From positions 248,001-312,000 of the forward strand of contig NZ_CADFDK010000003.1 in NCBI RefSeq assembly GCF_902832885.1: DNA of 64,000 nucleotides. The letters run 5' to 3'. The notes under the pieces are model-generated. The model was given only the letters and a program-made list of their open reading frames with translations, was not told the origin of the DNA and searched no databases. Position numbers and translations under genes: made by a program. The stretch comes from Burkholderia seminalis DSM 23518 (GTDB lineage Bacteria; Pseudomonadota; Gammaproteobacteria; Burkholderiales; Burkholderiaceae). Numbering within the stretch: the stretch's first letter is position 1; the number at the start of each line of letters is the position of its first letter. This document shows positions 1-64,000 of this stretch, piece after piece.

Positions 1-27
1 GCGCGCAAGAACCTGCAGCCGGACTGA
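1..27 (+). CDS. C-terminal end of an upstream gene (partial)
   Basis: Frame 1 reads eight codons (ending KNLQPD) and a TGA stop at 25-27, followed by a 33-bp gap before the next ATG. Codon choice fits a real gene tail, but eight residues cannot identify the product. It probably belongs to the same transcription unit as the glycosyltransferase that follows. Confidence 0.3.
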   Translation, partial: ARKNLQPD

Positions 28-60
28 CTCGATACGCGCCACCTTTTCGCCACCACACGC

Positions 61-1335
61 ATGAACACGTCCGATAACAACGAGACCAGCCGCCGCCATC
101 TCGTCGCCTTCGCGATCGACGACAACCGGCAAGCCTGGTACGAGATGGTCATTCCGTTCATCGTCTCGCTGCGCGCGACGGACTACCGCGGGCGCATCGG
201 CGTCATCGGCTACGGCTTGTCCGCCGACAAGCAGCAGCGGCTGCGCGATAACGGTATCGAAGTCTATGCCGGGGCAGGCGTCGGCGACCTTTCGTGGGAT
301 CGCTACATCTCCGCGGCCGCGGTCTTCGACGCCGATCCGGAACTGCAGACGCTCGCGCTCTACGACGCCGATATCTGGTTCCCGGGGCCGCGATTCGATA
401 TCTTCGACGTCGCGACCGATGACGATCTGCTGCACGTCGCGCCCGATGCCCACTTCTGCGCGTTCGTGATGTCGCCGATCATCGGCGAGCGGCGGGACGC
501 GCTGGTCCGTCAGTGCGTCCAGGACGTACTCGATCGGGTCGGGCATCCGTTGCAGGCGGGGCTTGTCGTGGGCGGCCGAGCGCCGTGGGCGCGGTTTGCG
601 CAGTATGTCCGCGAGCAGGCTGGACGCATCGGCCTGGACTTCGCCGGGATCCACGGGCTCGATACGACGTTCCTGCATCTGTGGGGCGGGCTGGGGCAGG
701 TTCGCCTGGTCGGCTGCGAACAGAATTTCGTCACGAAATGGGGGCTTCACGAGCGGCACGATTTCGATGCCGTGCAAATCCTGCTCGAGCATCAGGGCAA
801 GCCGATCCGCGGCCTGCACATGACGGGCGACGTGCGCTTCCTCAATCACTGGCGATATCTGTCTCGCGATGCCGAGCAGGCGATCGCGCTCGGCCAGGCG
901 TTCGCGTTGCCGCCCGAACCCGGCATGCGGGAACAGCCGGCCGCCCTCGACGCGCTTCCGCTCGAACGCCTCGCCGCCAACGGGCTGGCGCTCGTGGCCG
1001 CGCACGAGGACGTGCTGCCGGATGTCCCGCGTCTCGCCGCGGGAGCGTCGTTCCGGCACCCGCAGGGCAGTGCGCTCAATGCATGGGCGTCGCACACGGT
1101 CGAATTCGAGGTGACGCGCGAACGGACGGTGCTGGACATCGGGCTGTCGCACCTGAGCGGCCAGCCGTCGGCGCCCCGGGCGCATGTGGCGCGCAATGGT
1201 GAAAGCGTCTCGCTGCAGGCGCCGTACAAGATCAGCGTCTCGACGCAACCGGGCGACCGCATCGTGTTGAGCGCGCTCACGTTGCCGGGGCAGGCATGCC
1301 ATACCGCGTGGGATATCGTCGTGCGACACGCGTGA
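61..1335 (+). CDS. GT-A-type glycosyltransferase-like protein
   Basis: A 424-residue soluble protein with no signal peptide or membrane segment. Its N-terminal ~290 residues look like a GT-A fold: alternating hydrophobic strands and a DxD-type motif (DAD at residues 102-104, in the context ALYDADIWF), which in such enzymes coordinates the metal and nucleotide-sugar. The last ~100 residues look beta-rich and may be an accessory domain. It is followed by a convergent FkbM-type methyltransferase, which suggests modification of a surface glycan or glycoconjugate. I cannot assign a CAZy family or sugar. The function is inferred from the motif and context only. Confidence 0.6.
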   Translation: MNTSDNNETSRRHLVAFAIDDNRQAWYEMVIPFIVSLRATDYRGRIGVIGYGLSADKQQRLRDNGIEVYAGAGVGDLSWDRYISAAAVFDADPELQTLALYDADIWFPGPRFDIFDVATDDDLLHVAPDAHFCAFVMSPIIGERRDALVRQCVQDVLDRVGHPLQAGLVVGGRAPWARFAQYVREQAGRIGLDFAGIHGLDTTFLHLWGGLGQVRLVGCEQNFVTKWGLHERHDFDAVQILLEHQGKPIRGLHMTGDVRFLNHWRYLSRDAEQAIALGQAFALPPEPGMREQPAALDALPLERLAANGLALVAAHEDVLPDVPRLAAGASFRHPQGSALNAWASHTVEFEVTRERTVLDIGLSHLSGQPSAPRAHVARNGESVSLQAPYKISVSTQPGDRIVLSALTLPGQACHTAWDIVVRHA

Positions 1336-1386
1336 TGCCGCGGCTGCCAGGCATGCAGTAGGCCGATACGTGCCGGCGCGGATGCG

Positions 1387-2229
1387 TCAGGCGGCGAAGA
1401 TCCGGCGCTGGTAGTCGAGGATCAGGCGATCGATGTCCTGCGCGGCGCGCGGCGGCTGGCTTTTCGGTTCGAGCCAGAGCCATCGCATCATCCGGTAGCG
1501 CGCCTCGACGCACATCAGCCAGGCGTCCCAGTCCGACCAGTGGCGCAGCAGCGGGATATTGCGAATGTCCCGCAATCCGTCGCGGATCTCGTACACGTGG
1601 AAATGCTGGCTCGCGCGCTGGCTCAATTCGTCGAATGCGCGGGCGGCCTGCTCCGGGTCGGACAGCAGGAAATCGTGGATCTCGATGATCACGTGGCTGC
1701 CGGAGAGCTGTTCCAGCAGCGTGTCGTCGAACAGGTCGAATTCCGCGCCTTCGATATCGCACAGGATGACGCGTTCGGCCGGCGCGCCGCCGCGCTCCGA
1801 CAGGATCGCCGGCAGGTCGCGATCGGCCTTGCCGTAGACCGCGACGCGATCCGCCAGCCCCATCTCCGCGGCGCGGTGCTGGATGGCCTGGCGGCGCTGC
1901 TCGTCCATCTCGAAGCACAGGCTGCGGGCAAAGACGTTGTTCCGGACCAGGCCGATGCCGAAGATCCCGTCGGCGGCCCCGAGATCGACCAGCACCTTGT
2001 CGGGTGACCCGAGCGCCTCGAGGATCGCGCAGACGGCAATTTCATAGGTGCCGAGCAGGTAGCCGCCGACCGCGACTTCCGCCCAGTGACTGAAGCCGAT
2101 CGGAAACCCGCGAAGGATGCCGTACTGGACGATCGAGCCGGTCTGCTCGCGCAGCAACTGCGACAGATAGTGCAGGCGAAGATTCGCGGCCTGGATCGAG
2201 CTTTGGCTGAAGTACTGCGCGTGGTCCAT
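1387..2229 (-). CDS. FkbM-type SAM-dependent methyltransferase
   Basis: 280 residues from the ATG at 2229; a longer upstream reading frame exists but lacks family similarity, and a GAGAA ribosome-binding-like sequence precedes this ATG. SAM motif I reads LVDLGAADG, and the later CDIEGAEFDLF block matches the acidic (D/E)xEGxE signature of FkbM-like methyltransferases. These enzymes usually O-methylate sugars or natural products. No membrane segments are visible. It is convergent with the glycosyltransferase to its left and shares its strand with the protease gene to its right, from which 395 bp separate it. The substrate is unknown. Confidence 0.7.
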   Translation of the reverse strand: MDHAQYFSQSSIQAANLRLHYLSQLLREQTGSIVQYGILRGFPIGFSHWAEVAVGGYLLGTYEIAVCAILEALGSPDKVLVDLGAADGIFGIGLVRNNVFARSLCFEMDEQRRQAIQHRAAEMGLADRVAVYGKADRDLPAILSERGGAPAERVILCDIEGAEFDLFDDTLLEQLSGSHVIIEIHDFLLSDPEQAARAFDELSQRASQHFHVYEIRDGLRDIRNIPLLRHWSDWDAWLMCVEARYRMMRWLWLEPKSQPPRAAQDIDRLILDYQRRIFAA

Positions 2230-2624
2230 TTTTTCGTTCTCGCTGGGTGAGGAAGCACGTCGGAGCATGCGGCGATGGCCGGACGGGCGTCTTCCGCGGA
2301 GGCGAGCGCGTCGTCCTGCTCGGACGAGAATATAGCGCGTTGCCGGCGTATCGCCAGCATGGCATGAACCCGGACGATGCCGGGCGGCGCAATGGGTTGA
2401 ACGAACGTGTCGTCTGCTTGGGCGGATGCTTCGGTCACGGTGCCGCGTCGACGCCTCTGCAATGATCCGCCGGTCAACCGCCCGAGAATCGCAGGCGGTT
2501 GACCGGCAACGGTCCCCGTCGTTCGCGTGAACGTCGCGTGACCGCATCCGGCCAGCCTTCGATGTGAAGGACCGAAGGACGGCTGCGCGATCGCCCGACG
2601 TTCGACGGGTTCACGCACGCACCG
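2230..2624. other. Intergenic gap (395 bp) between methyltransferase and protease genes
   Basis: No credible gene here. It holds the methyltransferase promoter region and a strong 14-bp inverted repeat (listed separately). Open frames crossing it are extensions or shadows of the flanking genes. Confidence 0.6.
2469..2507. terminator. 14-bp perfect inverted repeat, possible transcription terminator
   Basis: GCCGGTCAACCGCC at 2469-2482 pairs perfectly with 2494-2507 across an 11-nt loop. It lies 118 bp beyond the stop of the protease gene. Neither side carries a T-run, so intrinsic termination is uncertain; a protein-binding palindrome is the alternative. Confidence 0.45.
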
Positions 2625-4322
2625 TCAATTCACCCCGACCGCGCTCCAGGCCCGCGCGACCGTTGCGCTTTCAGCCGAGTTCGCGCCATACAGGTCGTTC
2701 GCCGCCTGGATCGACGCCCGTCGCGCGTTCGGGTAGCTCGAGCTGGCGTTCAGGTACACGGTCAGCGTGCGGTACCAGATCTTGCCGGCCTTCTCGCGGC
2801 CGAGGCCGCTGAAGGTCGTGTCGCCGTTGCAGACCAGTTGCGCCTTCGACAGGCCGGTGTCGGTCGACGGCACCGACGGGCCTTCCGACAGCAGGTAGAA
2901 GAAGCGGTTGCCGACGCCCGACGTGAAATGCGGATCGTGGCGCGGATTCGACCACGAGAAGCCGCCGGACGGGTAACAGCTGAACGACCGGCCGTCGAGA
3001 TCCTGCTTGTACATCTTGCGCAGGCCGCCGCTCACCACGCGCGCGCCGATCACGTAGTTGCCGGGATCGTTCGGGTTGTTCGCGTAGTACTTCACAAGCG
3101 TGCCGAAAATGTCGGACGTCGATTCGTTCAGGCCGCCCGCGTCACCCGAATAGTTCAGGTTGGCGGTGGCTTCGGTCACGCCGTGACTCATCTCGTGTCC
3201 GGCGACGTCGACTGAAACGACCGGTTTCGGCAGGCGAGTGCCCGGATCGCCGTCGCCATACACCATCACGTGCGACGACAGCCAGGCCGCGTTCGCGCCG
3301 GTCGTGCCGCTGCCGGTGTTGAAGACCACGTGAGCGTAGCTCTTCACGCCGCGGCCGTCGTTGAAGATGCCGTTGCGGTTGTGCGTGGTCTTGTAGTAGT
3401 CCCACGTCAACGCGAGCCCGTAGTCGATGTCCGCGGCGACCGTCTGCCGGTCGGTCGTCGTGTTGTTGCCCCACACGTTCGTGCTGCTCGTGAAGATCGG
3501 CAGGTCGGTCGCTTGCTCGACATCGTCCGAGCTCAGCCCGCGGCCGTCGTAGACCGATCCGCTGCCGCGGCCCGGATCGAGCATCCGGTACGCGTTCGTG
3601 CCGGTCTGGTCCGTGGTGAGCGTCAGGTTGCCGTAGTACAGCGAGCGGCCGGTGCCGGTCGCGGCGGCGGTCTTGATCAGGTCTTGCGCGTCGAGCACGG
3701 TGCCGGTGCGTGCGTCGACGTAGTACAGCACCGCATCGCCGTGCGCTTCGGTGGCCTTGCCGTATACGCGTACCGCGTAGGCCAGAACCGGCGCGACGTC
3801 GCGCGCGAACACGACGAGTTCCGCGTCATCGACACGGCGTACGTCCGAGTTGAAATGCGCGGCCGCGATGCGCGTGGCCCTGGACGCGCCAACATCGGGT
3901 GCGTTGCGTACCACCGCGCGGTTTCCGACCTTGCCGATCGCGGCGGCGAGATTGATCGGCGCGGGCTGGGTCAGGCTCGCTTGCTTCAACTGCCCGTTGC
4001 GCGAATGGACGACAACGTCGCCGCCTATCACGGGCAGGCCCGCATGGAAGCGGTCGAAGCGCACGTGCTCGGTGCCGTCGGGATCGACGATCACGTCGCG
4101 TACCTGGAACTGATCGCCGTCCGCCGGCGCGTTCGCCTGCGGCCCCGCGAACTTCAACGTGCGTGCCGTGCCGCCGGTGGCGAGGCTGAAGGCGGACGGG
4201 TTCTGCTGGATCAGTTGCAGCGCTTTGTCGACCGCGGCCGACGGGTCGCCGGCCTGGGCAAAAGCGCTGAGACTCGCGACGGTAATCGCGGTGACGGGCA
4301 GCAGTCGAGACAGTTTCTTCAT
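2625..4322 (-). CDS. Secreted thermolysin-family (M4) zinc metalloprotease, ZmpA/ZmpB-like
   Basis: 565 residues from the ATG at 4322 (MKKLSRLLP), a length matching the Burkholderia Zmp preproproteases. A signal peptide ends near residue 22 (ASLSAFA). A propeptide of FTP/PepSY type runs to about residue 220, after which the catalytic domain begins. The zinc site is HEMSH at 376-380, with the third ligand Glu400 in GGLNESTSD, the classic M4 GxxNExxSD signature. Such enzymes are exported by Sec, secreted by type II secretion, self-process, and degrade host proteins; ZmpA and ZmpB of B. cenocepacia are virulence factors. I cannot tell which paralogue this is. Its promoter lies in the AT-rich gap upstream. 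Confidence 0.93.
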   Translation of the reverse strand: MKKLSRLLPVTAITVASLSAFAQAGDPSAAVDKALQLIQQNPSAFSLATGGTARTLKFAGPQANAPADGDQFQVRDVIVDPDGTEHVRFDRFHAGLPVIGGDVVVHSRNGQLKQASLTQPAPINLAAAIGKVGNRAVVRNAPDVGASRATRIAAAHFNSDVRRVDDAELVVFARDVAPVLAYAVRVYGKATEAHGDAVLYYVDARTGTVLDAQDLIKTAAATGTGRSLYYGNLTLTTDQTGTNAYRMLDPGRGSGSVYDGRGLSSDDVEQATDLPIFTSSTNVWGNNTTTDRQTVAADIDYGLALTWDYYKTTHNRNGIFNDGRGVKSYAHVVFNTGSGTTGANAAWLSSHVMVYGDGDPGTRLPKPVVSVDVAGHEMSHGVTEATANLNYSGDAGGLNESTSDIFGTLVKYYANNPNDPGNYVIGARVVSGGLRKMYKQDLDGRSFSCYPSGGFSWSNPRHDPHFTSGVGNRFFYLLSEGPSVPSTDTGLSKAQLVCNGDTTFSGLGREKAGKIWYRTLTVYLNASSSYPNARRASIQAANDLYGANSAESATVARAWSAVGVN

Positions 4323-5724
4323 GTAATTCCCCAGATTATGAATGGGTTTGTTCGAGGAATGAATCAAGTGAAGACTTCCATACAAGACATGTCGCGAACA
4401 GCAGAGGCATGCTAGAGGGTGGTTTTTATAATTACAAGATATTTCCGGTTGGATTAAATTTTCATATCGCTATCGTTAATCAAGTCATGATTTGGTGATG
4501 GATTTGAAATGGTCTTGTCGGCTTCGTCGGAGGCCTCGCCGGCATTGCATCGGCGGTGGATGACTGCGAGGCGTCTCGTGATGCTCAGCGCGGCGCGGGA
4601 CGCGGCTCGACGTGGGTCGGGAGGAATGAGCGAAGTGGAGCGGATTGAAAGCGGCCGCAGAAACTTGATTTATTAAACGTCGGTTTTGATTGTTGTCATT
4701 TGATACTGAATTTGCGAGCATGAATAATGATTGAGATATTTCAGTTTTTTGATGGCGAAGACTTTGAATCCACGTTGAGATTTGGGAGGACGCCCGCTAC
4801 GTAGCGAAATTTTGAACGTGAGGCCGTCAGATATTTTGATGCCGTGTTGATCGTGACCCGATGGCGGGTAATCCCGGTCGTGCCAGCTGCTGCCGGACTG
4901 ATCGTGTGACGGATATCGAGGCCGGCGACAGGCTTGCCGGGACCGGCCCAAACGCAGACGCTGCCGGTAGCTGCTTCGTCGAAGCGGGCGGCGCACCGCC
5001 GCGGGCGCGGGTGGCCGGGTTTATCCGGCCGACGGCTCGATGCTTGCAAGGGAGCGACGGATCGACCGTGGAGACACGAGCTTTCCAGAATCAACTGAGG
5101 GCATTCAATCGCAGCAGGCAAGCTCGGAATTATCAATAAAAAAGAGCAAATATCCGCAAAATATCGGGTTTGCCCGATGGTGCGGTATCGTACAAAGAAC
5201 GTCGGCAAAGTGACGGATCATTGGCCCGTCGGATTCAGTGCTGTAAAAAAACCTGAGGTGAAATCTGATGTCGACCCGCCATTCAATGAAATTTCGTTGA
5301 TTAGGTGAGCGGCATTTAGCGCGCGATTATTCTCGGTCGATCCTCGGTCGGGCAGTCGTTCTCGTTGAAATTTCGTACTCCATGACGTGCGGGCGCCGCG
5401 GCATCCATGCACGGGGGCACCTGTACGTCCGTTACTCGACGTCTTTCAGACGGATGCCGGACGGGGCGAGGAGTGCTCGCATAGCGCCGCTGAATTACCG
5501 TCCGGTTGCCGATTACGGTGAAAGGTCGACCGATTGATCTCGGCCGCCGGGATTTTATGCGCCGTTTGAGCAGGATTGATGCAAGGGTTTAATTCGGATT
5601 GGTCGATATGTCGCGTCGTTCGAAAGTTTAAATCTATTTAACGTGTTGATCTGCGTCGCAATCGCGGCGTTGTTCGATGCCCCGCTAGATGGATTATCTA
5701 GCAATTTGAAACTGGAGAAATGCA
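4323..5724. other. Long AT-rich intergenic region (1.4 kb)
   Basis: No open frame here has gene-like codon use. Base composition is visibly more AT-rich than the flanking genes, notably 4420-4500, 4670-4830 and 5540-5720. It must carry the divergent promoters of the protease gene and the microcin-like peptide gene. No immunity-protein-like ORF (short, hydrophobic, with an RBS) was found on either strand. Confidence 0.6.
5684..5702. promoter_or_regulatory. Short hairpin/palindrome in the leader of the peptide gene
   Basis: GCTAGAT-ggatt-ATCTAGC forms a perfect 7-bp stem with a 5-nt loop, ending 22 bp before the peptide start codon and just upstream of its GGAGAA ribosome-binding site (5714-5719). 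It could be an operator or an mRNA structure affecting translation. Confidence 0.4.
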
Positions 5725-5967
5725 ATGCAAGAACTGAATCAACAGGAAATCGCACAAGTTTCCGGCGGCTACTACAGCGGCCCGGGCATCCCGTCGGCGT
5801 TGGGCAACATCATCGAATGGGGCGGCAGCACCGCGGAGAGCATCGGCAATGCGCTGACGTTCGGCATCTTCGCCGCACCGGTCAAGCAGGCATACAACAT
5901 CGGCGAGACGATCACGACCGCCGCGGTGAACCTGCTGGACGGCCTGTTCGGCGGCCCGCAGTACTGA
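5725..5967 (+). CDS. Microcin/bacteriocin-like precursor peptide with double-glycine leader
   Basis: 80 residues. The first fifteen, MQELNQQEIAQVSGG, match class II microcin leaders such as that of microcin V in length and key positions: Leu4, Glu8, Ile9, Val12-Ser13 and Gly14-Gly15. Cleavage after Gly15 would release a 65-residue core beginning YYSGPG. The core has no Cys, is rich in Gly and Ala, and holds two hydrophobic stretches (around ALTFGIFAAPV and AVNLLDGLFGG), suggesting a membrane-active peptide. A GGAGAA RBS sits 5 bp upstream of the ATG. It directly precedes a full C39-ABC/HlyD/TolC exporter set, the normal partner of such leaders. No immunity gene was recognised. It could instead be a signalling peptide or a scaffold for modification. 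Confidence 0.8.
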   Translation: MQELNQQEIAQVSGGYYSGPGIPSALGNIIEWGGSTAESIGNALTFGIFAAPVKQAYNIGETITTAAVNLLDGLFGGPQY

Positions 5968-6131
5968 GTTGCCTGCATTGAGGCGACGCGGTAGCGGCCG
6001 CGTCTCCCGATGATGGAACTGACGATCCGGTATGCACGGGTCTTCCATGTATACCGGATCGCTTTTGCCTGTTCCGACGCGTGGAAGCGGAATGGACGCC
6101 GATACCGATATTGGGCGACACGTTGGTGAAA

Positions 6132-7403
6132 ATGGAGTTCGGTCTTTTTCGTTCTGAAGCGGCACAGGCTCGGCGCATGCGGGTGCTGGGCGACATCGTG
6201 CTGGTGCACCCTCTGTCCATGACGCTGCTGACGGTCGCCGCGATGGTCATGGCCACCTGCGTGGTGCTGTTCTTCACGTTCGGTACGTATACGCGGCGCA
6301 CGACGGTCTCCGGTGTGGTGATGCCGGATGCGGGCCTGGTCAAGGTCTATGCATTGCAGCCGGGCATCGTCGTCGAGCGCGACGTGAAGGAAGGGCAGCG
6401 CGTGACGCGCGGGCAGACGCTCTACACGGTGTCGACCGATTTGCAAAGCGCGGCGCAAGGTGCGACGCAGGCCGCGTTGATCGCGCAGGCGCGGCAGCGC
6501 AAGGCATCCCTGCTCGCGGAAATGGACAAGACCCGCAGCCTGCAGCAGGACGAGCGCGACACGCTGCGCGCGAAGATCGCCAACCTGAAAGGCGCGCTCG
6601 CGCAAATCGACGACCAGCTCGCGGCCCAGCGGCTGCGCACGTCGATCGCGGCCGACGGCGCCACGCGCTATCGCCGCCTGCTCGCGCAGGATTACATCTC
6701 GAAGGACCAGGCACAGCAGCGCGAGGCCGACCTGCTCGACCAGCAGTCGAAGCTGAACGGGCTGCTGCGCGACCGTGCATCGACGCTTCAGTCGCTCACC
6801 GAGGCGAGCAACGAACTGTCGGGGCTCGGCTTCAAGCAGCAGAACCAGCTCGCGCAGATCGACCGCAACGTGATCGACGTCGACCAGAACCTGATCGAAA
6901 GCGAGGCGAAGCGCCGGATCGTCGTCACCGCGCCGGAGGCGGGCATCGTCACGGCCGCGATCGCGGACGTCGGCCAGTCGGTCGATACGTCGCGGCCGCT
7001 CGCGAGTGTCGTGCCGGGCGGCGCGCGCTGGCAGGCGCACCTGTTCGTGCCGAGCACGGCGATCGGCTTCGTGCGGGCCGGCGAGCCGGTGCTGGTCCGC
7101 TATCAGGCATTCCCCTATCAGAAATTCGGCCAGTACGGGGCCACGGTCGTGTCGATCGCGCGCACGGCGCTGTCGGCGGCCGAACTCGCGAACGACGGCG
7201 GCCCGGCGGCGACCCCGGGCGAGGGGCGCGACGCGACGTTCTACCGTGTGATCGTCGCGCTCGACGCCCAGCACGTCACCGCATACGGCGCGCAGCAGCC
7301 GCTGCAGGCCGGCATGACGTTGCAGGCGGACATCCTGCAGGAACGCCGGCGCCTGTACGAATGGGTGCTCGAGCCGCTTTACAGCCTGACCGGCAAACTC
7401 TGA
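6132..7403 (+). CDS. HlyD/CvaA-type membrane fusion protein of a type I exporter
   Basis: 423 residues from the ATG at 6132. An in-frame GTG at 6081 lacks an RBS, and CvaA-like proteins begin with a similar LFRxEA segment, so the ATG is preferred. One membrane segment lies at about residues 30-52 (SMTLLTVAAMVMATCVVLFF). Lipoyl-like half-motifs flank a long coiled coil of Gln/Arg-rich helices (about residues 120-260), as in the adaptor that bridges inner-membrane ABC transporter and TolC. It sits 164 bp after the peptide gene and 11 bp before the ABC transporter gene, so it should serve peptide export. Confidence 0.88.
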   Translation: MEFGLFRSEAAQARRMRVLGDIVLVHPLSMTLLTVAAMVMATCVVLFFTFGTYTRRTTVSGVVMPDAGLVKVYALQPGIVVERDVKEGQRVTRGQTLYTVSTDLQSAAQGATQAALIAQARQRKASLLAEMDKTRSLQQDERDTLRAKIANLKGALAQIDDQLAAQRLRTSIAADGATRYRRLLAQDYISKDQAQQREADLLDQQSKLNGLLRDRASTLQSLTEASNELSGLGFKQQNQLAQIDRNVIDVDQNLIESEAKRRIVVTAPEAGIVTAAIADVGQSVDTSRPLASVVPGGARWQAHLFVPSTAIGFVRAGEPVLVRYQAFPYQKFGQYGATVVSIARTALSAAELANDGGPAATPGEGRDATFYRVIVALDAQHVTAYGAQQPLQAGMTLQADILQERRRLYEWVLEPLYSLTGKL

Positions 7404-7414
7404 CGGGCGCACGC

Positions 7415-9637
7415 ATGCGATTACTCGATCGACTCTCGTTCGGCCTCGGCCGCAAGCTGCCGATGGTCCTGCAGACCGAAGCGGCCGAATGCGGCATCGC
7501 ATGTCTCGCGATGGTGGCCGGTTATCACGGCCATCACGTGGATCTCGCGACGCTGCGCGCGCAGTTCCCCGTTTCGCTGAAAGGCGCGGGCCTCGGGCGC
7601 GTGATCGAGATCGCGCAGCGCCTGTCGCTCGGCACGCGCGCGGTGAAGCTCGACATGGCGCAGCTCGGCCAATTGCGCCTGCCGTGCCTGCTGCACTGGA
7701 ATTTCAACCACTTCGTCGTGCTGAAGGAAGTGAACGGCAAGACCGCGACGATCCACGATCCGTCGCACGGTATTCGCAAGGTATCGCTCGCCGATGTCTC
7801 GCGCGCGTTCACCGGCGTCGCGCTGGAGCTGTGGCCGAACGCCGGCTTCGCGCCGCGCGCGGCGCGGCCGGCGGTCAGGCTGCGCGAACTGCTGGGCCCG
7901 GTGTCGGGGTTGTCGCGCTCGCTCGCGCAGATCCTGGTGCTGGCGATCGCGCTCGAAGTCTTCATGCTCGTGCAGCCGTTCTTCCTGCAATGGGTGATCG
8001 ACGAAGTGATCGTCAGCGCCGATCGCGACCTGCTGACGGTGCTCGCGCTCGGCTTCGGCCTGTTGCTGCTGATGCAGCAAGCGACCGGCGCGATTCGCGC
8101 GTGGGCGCTGATGTATGTCGGCGTGACGCTCAACATCCAGTGGCGCGCGAACGTGTTCACGCATCTGCTGAGCCTGCCGGTGCGCTATTACGAACGCCGC
8201 CATCTCGGTGACGTCGTGTCTCGCTTCGGCTCGATCGACACGATCCAGCAGACGCTGACCACGTCGTTTCTCGGCGCGGTGATCGACGGGCTGATGACGC
8301 TCGTCACGCTGGCGATGATGTTCGTCTACAGCCGCACGCTCGGCTTCGTCGCGCTGGCGACGATGGCGCTGTACGCGCTTGTCCGATGGATGTGGTACGG
8401 CCCGTTGCGGCGCGCGACGGAGGACCAGATCGTGCACGCGGCCAAGCAGCAGAGCCATTTCCTCGAGACGGTGCGCGGCGTGAAGACGATCAAGCTGTTC
8501 AACCGCCAGACGGAGCGGCGCGCGAGCTGGATCACGCTGCTGGTCGAGCAAGTGAACGCGAGCCTGCACGTGCAGAAGCTGCAGATCTTCTATCAGCAGC
8601 TCAACGGGCTGCTGTTCGGCATCGAGAACGTGCTGGTCATCTGGCTCGGCGCGCGGATGGTGATGGACGGCCAGTTCACGGTCGGCGTGCTGATGGCGTT
8701 CAACGCGTACAAGAGTCAGTTCGACAGCCGGGTCGGCAGCCTGATCGACAAGTATTTCGAGGTCAAGATGCTGCAGTTGCAGGGCGAGCGGCTGGCCGAC
8801 ATCGTGTTCGCGGAAGCGGAACCCGACGCGAGCCTGCGCAGCGTGCCGGGCGAGGCGGACACGCTCGACGCGAGCATCGAGATCGACGGGCTGTCGTTCC
8901 GCTATGCGGACGGCGAGCCGCTGGTGCTGGACGGCGTCAATGCGATGATCGCGGCCGGCGAATCGGTCGCGATCGTCGGGCAGTCCGGTTGCGGGAAGAC
9001 GACGCTGATCAGCGTGCTGCTCGGGATTCACGAGCCGACGGGCGGCGCCGTGCGCATCGGCGGGCTCGACGTGGCCAGGCTCGGCATCGAGCGGCTGCGC
9101 GCGCTGGTCGGCACGGTGCTGCAGGACGACGTGCTGTTCGCGGGGTCGATCGCGGAGAACATCAGCTTCTTCGATCCGGAAGCGGACCCGGACTGGGTGG
9201 CCGAGTGCGCGCGCATCGCGGCCGTGCACGACGACATCGCGGCGATGCCGATGGGCTACAACACGCTCGTCGGTGACATGGGCACCGTGCTGTCCGGCGG
9301 CCAGAAGCAGCGCGTGCTGCTGGCGCGCGCGCTGTACAAGCGGCCGCGCATCCTGGTGCTCGACGAAGCGACGAGCCATCTCGACATTCAGCGCGAGATG
9401 CAGGTCAATGCGGCCGTCACGCAGCTCGCGATGACGCGGCTCATCGTCGCGCACCGGCCGGAGACGATCGCGTCCGCGCAGCGCGTCATCATGCTGCAAG
9501 GCGGGAAGGTCGTGCTCGATCAGTCGACCGCGGCGATGCGCGCGGCGGTCGCGGCGAAGTCGCATGCCGGCGTGCCGGCCGCGTCCCGGCCGGCACCGCA
9601 CGATGCCGGGCCGGTAGAGCCGGTGGCGGGGCGCTAG
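7415..9637 (+). CDS. Peptidase C39-containing bacteriocin-type ABC exporter
   Basis: 740 residues from the ATG at 7415. An N-terminal C39 cysteine peptidase carries catalytic Cys26 (QTEAAECGIACL), the His of FNHFVVL and the Asp of IHDPSHG. This domain removes double-glycine leaders. A six-helix transmembrane domain spans about residues 165-440, then an ATPase domain with Walker A GQSGCGKTT near residue 522, LSGGQ near 626, and ILVLDEATSHLD. All catalytic residues seem intact, unlike the inactive C39-like domains of RTX exporters. With the adaptor before it and TolC directly after (adjacent codons), it forms a CvaAB-TolC-like machine for the peptide at 5725. Confidence 0.93.
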   Translation: MRLLDRLSFGLGRKLPMVLQTEAAECGIACLAMVAGYHGHHVDLATLRAQFPVSLKGAGLGRVIEIAQRLSLGTRAVKLDMAQLGQLRLPCLLHWNFNHFVVLKEVNGKTATIHDPSHGIRKVSLADVSRAFTGVALELWPNAGFAPRAARPAVRLRELLGPVSGLSRSLAQILVLAIALEVFMLVQPFFLQWVIDEVIVSADRDLLTVLALGFGLLLLMQQATGAIRAWALMYVGVTLNIQWRANVFTHLLSLPVRYYERRHLGDVVSRFGSIDTIQQTLTTSFLGAVIDGLMTLVTLAMMFVYSRTLGFVALATMALYALVRWMWYGPLRRATEDQIVHAAKQQSHFLETVRGVKTIKLFNRQTERRASWITLLVEQVNASLHVQKLQIFYQQLNGLLFGIENVLVIWLGARMVMDGQFTVGVLMAFNAYKSQFDSRVGSLIDKYFEVKMLQLQGERLADIVFAEAEPDASLRSVPGEADTLDASIEIDGLSFRYADGEPLVLDGVNAMIAAGESVAIVGQSGCGKTTLISVLLGIHEPTGGAVRIGGLDVARLGIERLRALVGTVLQDDVLFAGSIAENISFFDPEADPDWVAECARIAAVHDDIAAMPMGYNTLVGDMGTVLSGGQKQRVLLARALYKRPRILVLDEATSHLDIQREMQVNAAVTQLAMTRLIVAHRPETIASAQRVIMLQGGKVVLDQSTAAMRAAVAAKSHAGVPAASRPAPHDAGPVEPVAGR

Positions 9638-11065
9638 ATGATGAAGCGATCATTCGCCGTCGTGCTGACCGCCGTTGCGCTGGCCGCCGCGCTGCCCGCA
9701 AGCGCGCAGATGCTCGACATCTATCGCACGCGCGACGACGTCGCGGCGACGCAGGCCGGGTCGATGGCATCGGCCACCGCGTGCGGCGCACGGCGCCTCG
9801 ACGACCGGCCGCTCGCGCTGGAGGACGCGATCCTGCTCGCGATCTGCTCCCATCCGCAACTGAGCCGCACGTGGGCGGATGCACGCGCGGCGACGGCCGA
9901 GGTCGGCGTGTCGAAGGCCGCGTACCTGCCGACGCTGAACGCGACGGCCGGGATCCAGCGCGACAACGTGAACACGACCTATACGGGCGGATTCTCCGGC
10001 GATCAGCGCAGCACCAGCCGTTACGGCATGCTCAACCTGAGCTGGGTGCTGTTCGATTTCGGCAAGCGCGGCGCGAACCTCGACCGTGCGCGTGCGTTGC
10101 TGCGCGCGGCCAACGCGGCGCACGACGACGCGTTGCAGAGCGTCTTCTTCGACGCGGCGCAGGCGTTTTATGCGCTGCGCGATGCGCAGGCGGCGCTCGA
10201 GGCCGCCCAGGCGGTCGAACATGCGGCGCAGGAGAGCCTGGCCGAAGCAAGCGCGCGGCATGACGGCGGCGCCGGCACGCTCGGCGACGCGTTGCAGGCG
10301 CAGACGAACTATCGCAAGGCGCTGCTCGACCGCGTGAGCGCGGAGGGCGACCTGCAGAACGCGATCGGCACGCTCGCGACGACGCTCGGCGCGGACGCCG
10401 ACACGCCGCTGCGGATCGCCGACGCGGAACCGTCGCCCGATCGCGACGATTTCACGCGCGGCGTCGCGAACCTGATCGCCGAGGCGAAGCGCGATCACCC
10501 GAAACTGATCGCCGCCCGCGAGCGGCTCGAAGCGGCGCGCGACCAGATCCGCGCGGTGCGCGCCCAGTCGCTGCCGACGATTTCGCTGATGGGCAGCCTC
10601 TCGCGCAACAACCCGTCGTACCAGCAGCAGCCGTCGCTGTTCCAGTTGCGGAGCAGTCACAGCAACTCGATCGGCATCCAGGTTTCGATTCCGCTGTTCG
10701 AGGGATTCGCATCCGGGTATCGCATCGCGCAGGCGAAGGCGCAGGCCGATGCGCAGGAAGCCGATGTGCGCAGTACCGAACTCAAGGTGTCGCTCGACGT
10801 GTGGAAGAGCTACCAGAGCTTGCAAACCGACACGACGAACCTCGACAACTCGCAGCATCTGCTCGACACCGCGCTGCATTCGCTCGACATCGCCCGCGGC
10901 CGCTACAAGGCCGGGGTCGGCACGTTCACGGAACTGCTGAATGCGCAGTCGGCGCTCGCGGATGCGCGCCGGCAGCGCGTGCTCGCGGTGTCGAGGTGGC
11001 GGACCGCGAGACTGAAGCTGGCCGAGAGCCTTGGGAGGTTGGGATTATGGAACGACGCGAGTTGA
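9638..11065 (+). CDS. TolC-family outer membrane efflux protein
   Basis: 475 residues with a Sec signal peptide (cleavage near ASA-Q at residue 23), followed by two repeats of long amphipathic helices typical of the TolC/OEP family; the closing motif GVGTFTELLNAQSALADARRQ is characteristic. It starts immediately after the stop of the ABC transporter and supplies the outer-membrane channel. Its last 19 bp overlap the start of the acyltransferase gene, whose RBS (GGGAGG, 11034) lies inside tolC. This ties the export genes and the polyketide genes into one transcription unit. Confidence 0.92.
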   Translation: MMKRSFAVVLTAVALAAALPASAQMLDIYRTRDDVAATQAGSMASATACGARRLDDRPLALEDAILLAICSHPQLSRTWADARAATAEVGVSKAAYLPTLNATAGIQRDNVNTTYTGGFSGDQRSTSRYGMLNLSWVLFDFGKRGANLDRARALLRAANAAHDDALQSVFFDAAQAFYALRDAQAALEAAQAVEHAAQESLAEASARHDGGAGTLGDALQAQTNYRKALLDRVSAEGDLQNAIGTLATTLGADADTPLRIADAEPSPDRDDFTRGVANLIAEAKRDHPKLIAARERLEAARDQIRAVRAQSLPTISLMGSLSRNNPSYQQQPSLFQLRSSHSNSIGIQVSIPLFEGFASGYRIAQAKAQADAQEADVRSTELKVSLDVWKSYQSLQTDTTNLDNSQHLLDTALHSLDIARGRYKAGVGTFTELLNAQSALADARRQRVLAVSRWRTARLKLAESLGRLGLWNDAS

Positions 11066-12082
11066 ACGGTACCGGGCCGAACGTGGGCGACGCGCAAGCG
11101 TGCGGCTGCGCGTTCCTGTTCCCGGGACAAGGGGCGTTCTATGCGGGCGCGTTGCGGCAACTCGGGCGAGAACACCGCGGCGTGCGGCAGACGCTCGACG
11201 CGATCGACGCGGTCGCGAGCGAGCGGCTCGGCCAGCCGCTGACCGGCGCGCTGTGGCGCGACGATGCGGGGCTCGATACGTGGCTGCGCGAGGCGCCCGA
11301 CTTGTTGCAGCTCGGGATCTTCGGCGCATCGGTCGGGATGTTCGGCGTGCTGCGCGAACGCGGCGTCGTCCCCGACCTGCTGATCGGACACAGCTTCGGC
11401 GAAATCGCGGCGCTGGTGTGCGGCGGCGTGTATTCGATCGAGCAGGGCGCGCGCATCGTGTGCGACCGGATTGCGTCGTTGCAGGCCGCGGCGCCGGCCG
11501 ACGGCATGATGGCCGCGATTTCGGCCGGCGCCGACGCGACACTCGCGCTGATCGACGCGAGCGCGATCACGCACGGGGTGCGCAACGTCTGCATCGCGGT
11601 CGAGAACCACGCGTCGCAGACCGTCGTGTCCGGCCCGCGCGACGCGCTGGAAGGTTTCGTCGCGGCCTGCGCGGCGCGCGGCGTGACCGCACAGACGCTC
11701 CGGTCTCCGTATGGCTTTCATCACCCCGACCTGGCCGGCGCGCGCGCAGTTCGCCGCGCGGCTTGCCGCCTATCGACCCGGCGCACTCGCGATTCCGGTG
11801 TATTCGCCGATCCTCGGCCGCCGCTATAGCGGCGCCGACGATCCCGGCATGCGGCTCGCGTCGCATTTCGTGATGCCGGTGCGCTTCGCGGACGCGATTC
11901 GCGCCGCGCGCGCGGACGGCATCGCCCGCTACGTCGAGTGCGGCGCGCTCAATGCGCTGGCACGCATCGTCGTGCGCATCGCCGGGCCGGGCGCGGTCAG
12001 GACGTTCGGCGGCCCGACGAGCGTGGCAGAGGAATCGAGCGTCGTCACGACGATCACCCGTTATTTCCAGGAGGACAGCATC
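11047..12082 (+). pseudogene. Malonyl/acyl-transferase domain gene, split by a frameshift
   Basis: From the ATG at 11047 the frame encodes an FabD/AT domain: FPGQGAFY at the N-terminus, the nucleophile motif GHSFGE, and YGFHHP with the substrate-choosing/catalytic His. Homology then jumps to the next frame (ARAQFAARLAAY... PVYSPILGR... YVECGAL), while the first frame runs on to a stop at 11829. The switch lies in a GC dinucleotide run at about 11738-11748; loss of one GC unit would explain it. The second frame continues open into the acyl carrier protein, so the ancestral gene may have encoded an AT-ACP fusion. It may be a true mutation, a slippage switch or a sequencing error. Confidence 0.75.
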
Positions 12083-12637
12083 ATGAAGGACGATATTCGC
12101 ATCGGCAACGCCGGCTCCGGCTTCGACGCGTTCTGGCAAGCGCGCGGACCGCACATCGTCGACTGGCTCAAGGGCGAACTGCGTCACGCGTTCGACGCGG
12201 CGGGCACGGTGTCGGGAGGCACCGCACCGACGGCGACGCCACTCGCGCCGCAGCCGGACCCGATTCTCGCGCCCGCGCCGCGCCTCGCGGCAGTGGGTGG
12301 AGCGGCGCTGGCGCCGGTTCCGGCGCCGCCGAGTGAGGGGGCGCCCGCGGCGGTTGCCGCGGCGCGGCCCGCGCACGTGCCGCGCGAGCGGCTGTTCTCG
12401 GAGCTTGTCGATATCTACGCGCAGGCGATGGAATATCCGGCCGAGGTGTTCTCCGAATCGATCGAGCTCGAAGCCGAACTCGGTATCGACTCGGTCAAGC
12501 AGACCGAGATCATCCAGCGCATCACCGCGCGCTATGCGTTGCCGCCGCTGCCCGCGAATTTCCGCAGCGGCGACTTCAAGGCGATGGGGCAGATCGTCGA
12601 TTTCGTCTACGAAAACCAGGGAAAGGCGCTCGCCTGA
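12083..12637 (+). CDS. Acyl carrier protein (PUFA-synthase/polyketide type)
   Basis: 184 residues from the ATG at 12083, preceded by a strong RBS (CCAGGAGG at 12067-12074), so it can be translated despite the frameshift upstream. The N-terminal ~50 residues and an Ala/Pro-rich linker precede a carrier domain with ELGIDSVKQTE, in which Ser is the phosphopantetheine attachment site. LGIDSVK resembles ACPs of PUFA synthases and enediyne-type systems. It lies in the same frame as the 3' part of the acyltransferase and could also be made as a fusion. No phosphopantetheinyl transferase is visible in the window. Confidence 0.85.
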   Translation: MKDDIRIGNAGSGFDAFWQARGPHIVDWLKGELRHAFDAAGTVSGGTAPTATPLAPQPDPILAPAPRLAAVGGAALAPVPAPPSEGAPAAVAAARPAHVPRERLFSELVDIYAQAMEYPAEVFSESIELEAELGIDSVKQTEIIQRITARYALPPLPANFRSGDFKAMGQIVDFVYENQGKALA

Positions 12638-12711
12638 CGGCCGTGCGCCGAAACGTTGGTCGGCAGGGGGGCCCTGCCCGTAATCACAAGTTCTCGATAG
12701 GCAGGCGATCC

Positions 12712-15700
12712 ATGTCGAATACCAGCATGCGCGGCAAGCTCGTTCTCGTGACGGGCGGTGCGAAAAACGTGGGCAAGGCGATCTGCAGGCGTTTCGCCGA
12801 GCAGGGCGCGCACGTGATCCTGAATTTCTTCCATTCGCTCGACGCGTCGAAGGAGACGGCCGAGGAACTGCGCGCGCTCGGCGCGACCGTCGACGTGATC
12901 CGAGCGTCGGTCGCGCAGCAGGCGCAGGTCGACCGGATGTTCGACGAGATCGAACGGCGCTACGGCCGCCTCGACGTGCTCGTCAACAATGCGGCGTCCG
13001 GCGCGCTGCTCGGCGTCGACGAGATCGGCGCCGAGCATTTCGATCGCGCGCTCGACACCAACCTGAAAGGCGCGTTCTGGTGCGCGCGCCGTGCCGCGGC
13101 GCTGATGGCGCGCTCGGGCGGCGGCGCGATCGTCAACGTGTCGTCGGTGGGCGCGACGCTCGTGCCCGCGAACTATCTCGTCGTCGGCACCGCGAAGGCG
13201 GCACTCGAATCGCTGACGCGCTATCTCGCGGTCGAGTACGCGGGGCGCCAGATCCGGGTGAACGGCGCATCGTCGACGCTGATCGACGGCGACGTCGCCG
13301 CGCAGTTTCCGGACCCGGAGAACACGAAGCGATCGAGCATCGCGGCGACCCCGCTGAAGCGGCTCGCGCGCGCGGAGGATCTTGCCGATCTCGTCGTGTT
13401 TCTCGCGTCGGATGCCGCGCGCTGGATTACCGGACAGGTGGTCGTCGCGGATGGCGGGTTGTCGCTGTGCAGCGAGGGATTGTCGCCGCGCGCGGACTGG
13501 GCGACCGCCGGGCAGGATGCGGGCGCGGCCGCGGCCGCTGCCGTCGCGCAACCGGCTGCCCGTACGGCCGCCGCTGCCGACGACGCACCGGACAGCGACG
13601 ACATCGCCGTGGTCGGCATGGGTCTCGCATTGCCCGGCGCAAGCGATCCGGACGCATTCTGGCGCGCGCTGCTGGACGGCCCCGAGCTGTTCGGCAACGT
13701 GCCCCCGGATCGGTGGGACTACCGCTCGTTCTACTCGCCGGATACGTCGGCGGAAGACAAGAGCTACCAGTCGCGCTCGGTCTTCATCGAACAGTTCGAG
13801 CCGTGCTCGACGGTGCGCGCCGAGCTCGACGCCGGCACCGCGCCGCGCGAACTCACGACGCTGTGGCTGCGCCACGCACTATGCCAGGCGCTCGACGGCG
13901 TGACGCTGCGCGACGCCGATCGTGTCGCGTTTCTGGTCGGCTACACGGCGGACGGCAGCCAGCATCTCGAGGAAGGCATGGTGCTGGCCGCCGCGCGCGA
14001 GCGCCTGAACGCGGTGCTGGCCGACGCCGGCGTCGACGCGGCCGAGCGCGCGCGCCGCGTGGCCGCGATCGATGCGGTGCTGAGCGCGCGCTATGCGCGC
14101 GGCGCGGGCGATCTAGCGTCGTTCTTCCCGCACCGTGTCGGCCTGAACGCGATGAAGGGCGTGCTGCCGGACGATGCGGAATACATGATGGTCGACACCG
14201 CATGTTCGTCGTCGCTGTATTCGATCGATCTCGGGATCAAGGCGCTGCTGCTCGGCAAGCAGGACGTGGTCGCGTGCGGCGGCGCGTTCGCGCTCGCACC
14301 GCGCGGCTCGATCCTGTTTTCGAAGCTGCACGGGCTGTCGCGCAGCGGCGAGGTGCGGCCGCTCGATCGCAACTGCGACGGCGTGCTGTTCGCGGACGGC
14401 GCGGGCGTCGTGATCCTGAAGCGCCTGGCGCGGGCGCGCGCGGACGGCGACCGCATTCTCGGCGTGCTGAAGTCGTTCGGCTCGTCGTCGGACGGGAAGG
14501 GCAAGGCGATCTACGCGCCGAATTCGGCCGGCCAGCGCATCGCGATCGACCGCGCGTATGCGCGCACCGCGACGGTGCCCGCCGACGTCGACTGGGTCGT
14601 GGCGCATGCCACCGGCACGCCGGCCGGCGATCTCGCCGAATTCCAGAGCCTGCGCGACGCGATCCGGCGCGATCGTCCGGTGCAGGTGACCTCCAACAAG
14701 TCGCTGGTCGGCCATACAGGCTGGGCGGCCGGCGTCGTATCGGTGATCCAGGTGCTGCTCGGCTTGCGCCACGAGGTCATCCCGCCCCAGCATCGCTTCA
14801 GCGAACCGCCGCCGGAATTCGAACTCGGCGGCACGAGCCTGCGGATCCCGGTGGCGCCGGTGGCGTGGCCGGTCCGGCGCGATTCGACGCGCGTCGCGGC
14901 GGTGTCCGGTTTCGGCTTCGGCGGCACGAACGGCCACCTGATCGTGTCGGAGTACCGCGCCGATCTGCCCGCCGGCGGCGCGAGCGGCCGCTTCAAGCGC
15001 GAACCGCTGGCGATCGTCGGTTGGTCCGCGAAGTTTCCCGGTCTCGACGGCGACGCCGAGGTCGCGGCCTGGCTGCGTGGCGAAGACCGCGCGCCGGACG
15101 CGAGCTTCGGGATCGGCTATCCGCTGCCGAGCTTCGCGCGCGTGAAGATGCCGCCGGCCGTGTTGCGCGCGCTCGATCGCTGCCAGCTGATGGCGCTCGA
15201 TGCCGCGCACGATCTGCGCGAACGTCTCGGCACGTTCTGGCAGGAGCATGCGGACACGATCGGGCTCGTGATGGGACATATGGGGCCCACACGTAACGCG
15301 GCGCTGTATGCGAGCCGCTGCTATCTCGACGACATCGCGGCGGCGGTGCTCGATGCGACGCGGCCGGACGAGCGCGCGACGACCGAGCGCCTGCTGGACG
15401 GCTTGCGCGACGCGACGCAGCGGCTCGTCGCGCCGACCACCGAAAACTCGTTTCCCGGGATGATGCCGAACGTGATCCCGGCGCGCGTCGCCAATTACCA
15501 CGATCTGCACGGGATGAACATGACGGTGGACGCGGGCCACGCATCGACGCTCGCCGCGTTCGAGGCGGCCGAGCGGTTCCTGTGCAGCGGCGAACTCGAC
15601 ATGGCGATCGTCGGCGGGATCAACGGCAACGCCGCGGAGGAGGTGGGTCCGGCATTCGGGCTGCCGCTCGCGGAGGGTATCGTGCTGTTCGCGGTGACGA

Positions 15701-18690
15701 CCGTGCGACACGCGCAGGCCGAAGGGCTGCCGGTGCTCGCGGTGGTCGGCGGCGGCGACGCGCGGGCCGCGGTCGAGCCGGCCGCGCCGTGCGACGCGAC
15801 GGGCCGCGCGGTCACGTACGCGGGCGCGGATGCGGCGATCGACGTGCTGCGCGCGATCGTTGCGCGTACCCCCGACGTGACGCTGGCACGCGACAGCGGC
15901 GGCGACCGGCCGCGCTATGCGCTGCACGTCGCCTGCGAGCCGGCCGCCGCGCAGGCGGCCGCCCCGCATGAACCGCAAGCCGCGGTTGTAGCCGCGCCGG
16001 TGCAGGCCGTGCAGCCGGCGCCGGCTGCCGCACCCGTCGGGCCCGGGACGTTGCTGCCCGGCACGTTGCGCCGGACCGGCGTCGCGGCCGACGGCGAGCC
16101 GCTCGGCGTCGCACGATACCGGATCGAATGGCGCGATGCGCCGTGGCGGCCCGCCGGACGATCGACGCCGTTCATCGCGCCGCGTTGCGTGATCGTCACC
16201 GACCTGCCGGAAGCGCTCGCGGCACAGGCCGATCCGGGCCCCGGCTGCGTGGTGTTGTCGACGCGTCCGTTCGCCGCGAGCCGGCCGGGCTGGCACTGGA
16301 TCGAGCGAATCGACGAAACCGTGCTCGACGGGCTGCCCGACGACATCGGCCACGTGCGCGTGCTGACGTCGCTCGATGCCGGCACGCTCGCCTCGGGCAC
16401 CGCGGCGCCGGCCGCGCCCGCGCGGCTCGCGCTGCACGATCTCGCGTTCCTCGCGATCAAGCGTTGCCATGCGGCACTCAAGCGCGACGGCAGCTTCGTC
16501 GCGCTGCTGCTCGATGCGCTCGCGGGCGAGGTGCCGCACCCGGATGCCGGGCTCTACACCGGCCTCGTGAAGGCGCTGGCGATCGAGATGCCGGAAGCGC
16601 GCCCGGTGGCCGTGCTGACCGATGCCCGCTCGCTGCCCGATGCGCTGCGCGACGCCGAGCATGAAAGCGGCGCGCGTCACTGGCTGCCGGTCGTCGCACT
16701 GGGCGGCGGGCGTCGCCGCACGCCGCGCGTGATCGAGGACGCGGGCGAGCTGCGCGCGGACGAGCGCCTGGCGCTCGGGCCCGACGCGGTCGTCGTCGCG
16801 GTCGGCGGCGCACGCGGGATCACCGGCGAGCTGATGAAGACGCTGGCCGCGCACGTGCGCCCGACGCTGTACCTGATCGGCAGCAGCGCGCTCGACGAGG
16901 TCGACGCGGACCTGCTCGCGATGGACGACGAAGCGTTCGCGAAGACCCGCCCCGATTACATTCGCCAGCAGAAGGCACGGCATCCGGAGCAGCCGCTGCC
17001 GGCGATCATCCGCGCGTTCGAGCGGCGTGCCGACGCGCGCACGGCGTGCATGAACATCGAGGCGATGCGCGCCTTCTGCGGCGCGCATCGCGTGACGTAC
17101 CTGCGCGCCGACGTGATGGACCCCGGCAGCGTGCGCACGGCCATCGACACGATTCTCGCGCGCGAATCGCGCGTCGACCTGCTGGTCAACGCGGCCGGAC
17201 TGAACCGTTCCGCATCGGTGCTCGTGAAGTCGCTGGACGATTTCGTCGCGGTGCGCGACATCAAGGTGCGCGGCTACTGGAACCTGCGCGGCGCGTTCGG
17301 CGACCGGCAGCCGCGCCTGTGGTGCAACTTCGGGTCGTTCATCGGCCTGACGGGCCAGGCCGGCGAAACCGACTACGCGTCGGGCAACGACTTCCTGAAC
17401 ACGCAGGCGTCGTATCACCGCGCGACGCTCGGCCACGACGAATTCACGATCGGCTGGACGCTGTGGCGCTCGGTGGGGCTCGGCTCGAATCCTGTCACGC
17501 GCGCGTTTCTCGAGAAGAGCGGCCTGTTCACGAGCATGCGCACCGCGGAAGGGCAGCATCATTTCATGCGCGAGCTCGGTCTCGGCGAGCGCGCGGCGAT
17601 GTCCGTGCATCTGGGCGAGGCCGAGCGACGGGCGATCGAGACGCACCTGCCCGGCTACTTCGAACTCGACGAAGCGGAAGCGGCGCCGCACGTCGCCACG
17701 CCGCGCGAGCCGGATTTCTATCTCGGCCGCGAGCTGGCGCGCACCGGCGACAGCGTGAGCTTCGAGCGCGTGTTCGATCTCGAGCGCGATGCGTATCTGC
17801 AGCATCACGTCGTCAACGGTTTTCCGACGCTGCCGGGCACGTTCGTGCCCGAAGTGGCCGCCGAGGCCGCGCTGCGGCTCGTGCCGGGGCTCAAGGTCGT
17901 CGGATTCGCGGACGCGGCGTTCCTGCACTTCCTCCGCGTCTACGACGCGAAGCGGCCGAGCGCGAAGCGCATCCACGCGCGCATCGCCGCGCGCGACGGC
18001 GACGCCGTGCTCGTGCACGTGCGGATCTCCGGCGACGTGCTGGCGCCCGGCGGCCAGGTGCTCGTGCGCGACAAGCCGCACTTCGAGATCACCGTGCGCC
18101 TGGCCGCGGCCTACGCGCCCGCACCGGTATGGAGCGAACCGCCGGGCGGGACGTTTGTGCCCGTCGCCGATCCGTATCACTTCGACGCGGCGCCGGTGAG
18201 ACTGACCGGCATGTTCGTGTCGACGACCGACACCGGCATGAGCGAAACGGGCAAGCAGGCGCGCTTCCGGCTGAACGTGCCGGACGGCGATCCGGTGTTC
18301 TCGCGCTTCGTGGTGCCGAGCATCCTGCTCGACGGTCTTGCACGCGTGGCGGCGCTCGATCATGTCGCCGGCGACTACATCCCGCTCGCGGCGCCGATGT
18401 CGATCGGCCGCATCGACCTGTACGAAGCCGGCAACGACTGCGAGCTGGCGGCGCGCCATGCGTCGATCGCGCTGCGCGTGACGCCGCGCGCCTTCGCGCT
18501 CGAAGGGCCGGCGAGCAGCGGCAACCGGTTCGTCGCGGTGCGCCCGGACGGCCGCATCGTGATGCAGATGCGCGACGTGACGGGCATCGTGACCGGCTAC
18601 GTGCACCGCGTGACCGGCGCGTTCGCCACGCGCGGCGAGATCGATGCGCGGCTCGCCGCGCCCGCGGCTTCCGAACAGGTGTCGGCATGA
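12712..18690 (+). CDS. Multidomain iterative synthase: FabL-like SDR, KS, CLF-like KS, KR, DH
   Basis: 1992 residues from the ATG at 12712. Residues 1-260 form an SDR closest in pattern to enoyl-ACP reductase III (FabL): TGGAKNVGKA, NNAASGALL, and YxxxGTxKAALESLTRYLAVE. A ketosynthase follows, with Cys498 (DTACSSSLYS), HATGTPAGD and NKSLVGHTG. A second KS-like domain carries DAGHAS in place of the active-site loop, putting His943 where Cys should be, so it is probably a chain-length factor. A KR starts near residue 1365 (GGARGITGE; Ser and YASGN present), and a DH near 1698 has HHVVNGFPTLPG (HxxxGxxxxP). All reductive-cycle domains are thus in one chain, as in PUFA-type synthases, with AT and ACP upstream. 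Overlaps the next gene by 4 bp. Confidence 0.85.
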   Translation: MSNTSMRGKLVLVTGGAKNVGKAICRRFAEQGAHVILNFFHSLDASKETAEELRALGATVDVIRASVAQQAQVDRMFDEIERRYGRLDVLVNNAASGALLGVDEIGAEHFDRALDTNLKGAFWCARRAAALMARSGGGAIVNVSSVGATLVPANYLVVGTAKAALESLTRYLAVEYAGRQIRVNGASSTLIDGDVAAQFPDPENTKRSSIAATPLKRLARAEDLADLVVFLASDAARWITGQVVVADGGLSLCSEGLSPRADWATAGQDAGAAAAAAVAQPAARTAAAADDAPDSDDIAVVGMGLALPGASDPDAFWRALLDGPELFGNVPPDRWDYRSFYSPDTSAEDKSYQSRSVFIEQFEPCSTVRAELDAGTAPRELTTLWLRHALCQALDGVTLRDADRVAFLVGYTADGSQHLEEGMVLAAARERLNAVLADAGVDAAERARRVAAIDAVLSARYARGAGDLASFFPHRVGLNAMKGVLPDDAEYMMVDTACSSSLYSIDLGIKALLLGKQDVVACGGAFALAPRGSILFSKLHGLSRSGEVRPLDRNCDGVLFADGAGVVILKRLARARADGDRILGVLKSFGSSSDGKGKAIYAPNSAGQRIAIDRAYARTATVPADVDWVVAHATGTPAGDLAEFQSLRDAIRRDRPVQVTSNKSLVGHTGWAAGVVSVIQVLLGLRHEVIPPQHRFSEPPPEFELGGTSLRIPVAPVAWPVRRDSTRVAAVSGFGFGGTNGHLIVSEYRADLPAGGASGRFKREPLAIVGWSAKFPGLDGDAEVAAWLRGEDRAPDASFGIGYPLPSFARVKMPPAVLRALDRCQLMALDAAHDLRERLGTFWQEHADTIGLVMGHMGPTRNAALYASRCYLDDIAAAVLDATRPDERATTERLLDGLRDATQRLVAPTTENSFPGMMPNVIPARVANYHDLHGMNMTVDAGHASTLAAFEAAERFLCSGELDMAIVGGINGNAAEEVGPAFGLPLAEGIVLFAVTTVRHAQAEGLPVLAVVGGGDARAAVEPAAPCDATGRAVTYAGADAAIDVLRAIVARTPDVTLARDSGGDRPRYALHVACEPAAAQAAAPHEPQAAVVAAPVQAVQPAPAAAPVGPGTLLPGTLRRTGVAADGEPLGVARYRIEWRDAPWRPAGRSTPFIAPRCVIVTDLPEALAAQADPGPGCVVLSTRPFAASRPGWHWIERIDETVLDGLPDDIGHVRVLTSLDAGTLASGTAAPAAPARLALHDLAFLAIKRCHAALKRDGSFVALLLDALAGEVPHPDAGLYTGLVKALAIEMPEARPVAVLTDARSLPDALRDAEHESGARHWLPVVALGGGRRRTPRVIEDAGELRADERLALGPDAVVVAVGGARGITGELMKTLAAHVRPTLYLIGSSALDEVDADLLAMDDEAFAKTRPDYIRQQKARHPEQPLPAIIRAFERRADARTACMNIEAMRAFCGAHRVTYLRADVMDPGSVRTAIDTILARESRVDLLVNAAGLNRSASVLVKSLDDFVAVRDIKVRGYWNLRGAFGDRQPRLWCNFGSFIGLTGQAGETDYASGNDFLNTQASYHRATLGHDEFTIGWTLWRSVGLGSNPVTRAFLEKSGLFTSMRTAEGQHHFMRELGLGERAAMSVHLGEAERRAIETHLPGYFELDEAEAAPHVATPREPDFYLGRELARTGDSVSFERVFDLERDAYLQHHVVNGFPTLPGTFVPEVAAEAALRLVPGLKVVGFADAAFLHFLRVYDAKRPSAKRIHARIAARDGDAVLVHVRISGDVLAPGGQVLVRDKPHFEITVRLAAAYAPAPVWSEPPGGTFVPVADPYHFDAAPVRLTGMFVSTTDTGMSETGKQARFRLNVPDGDPVFSRFVVPSILLDGLARVAALDHVAGDYIPLAAPMSIGRIDLYEAGNDCELAARHASIALRVTPRAFALEGPASSGNRFVAVRPDGRIVMQMRDVTGIVTGYVHRVTGAFATRGEIDARLAAPAASEQVSA

Positions 18691-21600
18691 GCACGAAGCG
18701 TCTCGCGCCCGGCCCGCGCGGCAGCGTCGTGATGGGCAATCTCGCGGAATACAAGCGCAATCCCGTCACGATGCTGCTGAAGCTGCAGCAGCAGTACGGC
18801 GACATCGCCCGCAACCGGCTGGGCCCGTTTCTCACGCACGCGCTCGCGCATCCGGACGGCGTCCAGCACGTGCTGCAGGACAATCACCGCAACTACGTGC
18901 GCGGCCGCTTCTACGACAACTTCAAGATGTTCTTCGGCGACGGACTGCTGACAACGGACGGCGAGTTCTGGCGACGTCACCGGCGCGTCGTGCAGCCGCT
19001 CTTTCACCGCAAGCAGGTGGAAGCGCATACGGCCGCCGTCGGCGACGCGGCGCTCGCGCTCGTCGAGCGCTGGCTGAAGCGGCCCGCGCACGCGCCGTTC
19101 GACGCCGTCGAGGAGATGATGCGCGTGAGCCTGCGCATGCTCGGGTTGATGCTGTTCAACGCGGACATCTCGCGGCACGCGGACGAGGTCGGGCCGGCGG
19201 TGCGCTTCGGCATCGAGGCGATGATGCCGCAGGGCAACATGAACGATTTCGTGCCGCGCTGGATGCCGACGCCGTTCAACCGCCGGATCGCACGCGCGCG
19301 CCGCGGGATCGACACGATCGTCGATGCGATCGTCGCGGAGCATCGCGCGGGACGCAGCGACACGAGCGACGTGATCGCGCTGCTGCTCGCCGCGCGCGAC
19401 CCCGACACGGGCGCGCCGCTGACCGAGCGCGAGGTGCACGACGAGGTGATGACGGTGTTCCTGGCCGGCCACGAAACGACCGGCAGCGGGATGGCGTGGG
19501 GGCTCTATGCGCTCGCGCAGCATCCGGACGTGCTGCGGCGGCTGCGCGAGGAGCTCGATGCGGTGCTCGGCGGTCGCGCGCCCACGGCAGACGACATTGC
19601 GCGCCTGCCGTATCTGGTGCAGACCGTCGACGAGATCCTGCGGCTCTATCCGCCGATCTGGGGCTTCACGCGCGACCTGGTCGACGACGACGAGATCGGC
19701 GGCTATCACGTGCCGGCCGGTTCGTCGGTATTCATGTCGCCGTACGTCACGCATCGTCATCCGGCGCTGTGGGCCAACCCGGACGCATTCGATCCGGAGA
19801 ACTTCGGATCGCACGCGCCGACGCGGCACAAGTACGCGTACTTTCCGTTCGGCGGCGGGATGCGCAAGTGCATCGGTTATCAGACCGCGCTGCTGCAGAT
19901 CCGCGTGCTGATCGCGGTGGTCGCGCAGCACGTCGATCTGAGCGCGGTGTCCGGTCGTTCGCTCGACACGGGCGCGACGATTTCGCTGCGCCCGCGTGAC
20001 GGCATTCAGCTGGTCGCCCGGCCGAGATCGCGCGAACGCACGAGCGCGGCGCCTGCCGGGCGCGACGTGCAGGTGCCGGCTTCGCGCGGCACGGCGTGTC
20101 CGTTCACCGGTGCGCCGGCAACGACGGCCGGCGGCGAGCGGGCGGCAAGCGTGGCGGCGCCGGCCGCGCCCGCGCCTGCTGCCGGGCCGACGCTGCCGCC
20201 CGACGTGTGGGCGTTTCTGCAACGCGACGCGATGGCACCCGAAGCCCGGCGCGGCATGGACGTCGAAGCAGACGTGGACGGCGCACCGACCCACCGCTTC
20301 ACGTGGCGGCCGGTCGAGATCGAACCGCTGCCCGAACGGCCGGCGGCCGAACTGAGCGGCAAGCGGATCGCGATCGTCAACGGCCTCGGCCGCACGGCCG
20401 AGCGCGTGGTGGCGGCGCTCGCGCGCGCCTGCGCGAAGCCCGCGGTGTTCGCCCCCGCCGACGGCGTCGATCCGGCGGCGGCCGCGAACGCGTTCGTCGC
20501 CCAGTCGGGTCCGTTCGACGGGATCGTCGATCTCGGCGTCGAGGCACCGTTCTCGCTCGACGTGCGCGATCAGTGGGAAGCGCCGCTGCGCCGCACGGTC
20601 GCGTTGCTGCAGGCGTGCTACGGCGACTGGGTGCAGGAGGAAGCGACGTCGCGGCTGTTCTATCTCGCCGTGACCTGGCTGGATGGACTGATGGGATACG
20701 GCGACGACACGCTCGTCCAGCCGCTCGGCGGATTGTGGGCGGGGCTCGCGAAGACGCTGCCGCAGGAATTGCCGAACTGCAACGTGCGCGTGCTGGACAT
20801 CGCGCCGGACGAAACCGGCCGCGTCGACGGGTTGATCGCACGCGAGCTGTATCGCTGGGGGCGCTTCGAGGTCGGTCATCGCGACGGGCGCCGCCACACG
20901 CTCGTCGCGACCCGCGACGACCTGCCGGCGCAAGCGGCGCCGGACTGGGGCCCCGACGACGTCGTGCTGTTCTCGGGCGGCGCACGCGGCATCGGGTTCC
21001 TGGCCGCCTGCGAGATCGCGAAGCGGCATCGCTGCACGGTCATCGTCACCGGCCGCGACGCGCCGCCGGCCGGCGACGAACCGTGGCTCGCGCTCGACGA
21101 CGCGGGCTTCAGGCGCTACGGGCTCGACCTGCTGCGCCAGGCGACGCCGGAGCGGCCGCCCAAGGCGATCCGGCACACGCTGCAGCAACTCGAACGGCGC
21201 CGCGAGCTGAAGGCGTCACTCGACGCCGCGGCCGCGCTCGGCCTGCCGGTGCGCTACGCGGTATGCGACGTGACCGATGCGAACGCCGTGCGCGCGTTGT
21301 GCGACGCATTCGGCGCGCGGCTGCGCGGCGTGATCCACAACGCCGGGATCGACCAGCCGGTGCGGTTGCCGCGCAAGTCCGCGGACGAATTCGTCGGTAC
21401 CGCGCGCGTGAAGGTGCTCGGCTTCATGAATCTGTACGCGGCCGTGCGCGAGCGGCCGCGTGTCGACTGCTTCGTCAACGTCGGCTCGCTGACCGGCCGC
21501 TGGGGCGGCATGACGGGCGAGACCGACTACGCGGCCGCGAACGAGGCGCTCGCGCGGCTCGGCTGGTGGGCGCGCCGCGATGCGCCCGGGCGCGCGGTGA

Positions 21601-22709
21601 AAACGCTCGTGTGGCCGACGTGGGACGGCGTCGGCATGATCACGAACCTCGCCGTCACGCGGCGCTATGTGACGCCGATGCGCATCGCCGACGGCATTCG
21701 GCACTGGCTGGCGGAGCTCGCGCCGCCCACGCTGCCCGCGGCCCCCGGCGACGGCGAACCGATGTACATGGGCGCCGTCGGCCGTGCGTTGACGCCGATC
21801 CAGCTTCGCGGCTTCGATGCGGTCGACGGCTTGCCGAATCTCGGCGAACTCGCGACGCGCCGGCACCACGCGGGCGAGCCGCGGCGATTCCGGCCGTTCG
21901 CGTTTTTCTCGACGCGCTATCGCACGGCCAACGCGCCCTATACGCGCGCATTCCGCTTCGGCGGCCGCGCGGCGGTGCCCGCGTCGCTGCTGCTCGAGCA
22001 CGCGCGCGTCGTGGCCGACTGGGTTGCGCCGCCCGACGGCGAGCGCGCCTACCTGCATGAAGCCGCCGACGTGACGATCGCGCTCGATGCGCTCGCCGAC
22101 GCGCTCGATGCGCACGGCGATCTCGCGCTCGACACCGACGTGACCGGCCGTACGGCCGGCGACGGCTGGCACGTGACGGTGCGGTGCGCGTCGCTCGCCG
22201 GCCGCGTGCTGCTCGATGCGACGTTCGTGTACCGCGGTCATCCGCCCGCGGGGACGACGGTGCCGCTGCCGCACGACGGGCAGGACGATGCGGTCCGGCC
22301 GGCCGTGTACGCGATCTGGCGCGGCGACCTGCTGCCCGATGCGGACTGGCGCGGCGGCATCGCGCAGGTCAGGGCCGCCGACGCCGATACGTTGTGGCGC
22401 GCGCCGGGCGACGGCGACGCGCGCGACGCGGCGCCGTGCCCGCAGGTATGGCTGCCGGTCAATCATCTGGAGAACGTGTTGCGCGTGCTGCTCGGCGCGT
22501 GGCCCGCAGACGGCGAGCCGCCGCGCACGTGGCGCATCGGCGGCATCGCATTCGGCGCCGCGTGCGCCGCCGACGCCGAATTGCTGCTGCGCTATCCGGA
22601 CGGCCGCTTCGCGATCGCCGATCGCGGCGGCGCATCGATCGCCGATCTGCGCGACGCGCGGCTGGCCGGCGCGACCGGCACGCAGGCCGCGGCCGCGCCG
22701 GCTCTTTGA
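18687..22709 (+). CDS. Cytochrome P450 fused to ketoreductase and degenerate dehydratase-like domains
   Basis: 1340 residues; ATG overlaps the synthase stop (ATGA). Residues 1-450 are a P450: oxygen-binding AGHETT at ~260-265, ExxR (EILR), and heme loop FPFGGGMRKCIGY with Cys395. There is no membrane anchor. An Ala/Pro linker leads to a PKS-type KR (GGARGIGF at ~765; VGSLTGRWGG and YAAAN active-site region), then a C-terminal double-hotdog-like region in which the DH motif reads RFGGRAAVP, lacking the catalytic His. The fusion implies that oxidation of the chain is coupled to ketone reduction. P450s on PKS chains typically hydroxylate, epoxidise or desaturate. The electron donor is not encoded nearby. 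Confidence 0.82.
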   Translation: MSTKRLAPGPRGSVVMGNLAEYKRNPVTMLLKLQQQYGDIARNRLGPFLTHALAHPDGVQHVLQDNHRNYVRGRFYDNFKMFFGDGLLTTDGEFWRRHRRVVQPLFHRKQVEAHTAAVGDAALALVERWLKRPAHAPFDAVEEMMRVSLRMLGLMLFNADISRHADEVGPAVRFGIEAMMPQGNMNDFVPRWMPTPFNRRIARARRGIDTIVDAIVAEHRAGRSDTSDVIALLLAARDPDTGAPLTEREVHDEVMTVFLAGHETTGSGMAWGLYALAQHPDVLRRLREELDAVLGGRAPTADDIARLPYLVQTVDEILRLYPPIWGFTRDLVDDDEIGGYHVPAGSSVFMSPYVTHRHPALWANPDAFDPENFGSHAPTRHKYAYFPFGGGMRKCIGYQTALLQIRVLIAVVAQHVDLSAVSGRSLDTGATISLRPRDGIQLVARPRSRERTSAAPAGRDVQVPASRGTACPFTGAPATTAGGERAASVAAPAAPAPAAGPTLPPDVWAFLQRDAMAPEARRGMDVEADVDGAPTHRFTWRPVEIEPLPERPAAELSGKRIAIVNGLGRTAERVVAALARACAKPAVFAPADGVDPAAAANAFVAQSGPFDGIVDLGVEAPFSLDVRDQWEAPLRRTVALLQACYGDWVQEEATSRLFYLAVTWLDGLMGYGDDTLVQPLGGLWAGLAKTLPQELPNCNVRVLDIAPDETGRVDGLIARELYRWGRFEVGHRDGRRHTLVATRDDLPAQAAPDWGPDDVVLFSGGARGIGFLAACEIAKRHRCTVIVTGRDAPPAGDEPWLALDDAGFRRYGLDLLRQATPERPPKAIRHTLQQLERRRELKASLDAAAALGLPVRYAVCDVTDANAVRALCDAFGARLRGVIHNAGIDQPVRLPRKSADEFVGTARVKVLGFMNLYAAVRERPRVDCFVNVGSLTGRWGGMTGETDYAAANEALARLGWWARRDAPGRAVKTLVWPTWDGVGMITNLAVTRRYVTPMRIADGIRHWLAELAPPTLPAAPGDGEPMYMGAVGRALTPIQLRGFDAVDGLPNLGELATRRHHAGEPRRFRPFAFFSTRYRTANAPYTRAFRFGGRAAVPASLLLEHARVVADWVAPPDGERAYLHEAADVTIALDALADALDAHGDLALDTDVTGRTAGDGWHVTVRCASLAGRVLLDATFVYRGHPPAGTTVPLPHDGQDDAVRPAVYAIWRGDLLPDADWRGGIAQVRAADADTLWRAPGDGDARDAAPCPQVWLPVNHLENVLRVLLGAWPADGEPPRTWRIGGIAFGAACAADAELLLRYPDGRFAIADRGGASIADLRDARLAGATGTQAAAAPAL

Positions 22710-22729
22710 ACGGAAAGGGGAGATCCACC

Positions 22730-24130
22730 ATGACGGAGCGCAACGACGGCGCGCGGTACTGCATCATCGGCGCGGGCGCGGCGGGAATCACCGCCGCGAA
22801 GAACCTGCTCGCGGCCGGGATCGGCTTCGACGTGATCGAGCGCGAGGACGACGTCGGCGGCAACTGGTACTACGGCCGGCCGAGCGGCGCGGTGTATCGC
22901 TCGATTCACATGATCAGCTCGAAGCGGTTCTCGGAATACACCGATTTTCCGATTCCCGACGACTACCCGACGTATGCGCGCGGCGACCAGGCGCTCGCGT
23001 ACCTGCGTGCGTACGCGCGGCGCTTCGGCGTGTACGAGCGGATCGAGTTCGGCCGCTCGGTGCTCGAGATCGCGCCGGTCGACGGCGGCTCGGGGTGGCG
23101 CGTCGAGCTGGATCGCGGCGAAGTGCGCACCTATCGCGGCGTGATCGTCTGCAACGGGCATCTGTCGCATCCGCAACTGCCGGACTATCCGGGCCGCTTC
23201 GACGGGCTGCAGCTGCATTCGTCGCAATACCGTACGCCGGAGATCTTTCGTGACCGGCGCGTGCTCGTGGTCGGCGCGGGCAATTCGGGCTGCGACATCG
23301 CGGTCGAGGCGTCTCATCATGCGCGCGCGGTGTTCCACAGCACGCGGCGCGGTTACTACTACTGGCCGAAATTCCTGTTCGGGATACCGGCGGACCAGTG
23401 GGCCGAATGGCCGCTGCGGCTGCGCATGCCTTTGTGGGCGCGCCGCTTCTTCGGCGAGCGGCTGCTGCGGCTGACGACGGCCGGGCAGCCGGAGGACTAC
23501 GGACTGCGCAAGCCCGACCACAAGCTGTTCGAATCGCATTTCATCATCAATTCGACGCTGTTCTACCGCCTCGGCCACGGCGATCTCGATGCGCGGCCCG
23601 ACGTGCGCGAACTGAAGGGCGATCGCGTCGTATTCGCCGACGGCCGCGAGGAGCCGGTCGACGTGATCGTCTACGCGACCGGCTATCAACCGAGCTTTCC
23701 GTTCATCGACCAGGCGCATCTGCAATGGCACAAGCAGCAGCCGTCGCTGTACCTCAACATGTTCGACGCGCAGCATCGCGACCTGTTCTTCATTGGGCTG
23801 TTCCAGACGTCGACCGGCAACTGGCCGCTGATGGACTACCAGGCGCAGCTGCTCGCACGCTATCTGCATGCGCGCGACGCGGCGCCGCGCAAGGCCGCGC
23901 ACGTCGACCGGCTGATCCGGCGCGGACGGTCCGACTGGAGCGGCGGCATCGCGTTCCATCGCACGCCGCGGCACGTGATCGAGGTCGAGCATTTCGCCTA
24001 CCGGCTGCAGTTGCGGCGGCTGATACGCGGCCTGCCGGCCGTGCCGGCCGTGCCGGGCGCGGCCGGCACCGATGCGCGCGCCGCGCCGGCGGCCCCGGCG
24101 GCGCCCGTGCGCGCGGGAGGTGCGTCATGA
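22730..24130 (+). CDS. Flavin-containing monooxygenase
   Basis: 466 residues from the ATG at 22730, with RBS AAAGGGGAG at 22713-22721. FAD-binding GAGAAG near residue 14 is followed by an acidic strand end and GGNWYYG. A second Rossmann motif (VVGAGNSGCD) binds NADPH, and YATGYQPSFPF near the C-terminus is the usual FMO ATGY motif. The Pro/Ala-rich C-terminal 40 residues are low complexity. Placed between the P450 fusion and the transporter, it is likely a second oxidative tailoring enzyme (hydroxylation or Baeyer-Villiger). Stop overlaps the next start (ATGA). Confidence 0.88.
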   Translation: MTERNDGARYCIIGAGAAGITAAKNLLAAGIGFDVIEREDDVGGNWYYGRPSGAVYRSIHMISSKRFSEYTDFPIPDDYPTYARGDQALAYLRAYARRFGVYERIEFGRSVLEIAPVDGGSGWRVELDRGEVRTYRGVIVCNGHLSHPQLPDYPGRFDGLQLHSSQYRTPEIFRDRRVLVVGAGNSGCDIAVEASHHARAVFHSTRRGYYYWPKFLFGIPADQWAEWPLRLRMPLWARRFFGERLLRLTTAGQPEDYGLRKPDHKLFESHFIINSTLFYRLGHGDLDARPDVRELKGDRVVFADGREEPVDVIVYATGYQPSFPFIDQAHLQWHKQQPSLYLNMFDAQHRDLFFIGLFQTSTGNWPLMDYQAQLLARYLHARDAAPRKAAHVDRLIRRGRSDWSGGIAFHRTPRHVIEVEHFAYRLQLRRLIRGLPAVPAVPGAAGTDARAAPAAPAAPVRAGGAS

Positions 24131-24843
24131 GCCTCGTGAACGTCGAACACCTGTCGAAGACCTACCTGCTCGACAGCGTGCGCGTGACCGGGCTCGCCGA
24201 CGTGTCGGCGACGCTCGAGGCCGGGCGCTTCACCGTGTTGAGCGGCCCGTCGGGCAGCGGCAAGACGACGCTGCTGAACATGATCGGCTGCATCGACCGT
24301 CCCGACAGCGGGCGCGTGACGATCGCGGGCCACGATACCGCGTCGTTGTCCGACGATGCGTTGTCCGATTTCCGCGCGCGCCATGTCGGCCACGTGTTCC
24401 AGACCTTCAACCTGCTGCCGGTGCTGTCCGCGTACGAGAACGTCGAGTACCCGCTGCTGATGGCGGGCTGGGCGCCGGCCCGGCGCGCGGCGCGCGTGCG
24501 CGACCTGCTCGACGCGGTCGGGCTGGCCGACAAGGGACGGCACCGGCCGAGCCAGCTGTCGGGCGGCCAGCGCCAGCGCGTCGCGATCGCGCGGGCGCTG
24601 GCCGCCGAGCCCGCGATGGTGCTGGCGGACGAACCCACCGCGAACCTCGACAGCGCCACCGGCCACGCGATCATCGCGCTGATGCGCACGATCCAGCGCG
24701 AGCGCGACGTGTCGTTCATCGTGTCGTCGCACGATCCGCAGGTGGTGAGCGTCGCCGACGAGGTGATCCGGATTCTCGACGGCCGCATCGTCGGCCGGGA
24801 ACGGGCCGGCGACGGCACGGTGGCGCAGGAGGTGTGCCGATGA
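24127..24843 (+). CDS. LolD/MacB-type ABC transporter ATPase
   Basis: 238 residues. Walker A GPSGSGKTT, Q-loop FQTFNLLP, signature LSGGQRQR, Walker B VLADEPTANLD. The length and the LNxxGxxDxPxSG pattern place it in the MacB/LolD/FtsE group, whose partners are four-helix FtsX-fold permeases that extract or move lipoproteins, peptides or lipids by mechanotransmission rather than by true channels. It overlaps its neighbours by 4 bp on both sides and pairs with the permease that follows. Confidence 0.93.
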   Translation: MSLVNVEHLSKTYLLDSVRVTGLADVSATLEAGRFTVLSGPSGSGKTTLLNMIGCIDRPDSGRVTIAGHDTASLSDDALSDFRARHVGHVFQTFNLLPVLSAYENVEYPLLMAGWAPARRAARVRDLLDAVGLADKGRHRPSQLSGGQRQRVAIARALAAEPAMVLADEPTANLDSATGHAIIALMRTIQRERDVSFIVSSHDPQVVSVADEVIRILDGRIVGRERAGDGTVAQEVCR

Positions 24844-26249
24844 TCCATACGCTGATGCTCGCGCTGCGCAACCTGCAGCGCAACCGCCGGCGCTCGCTGA
24901 CCACGCTGCTCGCGATGATCGTCGGCGTCAGTGCGATCCTGCTGTTCGGCGGTTTCAGCCGCGACATCACGCTCGGACTGCAAACCGACTTCGTGCAGCG
25001 CAGCGGCCATCTGCAGATCCAGCGGCAGGGCTATTACCTGTACGGCACGGGCGATCCGGCCGCGTACGGGATCCGCCGCTATGCGGCGCTGATCGACCTC
25101 CTGCGGCGCGACCCGCAGCTCGCGCCGCTGCTGCAGGTCGTCACGCCGACGCTGCAGTTCGGCGGCATCGCCGGCAATTTCGCGGCCGGCGTGTCGCGCA
25201 CCGTGATGGGATTCGGCGCGATTCCCGACGACCAGTACCGGATGCAGCAGTGGAACGCCTACGGTTTTCCGCTGCGCCCGCGCGCGTTCGCGCTGCGCGG
25301 CAGCGCCGACGACGCGGCGGTGGTCGGTCTCGGCGTCGCGCGCGTGCTGCATCTGTGCGGGCCGCTGCACGTGGCGGACTGCCGCGATGCGCCGCCGGGG
25401 CCGGCCGCGCCCGCCGCCGCCGGCCCGGACGCGAGTGCGCCGGCCGACGTGCTCGCGCTCGCGCAGGGCGAGGCCGGCTCGCAGCCGGCCGGCGACGGCG
25501 CAACCCACATCGAGGTGCTGACCGCGAGCGCGGGCGGCGCGCCGAACGTCGGCCGCTTCTCGGTCGTGAAGGCCGAGCAGCAGGGCGTGAAGGAGCTCGA
25601 CGACGTATATCTCGCGGTGCGCCTGCCGCAGGCGCAGCGGCTCGTATACGGCGGCGCCGAACCGCGCGCGACCGCGCTCGAGATCCAGCTCGCGCGCACG
25701 GCCGATCTGCCGGCGGCGCGCGCGCGCATCGAGCAGCTGCTGCGCGGCGGCTTCGACGGCCAGCCGCTCGACGTCGTCGATTTCGCGACGCTGAACCCGT
25801 TCTACGACCAGACCAACCGGATGTTCTCGGTGATCTTCGGCTTCGTGTTCGTGCTGATCAGCGCGATCGTGCTGTTCGTGATCAGCAACACGATGAGCAC
25901 CGCGATCATCGAGCGCACGGTCGAAATCGGCACGCTGCGCGCGATGGGCATGCGGCGCGGCGGCATTCAGGCGCTGTTCGTCTGCGAGGGCGCGCTGCTC
26001 GGCGTGGCCGGCGCATCGCTCGGCGTGCTGGCGGCGCTCGCGATTGCCGCGGCCGTCAATCACAGCGGGCTGGCCTGGACGCCGCCCGCGCGCATCGACG
26101 CGGTCGCGCTCACGGTGCGCGTGTGGGGCGAGTGGCGAACCATCGCGGTCACGTTCGCGGGGCTCGCATGCGTGGCCGGGCTGTCCGCGTGGCTGCCGTC
26201 GCGGCACGCGGCGCGGCTGTCGATCGTCGATGCGCTGCGGCATGTGTGA
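24840..26249 (+). CDS. FtsX/LolC-E-type ABC permease
   Basis: 469 residues with one membrane segment at the N-terminus (about 22-42, TTLLAMIVGVSAILLFGG), a periplasmic domain of about 280 residues, and three C-terminal segments (around 333-355, 383-408 and 430-455). This is the FtsX/LolE topology. The cytoplasmic loop TVEIGTLRAMGMRRGGI is the family hallmark. The periplasmic domain carries an Ala/Pro-rich insertion near residues 180-205. Only one permease is present, so the transporter should be a homodimer, as in MacB-like systems. Linked to the LolA-like gene 51 bp downstream. Confidence 0.9.
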   Translation: MIHTLMLALRNLQRNRRRSLTTLLAMIVGVSAILLFGGFSRDITLGLQTDFVQRSGHLQIQRQGYYLYGTGDPAAYGIRRYAALIDLLRRDPQLAPLLQVVTPTLQFGGIAGNFAAGVSRTVMGFGAIPDDQYRMQQWNAYGFPLRPRAFALRGSADDAAVVGLGVARVLHLCGPLHVADCRDAPPGPAAPAAAGPDASAPADVLALAQGEAGSQPAGDGATHIEVLTASAGGAPNVGRFSVVKAEQQGVKELDDVYLAVRLPQAQRLVYGGAEPRATALEIQLARTADLPAARARIEQLLRGGFDGQPLDVVDFATLNPFYDQTNRMFSVIFGFVFVLISAIVLFVISNTMSTAIIERTVEIGTLRAMGMRRGGIQALFVCEGALLGVAGASLGVLAALAIAAAVNHSGLAWTPPARIDAVALTVRVWGEWRTIAVTFAGLACVAGLSAWLPSRHAARLSIVDALRHV

Positions 26250-26300
26250 CGCCGTGCGGATGCGGTCATTTTCGTTCATTTCACTTTCGGGAGAGCGCAC

Positions 26301-27080
26301 GTGCGTCGCCTGTTCGTTTCATGCTGTCTGAGTCTTTCGTTCCTGGCCGGCGCCGCGCACGCGCAGCCGGCGCCCGATCCGCAGAAGGTGCTCGCGGCGA
26401 GCGACGCGATCCGCGCGCCGGCGAAATCGTTCGTGCTGACCGCGACGCTGATCGAGTATCGGTCGGGCAAGCAGGTGGACGGCAATACGCTGTCGATCTA
26501 TTCGAAGCCCGACGCGCCGGGCGGCGCGTTCCGCACGCTGGTGCGCTTCGTCGCGCCGGCGCGCGACACGGGCAAGCTGATGCTGAAGAACGGCAACGAC
26601 CTGTGGTTCTACGATCCCGCGAACCAGGCGAGCGTGCGAATCTCGCCCGACCAGCGGCTGCTCGGGCAGGCCGCTAACGGCGACGTCGTGACGGTCAATC
26701 TCGCGCACGACTACACGGCCGAGCTGAAGGGCGTCGAGGACATCGCCGACGGCGACCGGCAGACCCGCCGCGCCTACCGGCTCGGGCTCACCGGCCACGG
26801 CGACGGGCTCACGTACCGCCGCATCGAGATCTGGATCGACGCGGCGAACAACCGGCCGCTGAAGGCGCGCTTCTATTCGGAAAGCGACCGGCTGCTGAAG
26901 ACCGCGTTCTACCGGCGCTACACGATGCAGCTCGGCGTCGAGCGGCCGACGGAGACGGTCATCATCGACGGGCTCGACAGCAACTGGGTCACGGTCATGC
27001 GTTTCTCCGACTACGCATGGCGCGACATTCCCGATGCATGGCTGCAGCGCGACTACCTGTCCCGCTTCCAGGCGCAATGA
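26301..27080 (+). CDS. LolA-like periplasmic carrier (outer-membrane lipoprotein-sorting protein family)
   Basis: 259 residues from a GTG at 26301 preceded by RBS GGGAGAG (26289-26295). A signal peptide ends at AHA-QP near residue 22. The mature part shows the LolA-like concave beta-sheet pattern: TATLIEYRSGK, TLVRFVAPARDTGKLML, and LWFYDPANQ. Proteins of this type commonly accompany LolE-like or MMPL exporters and carry hydrophobic cargo through the periplasm. Here it follows the LolDE-like pair and overlaps the next gene by 4 bp, suggesting a dedicated lipid shuttle rather than the housekeeping LolA. Confidence 0.85.
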   Translation: MRRLFVSCCLSLSFLAGAAHAQPAPDPQKVLAASDAIRAPAKSFVLTATLIEYRSGKQVDGNTLSIYSKPDAPGGAFRTLVRFVAPARDTGKLMLKNGNDLWFYDPANQASVRISPDQRLLGQAANGDVVTVNLAHDYTAELKGVEDIADGDRQTRRAYRLGLTGHGDGLTYRRIEIWIDAANNRPLKARFYSESDRLLKTAFYRRYTMQLGVERPTETVIIDGLDSNWVTVMRFSDYAWRDIPDAWLQRDYLSRFQAQ

Positions 27081-28393
27081 CGGCGCGGCGTCGATGTCGG
27101 GTCGCCGCGCTCGCGTTCGTGCTGCTGCCGGCGCTCGCGCGTGCGGCGCCGGCCGGCGCGGAGGCGACGAGCGGGGCGGGCGGCGTGGATGCGGCCGATG
27201 CCGCGGCGCTCGATCTCGCCGACCGGTCCGCCACCGCGCCGGCCGATACCGCGAAGCCGTGGAAGCTCGACGTGCAGGACGCGTTGCGTGCGAGCCGCTA
27301 TCGCGACGGCGCGCACGCCGGGCGCAACCAGCTGTCGGTCGAATTCGAGTACGGGCAGTGGCTGACGCCGACGTTCGCCGCGCACTTCTCGATGCGCTTC
27401 GACCGGTTCGATCCGCTCGGGACCTCGCGCACGTCGTCGCGCGACGTGACGCTCGTGAAGGAGGCGTACGCGAGCTGGCGCGCGGCGCCGACGTTCGTTG
27501 TCGACGCGGGGCGCGTCAACGAGCGGCTCGGCGCGGCGATCGGCTACAACCCGACCGACTTCTTTCGCGCGGGCGCGGTGAGCCTCGACGTGCCGCCCGA
27601 TCCGGACAGCCGCCACACGAACCGGCTCGGTACGGTCGCGCTGCGCGCGCAGCAGGTGTGGGACACGGGCTCGCTCGCGGCGCTGCTGTCGCCGCGGCTC
27701 GAGCGCCGCAGCCTGCCGGGCGACCCGGCCGCATCGTCCGACCTGCAGCGTACCAACGGCGTCGATCGCTGGATGCTGGTCGCGAGCCAGCGGCTCAGCA
27801 CGGCGATCCAGCCGCAATGGATCGTCTACGGCGAAAGCGGGCAGGCGCCGCAGTTCGGCCAGAACCTGAGCGTGCTGCTCGGCAACTCGGTGGTCGCCTA
27901 CGTCGAATGGGCGGGCGGCTACCGGCGCTCGCTGATCGCGCGCGCGACCGGTGCGGCCGGCGACAGCGCGTTCCGCACCAGCTCGTCGGTGGGCGCGACC
28001 TGGACGTTGCCGATCGACCTGTCGCTGAGTGCCGAGTTCCAGAGCAACGGCGGCGGCGCGGACGCCGCGCAATGGCGCGCGCTGCAGCGCGCGAACCCGG
28101 TCGCCTGGGGCAGTGCGGTGCAGACGTCGATCGCCGCGCAGGAGCTGCAAACCCGTCACGGCGTGTTCCTGATGGCGGCATGGCGCAATATCGGCGTGCG
28201 CCGTCTGGATCTGTCGGGCTTCATGCAGGCCGATCTCGGCGGCGGCCGGCAATACTGGGTCGAGCTGCGGCGGCGCTTCGACCGGTTCGACGTCGCGCTG
28301 CAGTGGCTGCATCAGGGCGGGCCGTCGTGGAGCCGCTTCGGTGCGATGCCGGAGTCGACCAGCGTGCAGGTGCTGGGCATTTTCTATCGATGA
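27077..28393 (+). CDS. Predicted outer-membrane beta-barrel protein
   Basis: 438 residues; start overlaps the LolA-like stop (ATGA). Signal peptide to about residue 23 (ALARA-AP). The rest shows alternating amphipathic strands of barrel type (for example LSVEFEYGQWLTPTFAAHFSMRF), Arg/Asp-rich turns, and a C-terminal strand ending in an aromatic-Arg pair (VLGIFYR), close to the terminal aromatic typical of barrels. Similar barrels occur next to LolA-like/LolE-like genes in many proteobacteria, but I cannot name the family with certainty. It probably receives or displays the cargo at the outer membrane. Confidence 0.7.
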   Translation: MTARRRCRVAALAFVLLPALARAAPAGAEATSGAGGVDAADAAALDLADRSATAPADTAKPWKLDVQDALRASRYRDGAHAGRNQLSVEFEYGQWLTPTFAAHFSMRFDRFDPLGTSRTSSRDVTLVKEAYASWRAAPTFVVDAGRVNERLGAAIGYNPTDFFRAGAVSLDVPPDPDSRHTNRLGTVALRAQQVWDTGSLAALLSPRLERRSLPGDPAASSDLQRTNGVDRWMLVASQRLSTAIQPQWIVYGESGQAPQFGQNLSVLLGNSVVAYVEWAGGYRRSLIARATGAAGDSAFRTSSSVGATWTLPIDLSLSAEFQSNGGGADAAQWRALQRANPVAWGSAVQTSIAAQELQTRHGVFLMAAWRNIGVRRLDLSGFMQADLGGGRQYWVELRRRFDRFDVALQWLHQGGPSWSRFGAMPESTSVQVLGIFYR

Positions 28394-28409
28394 CGCAAGG
28401 AGGTTTCGA

Positions 28410-29931
<1,522 letters not shown>

Positions 29932-29934
29932 GCG

Positions 29935-30951
29935 ATGACGGTCCGGACGATGCTGTCTCGCACCGTGCTCCATGGCGCCGTCGGCGTGCTCGCGGCCACG
30001 GCGGTATGGCATGCGCTCGACCGGCCGGCGGCGTCGCCGCAAGCCGCTGCGCTGCCTGCCGCGCGCGTCGTGGTGCCCGACGCGGCGGTGCCGCGGCCCG
30101 TGCCTGCCGCGTCCGACGTCGCGCCGCCCGCGTCGCTGGCGGGCTCGCGCGCGCCGCGCCTGCCGCTCGGGCCGGACGGGCGTCTCGCGAAACGGCGTGC
30201 GGTGCGGGAATTCTTCGATTACTTCCTGCTCGCGCAGCACGACCTGACGCCGGACGCGCTCGACGCGCTGGTTGCGCGGGAGGTCGCCGCGCAGCCGATC
30301 GGCGGGCAGGCACAGCGCGAAGCGCTCGACCTGTGGCCGCGCTATCGCGCGTGTCTCGCCGCGCTCGATGCGCAGCCGGGCGCCGTGCAGCCCGGCATGC
30401 GTATCGATCCGGACGCGCTCGCGGGCCAGCTCGAGCGACGGGCGGCACTCGCGAGCCGCTGGCTCGGCGACTGGAGCGCGCCGTTCTTCGCCGACGAGTT
30501 CCGGCAGCAGCATGACGACCTCGACCGGATCCGGATTGCGCGCGACCCGGCATTGAGCGACGCGCAGAAGCGCGAACGCATTGCGGCGCTCGACCAGTCG
30601 TTGCCGCCGGACATGCGCGATGCGCATGAGCGGCTCGCGCGGCAGCGCGAGGCGGTTGCACGGCTCGACGCGCAGCGCGCGACGCCCGATGCGCTGCGTG
30701 CGCAGCTCGGCGCCGACGTCGCGGCACGCGTCGTACGGCTGCGGCAGGACGACGATGCGTGGCAGGCGCGCTATCGCGACCATGCGGCCGAACGTGAGCG
30801 GCTCGCCGCGCAACAGCTTGGGCCCGATGCGCGCGATGCCCAGCTCGCGCAATTGCTGCGGCGCGATTTTCCGGATCCGGCGGACGCACTGCGCGCCGCG
30901 TCGCTGGACGCGGACAGCGCGGACATCACCGCTCGCCAGCGCGCGCGATAA
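29935..30951 (+). CDS. Lipase-specific foldase (Lif/LipB)
   Basis: 338 residues with an N-terminal membrane anchor (about 9-24), an Ala/Pro-rich linker, and a helical domain. The foldase hallmark RxxFDYFLxA is seen as RAVREFFDYFLLAQ near residue 88. Many Arg/Gln/Ala-rich helices wrap the lipase in the known Lif structure. It folds the lipase in the periplasm before type II secretion and lies immediately downstream of it, as in all I.1/I.2 lipase operons. Confidence 0.93.
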   Translation: MTVRTMLSRTVLHGAVGVLAATAVWHALDRPAASPQAAALPAARVVVPDAAVPRPVPAASDVAPPASLAGSRAPRLPLGPDGRLAKRRAVREFFDYFLLAQHDLTPDALDALVAREVAAQPIGGQAQREALDLWPRYRACLAALDAQPGAVQPGMRIDPDALAGQLERRAALASRWLGDWSAPFFADEFRQQHDDLDRIRIARDPALSDAQKRERIAALDQSLPPDMRDAHERLARQREAVARLDAQRATPDALRAQLGADVAARVVRLRQDDDAWQARYRDHAAERERLAAQQLGPDARDAQLAQLLRRDFPDPADALRAASLDADSADITARQRAR

Positions 30952-31382
30952 CCGCCCGGCGCCGGCATCCCGGGCAGGCGCCGTCATGGATCTTCCACGT
31001 TCTCCGTTGGAGAAGTGTGGGATATGTCACTCAGTCCGCATTATTTCGATGGGGGAATGATTTTTATTTTCAGGATTAACTGCATTCCATTGCATTGGCC
31101 ACTATTCGGAATTTTCAATGATTCTCCGGGAAGGTGCCTTTTCAAGGGAGGCATTTAAATCGCCGATAATTGATTGACCATGCAAATATCCTCGGGAAAC
31201 ACCTGAAACTGTCAAATTACTTCATGTAACAAAGCCGGAGTGGCGCGAACGACAGGGCTGCGTGATACCTTTTTGTTTAATTAGACCGTAAGGAAAACGG
31301 CAAAACCGGAAAACCGGTTCGTTTTAACGCTGCATGAAGATTCGGTGGCCGAGGGGCAGCAATACAACGTACGAGGTGCACC
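30952..31382. other. Intergenic region (431 bp) ending the biosynthetic block
   Basis: No gene seen. A 7-bp GC stem (CGGCGCC at 30957-30963 with 30977-30983) just after the foldase stop may terminate the operon. AT-rich DNA follows (31040-31280), and a perfect inverted repeat AACCGG-aaaa-CCGGTT at 31304-31319 lies 64 bp before the next gene and could be its operator. Confidence 0.55.
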
Positions 31383-32159
31383 GTGATACATCAGGCCGAC
31401 AATGTCATCGAGTTGCCGCATGCGCTTGGTGCCAATCAATTCCTGTCTGCGCTCGACGGAATTAGCCGCGCGGAATTGGCGCCTCATTTGATGCTTTCGA
31501 ATCTCAAGACCGGCCAGCTGCTGTGCGACGCCGGCGAGAATCTGGAGGCCGTCTACTTTCCGGTGACGGCGGGTATTTCGCTTCAATACACGACAGGCGG
31601 CAAGACGACGCTCGGCGTGACGGAGATCGGCCGCGAAGGCATCGTGTGCGACGACGTGATCGGCAGCACGATGCAGCGCCGCGTCGTCGTCTATCACGGC
31701 GGATTCGCGTATCGGCTGCATGCGCGCCGCTTCGTCGACGCGTGCGATGCATCGACGGCGATCAGGCGGCAGGTCTTCGTGCGGATGCAGCTGGTGCTGG
31801 CGCAGGCGTCGCAGGTCATGTTCTGCAGCCGCCATCACGTGATGCGACATCAGGTGGGCCGCTGGCTGCTGATTGCCTACGAGCGCTCGCGGAGCATCGA
31901 AATCCCGGTCACGCACGGCACTTTGGGGCAGATGCTGGGCGTGCGCCGCGAGACCATCACGGATACCGTGCGACAGCTCCACGAGCTCGGCCTGATCCAT
32001 CAGCATCGCGGCGCCATCGTGCTGACGGATCTCGCCCGTCTCGAAGGGCAGGGCTGCGACTGCCATCGGGTCATCCGCGACGAAACGCGCCGCATTCTCG
32101 CGATCGATGCCGGTACCGGGGCCGGTGTCGGGCTGTCGCGACGCGTCCGGACGACCTAG
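31383..32159 (+). CDS. Crp/Fnr-family transcriptional regulator
   Basis: 258 residues from a GTG at 31383 (GAGGT-like RBS upstream). Residues ~20-140 form a cyclic-nucleotide-binding-type beta barrel (LLCDAGENLEAVYFPVTAGIS), and the C-terminal winged helix has LGQMLGVRRETITDTVRQLHELGLI. No N-terminal Cys cluster for an Fe-S centre is present, so it is not a classical O2-sensing Fnr; the ligand is unknown. The C-terminal tail has two Cys (CDCH near 224). Such Crp-like proteins are frequent beside low-oxygen genes in Burkholderia. It may control the neighbouring signalling and energy genes. Confidence 0.85.
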   Translation: MIHQADNVIELPHALGANQFLSALDGISRAELAPHLMLSNLKTGQLLCDAGENLEAVYFPVTAGISLQYTTGGKTTLGVTEIGREGIVCDDVIGSTMQRRVVVYHGGFAYRLHARRFVDACDASTAIRRQVFVRMQLVLAQASQVMFCSRHHVMRHQVGRWLLIAYERSRSIEIPVTHGTLGQMLGVRRETITDTVRQLHELGLIHQHRGAIVLTDLARLEGQGCDCHRVIRDETRRILAIDAGTGAGVGLSRRVRTT

Positions 32160-32321
32160 TGGCCGCAGCCTCCTGCCGCGCGGCCGGCACCGGCGTGCCG
32201 CCGCGACGGCGTGTGCGCCGGCGCGTCGCGCGCAGGGAAGGGGCGAGATCCGGGCGCAAGACGCGTCGCGACGCGGCTGGCCGGCGGTATCGAGAAGAAT
32301 CAGAAAAGCAGTCAATCAGGT

Positions 32322-34721
32322 ATGGAAAACATTTCGAAGCTCCAGAGTCAGCGCAGCTCGTTTCACGTGTGGCCATGGAGTCCGGCGCTCGGCATCCTGC
32401 CGATCGTCGTCGTGATCGTCGCGCTGGCCGGGTTCGTCGCGGTCAGCCTGATCGTGATCATGTCGCTGCGCGTGTACGTCGGCGGCGAAAGCAGCTGGTC
32501 GAAGGCGCAGAAGGACGAGATCATCCTGCTGACCCGCTACGGACAGACCGGTGACGAAAAGCTGTTCGACGATTACCTGGCGGTTGACCGCACCCTCACG
32601 TTTCTCGGTGTCGCCCGCCGCGCGATGATCAGCGTGCCGCCGGACCACCGCGCGGCGCGCCAGGCGCTGATCGACGCGGGCATCAATCCCGTCGATGCGG
32701 TCGCGGTGGTGTGGTTCTATCCGATCCTGAGCAGCTTCGCGCGCCTGAACGCCGCGTTGCAATACTGGGAGGACGCGGACCGGCAACTGGTCAACCTGCG
32801 CGCGATCGCGAACGCGCTGCGCGCGTCCGTGCGGGCGGACGACGTTCGACGCACGAGCCGCCTGAACCGCGCGGTCTGGGACTTCAACTCGCACATCGAG
32901 CCGCTGCCGAAACGCTTTTCCGACGAACTGAGCGCCGAATTCCGTTCGGCCGTCATCCAGCTGTTCCTGTCGTACGTCGCGGCCTCGCTGCTGATCGTCC
33001 TGCTGTCGGTGCGATGGGCGAGCCGCGCGCAGCGCCAGCAGGCGTCGATGCAGACCGAGCTGGACCGTAGCCAGGCGTTCGCGGAAGCGGCGCTGCGCTC
33101 GGTGGCCGATGCGATCGTCACGATCGGCCTCACGCGCAGCATCGAGACCGTCAATCCGGCGGCCGAGCAGCTGCTCGGCGCGCCGTCGCGGCTGTGTGTC
33201 GGCAAGCCGATCAACGACGTGCTCGACCTGATCGATACGTCGACCGGCATGTCGATCAAGCTGCTCGCGTCGCTCAGCAACAGCGGCGATCACACGTTCA
33301 CCCGCGATCTCGACCTGATCCGCGTGTGCGGCGCGGCGGTGTCGGTGCGCGCATCGCTGTCGAGAATGGACAACGCCGCGGGCCGCTGCGTCGGTTACGT
33401 GCTGATCCTGCGCGACATGACGCGTGAATACCAGTTGATCGAGAAACTGACCTGGCAGGCGTCGCACGATGCGCTGACCGGCCTGATCAATCGCACCGCG
33501 TTCGAACAGCGCCTGGGCGACGCGTTGACCCACCGCGGCGGCGGCATGTTGATGGTTCTCGACCTGGACGGATTCAAGGAAGTCAACGACGTGTGCGGGC
33601 ACGCGGCCGGCGATGCGCTGCTGCGCGACGCGACCGCGGTGTTCGCGCGCTGTCTCGCGGACGACGACGTGTTCGGCCGGCTGGGCGGCGACGAATTCGG
33701 CATCCTGTTGCCGGCCGGCCGCAACGGCTCGCCGGACGACGGCAAGGCCGAGCGCATCCGCGCGTGTCTCGAGGATTTCACGTTCCTGTGGGAGGGCGAG
33801 CCGTTCAAGATCAGCGTGAGCATCGGCGTGCTGGATCTCGCCTGTCGGCCCGAGAGTGTCGAGAAGGCGATGCAGATGGCCGACATCGCGTGCTACATCG
33901 CGAAGGACCGCGGCCGCAACCGCGTGCACGTCGCGGATTCGCGCGACATGAACTCGGGACGTCAGGCGTATCACATGCAGTGGAGCCGCCGCGTGAAGAC
34001 GGCGCTCGAAACGAATTCGTTCCAGTTGTATGCGCAACGCATCGTGCCGATCCAGCCGGCGCACGGCGCGCAGGAGCGCGCGGAGATCCTGCTGCGCATC
34101 CCGGACGCCGACGGCAAGCTGATCTCGCCGGTCTTCCTGCCGGCCGCCGAGCGCTACGGCCACATGACGATGATCGACCGCTGGGTCGTGCGTAACGTGA
34201 TTCGGCGGCTCGCGCGGCTCGAACGGCGCCAGTACGTCGAATACAACGTGAACCTGTCGGCGATGTCGATCACCGACGAGCGCTTCGTGGAGTTCGCGAT
34301 CGCCGAGCTGTCGGCGTCGGGACTGGACCCGACGCTGCTGTGCTTCGAGATCACGGAGACGAGCGCGGTCCGCAACCTGGAGGTCGCGTCGCGTTTCATG
34401 CACGAGCTGCGCGACCTCGGCTGCCGCTTCGCGCTCGACGACTTCGGCGCCGGCATGTCGTCGTTCTCGTATCTGCGCCAGTTGCCGATCGACTACCTGA
34501 AGATCGACGGCGGCCTCGTGGCGACCATGACGTCCGACAGCGTCAAGCGCGGCATCGCGTCCGCCATCAACGACATCGCTCACGTGATGCAGTACCGCAC
34601 CGTCGCCGAGCACGTCGAGGACGAGGCGACGGCCGAGATGCTTCGCGCGCTGGGCGTCGACTATTGCCAGGGCTACTACTTCAGCCGCCCCGCACCCTGG
34701 CAGGAAGGGGGATTCCATTGA
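32322..34721 (+). CDS. Membrane PAS-GGDEF-EAL cyclic-di-GMP protein
   Basis: 799 residues from the ATG at 32322. Two membrane segments (about 22-47 and 207-225) bracket a periplasmic sensor domain. A PAS domain (about 250-360) is followed by GGDEF (intact RLGGDEF at ~453-459; no upstream RxxD inhibitory site) and an EAL domain whose signature reads AEILLRI, with later EAL motifs present (FEITET, DDFGAGMSS, KIDG). Both synthesis and hydrolysis of c-di-GMP are therefore possible. It is followed 20 bp later by the TenA-like gene, suggesting co-transcription. Confidence 0.92.
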   Translation: MENISKLQSQRSSFHVWPWSPALGILPIVVVIVALAGFVAVSLIVIMSLRVYVGGESSWSKAQKDEIILLTRYGQTGDEKLFDDYLAVDRTLTFLGVARRAMISVPPDHRAARQALIDAGINPVDAVAVVWFYPILSSFARLNAALQYWEDADRQLVNLRAIANALRASVRADDVRRTSRLNRAVWDFNSHIEPLPKRFSDELSAEFRSAVIQLFLSYVAASLLIVLLSVRWASRAQRQQASMQTELDRSQAFAEAALRSVADAIVTIGLTRSIETVNPAAEQLLGAPSRLCVGKPINDVLDLIDTSTGMSIKLLASLSNSGDHTFTRDLDLIRVCGAAVSVRASLSRMDNAAGRCVGYVLILRDMTREYQLIEKLTWQASHDALTGLINRTAFEQRLGDALTHRGGGMLMVLDLDGFKEVNDVCGHAAGDALLRDATAVFARCLADDDVFGRLGGDEFGILLPAGRNGSPDDGKAERIRACLEDFTFLWEGEPFKISVSIGVLDLACRPESVEKAMQMADIACYIAKDRGRNRVHVADSRDMNSGRQAYHMQWSRRVKTALETNSFQLYAQRIVPIQPAHGAQERAEILLRIPDADGKLISPVFLPAAERYGHMTMIDRWVVRNVIRRLARLERRQYVEYNVNLSAMSITDERFVEFAIAELSASGLDPTLLCFEITETSAVRNLEVASRFMHELRDLGCRFALDDFGAGMSSFSYLRQLPIDYLKIDGGLVATMTSDSVKRGIASAINDIAHVMQYRTVAEHVEDEATAEMLRALGVDYCQGYYFSRPAPWQEGGFH

Positions 34722-34741
34722 ACCAAGCGAGGAACGAACGC

Positions 34742-35479
34742 ATGAGTGCTCCATTTGAACTGACCGGCGACCTGATGGACCTGACGAACTATCCGGCCTG
34801 GCTGCGCGACGTGGTCGGCGCGACCGACGAGCTGAAGGCCCGTGTCCGAGCGCATCCGGTGTTCGCGGCGATGAGCGGCGGGACGCTGCGCGCGTCGCAA
34901 CTGCGCGCGTTCTTCGTCACCGGCTGGGCGGTGGTCAGCCAGTTTCCGGAATACATGGCGATGAACCTGGTGAAGACCGCGGCCTATCGGTCGCGCGGCG
35001 ACGAGAAGGCGCGACGCTATCTGATCCGCAATATCCGCGTCGAGCAGAACCACGTCGATCACTGGGCCAACTGGGCTGCGGAATCGGGCGTGACGATCGA
35101 CATGCTGCTGCACGGCGATGCGCCGCTGGACGGATTCGCGCTGAGCCACTGGTGCTGGAAAAGCAGCAGCGCCGACGCGCTCGCGCCGAGCATCGCCGCG
35201 ACCAACTACGCGATCGAAGGCGTGACCGGCGAGTGGAGCGCGTTGCTGTGCGCATCGCCGTATGAACGGCAGTTCGACCCGGCCGTGCGGCATCGCGCGA
35301 TGCGCTGGCTCAAACTGCATGCCGACTACGACGACCGGCATCCGTGGGAAGCGCTCGACATCGTCGCGACGCTGCTCGGCCAGTCGCCCGCGGCCCGCGA
35401 CGTGCGGGACGTCGAGGCGTCGATCCGCAAGAGCCTGAGCTATTTACTGACGAGTCTCGATTGCTGCATGCATGTGTAG
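34742..35479 (+). CDS. TenA/PqqC-fold (heme-oxygenase-like) protein
   Basis: 245 residues, all-helical. Features of the heme-oxygenase-like fold include LRASQLRAFFVTGWAVVSQFPEYM, a conserved helix with Glu and His (RVEQNHVDHW), and TNYAIEGVTGEW. These match the TenA/PqqC/CADD group, some of which are di-iron oxidases. The Glu/His ligands suggest metal binding, but no substrate can be named; thiaminase and PQQ-synthase roles are unsupported because no pathway genes are nearby. It follows the c-di-GMP gene closely. Confidence 0.7.
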   Translation: MSAPFELTGDLMDLTNYPAWLRDVVGATDELKARVRAHPVFAAMSGGTLRASQLRAFFVTGWAVVSQFPEYMAMNLVKTAAYRSRGDEKARRYLIRNIRVEQNHVDHWANWAAESGVTIDMLLHGDAPLDGFALSHWCWKSSSADALAPSIAATNYAIEGVTGEWSALLCASPYERQFDPAVRHRAMRWLKLHADYDDRHPWEALDIVATLLGQSPAARDVRDVEASIRKSLSYLLTSLDCCMHV

Positions 35480-35596
35480 TTGGCTGCGCCGCACGTTCGC
35501 GGGTTCGTGCAGGCCGCGCCCGGCCGCTCCGGCCGGAAGGCGGGCCGGCGTGACGTCGCGATATGCCGTGCGGGCCGTCGTGCTGGACGATTTTCC

Positions 35597-36343
35597 ATGG
35601 CCACCCACGTTCTTGTCGTAGAGCCCGATCCGCGCATGGGCGACCGGATCCGCGCGCTCCTGCGCGGCTGCCAGATCGCCACGTCGGCGCTCGACGACGC
35701 GTCGCGGCTGCTGGCGCACGTGACGGCCACGCCGCCCACCCTGATCGTGATGCGGGTCGAACGGCCGGCCACGACGTTCTACATGGCGCTCGGTGCGCTG
35801 CGGCGCGCCGGTCACGACATGCCGGTGATCGTGATCAGCCGCGACGCGCAGGTGCTCGACAAGGTCGTTGCGCTCGAAATCGGCGCGGACGACTATCTGG
35901 TGGAGCCGTTCGACCCGATGGAACTGATCGCGCGCGTGCGCAGCGCGATGCGCCGCTACGCGCCGAACCGTCCCGTGTCGGTGCGCGCGCCGGTGAATCC
36001 CGAATCGTATGCATTCGGCGACATCGAGGTGAATTTCGTCACGCGGCGCGCCACCCGCGCGGGACAGGACCTCGGGCTGCGTGCCAGCGAATTCGCGTTG
36101 CTCGCGCTGTTCATCTCGCAGCCGATGCGCGTCCTGTCGCGCGCGGAGATTCTCGCGCTGCTGGGGCTGAGCGTGGCCGGGCGCTCCGAGCGCGGGCTCG
36201 ACGTGCTGATCTTCCGGCTGCGCAACCTGGTCGAGCAGGCGGTCGGCGATTATCGCTACATTCGCACCGTGCGCGGGAAGGGCTACATTTTCGTGCCGCT
36301 CGGCAGGCTGGCAGACGAAGCGGATGCGTTGCCGCACGCGTGA
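35597..36343 (+). CDS. OmpR-type response regulator with degenerate receiver domain
   Basis: 248 residues: receiver domain 1-120, winged helix ~135-235 (RVLSRAEILALLGL and RTVRGKGYIF). The receiver keeps its overall pattern (VLVVEPDPR, VIVISRD), but the phosphoacceptor after strand 3 is Arg53 (LIVMRVERP, where LxxxD is expected) and the switch Lys is Glu103 (YLVEPF). It is therefore unlikely to be switched by phosphorylation and has no partner kinase gene nearby. It may act constitutively or sense something else. The start ATG at 35597 fits the domain boundary. Confidence 0.85.
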   Translation: MATHVLVVEPDPRMGDRIRALLRGCQIATSALDDASRLLAHVTATPPTLIVMRVERPATTFYMALGALRRAGHDMPVIVISRDAQVLDKVVALEIGADDYLVEPFDPMELIARVRSAMRRYAPNRPVSVRAPVNPESYAFGDIEVNFVTRRATRAGQDLGLRASEFALLALFISQPMRVLSRAEILALLGLSVAGRSERGLDVLIFRLRNLVEQAVGDYRYIRTVRGKGYIFVPLGRLADEADALPHA

Positions 36344-36571
36344 GCCGGGCGGCGGCCGTTCCGGGCCGGGATTCGGCGGAAATCGCCCCCCCTGCGAACG
36401 GCGTTTTCGCGCTGCGTCTTCATGCAGACCCGCTCGGGCTGTTCGGGCTGCTCCAGCGTCGAGGAAGGGCGGGGAGACTTTCGCGGACCAAGGTCCAAAA
36501 CAAAAATAATGGTGGGCGATGGAAAAATCCCGTCCAATTGCGATGCCGTGCTTCTCACTACTGCCATCAGG

Positions 36572-37012
36572 TCACTCCCGCGATGCGGGTTGCCGCAGTG
36601 CCAGCGCGAAGAAGCGCCGGATCTCATCCATCAATTCCGTGCGGGCCGACGCGAAATCGAACGCGCGCCGGTTTTCGTGCGCGTAGCGCTGGCGCCAGTC
36701 GTCGGCCGCATGCCGCGCTTCGCGTGCGCGCAGATCGTCGAGTTCGGGCGTGCGCAATGCGTGATCGGCGATCAGCGTCACGCCGTCGCGGCTGACCTCC
36801 AGCGCACCGCCCGCGACGAGGAGACGGCGATGCTCGCCGGTCGGCGCATCGACGAGCATCACGACGCCCGGCCGGATCCGCGTGAGCAGCGGCGCGTGAT
36901 GCGGATAGATCCCCAGTTCTCCGCTTTCCCCCGGAACGACGACGAAATGCGCGTCGCCGGCATACAGCACCGCTTCCACGCTCACGATGTCGAGCCTCAT
37001 CGACGTCTTCAT
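36572..37012 (-). CDS. atpC: F1F0 ATP synthase epsilon subunit (orphan)
   Basis: 146 residues from the ATG at 37012, with RBS AAGGAG. N-terminal beta-sandwich typical of AtpC (MRLDIVSVEAVLYAGDA, VVPGESGELGIYPHHAPLLTRIRPG) and a C-terminal helical hairpin (ELDDLRAREARHAADDWRQR). It lies 9 bp after atpG on the same strand. In normal operons the beta subunit gene atpD sits between these two and alpha precedes gamma; both are absent here. It may be a relic, a modulator of another ATP synthase, or a piece of a second complex. Confidence 0.85.
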   Translation of the reverse strand: MKTSMRLDIVSVEAVLYAGDAHFVVVPGESGELGIYPHHAPLLTRIRPGVVMLVDAPTGEHRRLLVAGGALEVSRDGVTLIADHALRTPELDDLRAREARHAADDWRQRYAHENRRAFDFASARTELMDEIRRFFALALRQPASRE

Positions 37013-37021
37013 GCGACTCCT

Positions 37022-37939
37022 TCAGACCGCCGCCGCGCCGGCGACGATTTCGCACAGCTCGGTGGTGATCTGCGCCTGTCGCGTCTTCTGGTACAGGTGC
37101 CTCAGTTCGCGCAACACGCGGTCGGCGTTGTCCGTCGCGGTCTGCATGCTGAACATCCGCGCGCATTGCTCGCACGCGTAGTTCTCGACGACGGCCTGAT
37201 AGAGCATCGCCTCGACGTAGCGCAGCAGCAACGTGTCGACGACGGGTTTGGGCGCGGGCTCGTACAGATAATCGGACGCGGCCGCGCCGTCGGTCGGCGC
37301 GCTGGTGTCGAGCCCCGCGATCGGCAGCATCGCATCGATGCGCGGTTCGTACGCGAGCGGGCTCGTCAGCCGGTTGTACGCGACGTGCACTTCGTCGAGC
37401 TCGCCGTTGACGAACGCGGTCAGCGGCACGAGCAGCGCTCCGAGCAACTGCTCGAAGTGCGGCTCGGCGGCCAGGCCGCTCGCGCGCGCCGTGATGGTCG
37501 CGCCGTGGCGCAGCAGCGGCGCGATGCCGCGCGCGCCGATCACGCTCAGTTCGCATGCGACGCCGGCCCGGTCCCAGCGTTCGAGCGCATCCACGCATTC
37601 GACCAGCAGCCGCGCATTGAGCGGGCCGCAGAGCCCGCGATCGGTGCTGACGACGATCAGGCCGACGCGGCGCACGGTATCGCGTCGCGCCATCAGCGCC
37701 GATACGTAGTCGGGACGGTCGCGCAGCACGCGTTCCGCCATCGCGCCGATGCGCGCCGCGTACGGGCGGAACTCACGCGCGCGTCGCTGCGCGCTCGCCA
37801 TCTTGGTGCGCGCCATCATTTCCATCGCCTTGGTGATCTTGCGCGTGGACGAGGTACTGGCGATCTTCGAGCGGATTTCGCGTATGTGCATGTCAGGGAG
37901 GGGCGTCGGGGCCATCCGGATGTCATCGTGCGGCTTCAT
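37022..37939 (-). CDS. atpG: F1F0 ATP synthase gamma subunit (orphan)
   Basis: 305 residues from the ATG at 37939. The N-terminal helix IREIRSKIASTSSTRKITKAMEMMARTKM and the C-terminal helix YQKTRQAQITTELCEIVAGAAAV are diagnostic gamma-subunit features; VSTDRGLCGPLNARL is also conserved. Both rotor helices are intact, so it does not look decayed. A 25-residue Pro-rich segment between domains and eight or more extra N-terminal residues differ from housekeeping AtpG. Divergent from pta across a promoter region with an FNR-type box. Confidence 0.88.
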   Translation of the reverse strand: MKPHDDIRMAPTPLPDMHIREIRSKIASTSSTRKITKAMEMMARTKMASAQRRAREFRPYAARIGAMAERVLRDRPDYVSALMARRDTVRRVGLIVVSTDRGLCGPLNARLLVECVDALERWDRAGVACELSVIGARGIAPLLRHGATITARASGLAAEPHFEQLLGALLVPLTAFVNGELDEVHVAYNRLTSPLAYEPRIDAMLPIAGLDTSAPTDGAAASDYLYEPAPKPVVDTLLLRYVEAMLYQAVVENYACEQCARMFSMQTATDNADRVLRELRHLYQKTRQAQITTELCEIVAGAAAV

Positions 37940-37964
37940 GCTATCGGGACTTCACCTGAAACGA

Positions 37965-37978
37965 TTGACTGAAATCAA
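37965..37978. promoter_or_regulatory. FNR/ANR-type binding site between atpG and pta
   Basis: TTGAC-tgaa-ATCAA matches the FNR/ANR consensus TTGAT-N4-ATCAA at nine of ten positions. It lies 26 bp upstream of the atpG start and 61 bp upstream of the pta start, so it could activate either or both under low oxygen. Confidence 0.6.
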
Positions 37979-38038
37979 ACGACGTCGCCCGGTCCCGCAC
38001 CAGAATCCGTTCACGTGATCCTTGCAAAGGGGCAGTCG

Positions 38039-38998
38039 ATGACCGAGTTGCGCACGCATCAGAAATACGAAGCGCTGATTGCGCGTTGCCGCGCGTTACG
38101 CCCGGTGACGGTCGCGGTCGCGCATCCTTGCGACGAGGTATCGCTGCATGCGGCGGCCGCGGCCGCTCGGGCCGGTATCGTCGTGCCCGTCCTGGTCGGC
38201 CCGGTGGCGCGCATCACGATGCTCGCCGCGACGCTCGGTGTCGACCTGTCCGGCTATCGGCTCGTGGATGCGCCGCACAGTCATGCGTCGGCGGCACGCG
38301 CCGTCGAACTGGTGCGCGAGGGCGACGCTCAGGCGCTGATGAAGGGCAGCCTGCACACCGACGAGTTGCTGGCGGAGGTGGTGCGCGCCGATACGGGGTT
38401 GCGCACCGGGCGGCGCCTGAGCCACGTGTTCATCATGGACGTGCCGACTTACCACAAGCCGCTGTTCATCACCGACGCGGCCGTCAATATCCGTCCGACG
38501 CTCGAGCAGAAGGCCGACATCGCGCAGAACGCGATCGATCTCGCGCACGCGCTCGGCATCGCCCGGCCGAAGGTGGCGATCCTGTCGGCGGTCGAGACGG
38601 TCAGCTCGAAGCTGCCGTCGACGCTCGACGCGGCCGCGCTGTGCAAGATGGCCGAGCGCGGCCAGATCACCGGCGCGCTGCTCGACGGGCCCCTCGCGTT
38701 CGACAACGCGATCAGCCCGGAGGCCGCGCGCCTCAAGCATCTCGGTTCCGAGGTCGCGGGCGATGCGGACATCCTCGTCGCGCCCGACCTCGAGGCCGGC
38801 AACATGCTCGCGAAGGAGTTGACGTTCCTGGCGAATGCCGATGCGGCCGGCATCGTGCTCGGCGCGCGCGTGCCGGTGATCCTGACGAGTCGCGCCGACA
38901 GCGAACGCACGCGCCTGGCGAGCTGCGCGGTCGCGGCGCTCGTCGCGGCGGCGGCGGCGCCCGTGGCCACGCCGGCGGTTGCGGCCGGCACGCACTGA
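38039..38998 (+). CDS. pta: Phosphate acetyl/butyryl-transferase
   Basis: 319 residues from the ATG at 38039, chosen over a GTG at 38015 because an AAGGGG RBS lies 6 bp upstream. It covers only the transferase domain (short Pta/Ptb type): ALMKGSLHTDELL, SHVFIMDVPTYHKPLFITDAAVNI and GPLAFDNAIS are family motifs. It converts acyl-CoA and phosphate to acyl phosphate and CoA. With acetate kinase directly downstream it makes ATP from acetyl-CoA, useful when respiration is limited. The C-terminal ~20 residues are Ala/Val-rich and nonconserved. Confidence 0.9.
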   Translation: MTELRTHQKYEALIARCRALRPVTVAVAHPCDEVSLHAAAAAARAGIVVPVLVGPVARITMLAATLGVDLSGYRLVDAPHSHASAARAVELVREGDAQALMKGSLHTDELLAEVVRADTGLRTGRRLSHVFIMDVPTYHKPLFITDAAVNIRPTLEQKADIAQNAIDLAHALGIARPKVAILSAVETVSSKLPSTLDAAALCKMAERGQITGALLDGPLAFDNAISPEAARLKHLGSEVAGDADILVAPDLEAGNMLAKELTFLANADAAGIVLGARVPVILTSRADSERTRLASCAVAALVAAAAAPVATPAVAAGTH

Positions 38999-39008
38999 CG
39001 GCGCCGCG

Positions 39009-40229
39009 ATGCGACATCCCGTCCTGGTGCTCAACGCCGGCTCGTCGAGCCTCAAGTTCTCGGTCTACGACACGCACGAGGATCGCTCGCTCGATGCGGG
39101 CCTGCACGGGCAGGTCGAGAACCTGCATGGCACACCGCATCTGTTCGTGGCCGATGCGCACGGCGAGGTGCTCGCCGACAGCGCCGTCGCGCGACCGGGG
39201 CATCAAGGCGCGATCGAGGCGCTGCACACGTGGTTCGCCGCTCACGTCGGGCGAGAGGCCGCGTTCGACGGCGTCGGGCACCGGGTCGTGCATGGCGGTC
39301 CGTATTTCACCGCGCCGGTGCGGATCGATGCGCGCGTGCTCGATGCGATCGCGTCGCTTTCGCCGCTCGCGCCGCTGCACCAGCCGCATCACGTCGACGC
39401 GATCCGCGCGGTTGCCGCCGTGGCGCCGAACCTGCCGCAGGTCGCGTGTTTCGACACCGCGTTCCATGCGACGGTACCGGCGCTTGAACGGGAGTTCGCG
39501 CTGCCGCGCGCGCTGACCGAGCAGGGCATCGTGCGCTACGGGTTTCACGGGCTGTCGTACGAGTACATCGCGACGGCGCTCGCGGCACTCGATCCGTCGT
39601 GGGGGCGGCAACGGACGGTCGTCGCGCACCTCGGCAACGGCGCGAGCCTGTGTGCGCTCGCGAACGGCCGCAGCGTCGCGACGACGATGGGGTTCACGGC
39701 CGTCGACGGACTGCCGATGGGCACGCGCACGGGCGCGCTGGACCCGGGCGTGATCCTGTACCTGCAGCGTCACGCCGGCCTGTCGCTCGACGAGGTCGAG
39801 CATCTGATCTATGCCGAATCGGGCTTGCTCGGCGTGTCCGGCGTGTCGAGCGACATGCGCACGCTGCTCGCGAGCGACGCACCGTCGGCCGCGCATGCGG
39901 TCGAGCTGTTCGCCTATCGCGCGGCCCGCGAACTCGCCGCGCTGGCCGGCGTGCTCGGCGGCCTCGACGCGCTCGTGTTCACGGCAGGCATCGGCGAGCA
40001 CGCGCCGCGCGTGCGTGAACGGATCTGCAGCCGCGCGGCGTGGCTCGGCATCGTGCTCGACGACGCGGCGAACGCCGCCGGCCTGCCGGTGATTTCGAGC
40101 GACGCGTCGCGCGTGACGGTGCACGTGATCCCGACCGACGAGAACCTGATGATCGCGCGGCACACGCGCCGCGTGCTGGACGACGCAATCCCTTCCATGC
40201 CGTATCCGACCTCGCGAGACCTCCGATGA
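39009..40229 (+). CDS. ackA: Acetate kinase
   Basis: 406 residues from the ATG at 39009. Conserved blocks: VLNAGSSSLKFSVYD (phosphate-binding strand), HRVVHGG, CFDTAFHATVP, YGFHGLSYEYI, HLGNGASLCA, GLPMGTRTGALDPG and FTAGIGEHAPRVRE. All ASKHA catalytic elements, including the Asp of CFDTAFH and Arg of the RTG loop, are present. It forms ATP and acetate from acetyl phosphate made by Pta, 10 bp upstream. Its stop overlaps the next start (ATGA), so the PhaC-like gene is co-translated. Confidence 0.95.
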   Translation: MRHPVLVLNAGSSSLKFSVYDTHEDRSLDAGLHGQVENLHGTPHLFVADAHGEVLADSAVARPGHQGAIEALHTWFAAHVGREAAFDGVGHRVVHGGPYFTAPVRIDARVLDAIASLSPLAPLHQPHHVDAIRAVAAVAPNLPQVACFDTAFHATVPALEREFALPRALTEQGIVRYGFHGLSYEYIATALAALDPSWGRQRTVVAHLGNGASLCALANGRSVATTMGFTAVDGLPMGTRTGALDPGVILYLQRHAGLSLDEVEHLIYAESGLLGVSGVSSDMRTLLASDAPSAAHAVELFAYRAARELAALAGVLGGLDALVFTAGIGEHAPRVRERICSRAAWLGIVLDDAANAAGLPVISSDASRVTVHVIPTDENLMIARHTRRVLDDAIPSMPYPTSRDLR

Positions 40230-41347
40230 CAGCACGCGACACGTCTTCCCCTGCCGTCAGCGCCCCCGCGCTGCCGATTTTCTGGCCGATGGCCGCCGCC
40301 ACGGCGATGTTTGCGGCCGGCTCCGAGATCACGGCGCGCAATCTCCGCTTCCTCTCGGAAGAGGAGAAGCTCCATTTCGAAGCGCATCCGGCGCTGGCAT
40401 CCGCGAACCGGCCGTTGCTGGAGCTGCGGACGATGACGTTCCGCGATTATTCGGCCGCGCCGGCACATGGGCTGCCGACGATCGTCGATGCGCCGTACGC
40501 GGGGCACAGCGCGATGATCGCCGACTACCAGCCGGGGCAGAGCCTGATGCAGACGCTGCGCGAGCACGGCGTGACGCGTCTGTACCTGACCGACTGGCGC
40601 TCGGCCACCGAGGACATGAAGGACCTCGAGATCGACCAGTATCTGGCCGAGCTGAACGTGTGCGTCGACGAACTCGGCGGCCGCGTGAATCTCGTCGGCC
40701 TGTGTCAGGGCGGCTGGATGTCCGCGATGTACGCGGCGCGTTTCCCGCACAAGGTCGCGAGCCTCGTGCTGGCAGGCTCGCCGATCGACACCGATGCGGG
40801 CGACGGCCCGATCAAGCGGATGGCGCACACGTATCCGACGTCGTTCTACGAGGAACTCGTCGCGATGGGCGGCGGGCTGATGCGCGGACGCTTCATGCTG
40901 CGCGGCTGGAAGAACATGCATCCCGACCAGCACTATCTCGCCGAGCACGTCGACCTGTACGAGCATCTCGACGATCCCGAATACCTGCGCAAGCGCGAGG
41001 TGTTCGCGAACTGGTACGAAAGCCCGATCGACCTGCCGGGACGCTGGTACCTGCAGGCGATCGGGCAGATCTTCAAGGAGAACCGGCTCGCGAAGGGCTC
41101 GTTCGTCGCGCTCGGGCGCACGCTCGACCTGAAGGACATCGCATGCCCGGCCTATCTGCTCGCCGGCGAGGCCGACGACATCACGACGCCGGAGCAGGTG
41201 TTCGGCGCGCGCGATCTGCTCGGAACGCCTGCGTCGAGGATCGAGAGCCGGCTCGTGCCGGGCGGCCATATCGGCCTGTTCATGGGGACGCGCACGCTGA
41301 AGACGGTGTGGCCCGACATCGCGCGATGGATCGCGGCGCAACGCTAG
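40226..41347 (+). CDS. PhaC-like alpha/beta hydrolase (PHA synthase/depolymerase-related)
   Basis: 373 residues from the ATG at 40226. An alpha/beta hydrolase fold with the nucleophile elbow VGLCQGGW, i.e. GxCxGG with Cys in place of Ser, as in PHA synthases (class III box GICQGG). Acid Asp lies in EADDITTPEQ and the His in GGHIGLFMG. It is shorter at the N-terminus than class I PhaC but near class III PhaC length. Its place behind pta-ackA suggests handling of 3-hydroxyacyl chains as carbon or redox storage. Polymerase and hydrolase roles cannot be separated by eye. Confidence 0.72.
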   Translation: MTARDTSSPAVSAPALPIFWPMAAATAMFAAGSEITARNLRFLSEEEKLHFEAHPALASANRPLLELRTMTFRDYSAAPAHGLPTIVDAPYAGHSAMIADYQPGQSLMQTLREHGVTRLYLTDWRSATEDMKDLEIDQYLAELNVCVDELGGRVNLVGLCQGGWMSAMYAARFPHKVASLVLAGSPIDTDAGDGPIKRMAHTYPTSFYEELVAMGGGLMRGRFMLRGWKNMHPDQHYLAEHVDLYEHLDDPEYLRKREVFANWYESPIDLPGRWYLQAIGQIFKENRLAKGSFVALGRTLDLKDIACPAYLLAGEADDITTPEQVFGARDLLGTPASRIESRLVPGGHIGLFMGTRTLKTVWPDIARWIAAQR

Positions 41348-41363
41348 GCCGGCGGGGGGCGAC

Positions 41364-42125
41364 ATGACATTGCGACACAAGCGGGGGCTCGTCGTCGGCA
41401 TCGCGAACGAACGGAGCATCGCGTGGGGATGCGCGCGCGCGTTTTGCCGGGCGGGCGCCACGCTCGCGGTGACCTGGCAGTCGGACAAGACCTTGCCGCA
41501 CGTCGAGCCGCTGTTCGCGCAACTCGACGCGCCGATCCGGATGCCGCTCGACGTCGGGCGGCCGGACCAGATGGCGGCGGTGTTCGACGCGCTTGCGGCG
41601 CAATGGGGCGCGATCGACTTCGTGCTGCATTCGGTCGCGTTTGCGCCGAAGGCCGATCTGCAGGGCCGCGTGGTCGACAGTTCGCCGGAAGGGTTTGCGC
41701 TCGCGATGGATACCTCGTGCCACTCGTTCATCCGGATGGCGAGGCTGGCCGAGCCGTTGATGACGCGCGGCGGGAGCCTGATGGCGATGAGCTATCTCGG
41801 CGCGGAGCAGGTCGTCGCGAACTACGGGGTGATGGGGCCGGTCAAGGCCGCGCTCGAGGCGAGCGTGCGGTACCTGGCGGCCGAACTCGGCGGCGCGGGC
41901 ATTCGCGTCAACGCGATTTCGCCGGGCGTGCTGCCGACGCGCGCGGCGTCGGGCCTGCCGGACTTCGGCCGGCTGCTTGACGACACCGCGCGCCGGGCAC
42001 CGCTGCATCACGCGCTCGACATCGACGACGTCGGTGCGTTCTGCGCGTTTCTTGCCAGCGACGGCGCACGGGCGATCACGGGCGGCACGCACTATGTCGA
42101 TTCCGGTATGCACATGCTCGGTTAG
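41364..42125 (+). CDS. fabI: FabI-type enoyl-ACP reductase
   Basis: 253 residues. Classical FabI-type SDR: GIANERSIAWGCARAF (divergent NADH-binding loop of enoyl reductases), HSVAFAPKADL, SYLGAEQVVANYGVMGPVKAALEASVRYLA with the catalytic Tyr-x6-Lys, and RVNAISPGVLPT. It is a second, accessory FabI; the housekeeping copy is expected elsewhere. Transcribed with pta-ackA-PhaC-like (16-bp gap), it could reduce enoyl chains when NADH is in excess. Confidence 0.9.
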   Translation: MTLRHKRGLVVGIANERSIAWGCARAFCRAGATLAVTWQSDKTLPHVEPLFAQLDAPIRMPLDVGRPDQMAAVFDALAAQWGAIDFVLHSVAFAPKADLQGRVVDSSPEGFALAMDTSCHSFIRMARLAEPLMTRGGSLMAMSYLGAEQVVANYGVMGPVKAALEASVRYLAAELGGAGIRVNAISPGVLPTRAASGLPDFGRLLDDTARRAPLHHALDIDDVGAFCAFLASDGARAITGGTHYVDSGMHMLG

Positions 42126-42629
42126 GCTTCCGCATGCATATGAGGCGATCGTCGATCGAGATCCTGCCTCGAAGAGCAGATCCGCTCCGCCGTGCTCACG
42201 ATGCTGGCCGAGGCGGGCGACAGCGCGCCGGCTAGCAGTACCGTAACCGACTGAATCGCCCGGAAAATGCCGGTTAGCGCGGAAGAAAGATAAAAGATCG
42301 AGGGCTCGCGAACAGGCCGATTGCGTGCAACCCCAATAGCGGCAAGGGCCGGCTGCAGGCAACTCGGCACCCTGAAGTCGCCACATTTCGCATGAAAAGG
42401 ACGCATACCCCGCCCGCGTCATCAAGGGCCAAACCAACGAACAAACGCTCGGGTTGCGACAAATTGCACCGGATACGCCCTTGATTCAAGGGGAAGCGCT
42501 ACGGGTTTGCACTCGAATCAATTGCAATGCGATTATTTGTATTCCATTGCAATTTTGATGATCCTATCCTTCGCAACATGAATTGACCGGCGGCAACGGC
42601 AACCGGTGCAACCTGGCGAGGAATGGAAC
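42126..42629. other. Intergenic region (504 bp) upstream of the catabolic operon
   Basis: No supported gene. A short frame at about 42154-42255 without a start codon may be a gene scrap. A 15-bp perfect palindrome (CCCTTGA-t-TCAAGGG, 42478-42492) and AT-rich operator-like sequences (42520-42556) lie before the FAD oxidase. Confidence 0.55.
42520..42538. promoter_or_regulatory. Candidate IclR operator upstream of the hydroxyacid dehydrogenase operon
   Basis: AATTGCAATGCGATTATTT differs at only two of 19 positions from a sequence in the iclR/oxidase intergenic region (50043-50061). A related half, CCATTGCAATTTT, follows at 42544-42556. The shared core is an AATTG-N5-CAATT-like inverted repeat. 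Confidence 0.55.
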
Positions 42630-44057
42630 ATGGAAGTCGAGGTCGGACTGATCGCAGCACTACAAGCGAAATTGGGCGCAGATGCGGTGCTGACCGCCGA
42701 AACTGACATGGCGGGCTTCGTCGAGGACTTTAGAGGGCGTTACAAGGGCCGCGCGCTGTGTGTCGCGCATCCGTCGTCGACGGAGCAGGTCGCTTTCATC
42801 GTCAGACAGTGCGCCGCGCACGGCGTGTCGGTCCTGCCGCAAGGCGGCAACACGAGTCTGTGCGGTGGCGCAGTGCCGCGCAGCGCGGGTCCGGCACCTG
42901 TGATCGTCAGCCTCGCGCGCATGCGGCGCATCCGTGCGCTTGATGCCGCCAATCGCTCGATGGAAGTCGAAGCCGGTTGCATTCTGAAGACCGTGCAGGA
43001 CGAAGCGGCGGCGGTCAATTGCCTGTATCCCGTGAGCCTGGGCGCGGAAGGTTCCTGCCAGATAGGCGGCACGCTGTCGACGAATGCCGGCGGCACGAGC
43101 GTGCTGCGTTACGGCAATACGCGCGACAACGTACTCGGCTTGGAAGTCGTGCTCGCCGACGGCAGCATCTGGAACGGGCTGCGTAGCCTGCGTAAGGACA
43201 ATACCGGTATCGATCTCAAACAGGTGTTCATTGGTGCGGAAGGCACGCTCGGCATCGTCACCGCCGCGACGCTCAAGCTGCATCCGCTGCCCACTCACCA
43301 CGCGCTCGCGTGGTTTGCACCGGTCAGCCCCGAAGCGGCTCTGCGCGTACTCGGCATGTTCCAGACAAACTGTGGATCGCGTCTGTCTGCTTATGAATTG
43401 ATGAACGCGCGGCAATTGCAGCTCGTGGTCGAGCGCGTGTCGGACCGTCGCAACCCGCTGGCGGAAACGCATGCGTGGCACGTACTGGTCGAATTGTCGG
43501 ATACGCGCGATGGCGCGGAGATGGAGGCCATCCTGCAGCGCACGCTCGAGGAAGCCGCAGAAGCGGATCTGATCGAGGACGCGATCATCGCCATGAGCGA
43601 CGCGCAGCGCGCGAATCTCTGGGAAGTGCGCCACAGCGTGACCGAGGCAAACAAGGGCGCGGGCGTGGGCTTGACGACAGATTGTTCGGTGCCGATCTCC
43701 GCCGTGCCGACCTTCATCGACGATGCCACGCGCGCCGTGCATGAGATCGCGCCAGATCTGGACGTGGTGATCGTCGGGCACATGGGTGACGGCAATATTC
43801 ACTTCATCCCGATGTTTTCCTTCTCGGCATGGCAAGCGCTGGCCGATGCGCCGTCGATGGGCAGTGCGCTGCGTCGCGCCGTCAACGACGTGGCGCATCG
43901 GCTCGGCGGTTCGTTCAGTGCGGAGCATGGCATCGGCGAAACCGGTCTCGTCGAAATGGCGCACTACAAGTCGTCGGTCGAACTGGCCGCGATGCGCGCC
44001 ATCAAGCAGGCGCTGGACCCGAACAATCTCATGAATCCGGGGCGTCTCATTCCCTGA
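42630..44057 (+). CDS. FAD-linked D-2-hydroxyacid dehydrogenase (GlcD/D2HGDH family)
   Basis: 475 residues from the ATG at 42630. FAD-binding PCMH domain: VLPQGGNTSLCGGAVP, GAEGSCQIGGTLSTNAGG and NTGIDLKQVFIGAEGTLGIVTAATLKL. The C-terminal half ends with metal-binding VGHMGDGNIHF and FSAEHGIGE, as in D-lactate, glycolate and D-2-hydroxyglutarate dehydrogenases. It oxidises a D-2-hydroxyacid to the 2-oxoacid and passes electrons to a carrier. It heads an operon with an ABC importer and a DapA-type lyase, so the imported substrate probably yields a hydroxyacid. Confidence 0.88.
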   Translation: MEVEVGLIAALQAKLGADAVLTAETDMAGFVEDFRGRYKGRALCVAHPSSTEQVAFIVRQCAAHGVSVLPQGGNTSLCGGAVPRSAGPAPVIVSLARMRRIRALDAANRSMEVEAGCILKTVQDEAAAVNCLYPVSLGAEGSCQIGGTLSTNAGGTSVLRYGNTRDNVLGLEVVLADGSIWNGLRSLRKDNTGIDLKQVFIGAEGTLGIVTAATLKLHPLPTHHALAWFAPVSPEAALRVLGMFQTNCGSRLSAYELMNARQLQLVVERVSDRRNPLAETHAWHVLVELSDTRDGAEMEAILQRTLEEAAEADLIEDAIIAMSDAQRANLWEVRHSVTEANKGAGVGLTTDCSVPISAVPTFIDDATRAVHEIAPDLDVVIVGHMGDGNIHFIPMFSFSAWQALADAPSMGSALRRAVNDVAHRLGGSFSAEHGIGETGLVEMAHYKSSVELAAMRAIKQALDPNNLMNPGRLIP

Positions 44058-44152
44058 GCTTGGCGGATGTGATCGGAGCGCAGGCCAGCTCGTCAATCGG
44101 TCGATTACTGCGTTCAATGATTAATACGTAGTACAAATCTTTGGAGTTCACG

Positions 44153-45253
44153 ATGAAGTCGAAGAAATCCGAGCACTGCACGATCGAAAATCCGGCACGC
44201 CGAAGCGTGATGAAACTGGCGGCCGCCGGTGCGGCGTCGGTGGCGTTTCCATTTGTCTGGACTCCGGCGCGTGCAGCGAACAAGCGCATCGTCGTTCGAG
44301 ACGACGGTGGGATCTATACGAAGGCGTACCGGGCCGTCTACTACGAGCCGTTCGCCAAGGCGACCGGCATCGAGGTGGTCGGCGTGCAGGCGAACGCGGA
44401 ACCGACCGCGCAGATCAAGAGCATGGTGGACGCTGGCAGCTACACCTGGGACATGGCGAAGATCAGCCAGCCGGCCGTGCTGATGCTCACGGCGGGCGGC
44501 AAGGAATATCTCGAGCGCCACGGACTCGAAGCCGATCCGGCCGTATCGAAAGTCCCCAGCCAATATATGTCGCCGTTCGCGGTGGGCACGAACGTGTATG
44601 CGACCGTACTGGCGTATCGCGCCGATGCGTTCAAGGGCCGCAAGGCGCCGTCGTCGTGGGCCGATCTCTGGAACGTGAACGAGTTTCCGGGTCGCCGCGC
44701 CATGCGCAAATATCCGTTCGACACCATCGAGGAAGCACTGATGGCGTCGGGCGTTCAACCCGGCCAGGTGTATCCCTGCAATCTCGACCGCGCGTTCGCG
44801 AGCCTCGACAAGATCTCGAAGCACGTCGATGTCTGGTGGACGACGGGCGCACAGGTTGAGCAGATGCTCGGCTCCGGCGAAGTCGCGATGGTCGCGACCT
44901 GGGCGTCGCGCGCGCAATCGGCGATGGCCAACGGTGCACCGGTTTCCATCGTCTGGAACCAGAACATCTGGGGCTGTGACAGCTGGGCGATCCTGAAAGG
45001 CACGCCGAACGCGAATGCCTGCCGCGAATTCATCAAGTTCGCGACCGATCCGAAGCGCCAGGCGCAACTTGTCGATTACTTCCCGGCGGGCCTCACACTG
45101 CCTGCGGCGTTCAATTATGTGAAGCCCGAAGTCGCGAAAAATTGTCCGACCTTTCCGGACAACATGAAGACTGGTGTCCATATCGATGCGAAGTACTGGC
45201 TGCAAAACCAGAGTACTGCGCTGGAACGATTCAACCGTTGGATTCTTTCCTGA
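44153..45253 (+). CDS. ABC transporter substrate-binding protein, polyamine type (PotD-like)
   Basis: 366 residues from the ATG at 44153 (TGGAG RBS at 44142). The N-terminus carries a twin-arginine signal (ARRSVMKLAAAGAASVAF) with cleavage near ARA-AN, suggesting export in folded form through Tat. The mature part fits family 1 binding proteins for spermidine/putrescine and related compounds: IVVRDDGGIYTKAY, WDMAKIS, PSSWADLW, and WGCDSWAILKGTPNANACREFIKFATDP. The true ligand is not readable; context points to a carboxylated compound feeding the dehydrogenase and lyase. Confidence 0.88.
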   Translation: MKSKKSEHCTIENPARRSVMKLAAAGAASVAFPFVWTPARAANKRIVVRDDGGIYTKAYRAVYYEPFAKATGIEVVGVQANAEPTAQIKSMVDAGSYTWDMAKISQPAVLMLTAGGKEYLERHGLEADPAVSKVPSQYMSPFAVGTNVYATVLAYRADAFKGRKAPSSWADLWNVNEFPGRRAMRKYPFDTIEEALMASGVQPGQVYPCNLDRAFASLDKISKHVDVWWTTGAQVEQMLGSGEVAMVATWASRAQSAMANGAPVSIVWNQNIWGCDSWAILKGTPNANACREFIKFATDPKRQAQLVDYFPAGLTLPAAFNYVKPEVAKNCPTFPDNMKTGVHIDAKYWLQNQSTALERFNRWILS

Positions 45254-45283
45254 TCTTTCAGCACTTTCCGGATTTCGACGCGA

Positions 45284-46393
45284 ATGTCAGCTACCAATCT
45301 CACTGTCAACGGACTCAGCAAGCGCTACGGCGATTTCGTCGCGCTTGCCCCGACGGATCTCGACGTCGCCCAGGGCGAATTCCTGACCCTGCTCGGGCCG
45401 AGCGGATCGGGCAAGACCACTTTGCTCAGCCTGATCGCGGGGCTGTCGCATCCCGATAGCGGCAGCATTCACATCAACGGGACCGACGTAACCTACGGCG
45501 CGCCGTACGAACGTGACATCGGCATGGTGTTTCAGAACTATGCGCTGTTCCCGCACATGACGGTGGGCGAAAACATCGCGTTCCCGTTGCAGATGCGCAA
45601 GGTCGACGCCGCCGCGACGCGTAAGCGCGTCGCCGAAGCACTGGAGATGGTGCATCTTCCGCACTTGGCCGGGCGTTATCCGCGCGAGCTGTCCGGTGGC
45701 CAGCAGCAGCGGATCGCGCTGGCGCGTTGCATGGTGTATCGCCCGTCGATCATCCTGATGGACGAGCCCCTGGGCGCGCTCGACAAGAAGCTGCGCGATC
45801 ACATGCAGCTCGAAATCAAGCGCATTCACCGCGACCTCGGCACCACGATCGTCTACGTGACACACGATCAGGAAGAGGCGATGACGATGTCGGACCGCAT
45901 CTGCCTAATGAACGCCGGCGCGATCGCACAACTTGGCACGCCTGCTGATCTGTATTTTCGGCCCAAAAGCGTGTTTGTGGCCGATTTCCTCGGCGAATCG
46001 AATCTGCTCGACGCCACGGTGTCGTCGCGCGACGACGAACGCGTGGGTATCGCCATCGGCGGGCGCCACTGCGGTCACGCGATGGCGTACGACGGCAGCC
46101 TGCGCCCCGGCAGCAAGGCGCGGATCATGATCCGTCCGCAGAACCTGCATGTGGAAGCCGGCAACATCGGTGCGGACCAGCCGAACCAGGCGGAGTCGAT
46201 GCAGGCGCGGCTCACCGACATCATGGTGACCGGCGGCATGACGAAGCTGTATTTGCAGGCCATCGAGCCCGTGAACGGCGGCACGGAAGTGATCGCCGCG
46301 TTCCCGACCAACCGGCTCGGCGAGCAATACGAGATCGGCCAGGCGCTGCGCCTGCGCTGGTCGGCGTCCGATGCCGTCGCGATTGCGGAGTAA
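45284..46393 (+). CDS. ABC transporter ATPase, PotA/FbpC type
   Basis: 369 residues. Walker A GPSGSGKTT, Q-loop FQNYALFPHMTV, signature LSGGQQQR, Walker B ILMDEPLGALD and switch THDQEEAMTMSDR, followed by a C-terminal TOBE-type regulatory domain (about 245-369). Typical of importers for polyamines, iron or 2-aminoethylphosphonate. Lies between the binding protein and the permease, 3 bp before the latter. Confidence 0.93.
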   Translation: MSATNLTVNGLSKRYGDFVALAPTDLDVAQGEFLTLLGPSGSGKTTLLSLIAGLSHPDSGSIHINGTDVTYGAPYERDIGMVFQNYALFPHMTVGENIAFPLQMRKVDAAATRKRVAEALEMVHLPHLAGRYPRELSGGQQQRIALARCMVYRPSIILMDEPLGALDKKLRDHMQLEIKRIHRDLGTTIVYVTHDQEEAMTMSDRICLMNAGAIAQLGTPADLYFRPKSVFVADFLGESNLLDATVSSRDDERVGIAIGGRHCGHAMAYDGSLRPGSKARIMIRPQNLHVEAGNIGADQPNQAESMQARLTDIMVTGGMTKLYLQAIEPVNGGTEVIAAFPTNRLGEQYEIGQALRLRWSASDAVAIAE

Positions 46394-46396
46394 GTC

Positions 46397-48199
46397 ATGA
46401 ATCCTTTCGCGCTCACTGTTCCCGCCGAGGCGAACCGCACTGGCCTGCAACGGCTGCGCTGGCGCCGCGCGCTGCGCATCGCCGCGATGGTCGCGCCGAT
46501 CGTCGTGCTTCTGGCGGTGTTCCTGATTTACCCCGTCGGGCAATTGCTGCTGCTGAGCATTCGCGACGACAGCGGCTTCTCGCTCACCGAATACCGACGG
46601 CTGTTCGCGTCGCCCGTCTACATCGAAGTGCTGTGGGTGACGATGAAAATCTCGCTGCTCACGACGTTCTTTTCAGTGCTGACCGCTTATCCCGTCGCGC
46701 TGTTCATTTCGACGCTCACGCGCGAGCGCAAGAGCAAGGTGTTGTACTGGGTGCTGCTGTCGTTCTGGACCAGCTTTCTCGTACGTACGTTCGCATGGGT
46801 GGTGCTGCTCGGGCGCAACGGCGTCATCAACTGGACGCTGATGCATCTCGGCATCATCGATCAGCCGCTCGATCTCCTCTACAACCTGTCCGCCGTGATC
46901 GTCGGCATGGTGCATGCGCTGATGCCGCTCGCGATCCTCACGATGCTTTCAGTGATGGAGAATATCGACCGTCGCCTGCCGACCGCTGCGGCGACGCTTG
47001 GCGCGCGCCCGGGCACCGTGTTCTGGAAGGTGTATTTCCCGCTCTCGCTGCCGGGCGTCGCGTCGTCGGCGCTGATGGTGTTCGTCACCGCGATCGGCTT
47101 CTTCATCACGCCGGCGCTGCTCGGCGGCCGTCGCCAGACCATGATCACGCAGCTCATCATCGACCAGGTGATGCAGGCGCTGAACTGGCGCTTCGCTGGC
47201 GCGATCTCGGTGCTGTTGCTCGTGGTGGTGCTGGTGGTGTTCGTGGTCTACGACCGCATGGTGGGCCTTTCGGCGATGGCCGGCGGCAGCTCCACGACGG
47301 GCACGCCGCAGAGCGGCCGCCGCTGGAGCCGAAAGGCAGGCGACGTCGTGCTGACCGCGCTCGGAAATCTGACCGACGCCGTGTTGCATATTGTGCCGAC
47401 GCCGCGCCGCAGCGCGAGCGGCGACAAGCAGCGTTCGCTCCGCACGGTGGTCTGGCTGATCCTGATCTTCTTGAGCGCGCCCGCGTTCCTCATGATTCCG
47501 CTGTCGTTCGACTCGCTCTCGGGTCTCGCGTGGCCGCCCCACGGCTTCTCGTTGCAGTGGTATCAGCAGGTCGCGGATTCGCCGCTCTGGATGCAGGCCG
47601 TCACGCGGTCGCTCTTGGTCGGCGTGGGCACCGGCGTGCTTTCGATGGTGATCGGTACACCCGCCGCGTTCCTGCTCGTGCGCGGCGGCCTCAAGTGGAA
47701 TGCGGCGATGCTGGCCTTCGTGCTCGCGCCGATTGTGGTGCCGCGCATGATTCTGGCGGTCGGGGTGTTCTACTTCTTCGCCCGCATCGGCCTGGTCGGC
47801 TCGTCGTTCGGGCTGATACTCGCGCATACGGTCGTGGCTGTGCCCTACGTCGTCATCACGATGATGGCGGTGCTGCGCAACTACGACGTGCGTCTCGATC
47901 TCGCCGCGCAGAGCATGGGCGCACGCCGTTTCACGACACTGCGCCGCGTGACGTTCCCGATTCTCGGCGCGGGTTTGATGTCGTCGTTCCTGTTCGCGTT
48001 TGCCACGTCGTTCGATGAACTCACGATTGCGCTGTTCACCTCGGGCGGTTTGAGCACGACGCTCCCCAAGCAGTTCTGGGACGAGACGACCATGCAGATC
48101 TCGCCCGTGATCGCTGCCGTCTCGACGTGCTTGTTTGTCTTCATTTCGGTGCTGATCGCGGTTGCAGACCGCCTGCGCCGCCGCAGTCTGGCTTCCTGA
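46397..48199 (+). CDS. Fused ABC permease (PotB-PotC type)
   Basis: 600 residues comprising two consecutive permease units that are normally separate proteins: residues ~1-300 PotB-like (segments from about 26-50; EAA loop AAATLGARPGTVFWKVYFPLSLPG) and ~330-600 PotC-like (EAA loop AAQSMGARRFTTLRRVTFPILGAG). About twelve membrane helices are visible, with a charged linker at ~295-345. The fusion implies a fixed heterodimeric pore. Operon position confirms it as the membrane part of the importer. Confidence 0.9.
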   Translation: MNPFALTVPAEANRTGLQRLRWRRALRIAAMVAPIVVLLAVFLIYPVGQLLLLSIRDDSGFSLTEYRRLFASPVYIEVLWVTMKISLLTTFFSVLTAYPVALFISTLTRERKSKVLYWVLLSFWTSFLVRTFAWVVLLGRNGVINWTLMHLGIIDQPLDLLYNLSAVIVGMVHALMPLAILTMLSVMENIDRRLPTAAATLGARPGTVFWKVYFPLSLPGVASSALMVFVTAIGFFITPALLGGRRQTMITQLIIDQVMQALNWRFAGAISVLLLVVVLVVFVVYDRMVGLSAMAGGSSTTGTPQSGRRWSRKAGDVVLTALGNLTDAVLHIVPTPRRSASGDKQRSLRTVVWLILIFLSAPAFLMIPLSFDSLSGLAWPPHGFSLQWYQQVADSPLWMQAVTRSLLVGVGTGVLSMVIGTPAAFLLVRGGLKWNAAMLAFVLAPIVVPRMILAVGVFYFFARIGLVGSSFGLILAHTVVAVPYVVITMMAVLRNYDVRLDLAAQSMGARRFTTLRRVTFPILGAGLMSSFLFAFATSFDELTIALFTSGGLSTTLPKQFWDETTMQISPVIAAVSTCLFVFISVLIAVADRLRRRSLAS

Positions 48200-48225
48200 C
48201 TGGTTTTCCTTGAGAGATTGATTGA

Positions 48226-49137
48226 ATGATCACTTCACAAAATCTGCGCGGCATCCTGCCCGCGATCCCGACGCCGGTCCATGCGGATGACACGATCGAC
48301 GTCGACGCCGCGCGCAACCTGCTGCGTTACCTGCTCAAACAGGGCATCGACGGTCTGGTTCCGCTCGGCGGCACTGGCGAATACGGCGCGCTCCCGCGTG
48401 CTGAACGCATCCGCATGGCCGAGTTGTCGGTCAAGGAAGTCAACGGCGACGTGCCGGTGATCGCAGGCGTGCTCGACCCGGGCTATCACGACGCATTGCA
48501 GGCCGGCAAGGAGTTCGCCGCCGCGGGCGCGGACGGGCTGCTGGTGCTAACGCCGTACTACACGAACCCGACCCAGCAGGGCATTCGCGACTACTTCTTG
48601 CGCTATGCGGACGAGTCGCCGGTGCCGATCCTGATCTACGAAATTCCGTACCGCACGCGCATTGCAATCGCGCCGGAGGTGCTGCACGAGTTGTCTCGTC
48701 ACGAACGCATCATCGGCATGAAGGCATGCAACACGGACATGTGGCACTTCCTGCGCACGGTGGCGGGCGTCGACGAATCGTTCTCCGTGCTGAGCGGCGA
48801 GGACACGCTGTTCCCGATGCACCTCGCGGCAGGCGCGCGCGGCGGCATCGTCGTGACCGCGACGCTGTTGCCGACCGCGTGGCGCAAGATTCAGGAACAT
48901 GTCGAGAACGGCCGCATCGGGCAAGCGCTCGAATTGCATCGGTCGCTGATTCCTCTCATGAATCTCGCGTTCGCGGAGACGAATCCGGGGCCCATGAAGG
49001 CAGTGATGGATCTGATCGGCGTCGACGCGCCGCATATGCTCGCACCGCTCGTGAAGCCAGATGCCGCGCTGGCCACGAAGCTGCGTTCCGAGCTCGCGAA
49101 GCAGCTCGCCCTGTTCGAGCCGGGGGTTGCCGCCTGA
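48226..49137 (+). CDS. DapA-family lyase/aldolase (N-acetylneuraminate lyase superfamily)
   Basis: 303 residues. TIM-barrel class I aldolase: GGTGEYGAL (the GTTGE-type pyruvate carboxylate loop), catalytic Tyr in IYEIPYRT, and Schiff-base Lys in IIGMKACN. The final ~90 residues are the usual helical extension. The family includes dihydrodipicolinate synthase and several sugar-acid aldolases/dehydratases. A catabolic operon setting argues against lysine synthesis and for cleavage or dehydration of a 2-oxo acid. Convergent with the IclR gene with only 14 bp between stops. Confidence 0.88.
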   Translation: MITSQNLRGILPAIPTPVHADDTIDVDAARNLLRYLLKQGIDGLVPLGGTGEYGALPRAERIRMAELSVKEVNGDVPVIAGVLDPGYHDALQAGKEFAAAGADGLLVLTPYYTNPTQQGIRDYFLRYADESPVPILIYEIPYRTRIAIAPEVLHELSRHERIIGMKACNTDMWHFLRTVAGVDESFSVLSGEDTLFPMHLAAGARGGIVVTATLLPTAWRKIQEHVENGRIGQALELHRSLIPLMNLAFAETNPGPMKAVMDLIGVDAPHMLAPLVKPDAALATKLRSELAKQLALFEPGVAA

Positions 49138-49151
49138 GCGGCGCTGCTACG

Positions 49152-49982
49152 TCAGCGACGGAAAGTGGAAAGCCGTGACTTCGAAATGGAAGTCGCGGCG
49201 ACCTGAATGTGTTTGGCGAGTTCGGCTTCGGCGCGCTCGATCGACCAGCGCGAGGTGGGCACGGCGATGTTGATGGCGGCGACTGCGGTGCCACCATGAT
49301 CGGTGATCGGCGCGGCTACGGCGATGTCGCCCAGCACGGTTTCGTTCTCGACGATGGCATAGCCGCGCCGCGTTGCGAGCCGGATGCGTTCGAGCAACTT
49401 GTCGGGATTGATTTCGGTGTAGGGCGTGATCGGTTCAAGGCGCGTCTGGGCGAGGATGCGTTTGACCTGCGCCTCGGGCAAGCGCGACAGGATAGCGATA
49501 CCGGATGCGGTGAACATGGCTGGCAGGCGCGCACCCACGACGATATCGACATTGACGAGGTGACGGCCCGGGAAGCGCGCGACGAACACGATTTCAGTGC
49601 CGTCGAGCTCCTGGAGATTGGTGGTCTCGCCGATTTGTCGGCTGATTTCGAGGAGATAGGGCGACGCCTTGTCGACGAGTTCATTGGCGCGAATGTAGTT
49701 GTATGAAAACTGCAGCACCTTCGAGGTGAGACCGTAATTTCGGGTGTCCGGCACGCGATAGAGATAGCCGAGTTCCTCCAGCGTATGCACGACGCGCTGG
49801 GTGGCGCTGCGATCGAGATCGGCTACGCGCGCGATGTCGCCTAGCGTCATGTGACGGCTCGGTCCGTCGAAGGCGTGCAGCACGCGAAACGTCTTTTCGG
49901 TCGAGCCGATGAACAGCGACGAACGCTCGGCTTTGCGTGCGCTTTCCGTTTTGCGCGGGGATTCGGAGGTAGTTTTCGGCAT
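49152..49982 (-). CDS. IclR-family transcriptional regulator
   Basis: 276 residues from the ATG at 49982. A winged helix (about 40-95: TLGDIARVADLDRSATQRVVHTLEELGYL) is followed by the IclR ligand-binding domain (LLEISRQIGETTNLQELDGTEIVFVARFPG; ARLPAMFTASGIAILS; RGYAIVENETVLGDIAVAAPI). It is divergent from the FMN oxidase gene and convergent with the importer operon. It most likely senses the imported compound or an intermediate and controls both units through the shared AATTG...-type motif. Confidence 0.92.
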   Translation of the reverse strand: MPKTTSESPRKTESARKAERSSLFIGSTEKTFRVLHAFDGPSRHMTLGDIARVADLDRSATQRVVHTLEELGYLYRVPDTRNYGLTSKVLQFSYNYIRANELVDKASPYLLEISRQIGETTNLQELDGTEIVFVARFPGRHLVNVDIVVGARLPAMFTASGIAILSRLPEAQVKRILAQTRLEPITPYTEINPDKLLERIRLATRRGYAIVENETVLGDIAVAAPITDHGGTAVAAINIAVPTSRWSIERAEAELAKHIQVAATSISKSRLSTFRR

Positions 49983-50042
49983 GGACAGTCCGTAGGAGAC
50001 GGATGGCGGCCAGGTGGCGACGCATCGATTTTCAATCAGTGT

Positions 50043-50061
50043 AATTGTAATGCAATTATTT
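50043..50061. promoter_or_regulatory. Candidate IclR operator in the iclR/oxidase divergent promoter
   Basis: AATTGTAATGCAATTATTT contains the inverted repeat AATTG-taatg-CAATT. It lies 25 bp before the oxidase start and 61 bp before the iclR start, and recurs with two mismatches upstream of the dehydrogenase operon (42520-42538). Confidence 0.6.
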
Positions 50062-50085
50062 TCTCTCGGAACTTCAGGGGCCGAC

Positions 50086-51246
50086 ATGCTGGCTTGTATT
50101 GACGATTACCGCCGTGCCGCTCGGGCACGCCTTGCCGGGATTGCATGGGATTACCTCGAAGGCGCGGCCGAAGATGGCGATTCGATGCGCGCGGCGCGCA
50201 ACAGCTACGGGCGATGGCAGTTCAGGCCGCGTGTCCTGGCGAATGTGGCCGCGTGCTCGCCGGCCACTTCGATATGGGACCGCGAAGTCGCTGCACCGAT
50301 GATCGTCGGACCAACCGGGCTCAATGGCCTGTTCTGGCCGAGGGGCGACGAGATACTGGCGGCGGCCGCAGCCGAAGCGGGTTTGCCGTTCGTCGTGTCC
50401 ACGGCGGCAACGTCGTTGCTGGAGGACGTGCGTGCCGCTGCACCGGATGCGGATCTGTGGCTTCAGTTGTACGTGCAGCGCGACCGCGCGATCGCCGAGG
50501 ACATGATGCGGCGCGCGAGCGATGCGGCGTTCAGCACGCTGGTGTTGACGGTCGATACGCCCGTTCATGGCAATCGCGACCACGATGTGCGCAATGGCTT
50601 TCGCATGCCGCTGAGGCCGTCGGCGAAGTTGTTGCTGGACTGCGTCCGGCATCCGCGGTGGTCGTGCCAGATGCTGTGGCACGGCGTGCCGCAACTGCGC
50701 AACATCGCGAAGAGCGTGGGCGAAGCCGAGAACCTGGACCGGCAGGCCGCGTTGCTGAGCCGAGAGATGGACCTGGCGTTGCAATGGTCCGATGTCACGT
50801 GGATACGGCGTCATTGGCGCGGGCGCGTGGTCGTTAAAGGCATTCTGGATGTCGATGACGCACTTCTCGCTCGCGACGCCGGCGCGGATGGCGTCGTGCT
50901 GTCGAATCATGGCGGCAGGCAGCTTGCGAGCGCGCCTGCGCCGCTCGACGTGCTGCCGGAGATTCATCGGCAGGTGGGCCGCGATCTGCGCGTTTTCGTC
51001 GATGGTGGCGCGCGGCGCGGTTCGGACGTCGTCAAGGCGGTCTCGCTTGGCGCGACAGCGGTGCTGCTCGGACGCGCACCGCTCTACGGGCTGGCCGCGC
51101 GAGGCAAGGGCGGTGTCTCGCATGTGCTCGCGCTGATGAAAGCGGAAATGAATACGACGATGACTCTGCTTGGACGAACCCGAGTCGAGAGCTTGAATCG
51201 CGAGTGTGTACGGCCTATTGGGACTTCATTGGCGGAAGTCGATTAA
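50086..51246 (+). CDS. FMN-dependent alpha-hydroxyacid oxidase/dehydrogenase
   Basis: 386 residues from the ATG at 50086 (AGGGG RBS). A LldD/glycolate-oxidase-type TIM barrel: [52 protein letters not shown] and the FMN/substrate blocks [32 protein letters not shown] (catalytic His in SNHGG) and [19 protein letters not shown]. It oxidises an L-2-hydroxyacid and complements the D-specific FAD enzyme of the operon. The 3' end abuts a non-coding, AT-richer junction with a foreign gene scrap. Confidence 0.9.
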
Positions 51247-51296
51247 GCGAGTCTGACGAATACTTTTGTACTTGTCTCGCTTATTCGCTTAGATCT

Positions 51297-51410
51297 ACTT
51301 ATGCGCAGAACTGCGTGCACTGCAAGACCTGCGACATCAAGGACCCCACGCAGAACATCGTGTGGGTCACGCCGGAAGGCGGCGGCGGGCCGAATTACCC
51401 GAATATGTAA
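51297..51410 (+). pseudogene. C-terminal remnant of electron-transfer flavoprotein-ubiquinone oxidoreductase
   Basis: About 37 codons read [18 protein letters not shown], then an [17 protein letters not shown] ending and a stop. This is the highly conserved C-terminus of ETF-QO, with three of its four [4Fe-4S] Cys ligands. Everything upstream (~500 residues) is missing; the preceding ~50 bp are AT-rich and unrelated. It is a dead fragment that marks a recombination junction between the oxidase gene and proC. Confidence 0.85.
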
Positions 51411-51476
51411 TGACGCAGCCCACCGATCGCGCTGCGTCGAAATCAATGAACACCTCATCCAGATAGCGAGCCACTC

Positions 51477-52289
51477 ATGAAGATTGCATTTATCGGCGCA
51501 GGAAATATGGCGAGCGCGCTTATCGGCGGATTGATCAGCCGTGGTGCCGCTCCGGGCGATATCGCCGCGATCGACCCGGGCGCGGAAGCGCGCGCGAAAT
51601 GCAGCGCGACGTTCGGCATCGACGCGCACGAACGCATCGATTCGGGGCTGTCGGAAAGCGACGTGATCGTGCTGGCCGTCAAGCCTCAACAGATGCAGGC
51701 AACCTGTGCATCGATCTCGCCACTGCTGCGGGGACAGCTCGTCATTAGCGTTGCTGCGGGCGTTCGGGTGCGGGAACTGTCGAACTGGCTGGGCGGGCAC
51801 ACACGCGTGGTGCGCGCCATGCCGAACACGCCCGCGTTGATCGGTTTGGGCGCTACGGGTCTTTTTGCATCCCCGGAAGTCGGTGGCGATGATCGCGAAG
51901 ACGCATCGACGATTCTCGGCGCGGTGGGCGTTGTCAGCTGGTTCGACGCCGAGGACGATCTGGATTCGGTGACGGCGATCTCGGGTAGCGGGCCCGCTTA
52001 CGTTTTCTATTTCATCGAAGCGATGCAGGCGGCCGCTGAAGAGTTCGGATTCTCGGCGGCGCAGGCACGCGCGCTGACGCTTGCGACATTCAAAGGCGCC
52101 GTGCAACTTGCGTTCGAATCGACCGATCCAGTGAGCGTGCTGCGCGAACGCGTGACCTCAAAGGGGGGGACAACGGCTGCTGCGCTCGCCGCATTCGCGC
52201 GGGCCGATGTCGCCACGAGTATCAAGCGCGGTGTGCTCGCGGCGAAAGTTCGCTCGAAACAGCTCGGCGACGAATGGGTTTCTGTATAA
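51477..52289 (+). CDS. proC: Pyrroline-5-carboxylate reductase
   Basis: 270 residues. N-terminal NADPH motif IAFIGAGNMASALIGGL, then VIVLAVKPQQM, VVRAMPNTPALIGLGATGLFA and the ProC signature region SVTAISGSGPAYVFYFIEAMQ...GGTTAAALAAF. It makes L-proline. The gene is complete but sits between two mobile scraps (ETF-QO tail and IS6 remnant), so it is probably a second copy carried by rearrangement; the housekeeping proC is expected elsewhere. Confidence 0.93.
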   Translation: MKIAFIGAGNMASALIGGLISRGAAPGDIAAIDPGAEARAKCSATFGIDAHERIDSGLSESDVIVLAVKPQQMQATCASISPLLRGQLVISVAAGVRVRELSNWLGGHTRVVRAMPNTPALIGLGATGLFASPEVGGDDREDASTILGAVGVVSWFDAEDDLDSVTAISGSGPAYVFYFIEAMQAAAEEFGFSAAQARALTLATFKGAVQLAFESTDPVSVLRERVTSKGGTTAAALAAFARADVATSIKRGVLAAKVRSKQLGDEWVSV

Positions 52290-52304
52290 CGACGCGATTC
52301 GCCG

Positions 52305-52866
52305 GCAGAGTCGAAAGATCCAAAGCGAAAAATTGCGCATTTCCACCCGACAAGCGGCTTTGTCACGTGTTCGAGCGCGGCGTGATCTAAGCTATGAAAC
52401 GATCCGCCGTTGGTGCGACAAGTTCGGCGTCGGTTTCGCCCATCGGATCAAGGCCAACCGGCGGCGCCTTGGAGCCACCTGGCACCTCGACGAAATCTTC
52501 GTGACGCTGCGTGGCGAGCCGCATTCGCTGTGGCGCGCGGTCGACGAGCAGGGCACCGAAATCGACATCTTGCTGCAGAATCTACGCAACAAGGCCGCAG
52601 CCAAACGCTTCTTTCAGCGAGTGCTGCGCTCGTGCTCCGCACCGAACAAGATCGTCACCGATCAGTTGCGCAGCTATCCGGCGGCCAAGGCAGATGTTCC
52701 GGAACTCGTAAACGCGGAGCATATTTTCGTCAAAGCGGCTGCCCGCGTGAACAACCGAGCGAGAACAGTCATCAGCCTACACGCGAACGCGAGCGCCGCA
52801 TGCGAGGTTTCCGGCTTCCGACTGCCGGAGCGCACGCAGGCATTCCTGGGCATTAATTTTACATAA
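52305..52866 (+). pseudogene. IS6-family transposase remnant
   Basis: The readable core matches IS6/IS26-type transposases: SYETIRRWCDKFG, then TWHLDEIFVTLRGE (first catalytic Asp) and KIVTDQLRSYPAAK (second Asp). The N-terminus is out of frame (ERGVI visible in another frame, followed by TAA) and shortened. Near 52760 the reading frame shifts, so the Glu-containing end (SENSHQPTRERERRMRGF) is in another frame. Start, end and terminal repeats are not recognisable. It is inactive. Confidence 0.85.
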
Positions 52867-53557
52867 TGCTGATGATCAACTTTTTTGTGTGTAGCAGCTA
52901 TATCCTAATGTCGTGTTCGGGGGTTTCGGCGCGTGCTGGCGGCGGTTCGAACTGCCGGAGCGCATCGTGGGGCAACCTGGAGTGCTCAGGGGTAAAAGTG
53001 TGCGGTTTAGAGCGGTTTACATCCCGGGCGTATAGATTTTTTACCTCACATTTCAACCACATACATCATTTCGGGACAAAAAATATCACATTCCAACCAC
53101 ATAGATTTCCGCATCGTTGATACGGTCGATCCATTCACATGGTTGACGGCACCAGATCGCCCGCAGGATGGTTCTCTCGTCTGAGCGCTGCGCGTGCAGC
53201 CGGCAACGACTGCGATGTGATTCCGCGTTAGGAGGAGCCGAATATTGGACAGGGCATCAGTATCGATTGGACGGTTGTGCAGATGAGGCCAGCGTTTTGC
53301 AGAACCGTTGCACGAGCGGCGCAGCGACGGGCTGCGACGGTAGCTGGAGTGACGACGAACAGGCGGTCGAGAAAATGTCCTTGAGATGGTGGAACATATT
53401 GAAATCGGATGACGTAGTGCCCAGCAAGGGAGCTTGCCGGCCGATAACCGTGGAACAGTCGATGAAATGACTGTTCCATTCCGAGACATTGGCCGTGGAC
53501 AAATGGCATCCTATGTTGCCGGGACGGGCCGGGACGGCAATTAGCGCCACGGTGGTA
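52867..53557. other. Gene-poor junction (691 bp) with IS-end-like repeats
   Basis: No ORF has recognisable similarity or convincing codon use. It contains two 20-bp repeats (53047-53106) and a TGTGCGGTTTAG element (52999-53010) resembling those near the transposase remnant at 59.6-59.8 kb. It is probably old insertion-sequence debris. Confidence 0.6.
53047..53106. repeat. Two direct repeats, 40-bp period, IS-end-like
   Basis: CACATTTCAACCACATACAT (53047-53066) and CACATTCCAACCACATAGAT (53087-53106) differ at two positions and start exactly 40 bp apart. The same core (YCAACCRCATA) recurs three times at 59586-59677 in the same orientation, bracketing the defence island. Confidence 0.75.
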
Positions 53558-54477
53558 TCAAGTGAGTGGCGGAATTACCTCAAACTCACCGTTGACAAAC
53601 CAGTCACTATTTTTGATCTGTGCCAAAGCTGCAGTTGGGTCAGAAGACCAGAGTACCAGTGCCAACGACTCTTGTGCACGGCTGCAAGTCACGTACAGGA
53701 GGCGCAGCGAGCGATCAATAGTTGTTTCCTTGCCGCTGTCAACATTCTCCCAGTCCCTGCTACTGAGCTTCGACCCTCCAAAAATCTTGTCATAGGAAAT
53801 TTGGTTGCCATTGGCCACCTTGTCGTCCATCACCACCATGACATGGCGGAATTCAGAACCTTTGACGACCTGATGAGTGGCAAGTGTCGAATTTCCTTCA
53901 AGATACTTTCGGTACTTCTGGAGCTGATTCCAAGGAGCAGCAAACAGCTTGCACCATCCGCGACGCATTCGATCTTGCTTGGACTCCTCTTCTCCTCGAC
54001 CGGGGGCAGGAGGTGGGGGAGACTTGTCGGCGTATGCGACTAAAAGGCGATCGTCAACTTCAAACAGATTTGCGCTCAAAACCGTTGCGAGCACATCGCT
54101 CACAGTAGATTTCGGGTCTGTGCAAACGGTGGCGAAAGCGGTGACGGCTTGACGAATTTCGTCGACACGGCATGCGCGTAACGCTGCGTCCTCGGGCATA
54201 TCGTCGAGGCGACCAGCGCATAGCGCCCTGGTTTGAGACGTCGCACTTTGGTGGCCTCCTTCCTGAGGTCGCGCAGCAGCCCGGCCAACCCCGTACGAAC
54301 ATAGTGCTTGACCTGGACGATCGTGCTCGTCGCGGTGCCTGCATAACGCAGATCTATGCCGCGGTCCTTGCCGGACTTGAAGTCTTCGATGCTGACGCCC
54401 CACTCCGCTTGCAGCAGGTCACGGGCAAGCAACTCCAGATCATGAGGGGATAACTGATGGAAATCGTACGCGGCCAT
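53558..54477 (-). pseudogene. Fragmented nuclease/UvrD-helicase gene (Mrr-like N-terminus, helicase C-terminus)
   Basis: Reading leftwards from the ATG at 54477, the first ~90 residues match Mrr-type restriction endonuclease domains: YDFHQLSPHDLELLARDLLQAE, GKDRGIDLRY and IVQVKHY (D...QxK active site). At about 54200 the sense frame changes. The rest is the C-terminal part of a UvrD/Rep-like superfamily 1 helicase: STLATHQVVKGSEFRHVMVVMDD (motif V-like) and DRSLRLLYVTCSRAQESLALVLW (motif VI). The Walker A and central helicase parts are absent. A large internal deletion plus a frameshift best explains this. It lies beside the Thoeris operon on the same strand. Confidence 0.75.
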
Positions 54478-54986
54478 TCTTGTTCTCAGATGTTGTTGTG
54501 TTGACATCCCGTCATGGCTACGCCTAGACGCGTAGGAACTGCGCGTGGCACTTTGCCGTCTCGACCCACACCCGGCGCCGCTCGGCGGTGACATACATGC
54601 AAGCGACCCACGATTCGACCCAAGACATCTTCCTACCTTGATCTCTCGGCGCGCCCAAAACAATACCGACGTGCGACAAACGTATCACTGACGTCGCGGC
54701 ACGGCTAGAAGCATGGGAGGGATGTTGGCCGTGACGGTGCGACCCTAGCAGCCATTTTTGGCCGGTTGCCGACGAATGCAGCCGGCGCTTGCCGGGGCAC
54801 GTCTTCGCAGAAATCTGCTTAAACACCGAAGCCGAAGATTCAAACAGCGATTTGGCTACTCGACATTGATCCCCCGCAATTACTTTTCAATTACTGATAG
54901 CTCTAGACTTCGTGCAGCGCTTCATGCGAGCAAAGGTAAAGCGAAGAACTAGCGCGGTGAGGTCACACCGGCACGACGGGTACGAG
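54478..54986. other. Intergenic region (509 bp) left of the Thoeris operon
   Basis: One open frame on the minus strand (54524-54826) has no recognisable domain and poor start context; I see no supported gene. The stretch may hold the promoter of the relic nuclease gene and the end of the Thoeris transcript. Confidence 0.5.
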
Positions 54987-55541
54987 CTAATACCCTCTCA
55001 ACCACTTGCTCAGTTCAACGCCAGTATTGCGCTTCTCGTCAATAACCATCCAGACTTCCTTCTGATATCCGTCGAGCTTTCCCCAGACGATGCGGTCGTA
55101 CAGCCCGAGATACTCCCACGACGCCCATGCCTGATCGAAGCTGGAGTCTGACGCTGGAAACAGCGCAATCTGCGATGGAGTCTTCGTACCATCGGCGATG
55201 CCGAGTTCCCAAGGCACCCATTTGCTATCCCTGCTGTTCTTGCTGGCGAGAAGTACGAATCGGCTGGTGTCGCGGATCCGCGTCTTCAATAGTGCCGCTG
55301 TTTCCTCACTCGTGTAGGGAGGCATCTCCGGATCGATTTCATCGACGTAGACCTTTGCGCCGTGATTCTCGAGCACCCGGATCGCACCCGCGACAAGCTC
55401 ATCGTCCTTGCTGGAGTGGGAGAGGAAGGTTGCGCCCGCCAGCGATCTCGAAGCTGCGTTTCGGCGCAATCTCGCTGCCTCAAACCCACCCAGTTCGGCA
55501 GCGAAACTGCGAAGTTCGCCCCGAGTAATATATTGCGCCAT
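54987..55541 (-). CDS. thsB2: TIR-domain protein, second ThsB of a Thoeris system
   Basis: 184 residues. After a ~35-residue N-terminal segment, a TIR domain begins (ATFLSHSSKDDELVAGAIRVLENHGAKVYVDE) and continues through RDTSRFVLLASKNSRDSKWVPWELGIADG, where Glu112 is the catalytic Glu of NAD-processing TIRs. In Thoeris, ThsB TIR proteins sense phage and convert NAD+ into a cyclic ADP-ribose isomer that activates ThsA. It starts 7 bp after the thsA stop, so it is in the same operon. It differs from the other TIR of the locus and may recognise different phages. Confidence 0.88.
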   Translation of the reverse strand: MAQYITRGELRSFAAELGGFEAARLRRNAASRSLAGATFLSHSSKDDELVAGAIRVLENHGAKVYVDEIDPEMPPYTSEETAALLKTRIRDTSRFVLLASKNSRDSKWVPWELGIADGTKTPSQIALFPASDSSFDQAWASWEYLGLYDRIVWGKLDGYQKEVWMVIDEKRNTGVELSKWLRGY

Positions 55542-55548
55542 TGCTTTT

Positions 55549-57003
55549 TTAAACTCGTTTATCGATCCGCGCGAGAATCGCAGACACTAAATTCACGATC
55601 TCCCCAATGCAAATGTCAGGGCGCGCCAGTTCCCTGAGTTCCTCGTCCGTGGGACGCATCGCATTTCTCCCCGACGCGTCGACTCCCGAACCGATGAGAC
55701 GATCGGAGATGTGAGCCGCAGCGCCGCCGGTCGTGCCAATGGGAATAACAAAACTGTCTGCCGCCATCGCGGCCTCAAATTCATCGAGAACGCCATCAGC
55801 CATCACCGTGGCGCCGGTATCGGAATCGATCTTCATGCCACCGACGAACACCACGACGCCCGCTATCCGCGCCAGCTCCGCACGCAGGGCGGCCCACTGG
55901 CCACGATCCGGCGCCGCACCAGAGATCGGCTGGGGAAAAGGACGGGCAATGAGCCGGCGCTCAAGGTCCCATCCGCCGTCGGAGCGAAGGGCATCAAGAA
56001 AGCCCGCGATAGAGGCTGATCCGACAACGACACCCGTCCCGCTGACGAGATCGCAGCCGCGGGCCCCCACGAGTTGACCGATGGCGTGCGCGACGCCGTA
56101 GACTTTGGCGATGTCAGCGCTGGCCTCAGGGGGCCAGCTACCGCTAACCCATACCCGCCGCGCGGCCACGCGCCGTTCGACCTGGCGCAGAAGCTCGGGC
56201 ACCTCCGCATAATCGTCGATCTCGACCACTACTAGGCCATAGCGCTTCAGATCGCGGCTCCAGAGCCTGTGCTGAGTGCTGCGCGCTTCGAATTCGGCCT
56301 CCGATTTGTAGTCGTCGCGCTGCGGCGGCCGCACGATGGCGAAGTGCTCTGGCGGCGCGGACGTAAAGCTCTCGCGGATCAGCGATAGCACGTGCCGGAT
56401 GTTCGGATCCGTGAAGCTAATTCCGAGGAAGAGCATCGACATGCTCGAGAGATGCGCGTGCAGGAGCGGGAGGAATGCTCCGCGCTTCGACCGATACAGT
56501 TCATAGTCGTCGGTGGAGATTACTACGTCATCGAGGCGCTCGACCGAGCCATGCATCTTGAAAAGGCGGGAAGCGCCGGGCGTCGCACGTAGGGCAAGGT
56601 CGGCCGCTCCGGAGACGGTGTCGATCGGCCGGTTTACCGCGCCGAATGCGCGTTCGACCAGTCGATCGTAGTTGGTCGTCCAAATATACTTGACCGGCAG
56701 TCTCGAGATGATTTCGAGGGTCGGAGGAATGGGATGTTCGACGCCGATCTGCGCCTTGATCACGTTGCGGACCTGCGTAGCCGACCCGTTCTCCTGGATG
56801 CTCCACTGGGCTAGCGCTGCTAGATCGTGCAGCTCACCCGACTTTACACCCAGTTCTTCGCCGACCTCAGTCAAGAGCGACGCCCACGACGGATAGCCCG
56901 CGCCCATGGAAACCCCGGCACCGACGAAGACTGCACCGCCCCCTCCGATGAGAGCCTCGGTATAGTCCTTCAGGAATCGCTTCGTCGTCGCCGCGACCAT
57001 CAT
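55549..57003 (-). CDS. thsA: Thoeris effector ThsA: SIR2 NADase with C-terminal SLOG (STALD) sensor
   Basis: 484 residues; RBS GGAGGG just upstream of the tandem ATG at 57003. SIR2 domain ~1-285: GAGVSMGAGYPSW, TTNYDRLVE with Asn111, and KMHGS with His151, the two catalytic positions of ThsA. SLOG/STALD domain ~290-484: RVWVSGSW, LVSGTGVVVGSASI, VVFVGGMKIDSDTG and SFVIPIGTTGGAA, which binds the TIR-made signal. On activation the family degrades NAD+ and aborts infection. Flanked by TIR genes on both sides with gaps of 15 and 7 bp. All key residues appear intact. Confidence 0.93.
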   Translation of the reverse strand: MMVAATTKRFLKDYTEALIGGGGAVFVGAGVSMGAGYPSWASLLTEVGEELGVKSGELHDLAALAQWSIQENGSATQVRNVIKAQIGVEHPIPPTLEIISRLPVKYIWTTNYDRLVERAFGAVNRPIDTVSGAADLALRATPGASRLFKMHGSVERLDDVVISTDDYELYRSKRGAFLPLLHAHLSSMSMLFLGISFTDPNIRHVLSLIRESFTSAPPEHFAIVRPPQRDDYKSEAEFEARSTQHRLWSRDLKRYGLVVVEIDDYAEVPELLRQVERRVAARRVWVSGSWPPEASADIAKVYGVAHAIGQLVGARGCDLVSGTGVVVGSASIAGFLDALRSDGGWDLERRLIARPFPQPISGAAPDRGQWAALRAELARIAGVVVFVGGMKIDSDTGATVMADGVLDEFEAAMAADSFVIPIGTTGGAAAHISDRLIGSGVDASGRNAMRPTDEELRELARPDICIGEIVNLVSAILARIDKRV

Positions 57004-57018
57004 TCGCCCTCCTACTTG

Positions 57019-57516
57019 TTAGTTGCGGTTGCGGATGGCGATCGCTTCCTCGATCCACTTCTCTATGCCGTTCGAGATTGAGGCGTAAACGGCCTTGCTG
57101 TCGTTGCCTTTGGGAGTAATCAGCGGCACAACAGAGGAGAGCTTGCGACTCGAATTGCGAAAGGTGATCGCATCGAACGGGTTGGCGCCCGCAGCAGATG
57201 TCTGGCTGTTGCGGTCGAGCAGCCTGTCGACGCGGATGCCCAGGACGCCCCGCTTGTCGTTCCAAGCTTTTACGATCTCATGTTGGACCCAAGGGCGGTT
57301 GGCAGTCTGGGAGCCGACCAGCACGACAACGCAGCTCTTGCCGTCCATGTTGTCGGCAATCCATTTCTCGATAGCAGCGTTGCCCTTTCGCTTCACTTCC
57401 TCCCATGCGTTGGGGGTGCACAGCGACTGCCCCTCGAGAGCTCCCATGTTCCGAATCTGCTGGGTGCGCCAGTAATCGTTGTCAAAGTGGAAGCTGAAGA
57501 AAACACGACGTGTCAC
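57019..57516 (-). CDS. thsB1: TIR-like (DUF1863-type) protein, first ThsB of a Thoeris system
   Basis: 165 residues from a GTG at 57516 with AGGGAG RBS; an upstream TTG at 57540 lacks one. RRVFFSFHFDNDYWRTQQIRNMG is the hallmark start of ThsB/DUF1863 TIR-like proteins, followed by IADNMDGKSCVVVLVGSQTANRPWVQHEI with the predicted catalytic Glu80. Leads the operon thsB1-thsA-thsB2. It should produce the NAD-derived messenger for ThsA on phage infection. The fold differs in detail from the classical TIR of thsB2, so the two sensors are not a simple duplication. Confidence 0.92.
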   Translation of the reverse strand: MTRRVFFSFHFDNDYWRTQQIRNMGALEGQSLCTPNAWEEVKRKGNAAIEKWIADNMDGKSCVVVLVGSQTANRPWVQHEIVKAWNDKRGVLGIRVDRLLDRNSQTSAAGANPFDAITFRNSSRKLSSVVPLITPKGNDSKAVYASISNGIEKWIEEAIAIRNRN

Positions 57517-58160
57517 GCAAATCTCCCTATTTGTAATCAACGGTCAGGGGCTACTTATCGCTCATCATATCCACCTTGCTCGCGGCCTAGGATATCCGAT
57601 GAGCCGGGTCACCAACACAGCTGAGACGTTGAAAGCTTGATAGCAATGATAACCCAACAATTGGATTGTTATACGCGGAAGAGATTTTTCGACGGATCTA
57701 GATAATCACCTATTGCTCAATAGTTGTACAAGTGAGGCGTTGTTCGATGATGGTTGATTCCTAGCAAAGAGCACAGTCCCAGTTACCTCCCGCTGTCCAA
57801 TTTGGTCGATGAACCATCCGCGAGTTTGCCCGTTCCAGTGACTGCTTTCGATGTTCTACCACCGCTTAACTGTCCACCCGCAGCTTAGGTTGAACATCGC
57901 TCCATGGCTGATTATCGACGAATCCAGCCAGCCGTCACTGCTCGTGAGCGGCTCTTCGGGTTAGCCGGAAATTTGTGACGTCTTTTTTGATATCCAACAG
58001 CCGTTCGTCCACTCGCGTGTAGGAATCAAAACAGCACTGCCCTTCCGGAAGCCCAGCGGCGACATGAGGACCAGGTCGTGCCACAATTCGCGTGCACGGA
58101 CACCAACCTTGAACGGAATCTCATTCCTTGACCTCTACGATAAACGACGGAACCCACAAT
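57517..58160. other. Intergenic region (644 bp) upstream of the Thoeris operon
   Basis: No supported gene. AT-rich DNA (57550-57760) probably carries the Thoeris promoter. The remainder has scattered stops in all frames and should hold the promoter of the divergent metallopeptidase gene. Confidence 0.55.
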
Positions 58161-59204
58161 ATGAAAACCTCTCCCGAGGTTGAGCAGCGCGTGCAGGACT
58201 TGATACGTGGCCTCGAAAAGGACCCAGCCATTAACTGTCCTATTACGTTTAACTGGCACGGTAATTCCGACCTCGCTAACGCAGCGAGCATGCGCGTGCG
58301 GGTGTTCGCGCAAATGATGCGTGATGAGCGCAAGGGCGTTTCCTTCAAGGGCCTCAAGGGTATAACGTTCCACCACGATTATGAGCAAGGGCTGCGTGAC
58401 GCGGTCGGCAACGCAACCGGCGTCCCAAAGCCCACTCGCGAAGCCAGTGGTTTGAGCATCGGAATGATGGTCGTCACCGCGGCCGGCCCGGAGCTTGTGC
58501 TTGATGAATCAGTTGCGCTGGCATTGGCCGCCTATGACGAACCAGGCAACGCGTGGGCCGAACAGACTATTCGGCACGAGCTGTGCCACGTCGACGATTT
58601 CATATTCAAGAAGCAACTTCTAGACCTTTATCCCGAGCAAAGCACGCTCACACGCTTCGAGAACAACTTCTACGGTCCCGCTCTCACCATGTGGGATGAG
58701 TTCTACGCGAACCGTTATTCATTCGGCAGTTGGTCCGAACCCCGGCTCTTTCTCGACCTGCTCCGGGACTCCGTCAACGACGTGCGGCCGCAACTGATAA
58801 CTGAAATTCGGCGCTACCGAGGTCATCAGAGACTCGATGACCTGCTCGCGTTCGCAGTACCGAAAATGAAATTTCTGGCCCAGTGCTTTGGGTACGCGGC
58901 TGGGGTACTGGCTGCACAGCACACGACGCTCCTCGAAGAGGCCCCGCTCGAGCATGCCTTGCTCAAGAAATACGGGATGCTTGATGCCTGGGAACAATGC
59001 TACGTGACGCTGCTGGACCTGGACGCACGGCGCCCCGACTGGCAATCGATTCTCGAGCTTAAAGCACTTTTCCCGTGCTGCTCGGCCTTGTTTGCGAGTC
59101 TCGGCTTTGAATACCGGCCACACGGGACCGAAACGTGGGTTTCCATTCCCGAGACGTCAGAAACCGACCCGCGGCTCGCAGCCCTCGCCGAACTCCGAAA
59201 ATAG
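58161..59204 (+). CDS. Putative zinc metallopeptidase (HExxH), unknown family
   Basis: 347 residues from the ATG at 58161 (a TTG at 58128 is an alternative). The motif RHELCHVDDF places HELCH at 139-143, and MWDEFYANR at ~178-185 offers an acidic third ligand on a following helix, an arrangement seen in ImmA/IrrE-like and related gluzincins. No signal peptide or membrane segment, so it acts in the cytoplasm. I do not recognise the family. It is divergent from the Thoeris operon inside the bracketed island, so a role in defence or stress is possible but unproven. Codon use is less GC-biased than the window's core genes. Confidence 0.6.
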   Translation: MKTSPEVEQRVQDLIRGLEKDPAINCPITFNWHGNSDLANAASMRVRVFAQMMRDERKGVSFKGLKGITFHHDYEQGLRDAVGNATGVPKPTREASGLSIGMMVVTAAGPELVLDESVALALAAYDEPGNAWAEQTIRHELCHVDDFIFKKQLLDLYPEQSTLTRFENNFYGPALTMWDEFYANRYSFGSWSEPRLFLDLLRDSVNDVRPQLITEIRRYRGHQRLDDLLAFAVPKMKFLAQCFGYAAGVLAAQHTTLLEEAPLEHALLKKYGMLDAWEQCYVTLLDLDARRPDWQSILELKALFPCCSALFASLGFEYRPHGTETWVSIPETSETDPRLAALAELRK

Positions 59205-59832
59205 GCAGCGCACGTTGCCGCGTACCCCGTAAGTTGATGAATTATGAGGCAGAAAAGCGCATGAGATGATTAAAATATGGTGGCTTTTGAAGCCCAAGAT
59301 GCCCGAGTGCAAAAGGGGTACCTCGCTTCGTCGTATAGGTAGTCCTGGAAGCAATGGCAAAACGGGTTGCCACTCCTGCTGATGCAATTCCACGAGGGTC
59401 GTAGCCAGTACACCTGCTGAGGCACTCGATGCGCTCAGCAGGTCAACGCAAAGCTGCTCGAAGTTTGCAAAGTGTAATGTTGAGGTTGCTCTGTCAAGTC
59501 GGCAAACTACTCGGCGAGATGCCTCGAAGAGGAAGTCGCGGAGCAAAACGAGCCTCTGCCGACCATCCAAGACCTGTTCCACACTCCAACCGCATAGATT
59601 TTCAACCCCAAAGCCCGTCTACATCCCAACCGCATACTTTTGTTCGACGGAAAAAAGACGTACATCTCAACCGCATAGTCTTTCTCGTCGTGCCGAGTCA
59701 AACGTGCCGCGGAGCAAAAATATGTGCGGTAAAAAACCATGTGGTTTAGGTTTCCTCCTACCCGCAAACCCTTGTCGCTGCGAGATCCACACACTCACAC
59801 TTTTCCTCCGGAGCACTCCTGGACTGATCACC
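59205..59832. other. Gene-poor junction (628 bp) with IS-end-like repeats
   Basis: No supported gene before the transposase remnant. Positions 59582-59677 hold three repeats (next entry), and a GTGGTTTAGG element near 59740 mirrors TGCGGTTTAG at 53001. The whole stretch looks like the 5' end of a decayed insertion sequence. Confidence 0.6.
59582..59677. repeat. Three direct repeats, ~40-bp period, IS-end-like
   Basis: Cores YCAACCGCATA occur at 59586, 59626 and 59667, spaced 40 and 41 bp. They match the pair at 53047-53106 in sequence, spacing and orientation. They precede a transposase start by 156 bp and are probably transposase-binding repeats at an IS end. Confidence 0.75.
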
Positions 59833-60000
59833 ATGAGCATGCGGGAGCTGGATCGTCTGAAGGTCGTGGAAGCTGTGGTCGAGCAGCGTCTGATGCCTTG
59901 GCGGGCCGCGGAGCGGCTCGGGATCAGTCGACGGCAGATTGAACGGCTGGTCGCCCGGTATCGGGCTGCTGGCCCGGCCGGTCCGATTTTTCCAGCGTAG
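59833..60000 (+). pseudogene. N-terminal remnant of an ISNCY/IS481-like transposase
   Basis: 55 residues from the ATG at 59833: MSMRELDRLKVVEAVVEQRL, then WRAAERLGISRRQIERLVARYRAAGPAG, the helix-turn-helix head of a common ISNCY-type transposase. Instead of continuing with an LISRRRGRPSN-like stretch the frame hits a stop at 60000; a decayed continuation (QRRRLPTNF) is visible in another frame. The catalytic domain is absent. Inactive. Confidence 0.8.
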
Positions 60001-60190
60001 GAGACTCCCAACGAACTTCGTAGCTTCCATCCATTGCGTTTACTGCCGAGGCGGCGCCAATTGCCACGCTCGCAACACTGCACGCCATGAAGAAAGCTTT
60101 TTCAGCTTGTACACCTGCTTCGGCTGCCGGCCGTGCGGAGCACTGGCTAGCGCGCCAGGTTGGTTTCCTGTTTATCGGCTTGCACGGCGA

Positions 60191-60589
60191 TTACTTGATC
60201 AACTGCATCCCTGCGACCTTGGCGGCCCCGACATCAAAGGTAGCCGTGTACTCACAATCGGCTGCATGGCCGGAACGCTCGATCAGGCAGTCTGCGAAAT
60301 CCGCCTTTGAAGATGCCGCGTACACGCGAAGTGCCTTTCGCACCGTGTCCGCACCTTCAACTGCCAGTTCCTTGGTGCCGATCATCGAGTCGATGATGTC
60401 CTTCATCTGCTCGCGCTCAACGCCGTAGCACCGCCCGAGCACCCACACAACTTCGACCAAGGCGACCTGCGAAACGTATCCCGGCCGCTCGGTCGACAGA
60501 GACTCCATCAGCGCCGTCGCCTTCCTCGACTGTACGTCGTCGTCCTGGGCGAAGTAGCGGACCAGCACGTTCGTATCCAATCCGATCAT
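60191..60589 (-). CDS. PIN-domain toxin (VapC-like ribonuclease)
   Basis: 132 residues. PIN-domain acidic residues are visible: Asp5 in MIGLDTNVLVRYF, the Glu of ALVEVVWVL, Asp in ADFADCLI and the Asp of ATFDVGAAK. VapC toxins cut tRNA or rRNA and arrest growth. Its ATG overlaps the stop of the antitoxin gene (4 bp), the usual TA arrangement. The reading frame is intact, so the module is probably active. It lies just right of the transposase remnant. Confidence 0.88.
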   Translation of the reverse strand: MIGLDTNVLVRYFAQDDDVQSRKATALMESLSTERPGYVSQVALVEVVWVLGRCYGVEREQMKDIIDSMIGTKELAVEGADTVRKALRVYAASSKADFADCLIERSGHAADCEYTATFDVGAAKVAGMQLIK

Positions 60590-60831
60590 TTCGCGGATGC
60601 TCCTTGGTCCGCGATGGCTCGATTCATTTCCTCGATCGACACCGGTTTCGCGGGCTTTTTCACGATGCCCTTGAGCGACGCAAGCGACCGCGTGGCCGGA
60701 TAGACCTCATACCTGCCAGTTCCCTCGTTAAAGCTGAACTCGATCCGGTCGCCGGCCTGCAAACCAAGCTGATTGCGCACGTCCACGGGAATCGTGACCT
60801 GACCCTTTGATGTGATGGTTGCTGCTGTCAT
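60586..60831 (-). CDS. AbrB/MazE-type antitoxin (VapB-like)
   Basis: 81 residues from the ATG at 60831 with a perfect AGGAGG RBS (60839-60844 on the plus strand). The swapped-hairpin AbrB domain is typical: TITSKGQVTIPVDVRNQLGLQAGDRIEF. The C-terminal tail (SLKGIVKKPAKPVSIEEMNRAIADQGA) should wrap and inhibit the PIN toxin. It probably represses its own promoter through the palindrome at 60850-60867. Confidence 0.88.
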   Translation of the reverse strand: MTAATITSKGQVTIPVDVRNQLGLQAGDRIEFSFNEGTGRYEVYPATRSLASLKGIVKKPAKPVSIEEMNRAIADQGASAK

Positions 60832-60849
60832 GATGGTACCTCCTATATT

Positions 60850-60867
60850 CCTTACTTTAAGGTAAGG
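60850..60867 (-). promoter_or_regulatory. Palindromic operator of the toxin-antitoxin operon
   Basis: CCTTAC-tttaag-GTAAGG forms perfect 6-bp arms, starting 19 bp upstream of the antitoxin ATG. Autoregulatory AbrB-type antitoxins bind such sites. Confidence 0.55.
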
Positions 60868-61009
60868 CGATCGCTCACGCAAGGGCAAGATCGATGCATC
60901 CACCACACTCGGTCCGACAGGTTCGGCGACCGTCGCACCTTCCCCTGGAAGCCGTTGTCCGGCCCGGGGCCGCCGGCACCCTCCCGATTCTTCCTGGAGC
61001 ACGTCCATC

Positions 61010-61117
61010 ATGAAAATTTCGTCCACCCGCAGCGGCGCCGTTTCCGAACACACGCAGGACAGCCCGGCCGGGCATCCCGCAGGAAAACCGCGGGCGCCTG
61101 CCGCATCGTTAGGATAG
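61010..61117 (+). CDS. Short Ser/Pro-rich ORF upstream of the papain-fold protein
   Basis: 35 codons from the ATG at 61010 (GGAG 12 bp upstream), beginning MKISSTRSGAVSEHTQ and ending in a TAG at 61115-61117. The Ser/Thr-rich start is of the kind seen in type III secretion signals. It may be the original N-terminus of the following gene, separated by a frameshift, or a leader ORF. No domain recognised. Confidence 0.35.
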   Translation: MKISSTRSGAVSEHTQDSPAGHPAGKPRAPAASLG

Positions 61118-61135
61118 CTTTCCGATTTGTCAGCG

Positions 61136-61639
61136 ATGGCTCGCCCGAAGCGGGGTGCAGGTGCAACGGGCCCCGCGATGGGTGCGGACAATGGCACCAC
61201 GCCGTTTCATGCCGGCACGCAGAACGATTGCGGCCTGCATACCATCGCGTCCCTGACCGGCTGGTCCGAACCCACGGTGGTGCAGAAGCTCGGGCTGTCG
61301 GAGCAGGACGTGAACGACATCAGTGCGCACGGCATGCAGCCCGATACGGTGACCGCCGCGTTCAAGCACATCAACAACGGCAACGTCGAGCATCGCCAGG
61401 GCACCGCCGACGATCTCGTCAAGGGGCTGGCTCAATTCCCGGAAGGTCACCAGTTCGCGCTCGGCATGCAGCGCGATTCGGGCATCGGCCACCTGGTGTC
61501 CGCGAAACGTGTCGGCGACCGCCTCGATATCACCGATCGTCAAATCAACCAGACGACGTCGGTCCGCAGTGAGCAGGAGCTTCAGCAATACCTGCAGCAA
61601 CAGGGCGCGTCGAAAATCCACACCTGGTACGACAAGTAA
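61136..61639 (+). CDS. Papain-fold cysteine protease/deamidase-like protein (possible effector)
   Basis: 167 residues from the ATG at 61136 (TTG at 61127 possible). NDCGLHTIASL places a Cys (residue 32) at a helix start, and GHLVSAKRVGDRLDITDRQ places His119 and an Asp (131 or 134) on following strands, the Cys-His-Asp order of papain-fold toxins/glutamine deamidases. No signal peptide. The C-terminus is Gln-rich. A strong hairpin follows the stop. The start may be incomplete, since a 35-codon Ser-rich ORF lies 18 bp upstream in another frame. Assignment rests on motif pattern alone. Confidence 0.45.
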   Translation: MARPKRGAGATGPAMGADNGTTPFHAGTQNDCGLHTIASLTGWSEPTVVQKLGLSEQDVNDISAHGMQPDTVTAAFKHINNGNVEHRQGTADDLVKGLAQFPEGHQFALGMQRDSGIGHLVSAKRVGDRLDITDRQINQTTSVRSEQELQQYLQQQGASKIHTWYDK

Positions 61640-61642
61640 ACG

Positions 61643-61663
61643 GGGCACCGGCAACCGGTGCCC
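61643..61663 (+). terminator. Strong hairpin after the papain-fold gene
   Basis: GGGCACCGG-caa-CCGGTGCCC, a perfect 9-bp stem with a 3-nt loop, starts 4 bp after the stop codon at 61639. No T-run follows, but position and strength suggest a terminator. Confidence 0.6.
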
Positions 61664-61826
61664 TGCCCGATGCCGGCCGGGCATCGCCGAGCAGCGCCTC
61701 GGCGGCGGCTCGCGGCTTCCATCTGCCGATCATGCGCCGGACAGGGAGAACGGCATGCCACGCCTATCGTCCGCCGTGACCTGCATCTGCAAGCGCGCGG
61801 ATGAGCCGGTTCTATCTGGTCGGCGT

Positions 61827-63785
61827 TCAATGGGAGAAGCCCGGGCGATCCAGGACGCGTTGACCCGACACTCCATGGACGGACGCATGCCGGACCGTGC
61901 GATGCTCGATCGAGGCTGACACGACGACATCGGGCTGCGGAACCCGTTGCCGATTCGACACGAGCAATTCGTGCGTCGACAATGGGAAGCCACGACTGCG
62001 GAGCGGGAAACACTGAGTCACGCGGGTGCGCAGGCAGACCGCCTTTCCGCGCGCTACGATTCGATCGTCGCATTGCCCGACGCGCTGTCGGGCAACATCC
62101 GGCATCAAGGGACCGGACCATTCGTCCGCGTTCGCTTGACCGCGATTCAGCGCGACGGTGCGCCCGCATGCCGTGCTCGCGAGCGCACCGCCCCTTCCAT
62201 TCGACAATACGCTCGGCTCTACAGCCCCCTCCCCTCGTCCAAGCTGAAAAACCGACACGACCTCCACGAGTTCCCGGGACTGCTGACGCAGACTGATGGC
62301 CGCTGCCGCCGTTTGCTCGACCAACGCGGCGTTTTGCTGCGTCGTACGCTCCATCTGGCCGACGGCTTCGCCGATCTGGGCCACGCCGAGCGATTGCTCG
62401 GTGCTGGCGGCGCTGATTTCGCTCATCGTCTCGGTGACGCGACGGATCGAGTTCACGACTTCGGTCATCGCCACCCACGCGCGCTCGACTTCCGCCGAGC
62501 CTTGAGCGACGCGCCCCGCGCTCGAGCCGATCAGCTTCTTGATCTCCTTGGCCGCATCGGCCGAACGTCCGGCCAGGCTGCGCACCTCGCTGGCAACGAC
62601 CGCGAAACCTCTGCCCTGCTCGCCGGCACGCGCAGCCTCGACCGCGGCATTCAAGGCCAGGATGTTCGTCTGAAAGGCAATGCTGTCGATGACACCCGTG
62701 ATATCCGAGATTCGATGGGAACTGTCGTGGATGCCCTTCATGGTCGCCACAACCTGGTTGATCACTTCGCCGCATTGCGCGGTAACCGTGGACGCGTTCA
62801 CGGCCAATTGATTCGCTTCGTGAGCGTTATCGGCATTCCGGGCCACCGTGGAACTCAGTTCTTCCATGGACGCGGCGGTTTGCTCGAGCGCACTGGCCTG
62901 GCTCTCCGTGCGGGAGCTGAGATCGTCGTTGCCCTGTGCGATTTCGGCACTCGCCGCCGCCAGGTTATCCGAGCCGCGGCGCACATTGGAAACCACGCGA
63001 AGAAGTGCAGCCTGCATGTCACGCAAGCTGCCGAGCAATTGGCCGAGTTCGTCCGTGCCATGAACATCGACACGAACGCTAAGGTCGCCTCTGGCCACTC
63101 GATGCGCGACGTCCGTCGCGCGCATGAGCGGCCGGGTAATACTGCTGGTGATCAGCCATCCACATACCACGCTCAGCAGCATGCCGACCACGCCGAACGC
63201 GATCATCAACGTGCGCCCGAATTGATAATTTGCGTCGATCTCGGCCGCGAGTCCATCGATTTCCACGCGCTGGTACTTCACCAACGCGTCGACTTTTTCG
63301 ACCAATTGCCGCGCGGTCGGTATGAACTGCTGTTCGAGCAACTGGTCGGCCTGTTCCGCTTTTCCTTCTTTCTTCAACGCATAGATCCGATCCCGGATAG
63401 CGAGGAAAAGCTCGCGTTGTTCGCCGATGGCAGCGAACAAGCGCTTTTCCGTGCCCGACGTCATCAGCGCCTCGATGGCCGTTTGCTTCGCCGCAGACAC
63501 TTTCGATGCAGCAATGGCTTCGTCGTTGAAATAGCTGGCCAGCCCCGGATCGGCACTCTTGGCAATCGCGGTAGTACGCGTAACCGCGACGCTGATTTGC
63601 CGGGACCAGTCATTGACCAGCCGTTCGGTCTGCAACGGCTTGGCGACCAGGTCGCGGGTTGCCTGGGCAACGGAAGACAAACGCATCAGTCCGATGACGA
63701 TCCCGATCAACGACATCGCCAATACCAAGGCAAAACCGAGCCCCAGCCGCTTGCCGATGTTCAACTTCGAAATAACGGTCAACAT
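61827..63785 (-). CDS. Methyl-accepting chemotaxis protein with unusual C-terminal tail
   Basis: 652 residues from the ATG at 63785 (MLTVISKLNIGKRL). First membrane helix ~13-33, four-helix-bundle periplasmic domain to ~187, second helix ~190-212, HAMP to ~265, then the signalling coiled coil with the kinase-contact hairpin SIAFQTNILALNAAVEAARAGEQGRGFAVVA. The usual end comes near residue 517 (VVSVFQLGR). Here 135 further residues follow that are Arg/Val-rich, contain three Cys, and resemble no receptor tail. They probably arose by loss of the normal stop or a frameshift. A FliA-type promoter precedes the gene. The ligand is unknown. Confidence 0.9.
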   Translation of the reverse strand: MLTVISKLNIGKRLGLGFALVLAMSLIGIVIGLMRLSSVAQATRDLVAKPLQTERLVNDWSRQISVAVTRTTAIAKSADPGLASYFNDEAIAASKVSAAKQTAIEALMTSGTEKRLFAAIGEQRELFLAIRDRIYALKKEGKAEQADQLLEQQFIPTARQLVEKVDALVKYQRVEIDGLAAEIDANYQFGRTLMIAFGVVGMLLSVVCGWLITSSITRPLMRATDVAHRVARGDLSVRVDVHGTDELGQLLGSLRDMQAALLRVVSNVRRGSDNLAAASAEIAQGNDDLSSRTESQASALEQTAASMEELSSTVARNADNAHEANQLAVNASTVTAQCGEVINQVVATMKGIHDSSHRISDITGVIDSIAFQTNILALNAAVEAARAGEQGRGFAVVASEVRSLAGRSADAAKEIKKLIGSSAGRVAQGSAEVERAWVAMTEVVNSIRRVTETMSEISAASTEQSLGVAQIGEAVGQMERTTQQNAALVEQTAAAAISLRQQSRELVEVVSVFQLGRGEGAVEPSVLSNGRGGALASTACGRTVALNRGQANADEWSGPLMPDVARQRVGQCDDRIVARGKAVCLRTRVTQCFPLRSRGFPLSTHELLVSNRQRVPQPDVVVSASIEHRTVRHASVHGVSGQRVLDRPGFSH

Positions 63786-63862
63786 ACCTTTCACTCGTTC
63801 ATGTTGATGAAAAATTGATGAATTCAAGACACGTGATTAATTCGGTTTACTGAGTATTTTTA

Positions 63863-63889
63863 TTATCGTCACGCATCGAATAAACGTGA
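63863..63889 (-). promoter_or_regulatory. Sigma-28 (FliA)-type promoter of the chemotaxis receptor gene
   Basis: On the minus strand, TCACGTTT-N11-GACGATAA matches the sigma-28 consensus TAAAGTTT-N11-GCCGATAA at 13 of 16 positions with ideal spacing. It lies 78 bp upstream of the ATG at 63785, fitting a flagellar-class chemoreceptor. Confidence 0.7.
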
Positions 63890-63956
63890 GGAAAGATGCC
63901 GTTCTGGACAAGATCCGCGCTTTCCCGTAGCGCCACTCCAGGCGGACATATGTTCT

Positions 63957-63973
63957 GCCCGCGAAGCGCGGGC
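63957..63973. terminator. GC-rich hairpin near the window end
   Basis: GCCCGCG-aag-CGCGGGC, a 7-bp perfect stem with a 3-nt loop and no T-run. It could end a gene lying beyond the right edge. Weak evidence. Confidence 0.35.
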
Positions 63974-64000
63974 GCGTACCCGGCACTTCGCGCGCATCGT

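What the first reader, a model, noticed from the sequence alone, without database searches (positions are those of the whole stretch)
5725..31000. Collinear peptide exporter plus PUFA/polyketide-like synthase plus Lol-type lipid exporter: one composite system?
A microcin-type precursor, its C39/HlyD/TolC exporter, a complete iterative synthase with oxidative tailoring, and a LolD-LolE-LolA-barrel module with lipase/foldase run on one strand with mostly overlapping or very short junctions. TolC and the acyltransferase overlap by 19 bp, so peptide export and lipid synthesis appear transcriptionally coupled. I know of no described system combining these parts. The peptide might be acylated, or peptide and lipid might be delivered together to the outer membrane or a competitor.
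Basis: partly seen in the sequence, partly recalled or inferred. Interest (0 to 1): 0.88.

Follow-up and report, generated by a model that had tools for sequence, protein, structure and literature searches.

The report
Mobile lipid-and-secreted-peptide gene block
In this Burkholderia genome a gene block that makes and exports an unusual lipid also encodes a small secreted helical peptide whose close relatives, in the genomes compared, were found only where the lipid genes are, so lipid and peptide probably work together outside the cell.

Summary
The gene order is real: GG-leader peptide, HlyD, C39-ABC, TolC, AT-ACP, SDR-KS-CLF-KR-DH, P450-KR-DH, FMO, LolD/LolE/LolA-like, barrel, DUF4345, lipase, foldase, all on one strand, TolC/AT overlapping by 19 bp. 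Two corrections. In this genome the AT frame is interrupted (open in 24 of 24 relative loci that could be compared). The unit runs on to about 36.35 kb (Crp-like regulator, GGDEF-EAL, UndA homologue, response regulator): the same ~31-kb block sits in at least three genomic contexts.
'One composite system' is supported. In 65 Burkholderia genomes peptide and synthase occur in the same 16, not linked in 7. In 398 family genomes the 15 with strong peptide hits all have the synthase. Paraburkholderia ginsengisoli keeps both in one locus with the exporter at the other end. The synthase does occur without the peptide elsewhere.
Acylation is not supported. All 14 peptide cores examined have an ~11/3 amphipathic-helix periodicity (mean peak 97.5 degrees), typical of lipid-coating helices. 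Best reading: a secreted peptide that coats or solubilises a separately exported lipid. The unit is well supported; the mechanism is inferred.

The parts
5080..36343 (+). whole conserved block (approximate ends)
   Evidence: flank comparison of 9 linked genomes: similarity to this genome begins ~570-670 bp before the peptide ATG (6 of 8 relatives align there) and ends 7.48-7.68 kb after the lipase start (8 of 8)
5684..5702 (.). palindrome GCTAGATGGATTATCTAGC just upstream of the peptide's ribosome-binding site
   Evidence: a like element precedes two control GG peptides of this exporter type (L104, L113), so it belongs to the peptide/exporter cassette
5725..5967 (+). 80-aa GG-leader precursor peptide (leader MQELNQQEIAQVSGG, core 65 aa)
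   Evidence: family alignments A1, A2; ~11/3 amphipathic periodicity
5975..6085 (+). strong RNA hairpins between peptide and exporter (possible attenuator)
   Evidence: MFE -54.2 kcal/mol, z -4.26
6132..7403 (+). HlyD-type adaptor (an upstream GTG start at 6081 is possible)
   Evidence: Pfam HlyD_3 1.1e-16
7415..9637 (+). C39 peptidase-ABC exporter (longer ORF starts at 7361)
   Evidence: Pfam Peptidase_C39 1.3e-35, ABC_membrane, ABC_tran
9638..11065 (+). TolC-type outer-membrane efflux protein
   Evidence: Pfam OEP 7.2e-67
11047..11829 (+). acyltransferase, N-terminal part (frame interrupted in this genome)
   Evidence: Acyl_transf_1 3.3e-24 for the ORF 10801-11829; frame open in 24 of 24 relative loci compared
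11711..12637 (+). rest of the acyltransferase plus ACP (GIDSVK motif), in another frame
   Evidence: NCBIfam PfaA ACP region 9.7e-10; translation
12712..18690 (+). SDR-KS-CLF-KR-DH secondary-lipid synthase
   Evidence: NCBIfam PKS_plus_SDR 2.1e-100 and PfaA 5e-91, both below cut-off
18687..22709 (+). P450-KR fusion protein with a further C-terminal region (read as DH)
   Evidence: Pfam p450 1.7e-86, KR 7.5e-21
22745..24130 (+). flavin-dependent monooxygenase
   Evidence: Pfam FMO-like 7.7e-64
24127..24843 (+). LolD-like ATPase
   Evidence: Pfam ABC_tran 9.5e-33
24840..26249 (+). LolC/E/MacB-like permease
   Evidence: Pfam FtsX 4.8e-16; NCBIfam lolCE 55.7 bits, below its cut-off of 362; PDB matches to LolC/LolE/LolF/MacB
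26301..27080 (+). LolA-like periplasmic carrier
   Evidence: Pfam LolA_like 3.2e-34; PDB 3buu 1.2e-38
27077..28393 (+). putative outer-membrane barrel
   Evidence: no family hit; strand-rich low-confidence model
28410..28826 (+). DUF4345 protein
   Evidence: Pfam 9.9e-22
28819..29931 (+). cluster-specific secreted lipase
   Evidence: ortholog at the synthase locus in 16 of 16 synthase genomes, each with a further, lower-scoring lipase elsewhere
29935..30951 (+). lipase-specific foldase
   Evidence: Pfam Lipase_chap 9.8e-31
31383..32159 (+). Crp-like regulator
   Evidence: Pfam HTH_Crp_2 2.3e-14
32211..34721 (+). PAS-GGDEF-EAL cyclic-di-GMP protein
   Evidence: a 47-53% relative follows the lipase in 6 of 7 non-Bcc loci read, the seventh being cut there
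34736..35479 (+). UndA-type iron oxidase (fatty-acid decarboxylase homologue)
   Evidence: phmmer to UndA 6p5q 7e-72 over residues 2-246; Pfam Haem_oxygenas_2
35597..36343 (+). OmpR-type response regulator

Best explanation
The block is one functional unit for a secreted lipid-peptide product. Shown: the genes form one conserved ~31-kb block, and the peptide family depends on the synthase in its distribution. Inferred: (1) AT-ACP, KS-CLF-KR-DH and KR-DH build a long acyl chain iteratively; P450, FMO and the UndA homologue oxidise or decarboxylate it. (2) LolD/LolE pull the lipid from the inner membrane, the LolA-like protein carries it across the periplasm and the barrel passes it to the outer membrane or outside. 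(3) C39-ABC/HlyD/TolC cleave the leader and secrete the peptide. (4) Outside, the peptide folds on the lipid as a long 11/3 amphipathic helix and coats, solubilises or anchors it, as apolipoproteins and perilipins do; no covalent bond is needed. (5) The secreted lipase trims or releases the lipid, and cyclic-di-GMP and the regulators tie production to surface life.
For: Same 16 of 65 genomes carry peptide and synthase; 15 of 15 strong peptide genomes among 398 have the synthase. On the rpoB tree (64 of 65 genomes; G053 dropped, no rpoB match) the label needs 10 changes and 8 of 8 independent pairs agree. Peptide linked in two gene orders. Block recurs in at least three contexts with the same ends. 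The lipid exporter changes with the envelope: LolDE/LolA/barrel in 12 of 17 loci, all Burkholderia or Paraburkholderia, MMPL next to the same core in Kitasatospora. Peptide cores: 14 of 14 (homologous, so not independent) peak at 96-101 degrees, mean spectrum peak 97.5, power 9.1; 5 of 609 65-aa windows of 16 other proteins pass the same mark; six other GG peptides peak at 88.5, 88, 83.5, 97.5, 63.5 and 43.5. No coding-like immunity ORF between peptide and HlyD in five loci read; the window gap is 113-164 bp. Cluster-specific lipase in 16 of 16.
Against: The synthase occurs without the peptide in seven genomes reached through named loci. In the nine Bcc genomes the genes are physically linked, so those co-changes are not independent of linkage; the seven unlinked genomes fall in two deep clades. 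G017 and G021 have only pair-type peptides, weak with A1 (5.5e-6, 8.7e-6). Three of four control GG peptides also have a helical moment above shuffles (p 0.016, 0.002, 0.002; at 88, 88 and 97 degrees), so amphipathicity alone is not special: the angle is. One control (L120) peaks at 97.5 too. AlphaFold gave low confidence for the peptide (pLDDT 52, helices predicted). The foldase was not found beside the lipase in the non-Bcc Burkholderia loci read. Amphipathic helices also occur in membrane-killing peptides. No chemistry is known.
Confidence: 0.4

Rival explanations
1. The peptide is the substrate: the synthase's acyl chain is attached to it (for example at the new N-terminus or a side chain) before C39 export, giving an acylated ribosomal peptide.
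For: Dependence of peptide on synthase; no thioesterase domain seen among the block's scanned proteins, so the chain needs an acceptor. PUFA-type synthases are known to feed peptide products, there made by NRPS (PMC13291983, abstract and passages).
Against: No GNAT-type acyltransferase among the block's proteins scanned; 5 of 12 cores have no Lys, none has Cys, and no core column has K/C, S/T, Y or D/E in 10 or more of 12; a separate lipid exporter exists; the synthase occurs without the peptide.
Confidence: 0.2
2. The peptide is an ordinary microcin or two-peptide bacteriocin that kills competitors, and the lipid is an adjuvant or a permeabilising or protecting factor.
For: GG leader and C39 exporter; tandem peptide pairs in G017, G021, G036; the same exporter family stands beside other GG peptides in 3 of 8 synthase-free genomes read; weak Pfam bacteriocin matches for some family members (Bacteriocin_IIc 4 of 12, best 0.007; MccV 2 of 12, best 0.0022).
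Against: No coding-like immunity ORF between peptide and HlyD; GxxxG not above shuffles in 12 of 12 cores (lowest fraction 0.088), while the four control peptides counted have 10-12; no Pfam match for the window peptide.
Confidence: 0.2
3. Two independent systems share a mobile island; the co-occurrence is hitch-hiking.
For: The block recurs in several contexts, so linked genes would move together; the exporter and the synthase each occur without the other.
Against: Peptide and synthase co-occur also when not linked, in 7 genomes of two clades, four of them in assemblies of 2-4 contigs (G017, G021, G036, G052), and are linked in a second gene order in P. ginsengisoli; 0 of 49 synthase-free genomes match A1.
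Confidence: 0.2

Closest known systems
PUFA-type secondary lipid synthases (PMC3098273, passages) and their NRPS-PKS hybrids zeamine, fabclavine, megapolipeptin, chitinimine (PMC13291983, abstract and passages)
   Same: KS-CLF, AT, ACP, KR, DH iterative machinery; coupling of a specialised lipid to a peptide; Burkholderiales members
   Different: Here the peptide is ribosomal with a GG leader and type I exporter, no NRPS found in the block; one ACP seen, AT-ACP fused, SDR at the N-terminus, P450-KR fusion, no PfaD found; the word Burkholderia does not occur in the held text of PMC3098273
Class II microcins / Cdz glycine-zipper bacteriocins (PMC5380434, passages)
   Same: small hydrophobic peptide, type I exporter; Cdz-like systems reported in B. 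cepacia
   Different: No glycine-zipper excess, no adjacent immunity gene seen, association with a lipid synthase
Fatty-acylated ribosomal peptides (nostolysamides: PMC13060382, search listing only; selidamides, lipolanthines: recalled)
   Same: ribosomal peptide plus fatty-acid metabolism
   Different: no dedicated acyltransferase or conserved acceptor residue found; own iterative synthase and lipid exporter
Perilipin/apolipoprotein/synuclein 11-mer helices (PMC5889406, passages)
   Same: coherent ~11/3 amphipathic helix; here G/A/S/T-rich and weakly charged
   Different: secreted bacterial peptide with a core of 49-79 aa; no sequence homology claimed
Aryl-polyene and heterocyst-glycolipid export modules (recalled)
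   Same: lipid synthase next to LolA-like/MMPL or DevBCA-TolC lipid exporters
   Different: LolD-LolE-LolA-barrel set plus an independent peptide exporter

Membership tests
PUFA-type secondary lipid synthase | tandem KS and CLF domains | tested here: met
   ketoacyl-synthase matches; by eye a first KS with TACSS and a second KS-like region without Cys at that place
PUFA-type secondary lipid synthase | AT, KR, DH domains | tested here: met
   the AT frame is interrupted in this genome but open in 24 of 24 relative loci compared
PUFA-type secondary lipid synthase | tandem ACPs and a PfaD enoyl reductase (canonical Pfa; recalled) | tested here: not met
   one ACP region seen; no PfaD among the block proteins scanned; TIGR02813 305 bits, cut-off 1010
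PUFA-type secondary lipid synthase | partner PPTase | tested here: inconclusive
   PF01648 gene in the P. ginsengisoli and Kitasatospora loci, by eye also in L131 and L132; none among the window proteins scanned; the genome was not searched for one
GG-leader microcin/bacteriocin | double-glycine leader and C39 exporter | tested here: met
GG-leader microcin/bacteriocin | adjacent immunity gene | tested here: not met
   no coding-like ORF between peptide and HlyD in L066, L069-L071 and L073; only 113-164 bp in the window
GG-leader microcin/bacteriocin | killing of sensitive bacteria | not testable with these tools
   needs assay
Cdz-type glycine-zipper system | extended GxxxG repeats | tested here: not met
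   0-5 GxxxG per core, 12 of 12 not above shuffles
Fatty-acylated RiPP | acyltransferase and conserved acceptor residue | tested here: not met
   no such family in the block's proteins scanned; no conserved K/C column
Fatty-acylated RiPP | acyl group on the mature peptide | not testable with these tools
   needs mass spectrometry
LolCDE lipoprotein exporter | NCBIfam lolCE score above cut-off | tested here: not met
   55.7 of 362 bits: may work like Lol, not a member
LipA/foldase lipase pair | alpha/beta hydrolase followed by Lipase_chap foldase | tested here: met
   window and P. ginsengisoli; no foldase match beside the lipase in the non-Bcc Burkholderia loci read
UndA iron oxidase | full-length homology to UndA | tested here: met
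   phmmer 7e-72 over residues 2-246 of 247; catalytic residues not checked one by one
11/3 lipid-surface amphipathic helix | coherent hydrophobic periodicity near 98 degrees over the core | tested here: met
   14 of 14 cores
11/3 lipid-surface amphipathic helix | folding on lipid contact | not testable with these tools
   needs circular dichroism

The most novel reading that the evidence does not exclude
A bacterial lipoprotein-particle system: bacteria secrete apolipoprotein-like amphipathic peptides through a microcin-type exporter to package, outside the cell, a dedicated lipid exported by its own Lol-type pathway, under cyclic-di-GMP control and with a lipase to unload it.
Probability: 0.28. 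Interest if true: 0.92.

Novelty: new variant of a known kind. Interest (0 to 1): 0.76.

Why it matters
It ties two classes of natural-product machinery that are normally treated apart, iterative lipid synthases and GG-leader peptides, in one conserved unit, and gives the peptide a testable non-killing role (lipid binding). If right, other small secreted 'microcin-like' peptides may be lipid carriers or surfactants, and the periodicity test used here could find them.

Tried and rejected
Rejected: the acylated-peptide reading as first choice (no acyltransferase found, no conserved Lys/Cys); glycine-zipper toxin; lipase as a chance housekeeping neighbour (a cluster copy plus a lower-scoring copy elsewhere in 16 of 16); the exporter as a specific marker of the system (present in 8 synthase-free genomes too).

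Led nowhere: promoter/terminator scans of 4400-13000 and 18500-31500 gave counts not clearly above shuffles, so separate promoters are neither shown nor excluded; barrel prediction was too poor for a fold search; the peptide profile against PDB gave only chance hits (best E 0.32); PADLOC gave only generic ABC and LolE-type matches. Literature searches found no description of the combination (open-licence PubMed Central only). The palindrome upstream of the peptides is not specific to synthase-linked peptides, and matches with up to three mismatches are expected by chance in the window.

Corrected on checking: an earlier count of five genomic contexts was too high. Longer flanks of six genomes, with the nine-genome comparison, show that seven of the nine linked genomes share one neighbourhood with insertions or deletions at the block's ends; certain contexts are three.

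Not independent: alignment A2 was built from hits of A1 and linked peptides, so A2 scores partly repeat the selection; the genus co-occurrence claim rests on A1, built from five linked Burkholderia-type peptides and one Paraburkholderia peptide. With A2 at E <= 0.1, 30 of 65 genomes match: the 16, with best E-values of 5.3e-22 or better, and 14 synthase-free ones with weak matches (best 1e-5 in G016).
Full report
What is there. On the + strand between 5725 and 30951 lie, in order, an 80-aa GG-leader peptide, HlyD, C39-ABC, TolC, an acyltransferase-ACP gene, a 1992-aa SDR-KS-CLF-KR-DH protein, a P450-KR-DH protein, a flavin monooxygenase, LolD-, LolE- and LolA-like proteins, a putative barrel, DUF4345, a lipase and its foldase. 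Of 14 junctions, 6 overlap by 4-19 bp, one abuts and the rest have gaps of 3-74 bp, except peptide/HlyD (113-164 bp). The TolC/AT overlap of 19 bp is the same in 7 of 7 linked relatives checked, which argues that it is maintained. Between peptide and HlyD lies a very stable hairpin region (z -4.26), as expected where a peptide is made in excess over its exporter (inference).

A broken gene. In this genome the acyltransferase frame is interrupted: its N-terminal part and its C-terminal part with the ACP lie in different frames that overlap at 11711-11829. In 24 of 24 relative loci compared (19 different genomes; five genomes were fetched twice) both parts lie in one open frame; L006, L015, L016 and L076 were dropped because the second query's first part did not match there (in L006 one search lists one 541-aa ORF). 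The genome is a 55-contig draft, so this may be an assembly error or a real loss.

The real extent. I compared the flanks of nine genomes that carry the linked arrangement, and longer flanks (about 20 kb) of six of them, five on each side. Upstream, similarity to this genome stops 570-670 bp before the peptide in the six relatives that align there; G035 and G053 show no similarity above the cut-off. Downstream, similarity of this genome to all eight others ends 7.48-7.68 kb after the lipase start, at about window 36.3-36.5 kb, just before ATP-synthase genes. Beyond these ends this genome and G031 match none of the others; G023, G043, G054 and G061 share one neighbourhood, G035/G053 share it with about 7.4 kb extra upstream and other differences downstream, and G060 shares its downstream side. 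So there are at least three contexts with the same block ends. The block also contains a Crp-like regulator, a PAS-GGDEF-EAL protein, an UndA homologue (E 7e-72 to UndA) and an OmpR-type regulator. The same ~31-kb block in different contexts is what a unit under joint selection or joint transfer looks like.

Distribution. A 629-aa part of the synthase gave 16 of 65 Burkholderia genomes at E <= 4e-286 and 72% identity or more; the next best match was 2.8e-53 at 43%. The peptide profile A1 gave 16 of 65 at E <= 0.001: the same 16. Fourteen score 3.8e-16 or better; G017 (5.5e-6) and G021 (8.7e-6) carry only a tandem pair of more distant peptides. In 7 of the 16 (G017, G021, G025, G036, G038, G042, G052) peptide and synthase lie on different contigs or, for the closest peptide of G036, 1.6 Mb apart; G017, G021, G036 and G052 are assemblies of 2-4 contigs, the other three are drafts. 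In five of the seven a peptide stands next to a HlyD-C39-TolC set with 79-82% identical C39 (G017, G021, G036, G042, G052); in G025 and G038 peptides and exporter were on separate contigs. In 398 genomes of the family, 17 have the synthase; 18 match A2 at E <= 0.001, of which 15 are strong (E <= 5.3e-22) and all 15 have the synthase, while three weak ones (G016 1e-5, G027 1.2e-4, G290 3e-4) do not. Two of the 17, G340 and G401 (genus g20), lack the peptide.

Against the simple story. Of eight genomes reached through named loci, seven have the synthase but neither the peptide nor a close exporter: those of L006, L007, L012 (Paraburkholderia), L015 (labelled Burkholderia sp. SRS-W-2-2016), Kitasatospora, Streptomyces and a Symbiobacteriaceae MAG. 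So the synthase does not need the peptide. C39 orthologs of 71% identity or more (some with internal stops) occur in 8 synthase-free Burkholderia (G011, G016, G024, G027, G044, G048, G051, G056); beside 3 of the 8 my motif scan found other GG peptides (G016, G027, G056). The exporter is thus a general cassette; the specific partner of the synthase is the peptide family.

Relatedness. On an rpoB tree of 64 genomes (G053 dropped: no rpoB match) the synthase label needs 10 changes and 8 of 8 independent pairs agree with the peptide label, sign test p 0.008. Most of these pairs are in Bcc-type genomes where both sit in one block, so they show joint inheritance rather than independent co-selection. 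The seven unlinked genomes form two deep clades. I therefore count about two independent unlinked co-occurrences plus two linked gene orders.

A second gene order. In Paraburkholderia ginsengisoli (29-kb contig) the order is peptide, AT-ACP, KS, P450, FMO, LolD, LolE, LolA, barrel, DUF4345, a PPTase, lipase, foldase, HlyD, C39, TolC, all on one strand: the peptide stays first, the exporter sits at the other end.

The lipid side. AT, ACP and KS parts match in 17 of 17 loci, from Burkholderia to Streptomyces and a Symbiobacteriaceae MAG. LolD, LolE, LolA and barrel follow in 12 of 17, all Burkholderia or Paraburkholderia; L007 has only a LolD fragment, L015 is cut by its contig end, and L013, L016 and L017 lack the set. 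The Kitasatospora locus has an MMPL transporter, a SnoaL-like protein and a PPTase instead. MMPL proteins are lipid exporters of Gram-positive envelopes (established knowledge). The swap with envelope type supports an exported lipid product. The cluster's lipase has an ortholog at the synthase locus in 16 of 16 synthase genomes, each with a lower-scoring second lipase; 63 of 65 genomes have some lipase of this family. The foldase is next to it in the window and P. ginsengisoli but was not matched beside the lipase in the non-Bcc Burkholderia loci read; there a GGDEF-EAL relative follows the lipase in 6 of 7 loci, the seventh being cut. Product structure is unknown; the UndA homologue suggests oxidative decarboxylation to a terminal alkene somewhere in the pathway (inference).

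The peptide. The 12 cores of A2 (49-79 aa) are weakly acidic, have no Cys or Arg, 0-4 Lys and 37-55% G/A/S/T. GxxxG motifs are not above shuffles. Hydrophobicity is strongly periodic: all 14 distinct cores examined have their highest spectral peak at 96-101 degrees per residue; the mean spectrum peaks at 97.5 degrees with power 9.1 against about 1 for random order. They are homologues, so this is one family property, not 14 independent events. Shuffles of single cores reach the observed helical moment with p 0.002-0.034 in 12 of 12; three of four control GG peptides also exceed shuffles (p 0.016, 0.002, 0.002), but at 88, 88 and 97 degrees. Of 609 overlapping windows of 65 aa from 16 other proteins (15 from the block plus the neighbouring M4 peptidase), 5 pass the weakest peptide's mark. 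Six other GG peptides from the same or related exporter loci have their highest peak at 88.5, 88, 83.5, 97.5, 63.5 and 43.5 degrees. A value near 98.2 degrees is 11 residues in 3 turns, the helix of perilipin, apolipoprotein and synuclein repeats, whose folding in the last two depends on lipid contact (PMC5889406, passages). AlphaFold predicted two long helices with low confidence (pLDDT 52).

How it most likely works. Shown: one unit, peptide dependent on synthase in distribution. Inferred: lipid made by the iterative synthase, oxidised, exported by the Lol-like path; peptide cleaved and exported by C39; the two meet outside, where the peptide coats or solubilises the lipid; lipase and cyclic-di-GMP protein point to a controlled surface product. 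Rivals are covalent acylation, a lipid-assisted bacteriocin, and hitch-hiking on one island; evidence for and against each is given in its field.

What is known. Hybrid PUFA-type/NRPS/PKS lipids are described (PMC13291983, abstract and passages), as are secondary lipid synthases in general (PMC3098273, passages; the word Burkholderia does not occur in its held text) and Cdz-like systems, reported also in B. cepacia (PMC5380434, passages). I found no description of a PUFA-type synthase with a ribosomal GG peptide and type I exporter in the searches, which cover open-licence PubMed Central only. I rate it a new variant of a known kind; the apolipoprotein-like reading would be a new kind.

Noticed in passing
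window 5684-5702; L014, L063-L071, L073, L104, L113: A near-perfect palindrome GCYAGATGG..NATCTRGC precedes many GG peptides, with matching changes in both arms; operator or RNA hairpin. It is missing before the L062 peptide and also stands before two control peptides.
   Followed up: partly
window 36572-37939 (-): Genes for ATP-synthase epsilon and gamma subunits directly beyond the block's end (possibly a second F-type ATPase).
   Followed up: no
L006 and L012, first 8 kb: In two Paraburkholderia without the peptide the synthase is preceded by similar ORFs; in L006 these match a YadA-like adhesin, DUF2827 and a tryptophan halogenase, with TPR-like proteins between.
   Followed up: partly
L126 9697-11055 (-), L131, L132: A PPTase gene lies between DUF4345 and the lipase in P. 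ginsengisoli (Pfam) and, by eye, in two non-Bcc Burkholderia, but not at that place in the window.
   Followed up: partly
G042, G038, G036 (L062-L064, L068, L072, L073): Several peptide copies per genome, some without a close exporter within the stretch read, with different cores but one leader type.
   Followed up: partly
L007 20-22.5 kb: In Paraburkholderia sp. LEh10 no LolE, LolA or barrel match follows the synthase and LolD is a fragment: the lipid exporter seems decayed.
   Followed up: no
L104, L113, L110, L120: Exporter-linked GG peptides with glycine-zipper-like cores (10-12 GxxxG each), possibly true microcin- or Cdz-like peptides.
   Followed up: partly
window 2625-4385 (-): A thermolysin-type M4 metallopeptidase lies upstream, outside the conserved block.
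   Followed up: no
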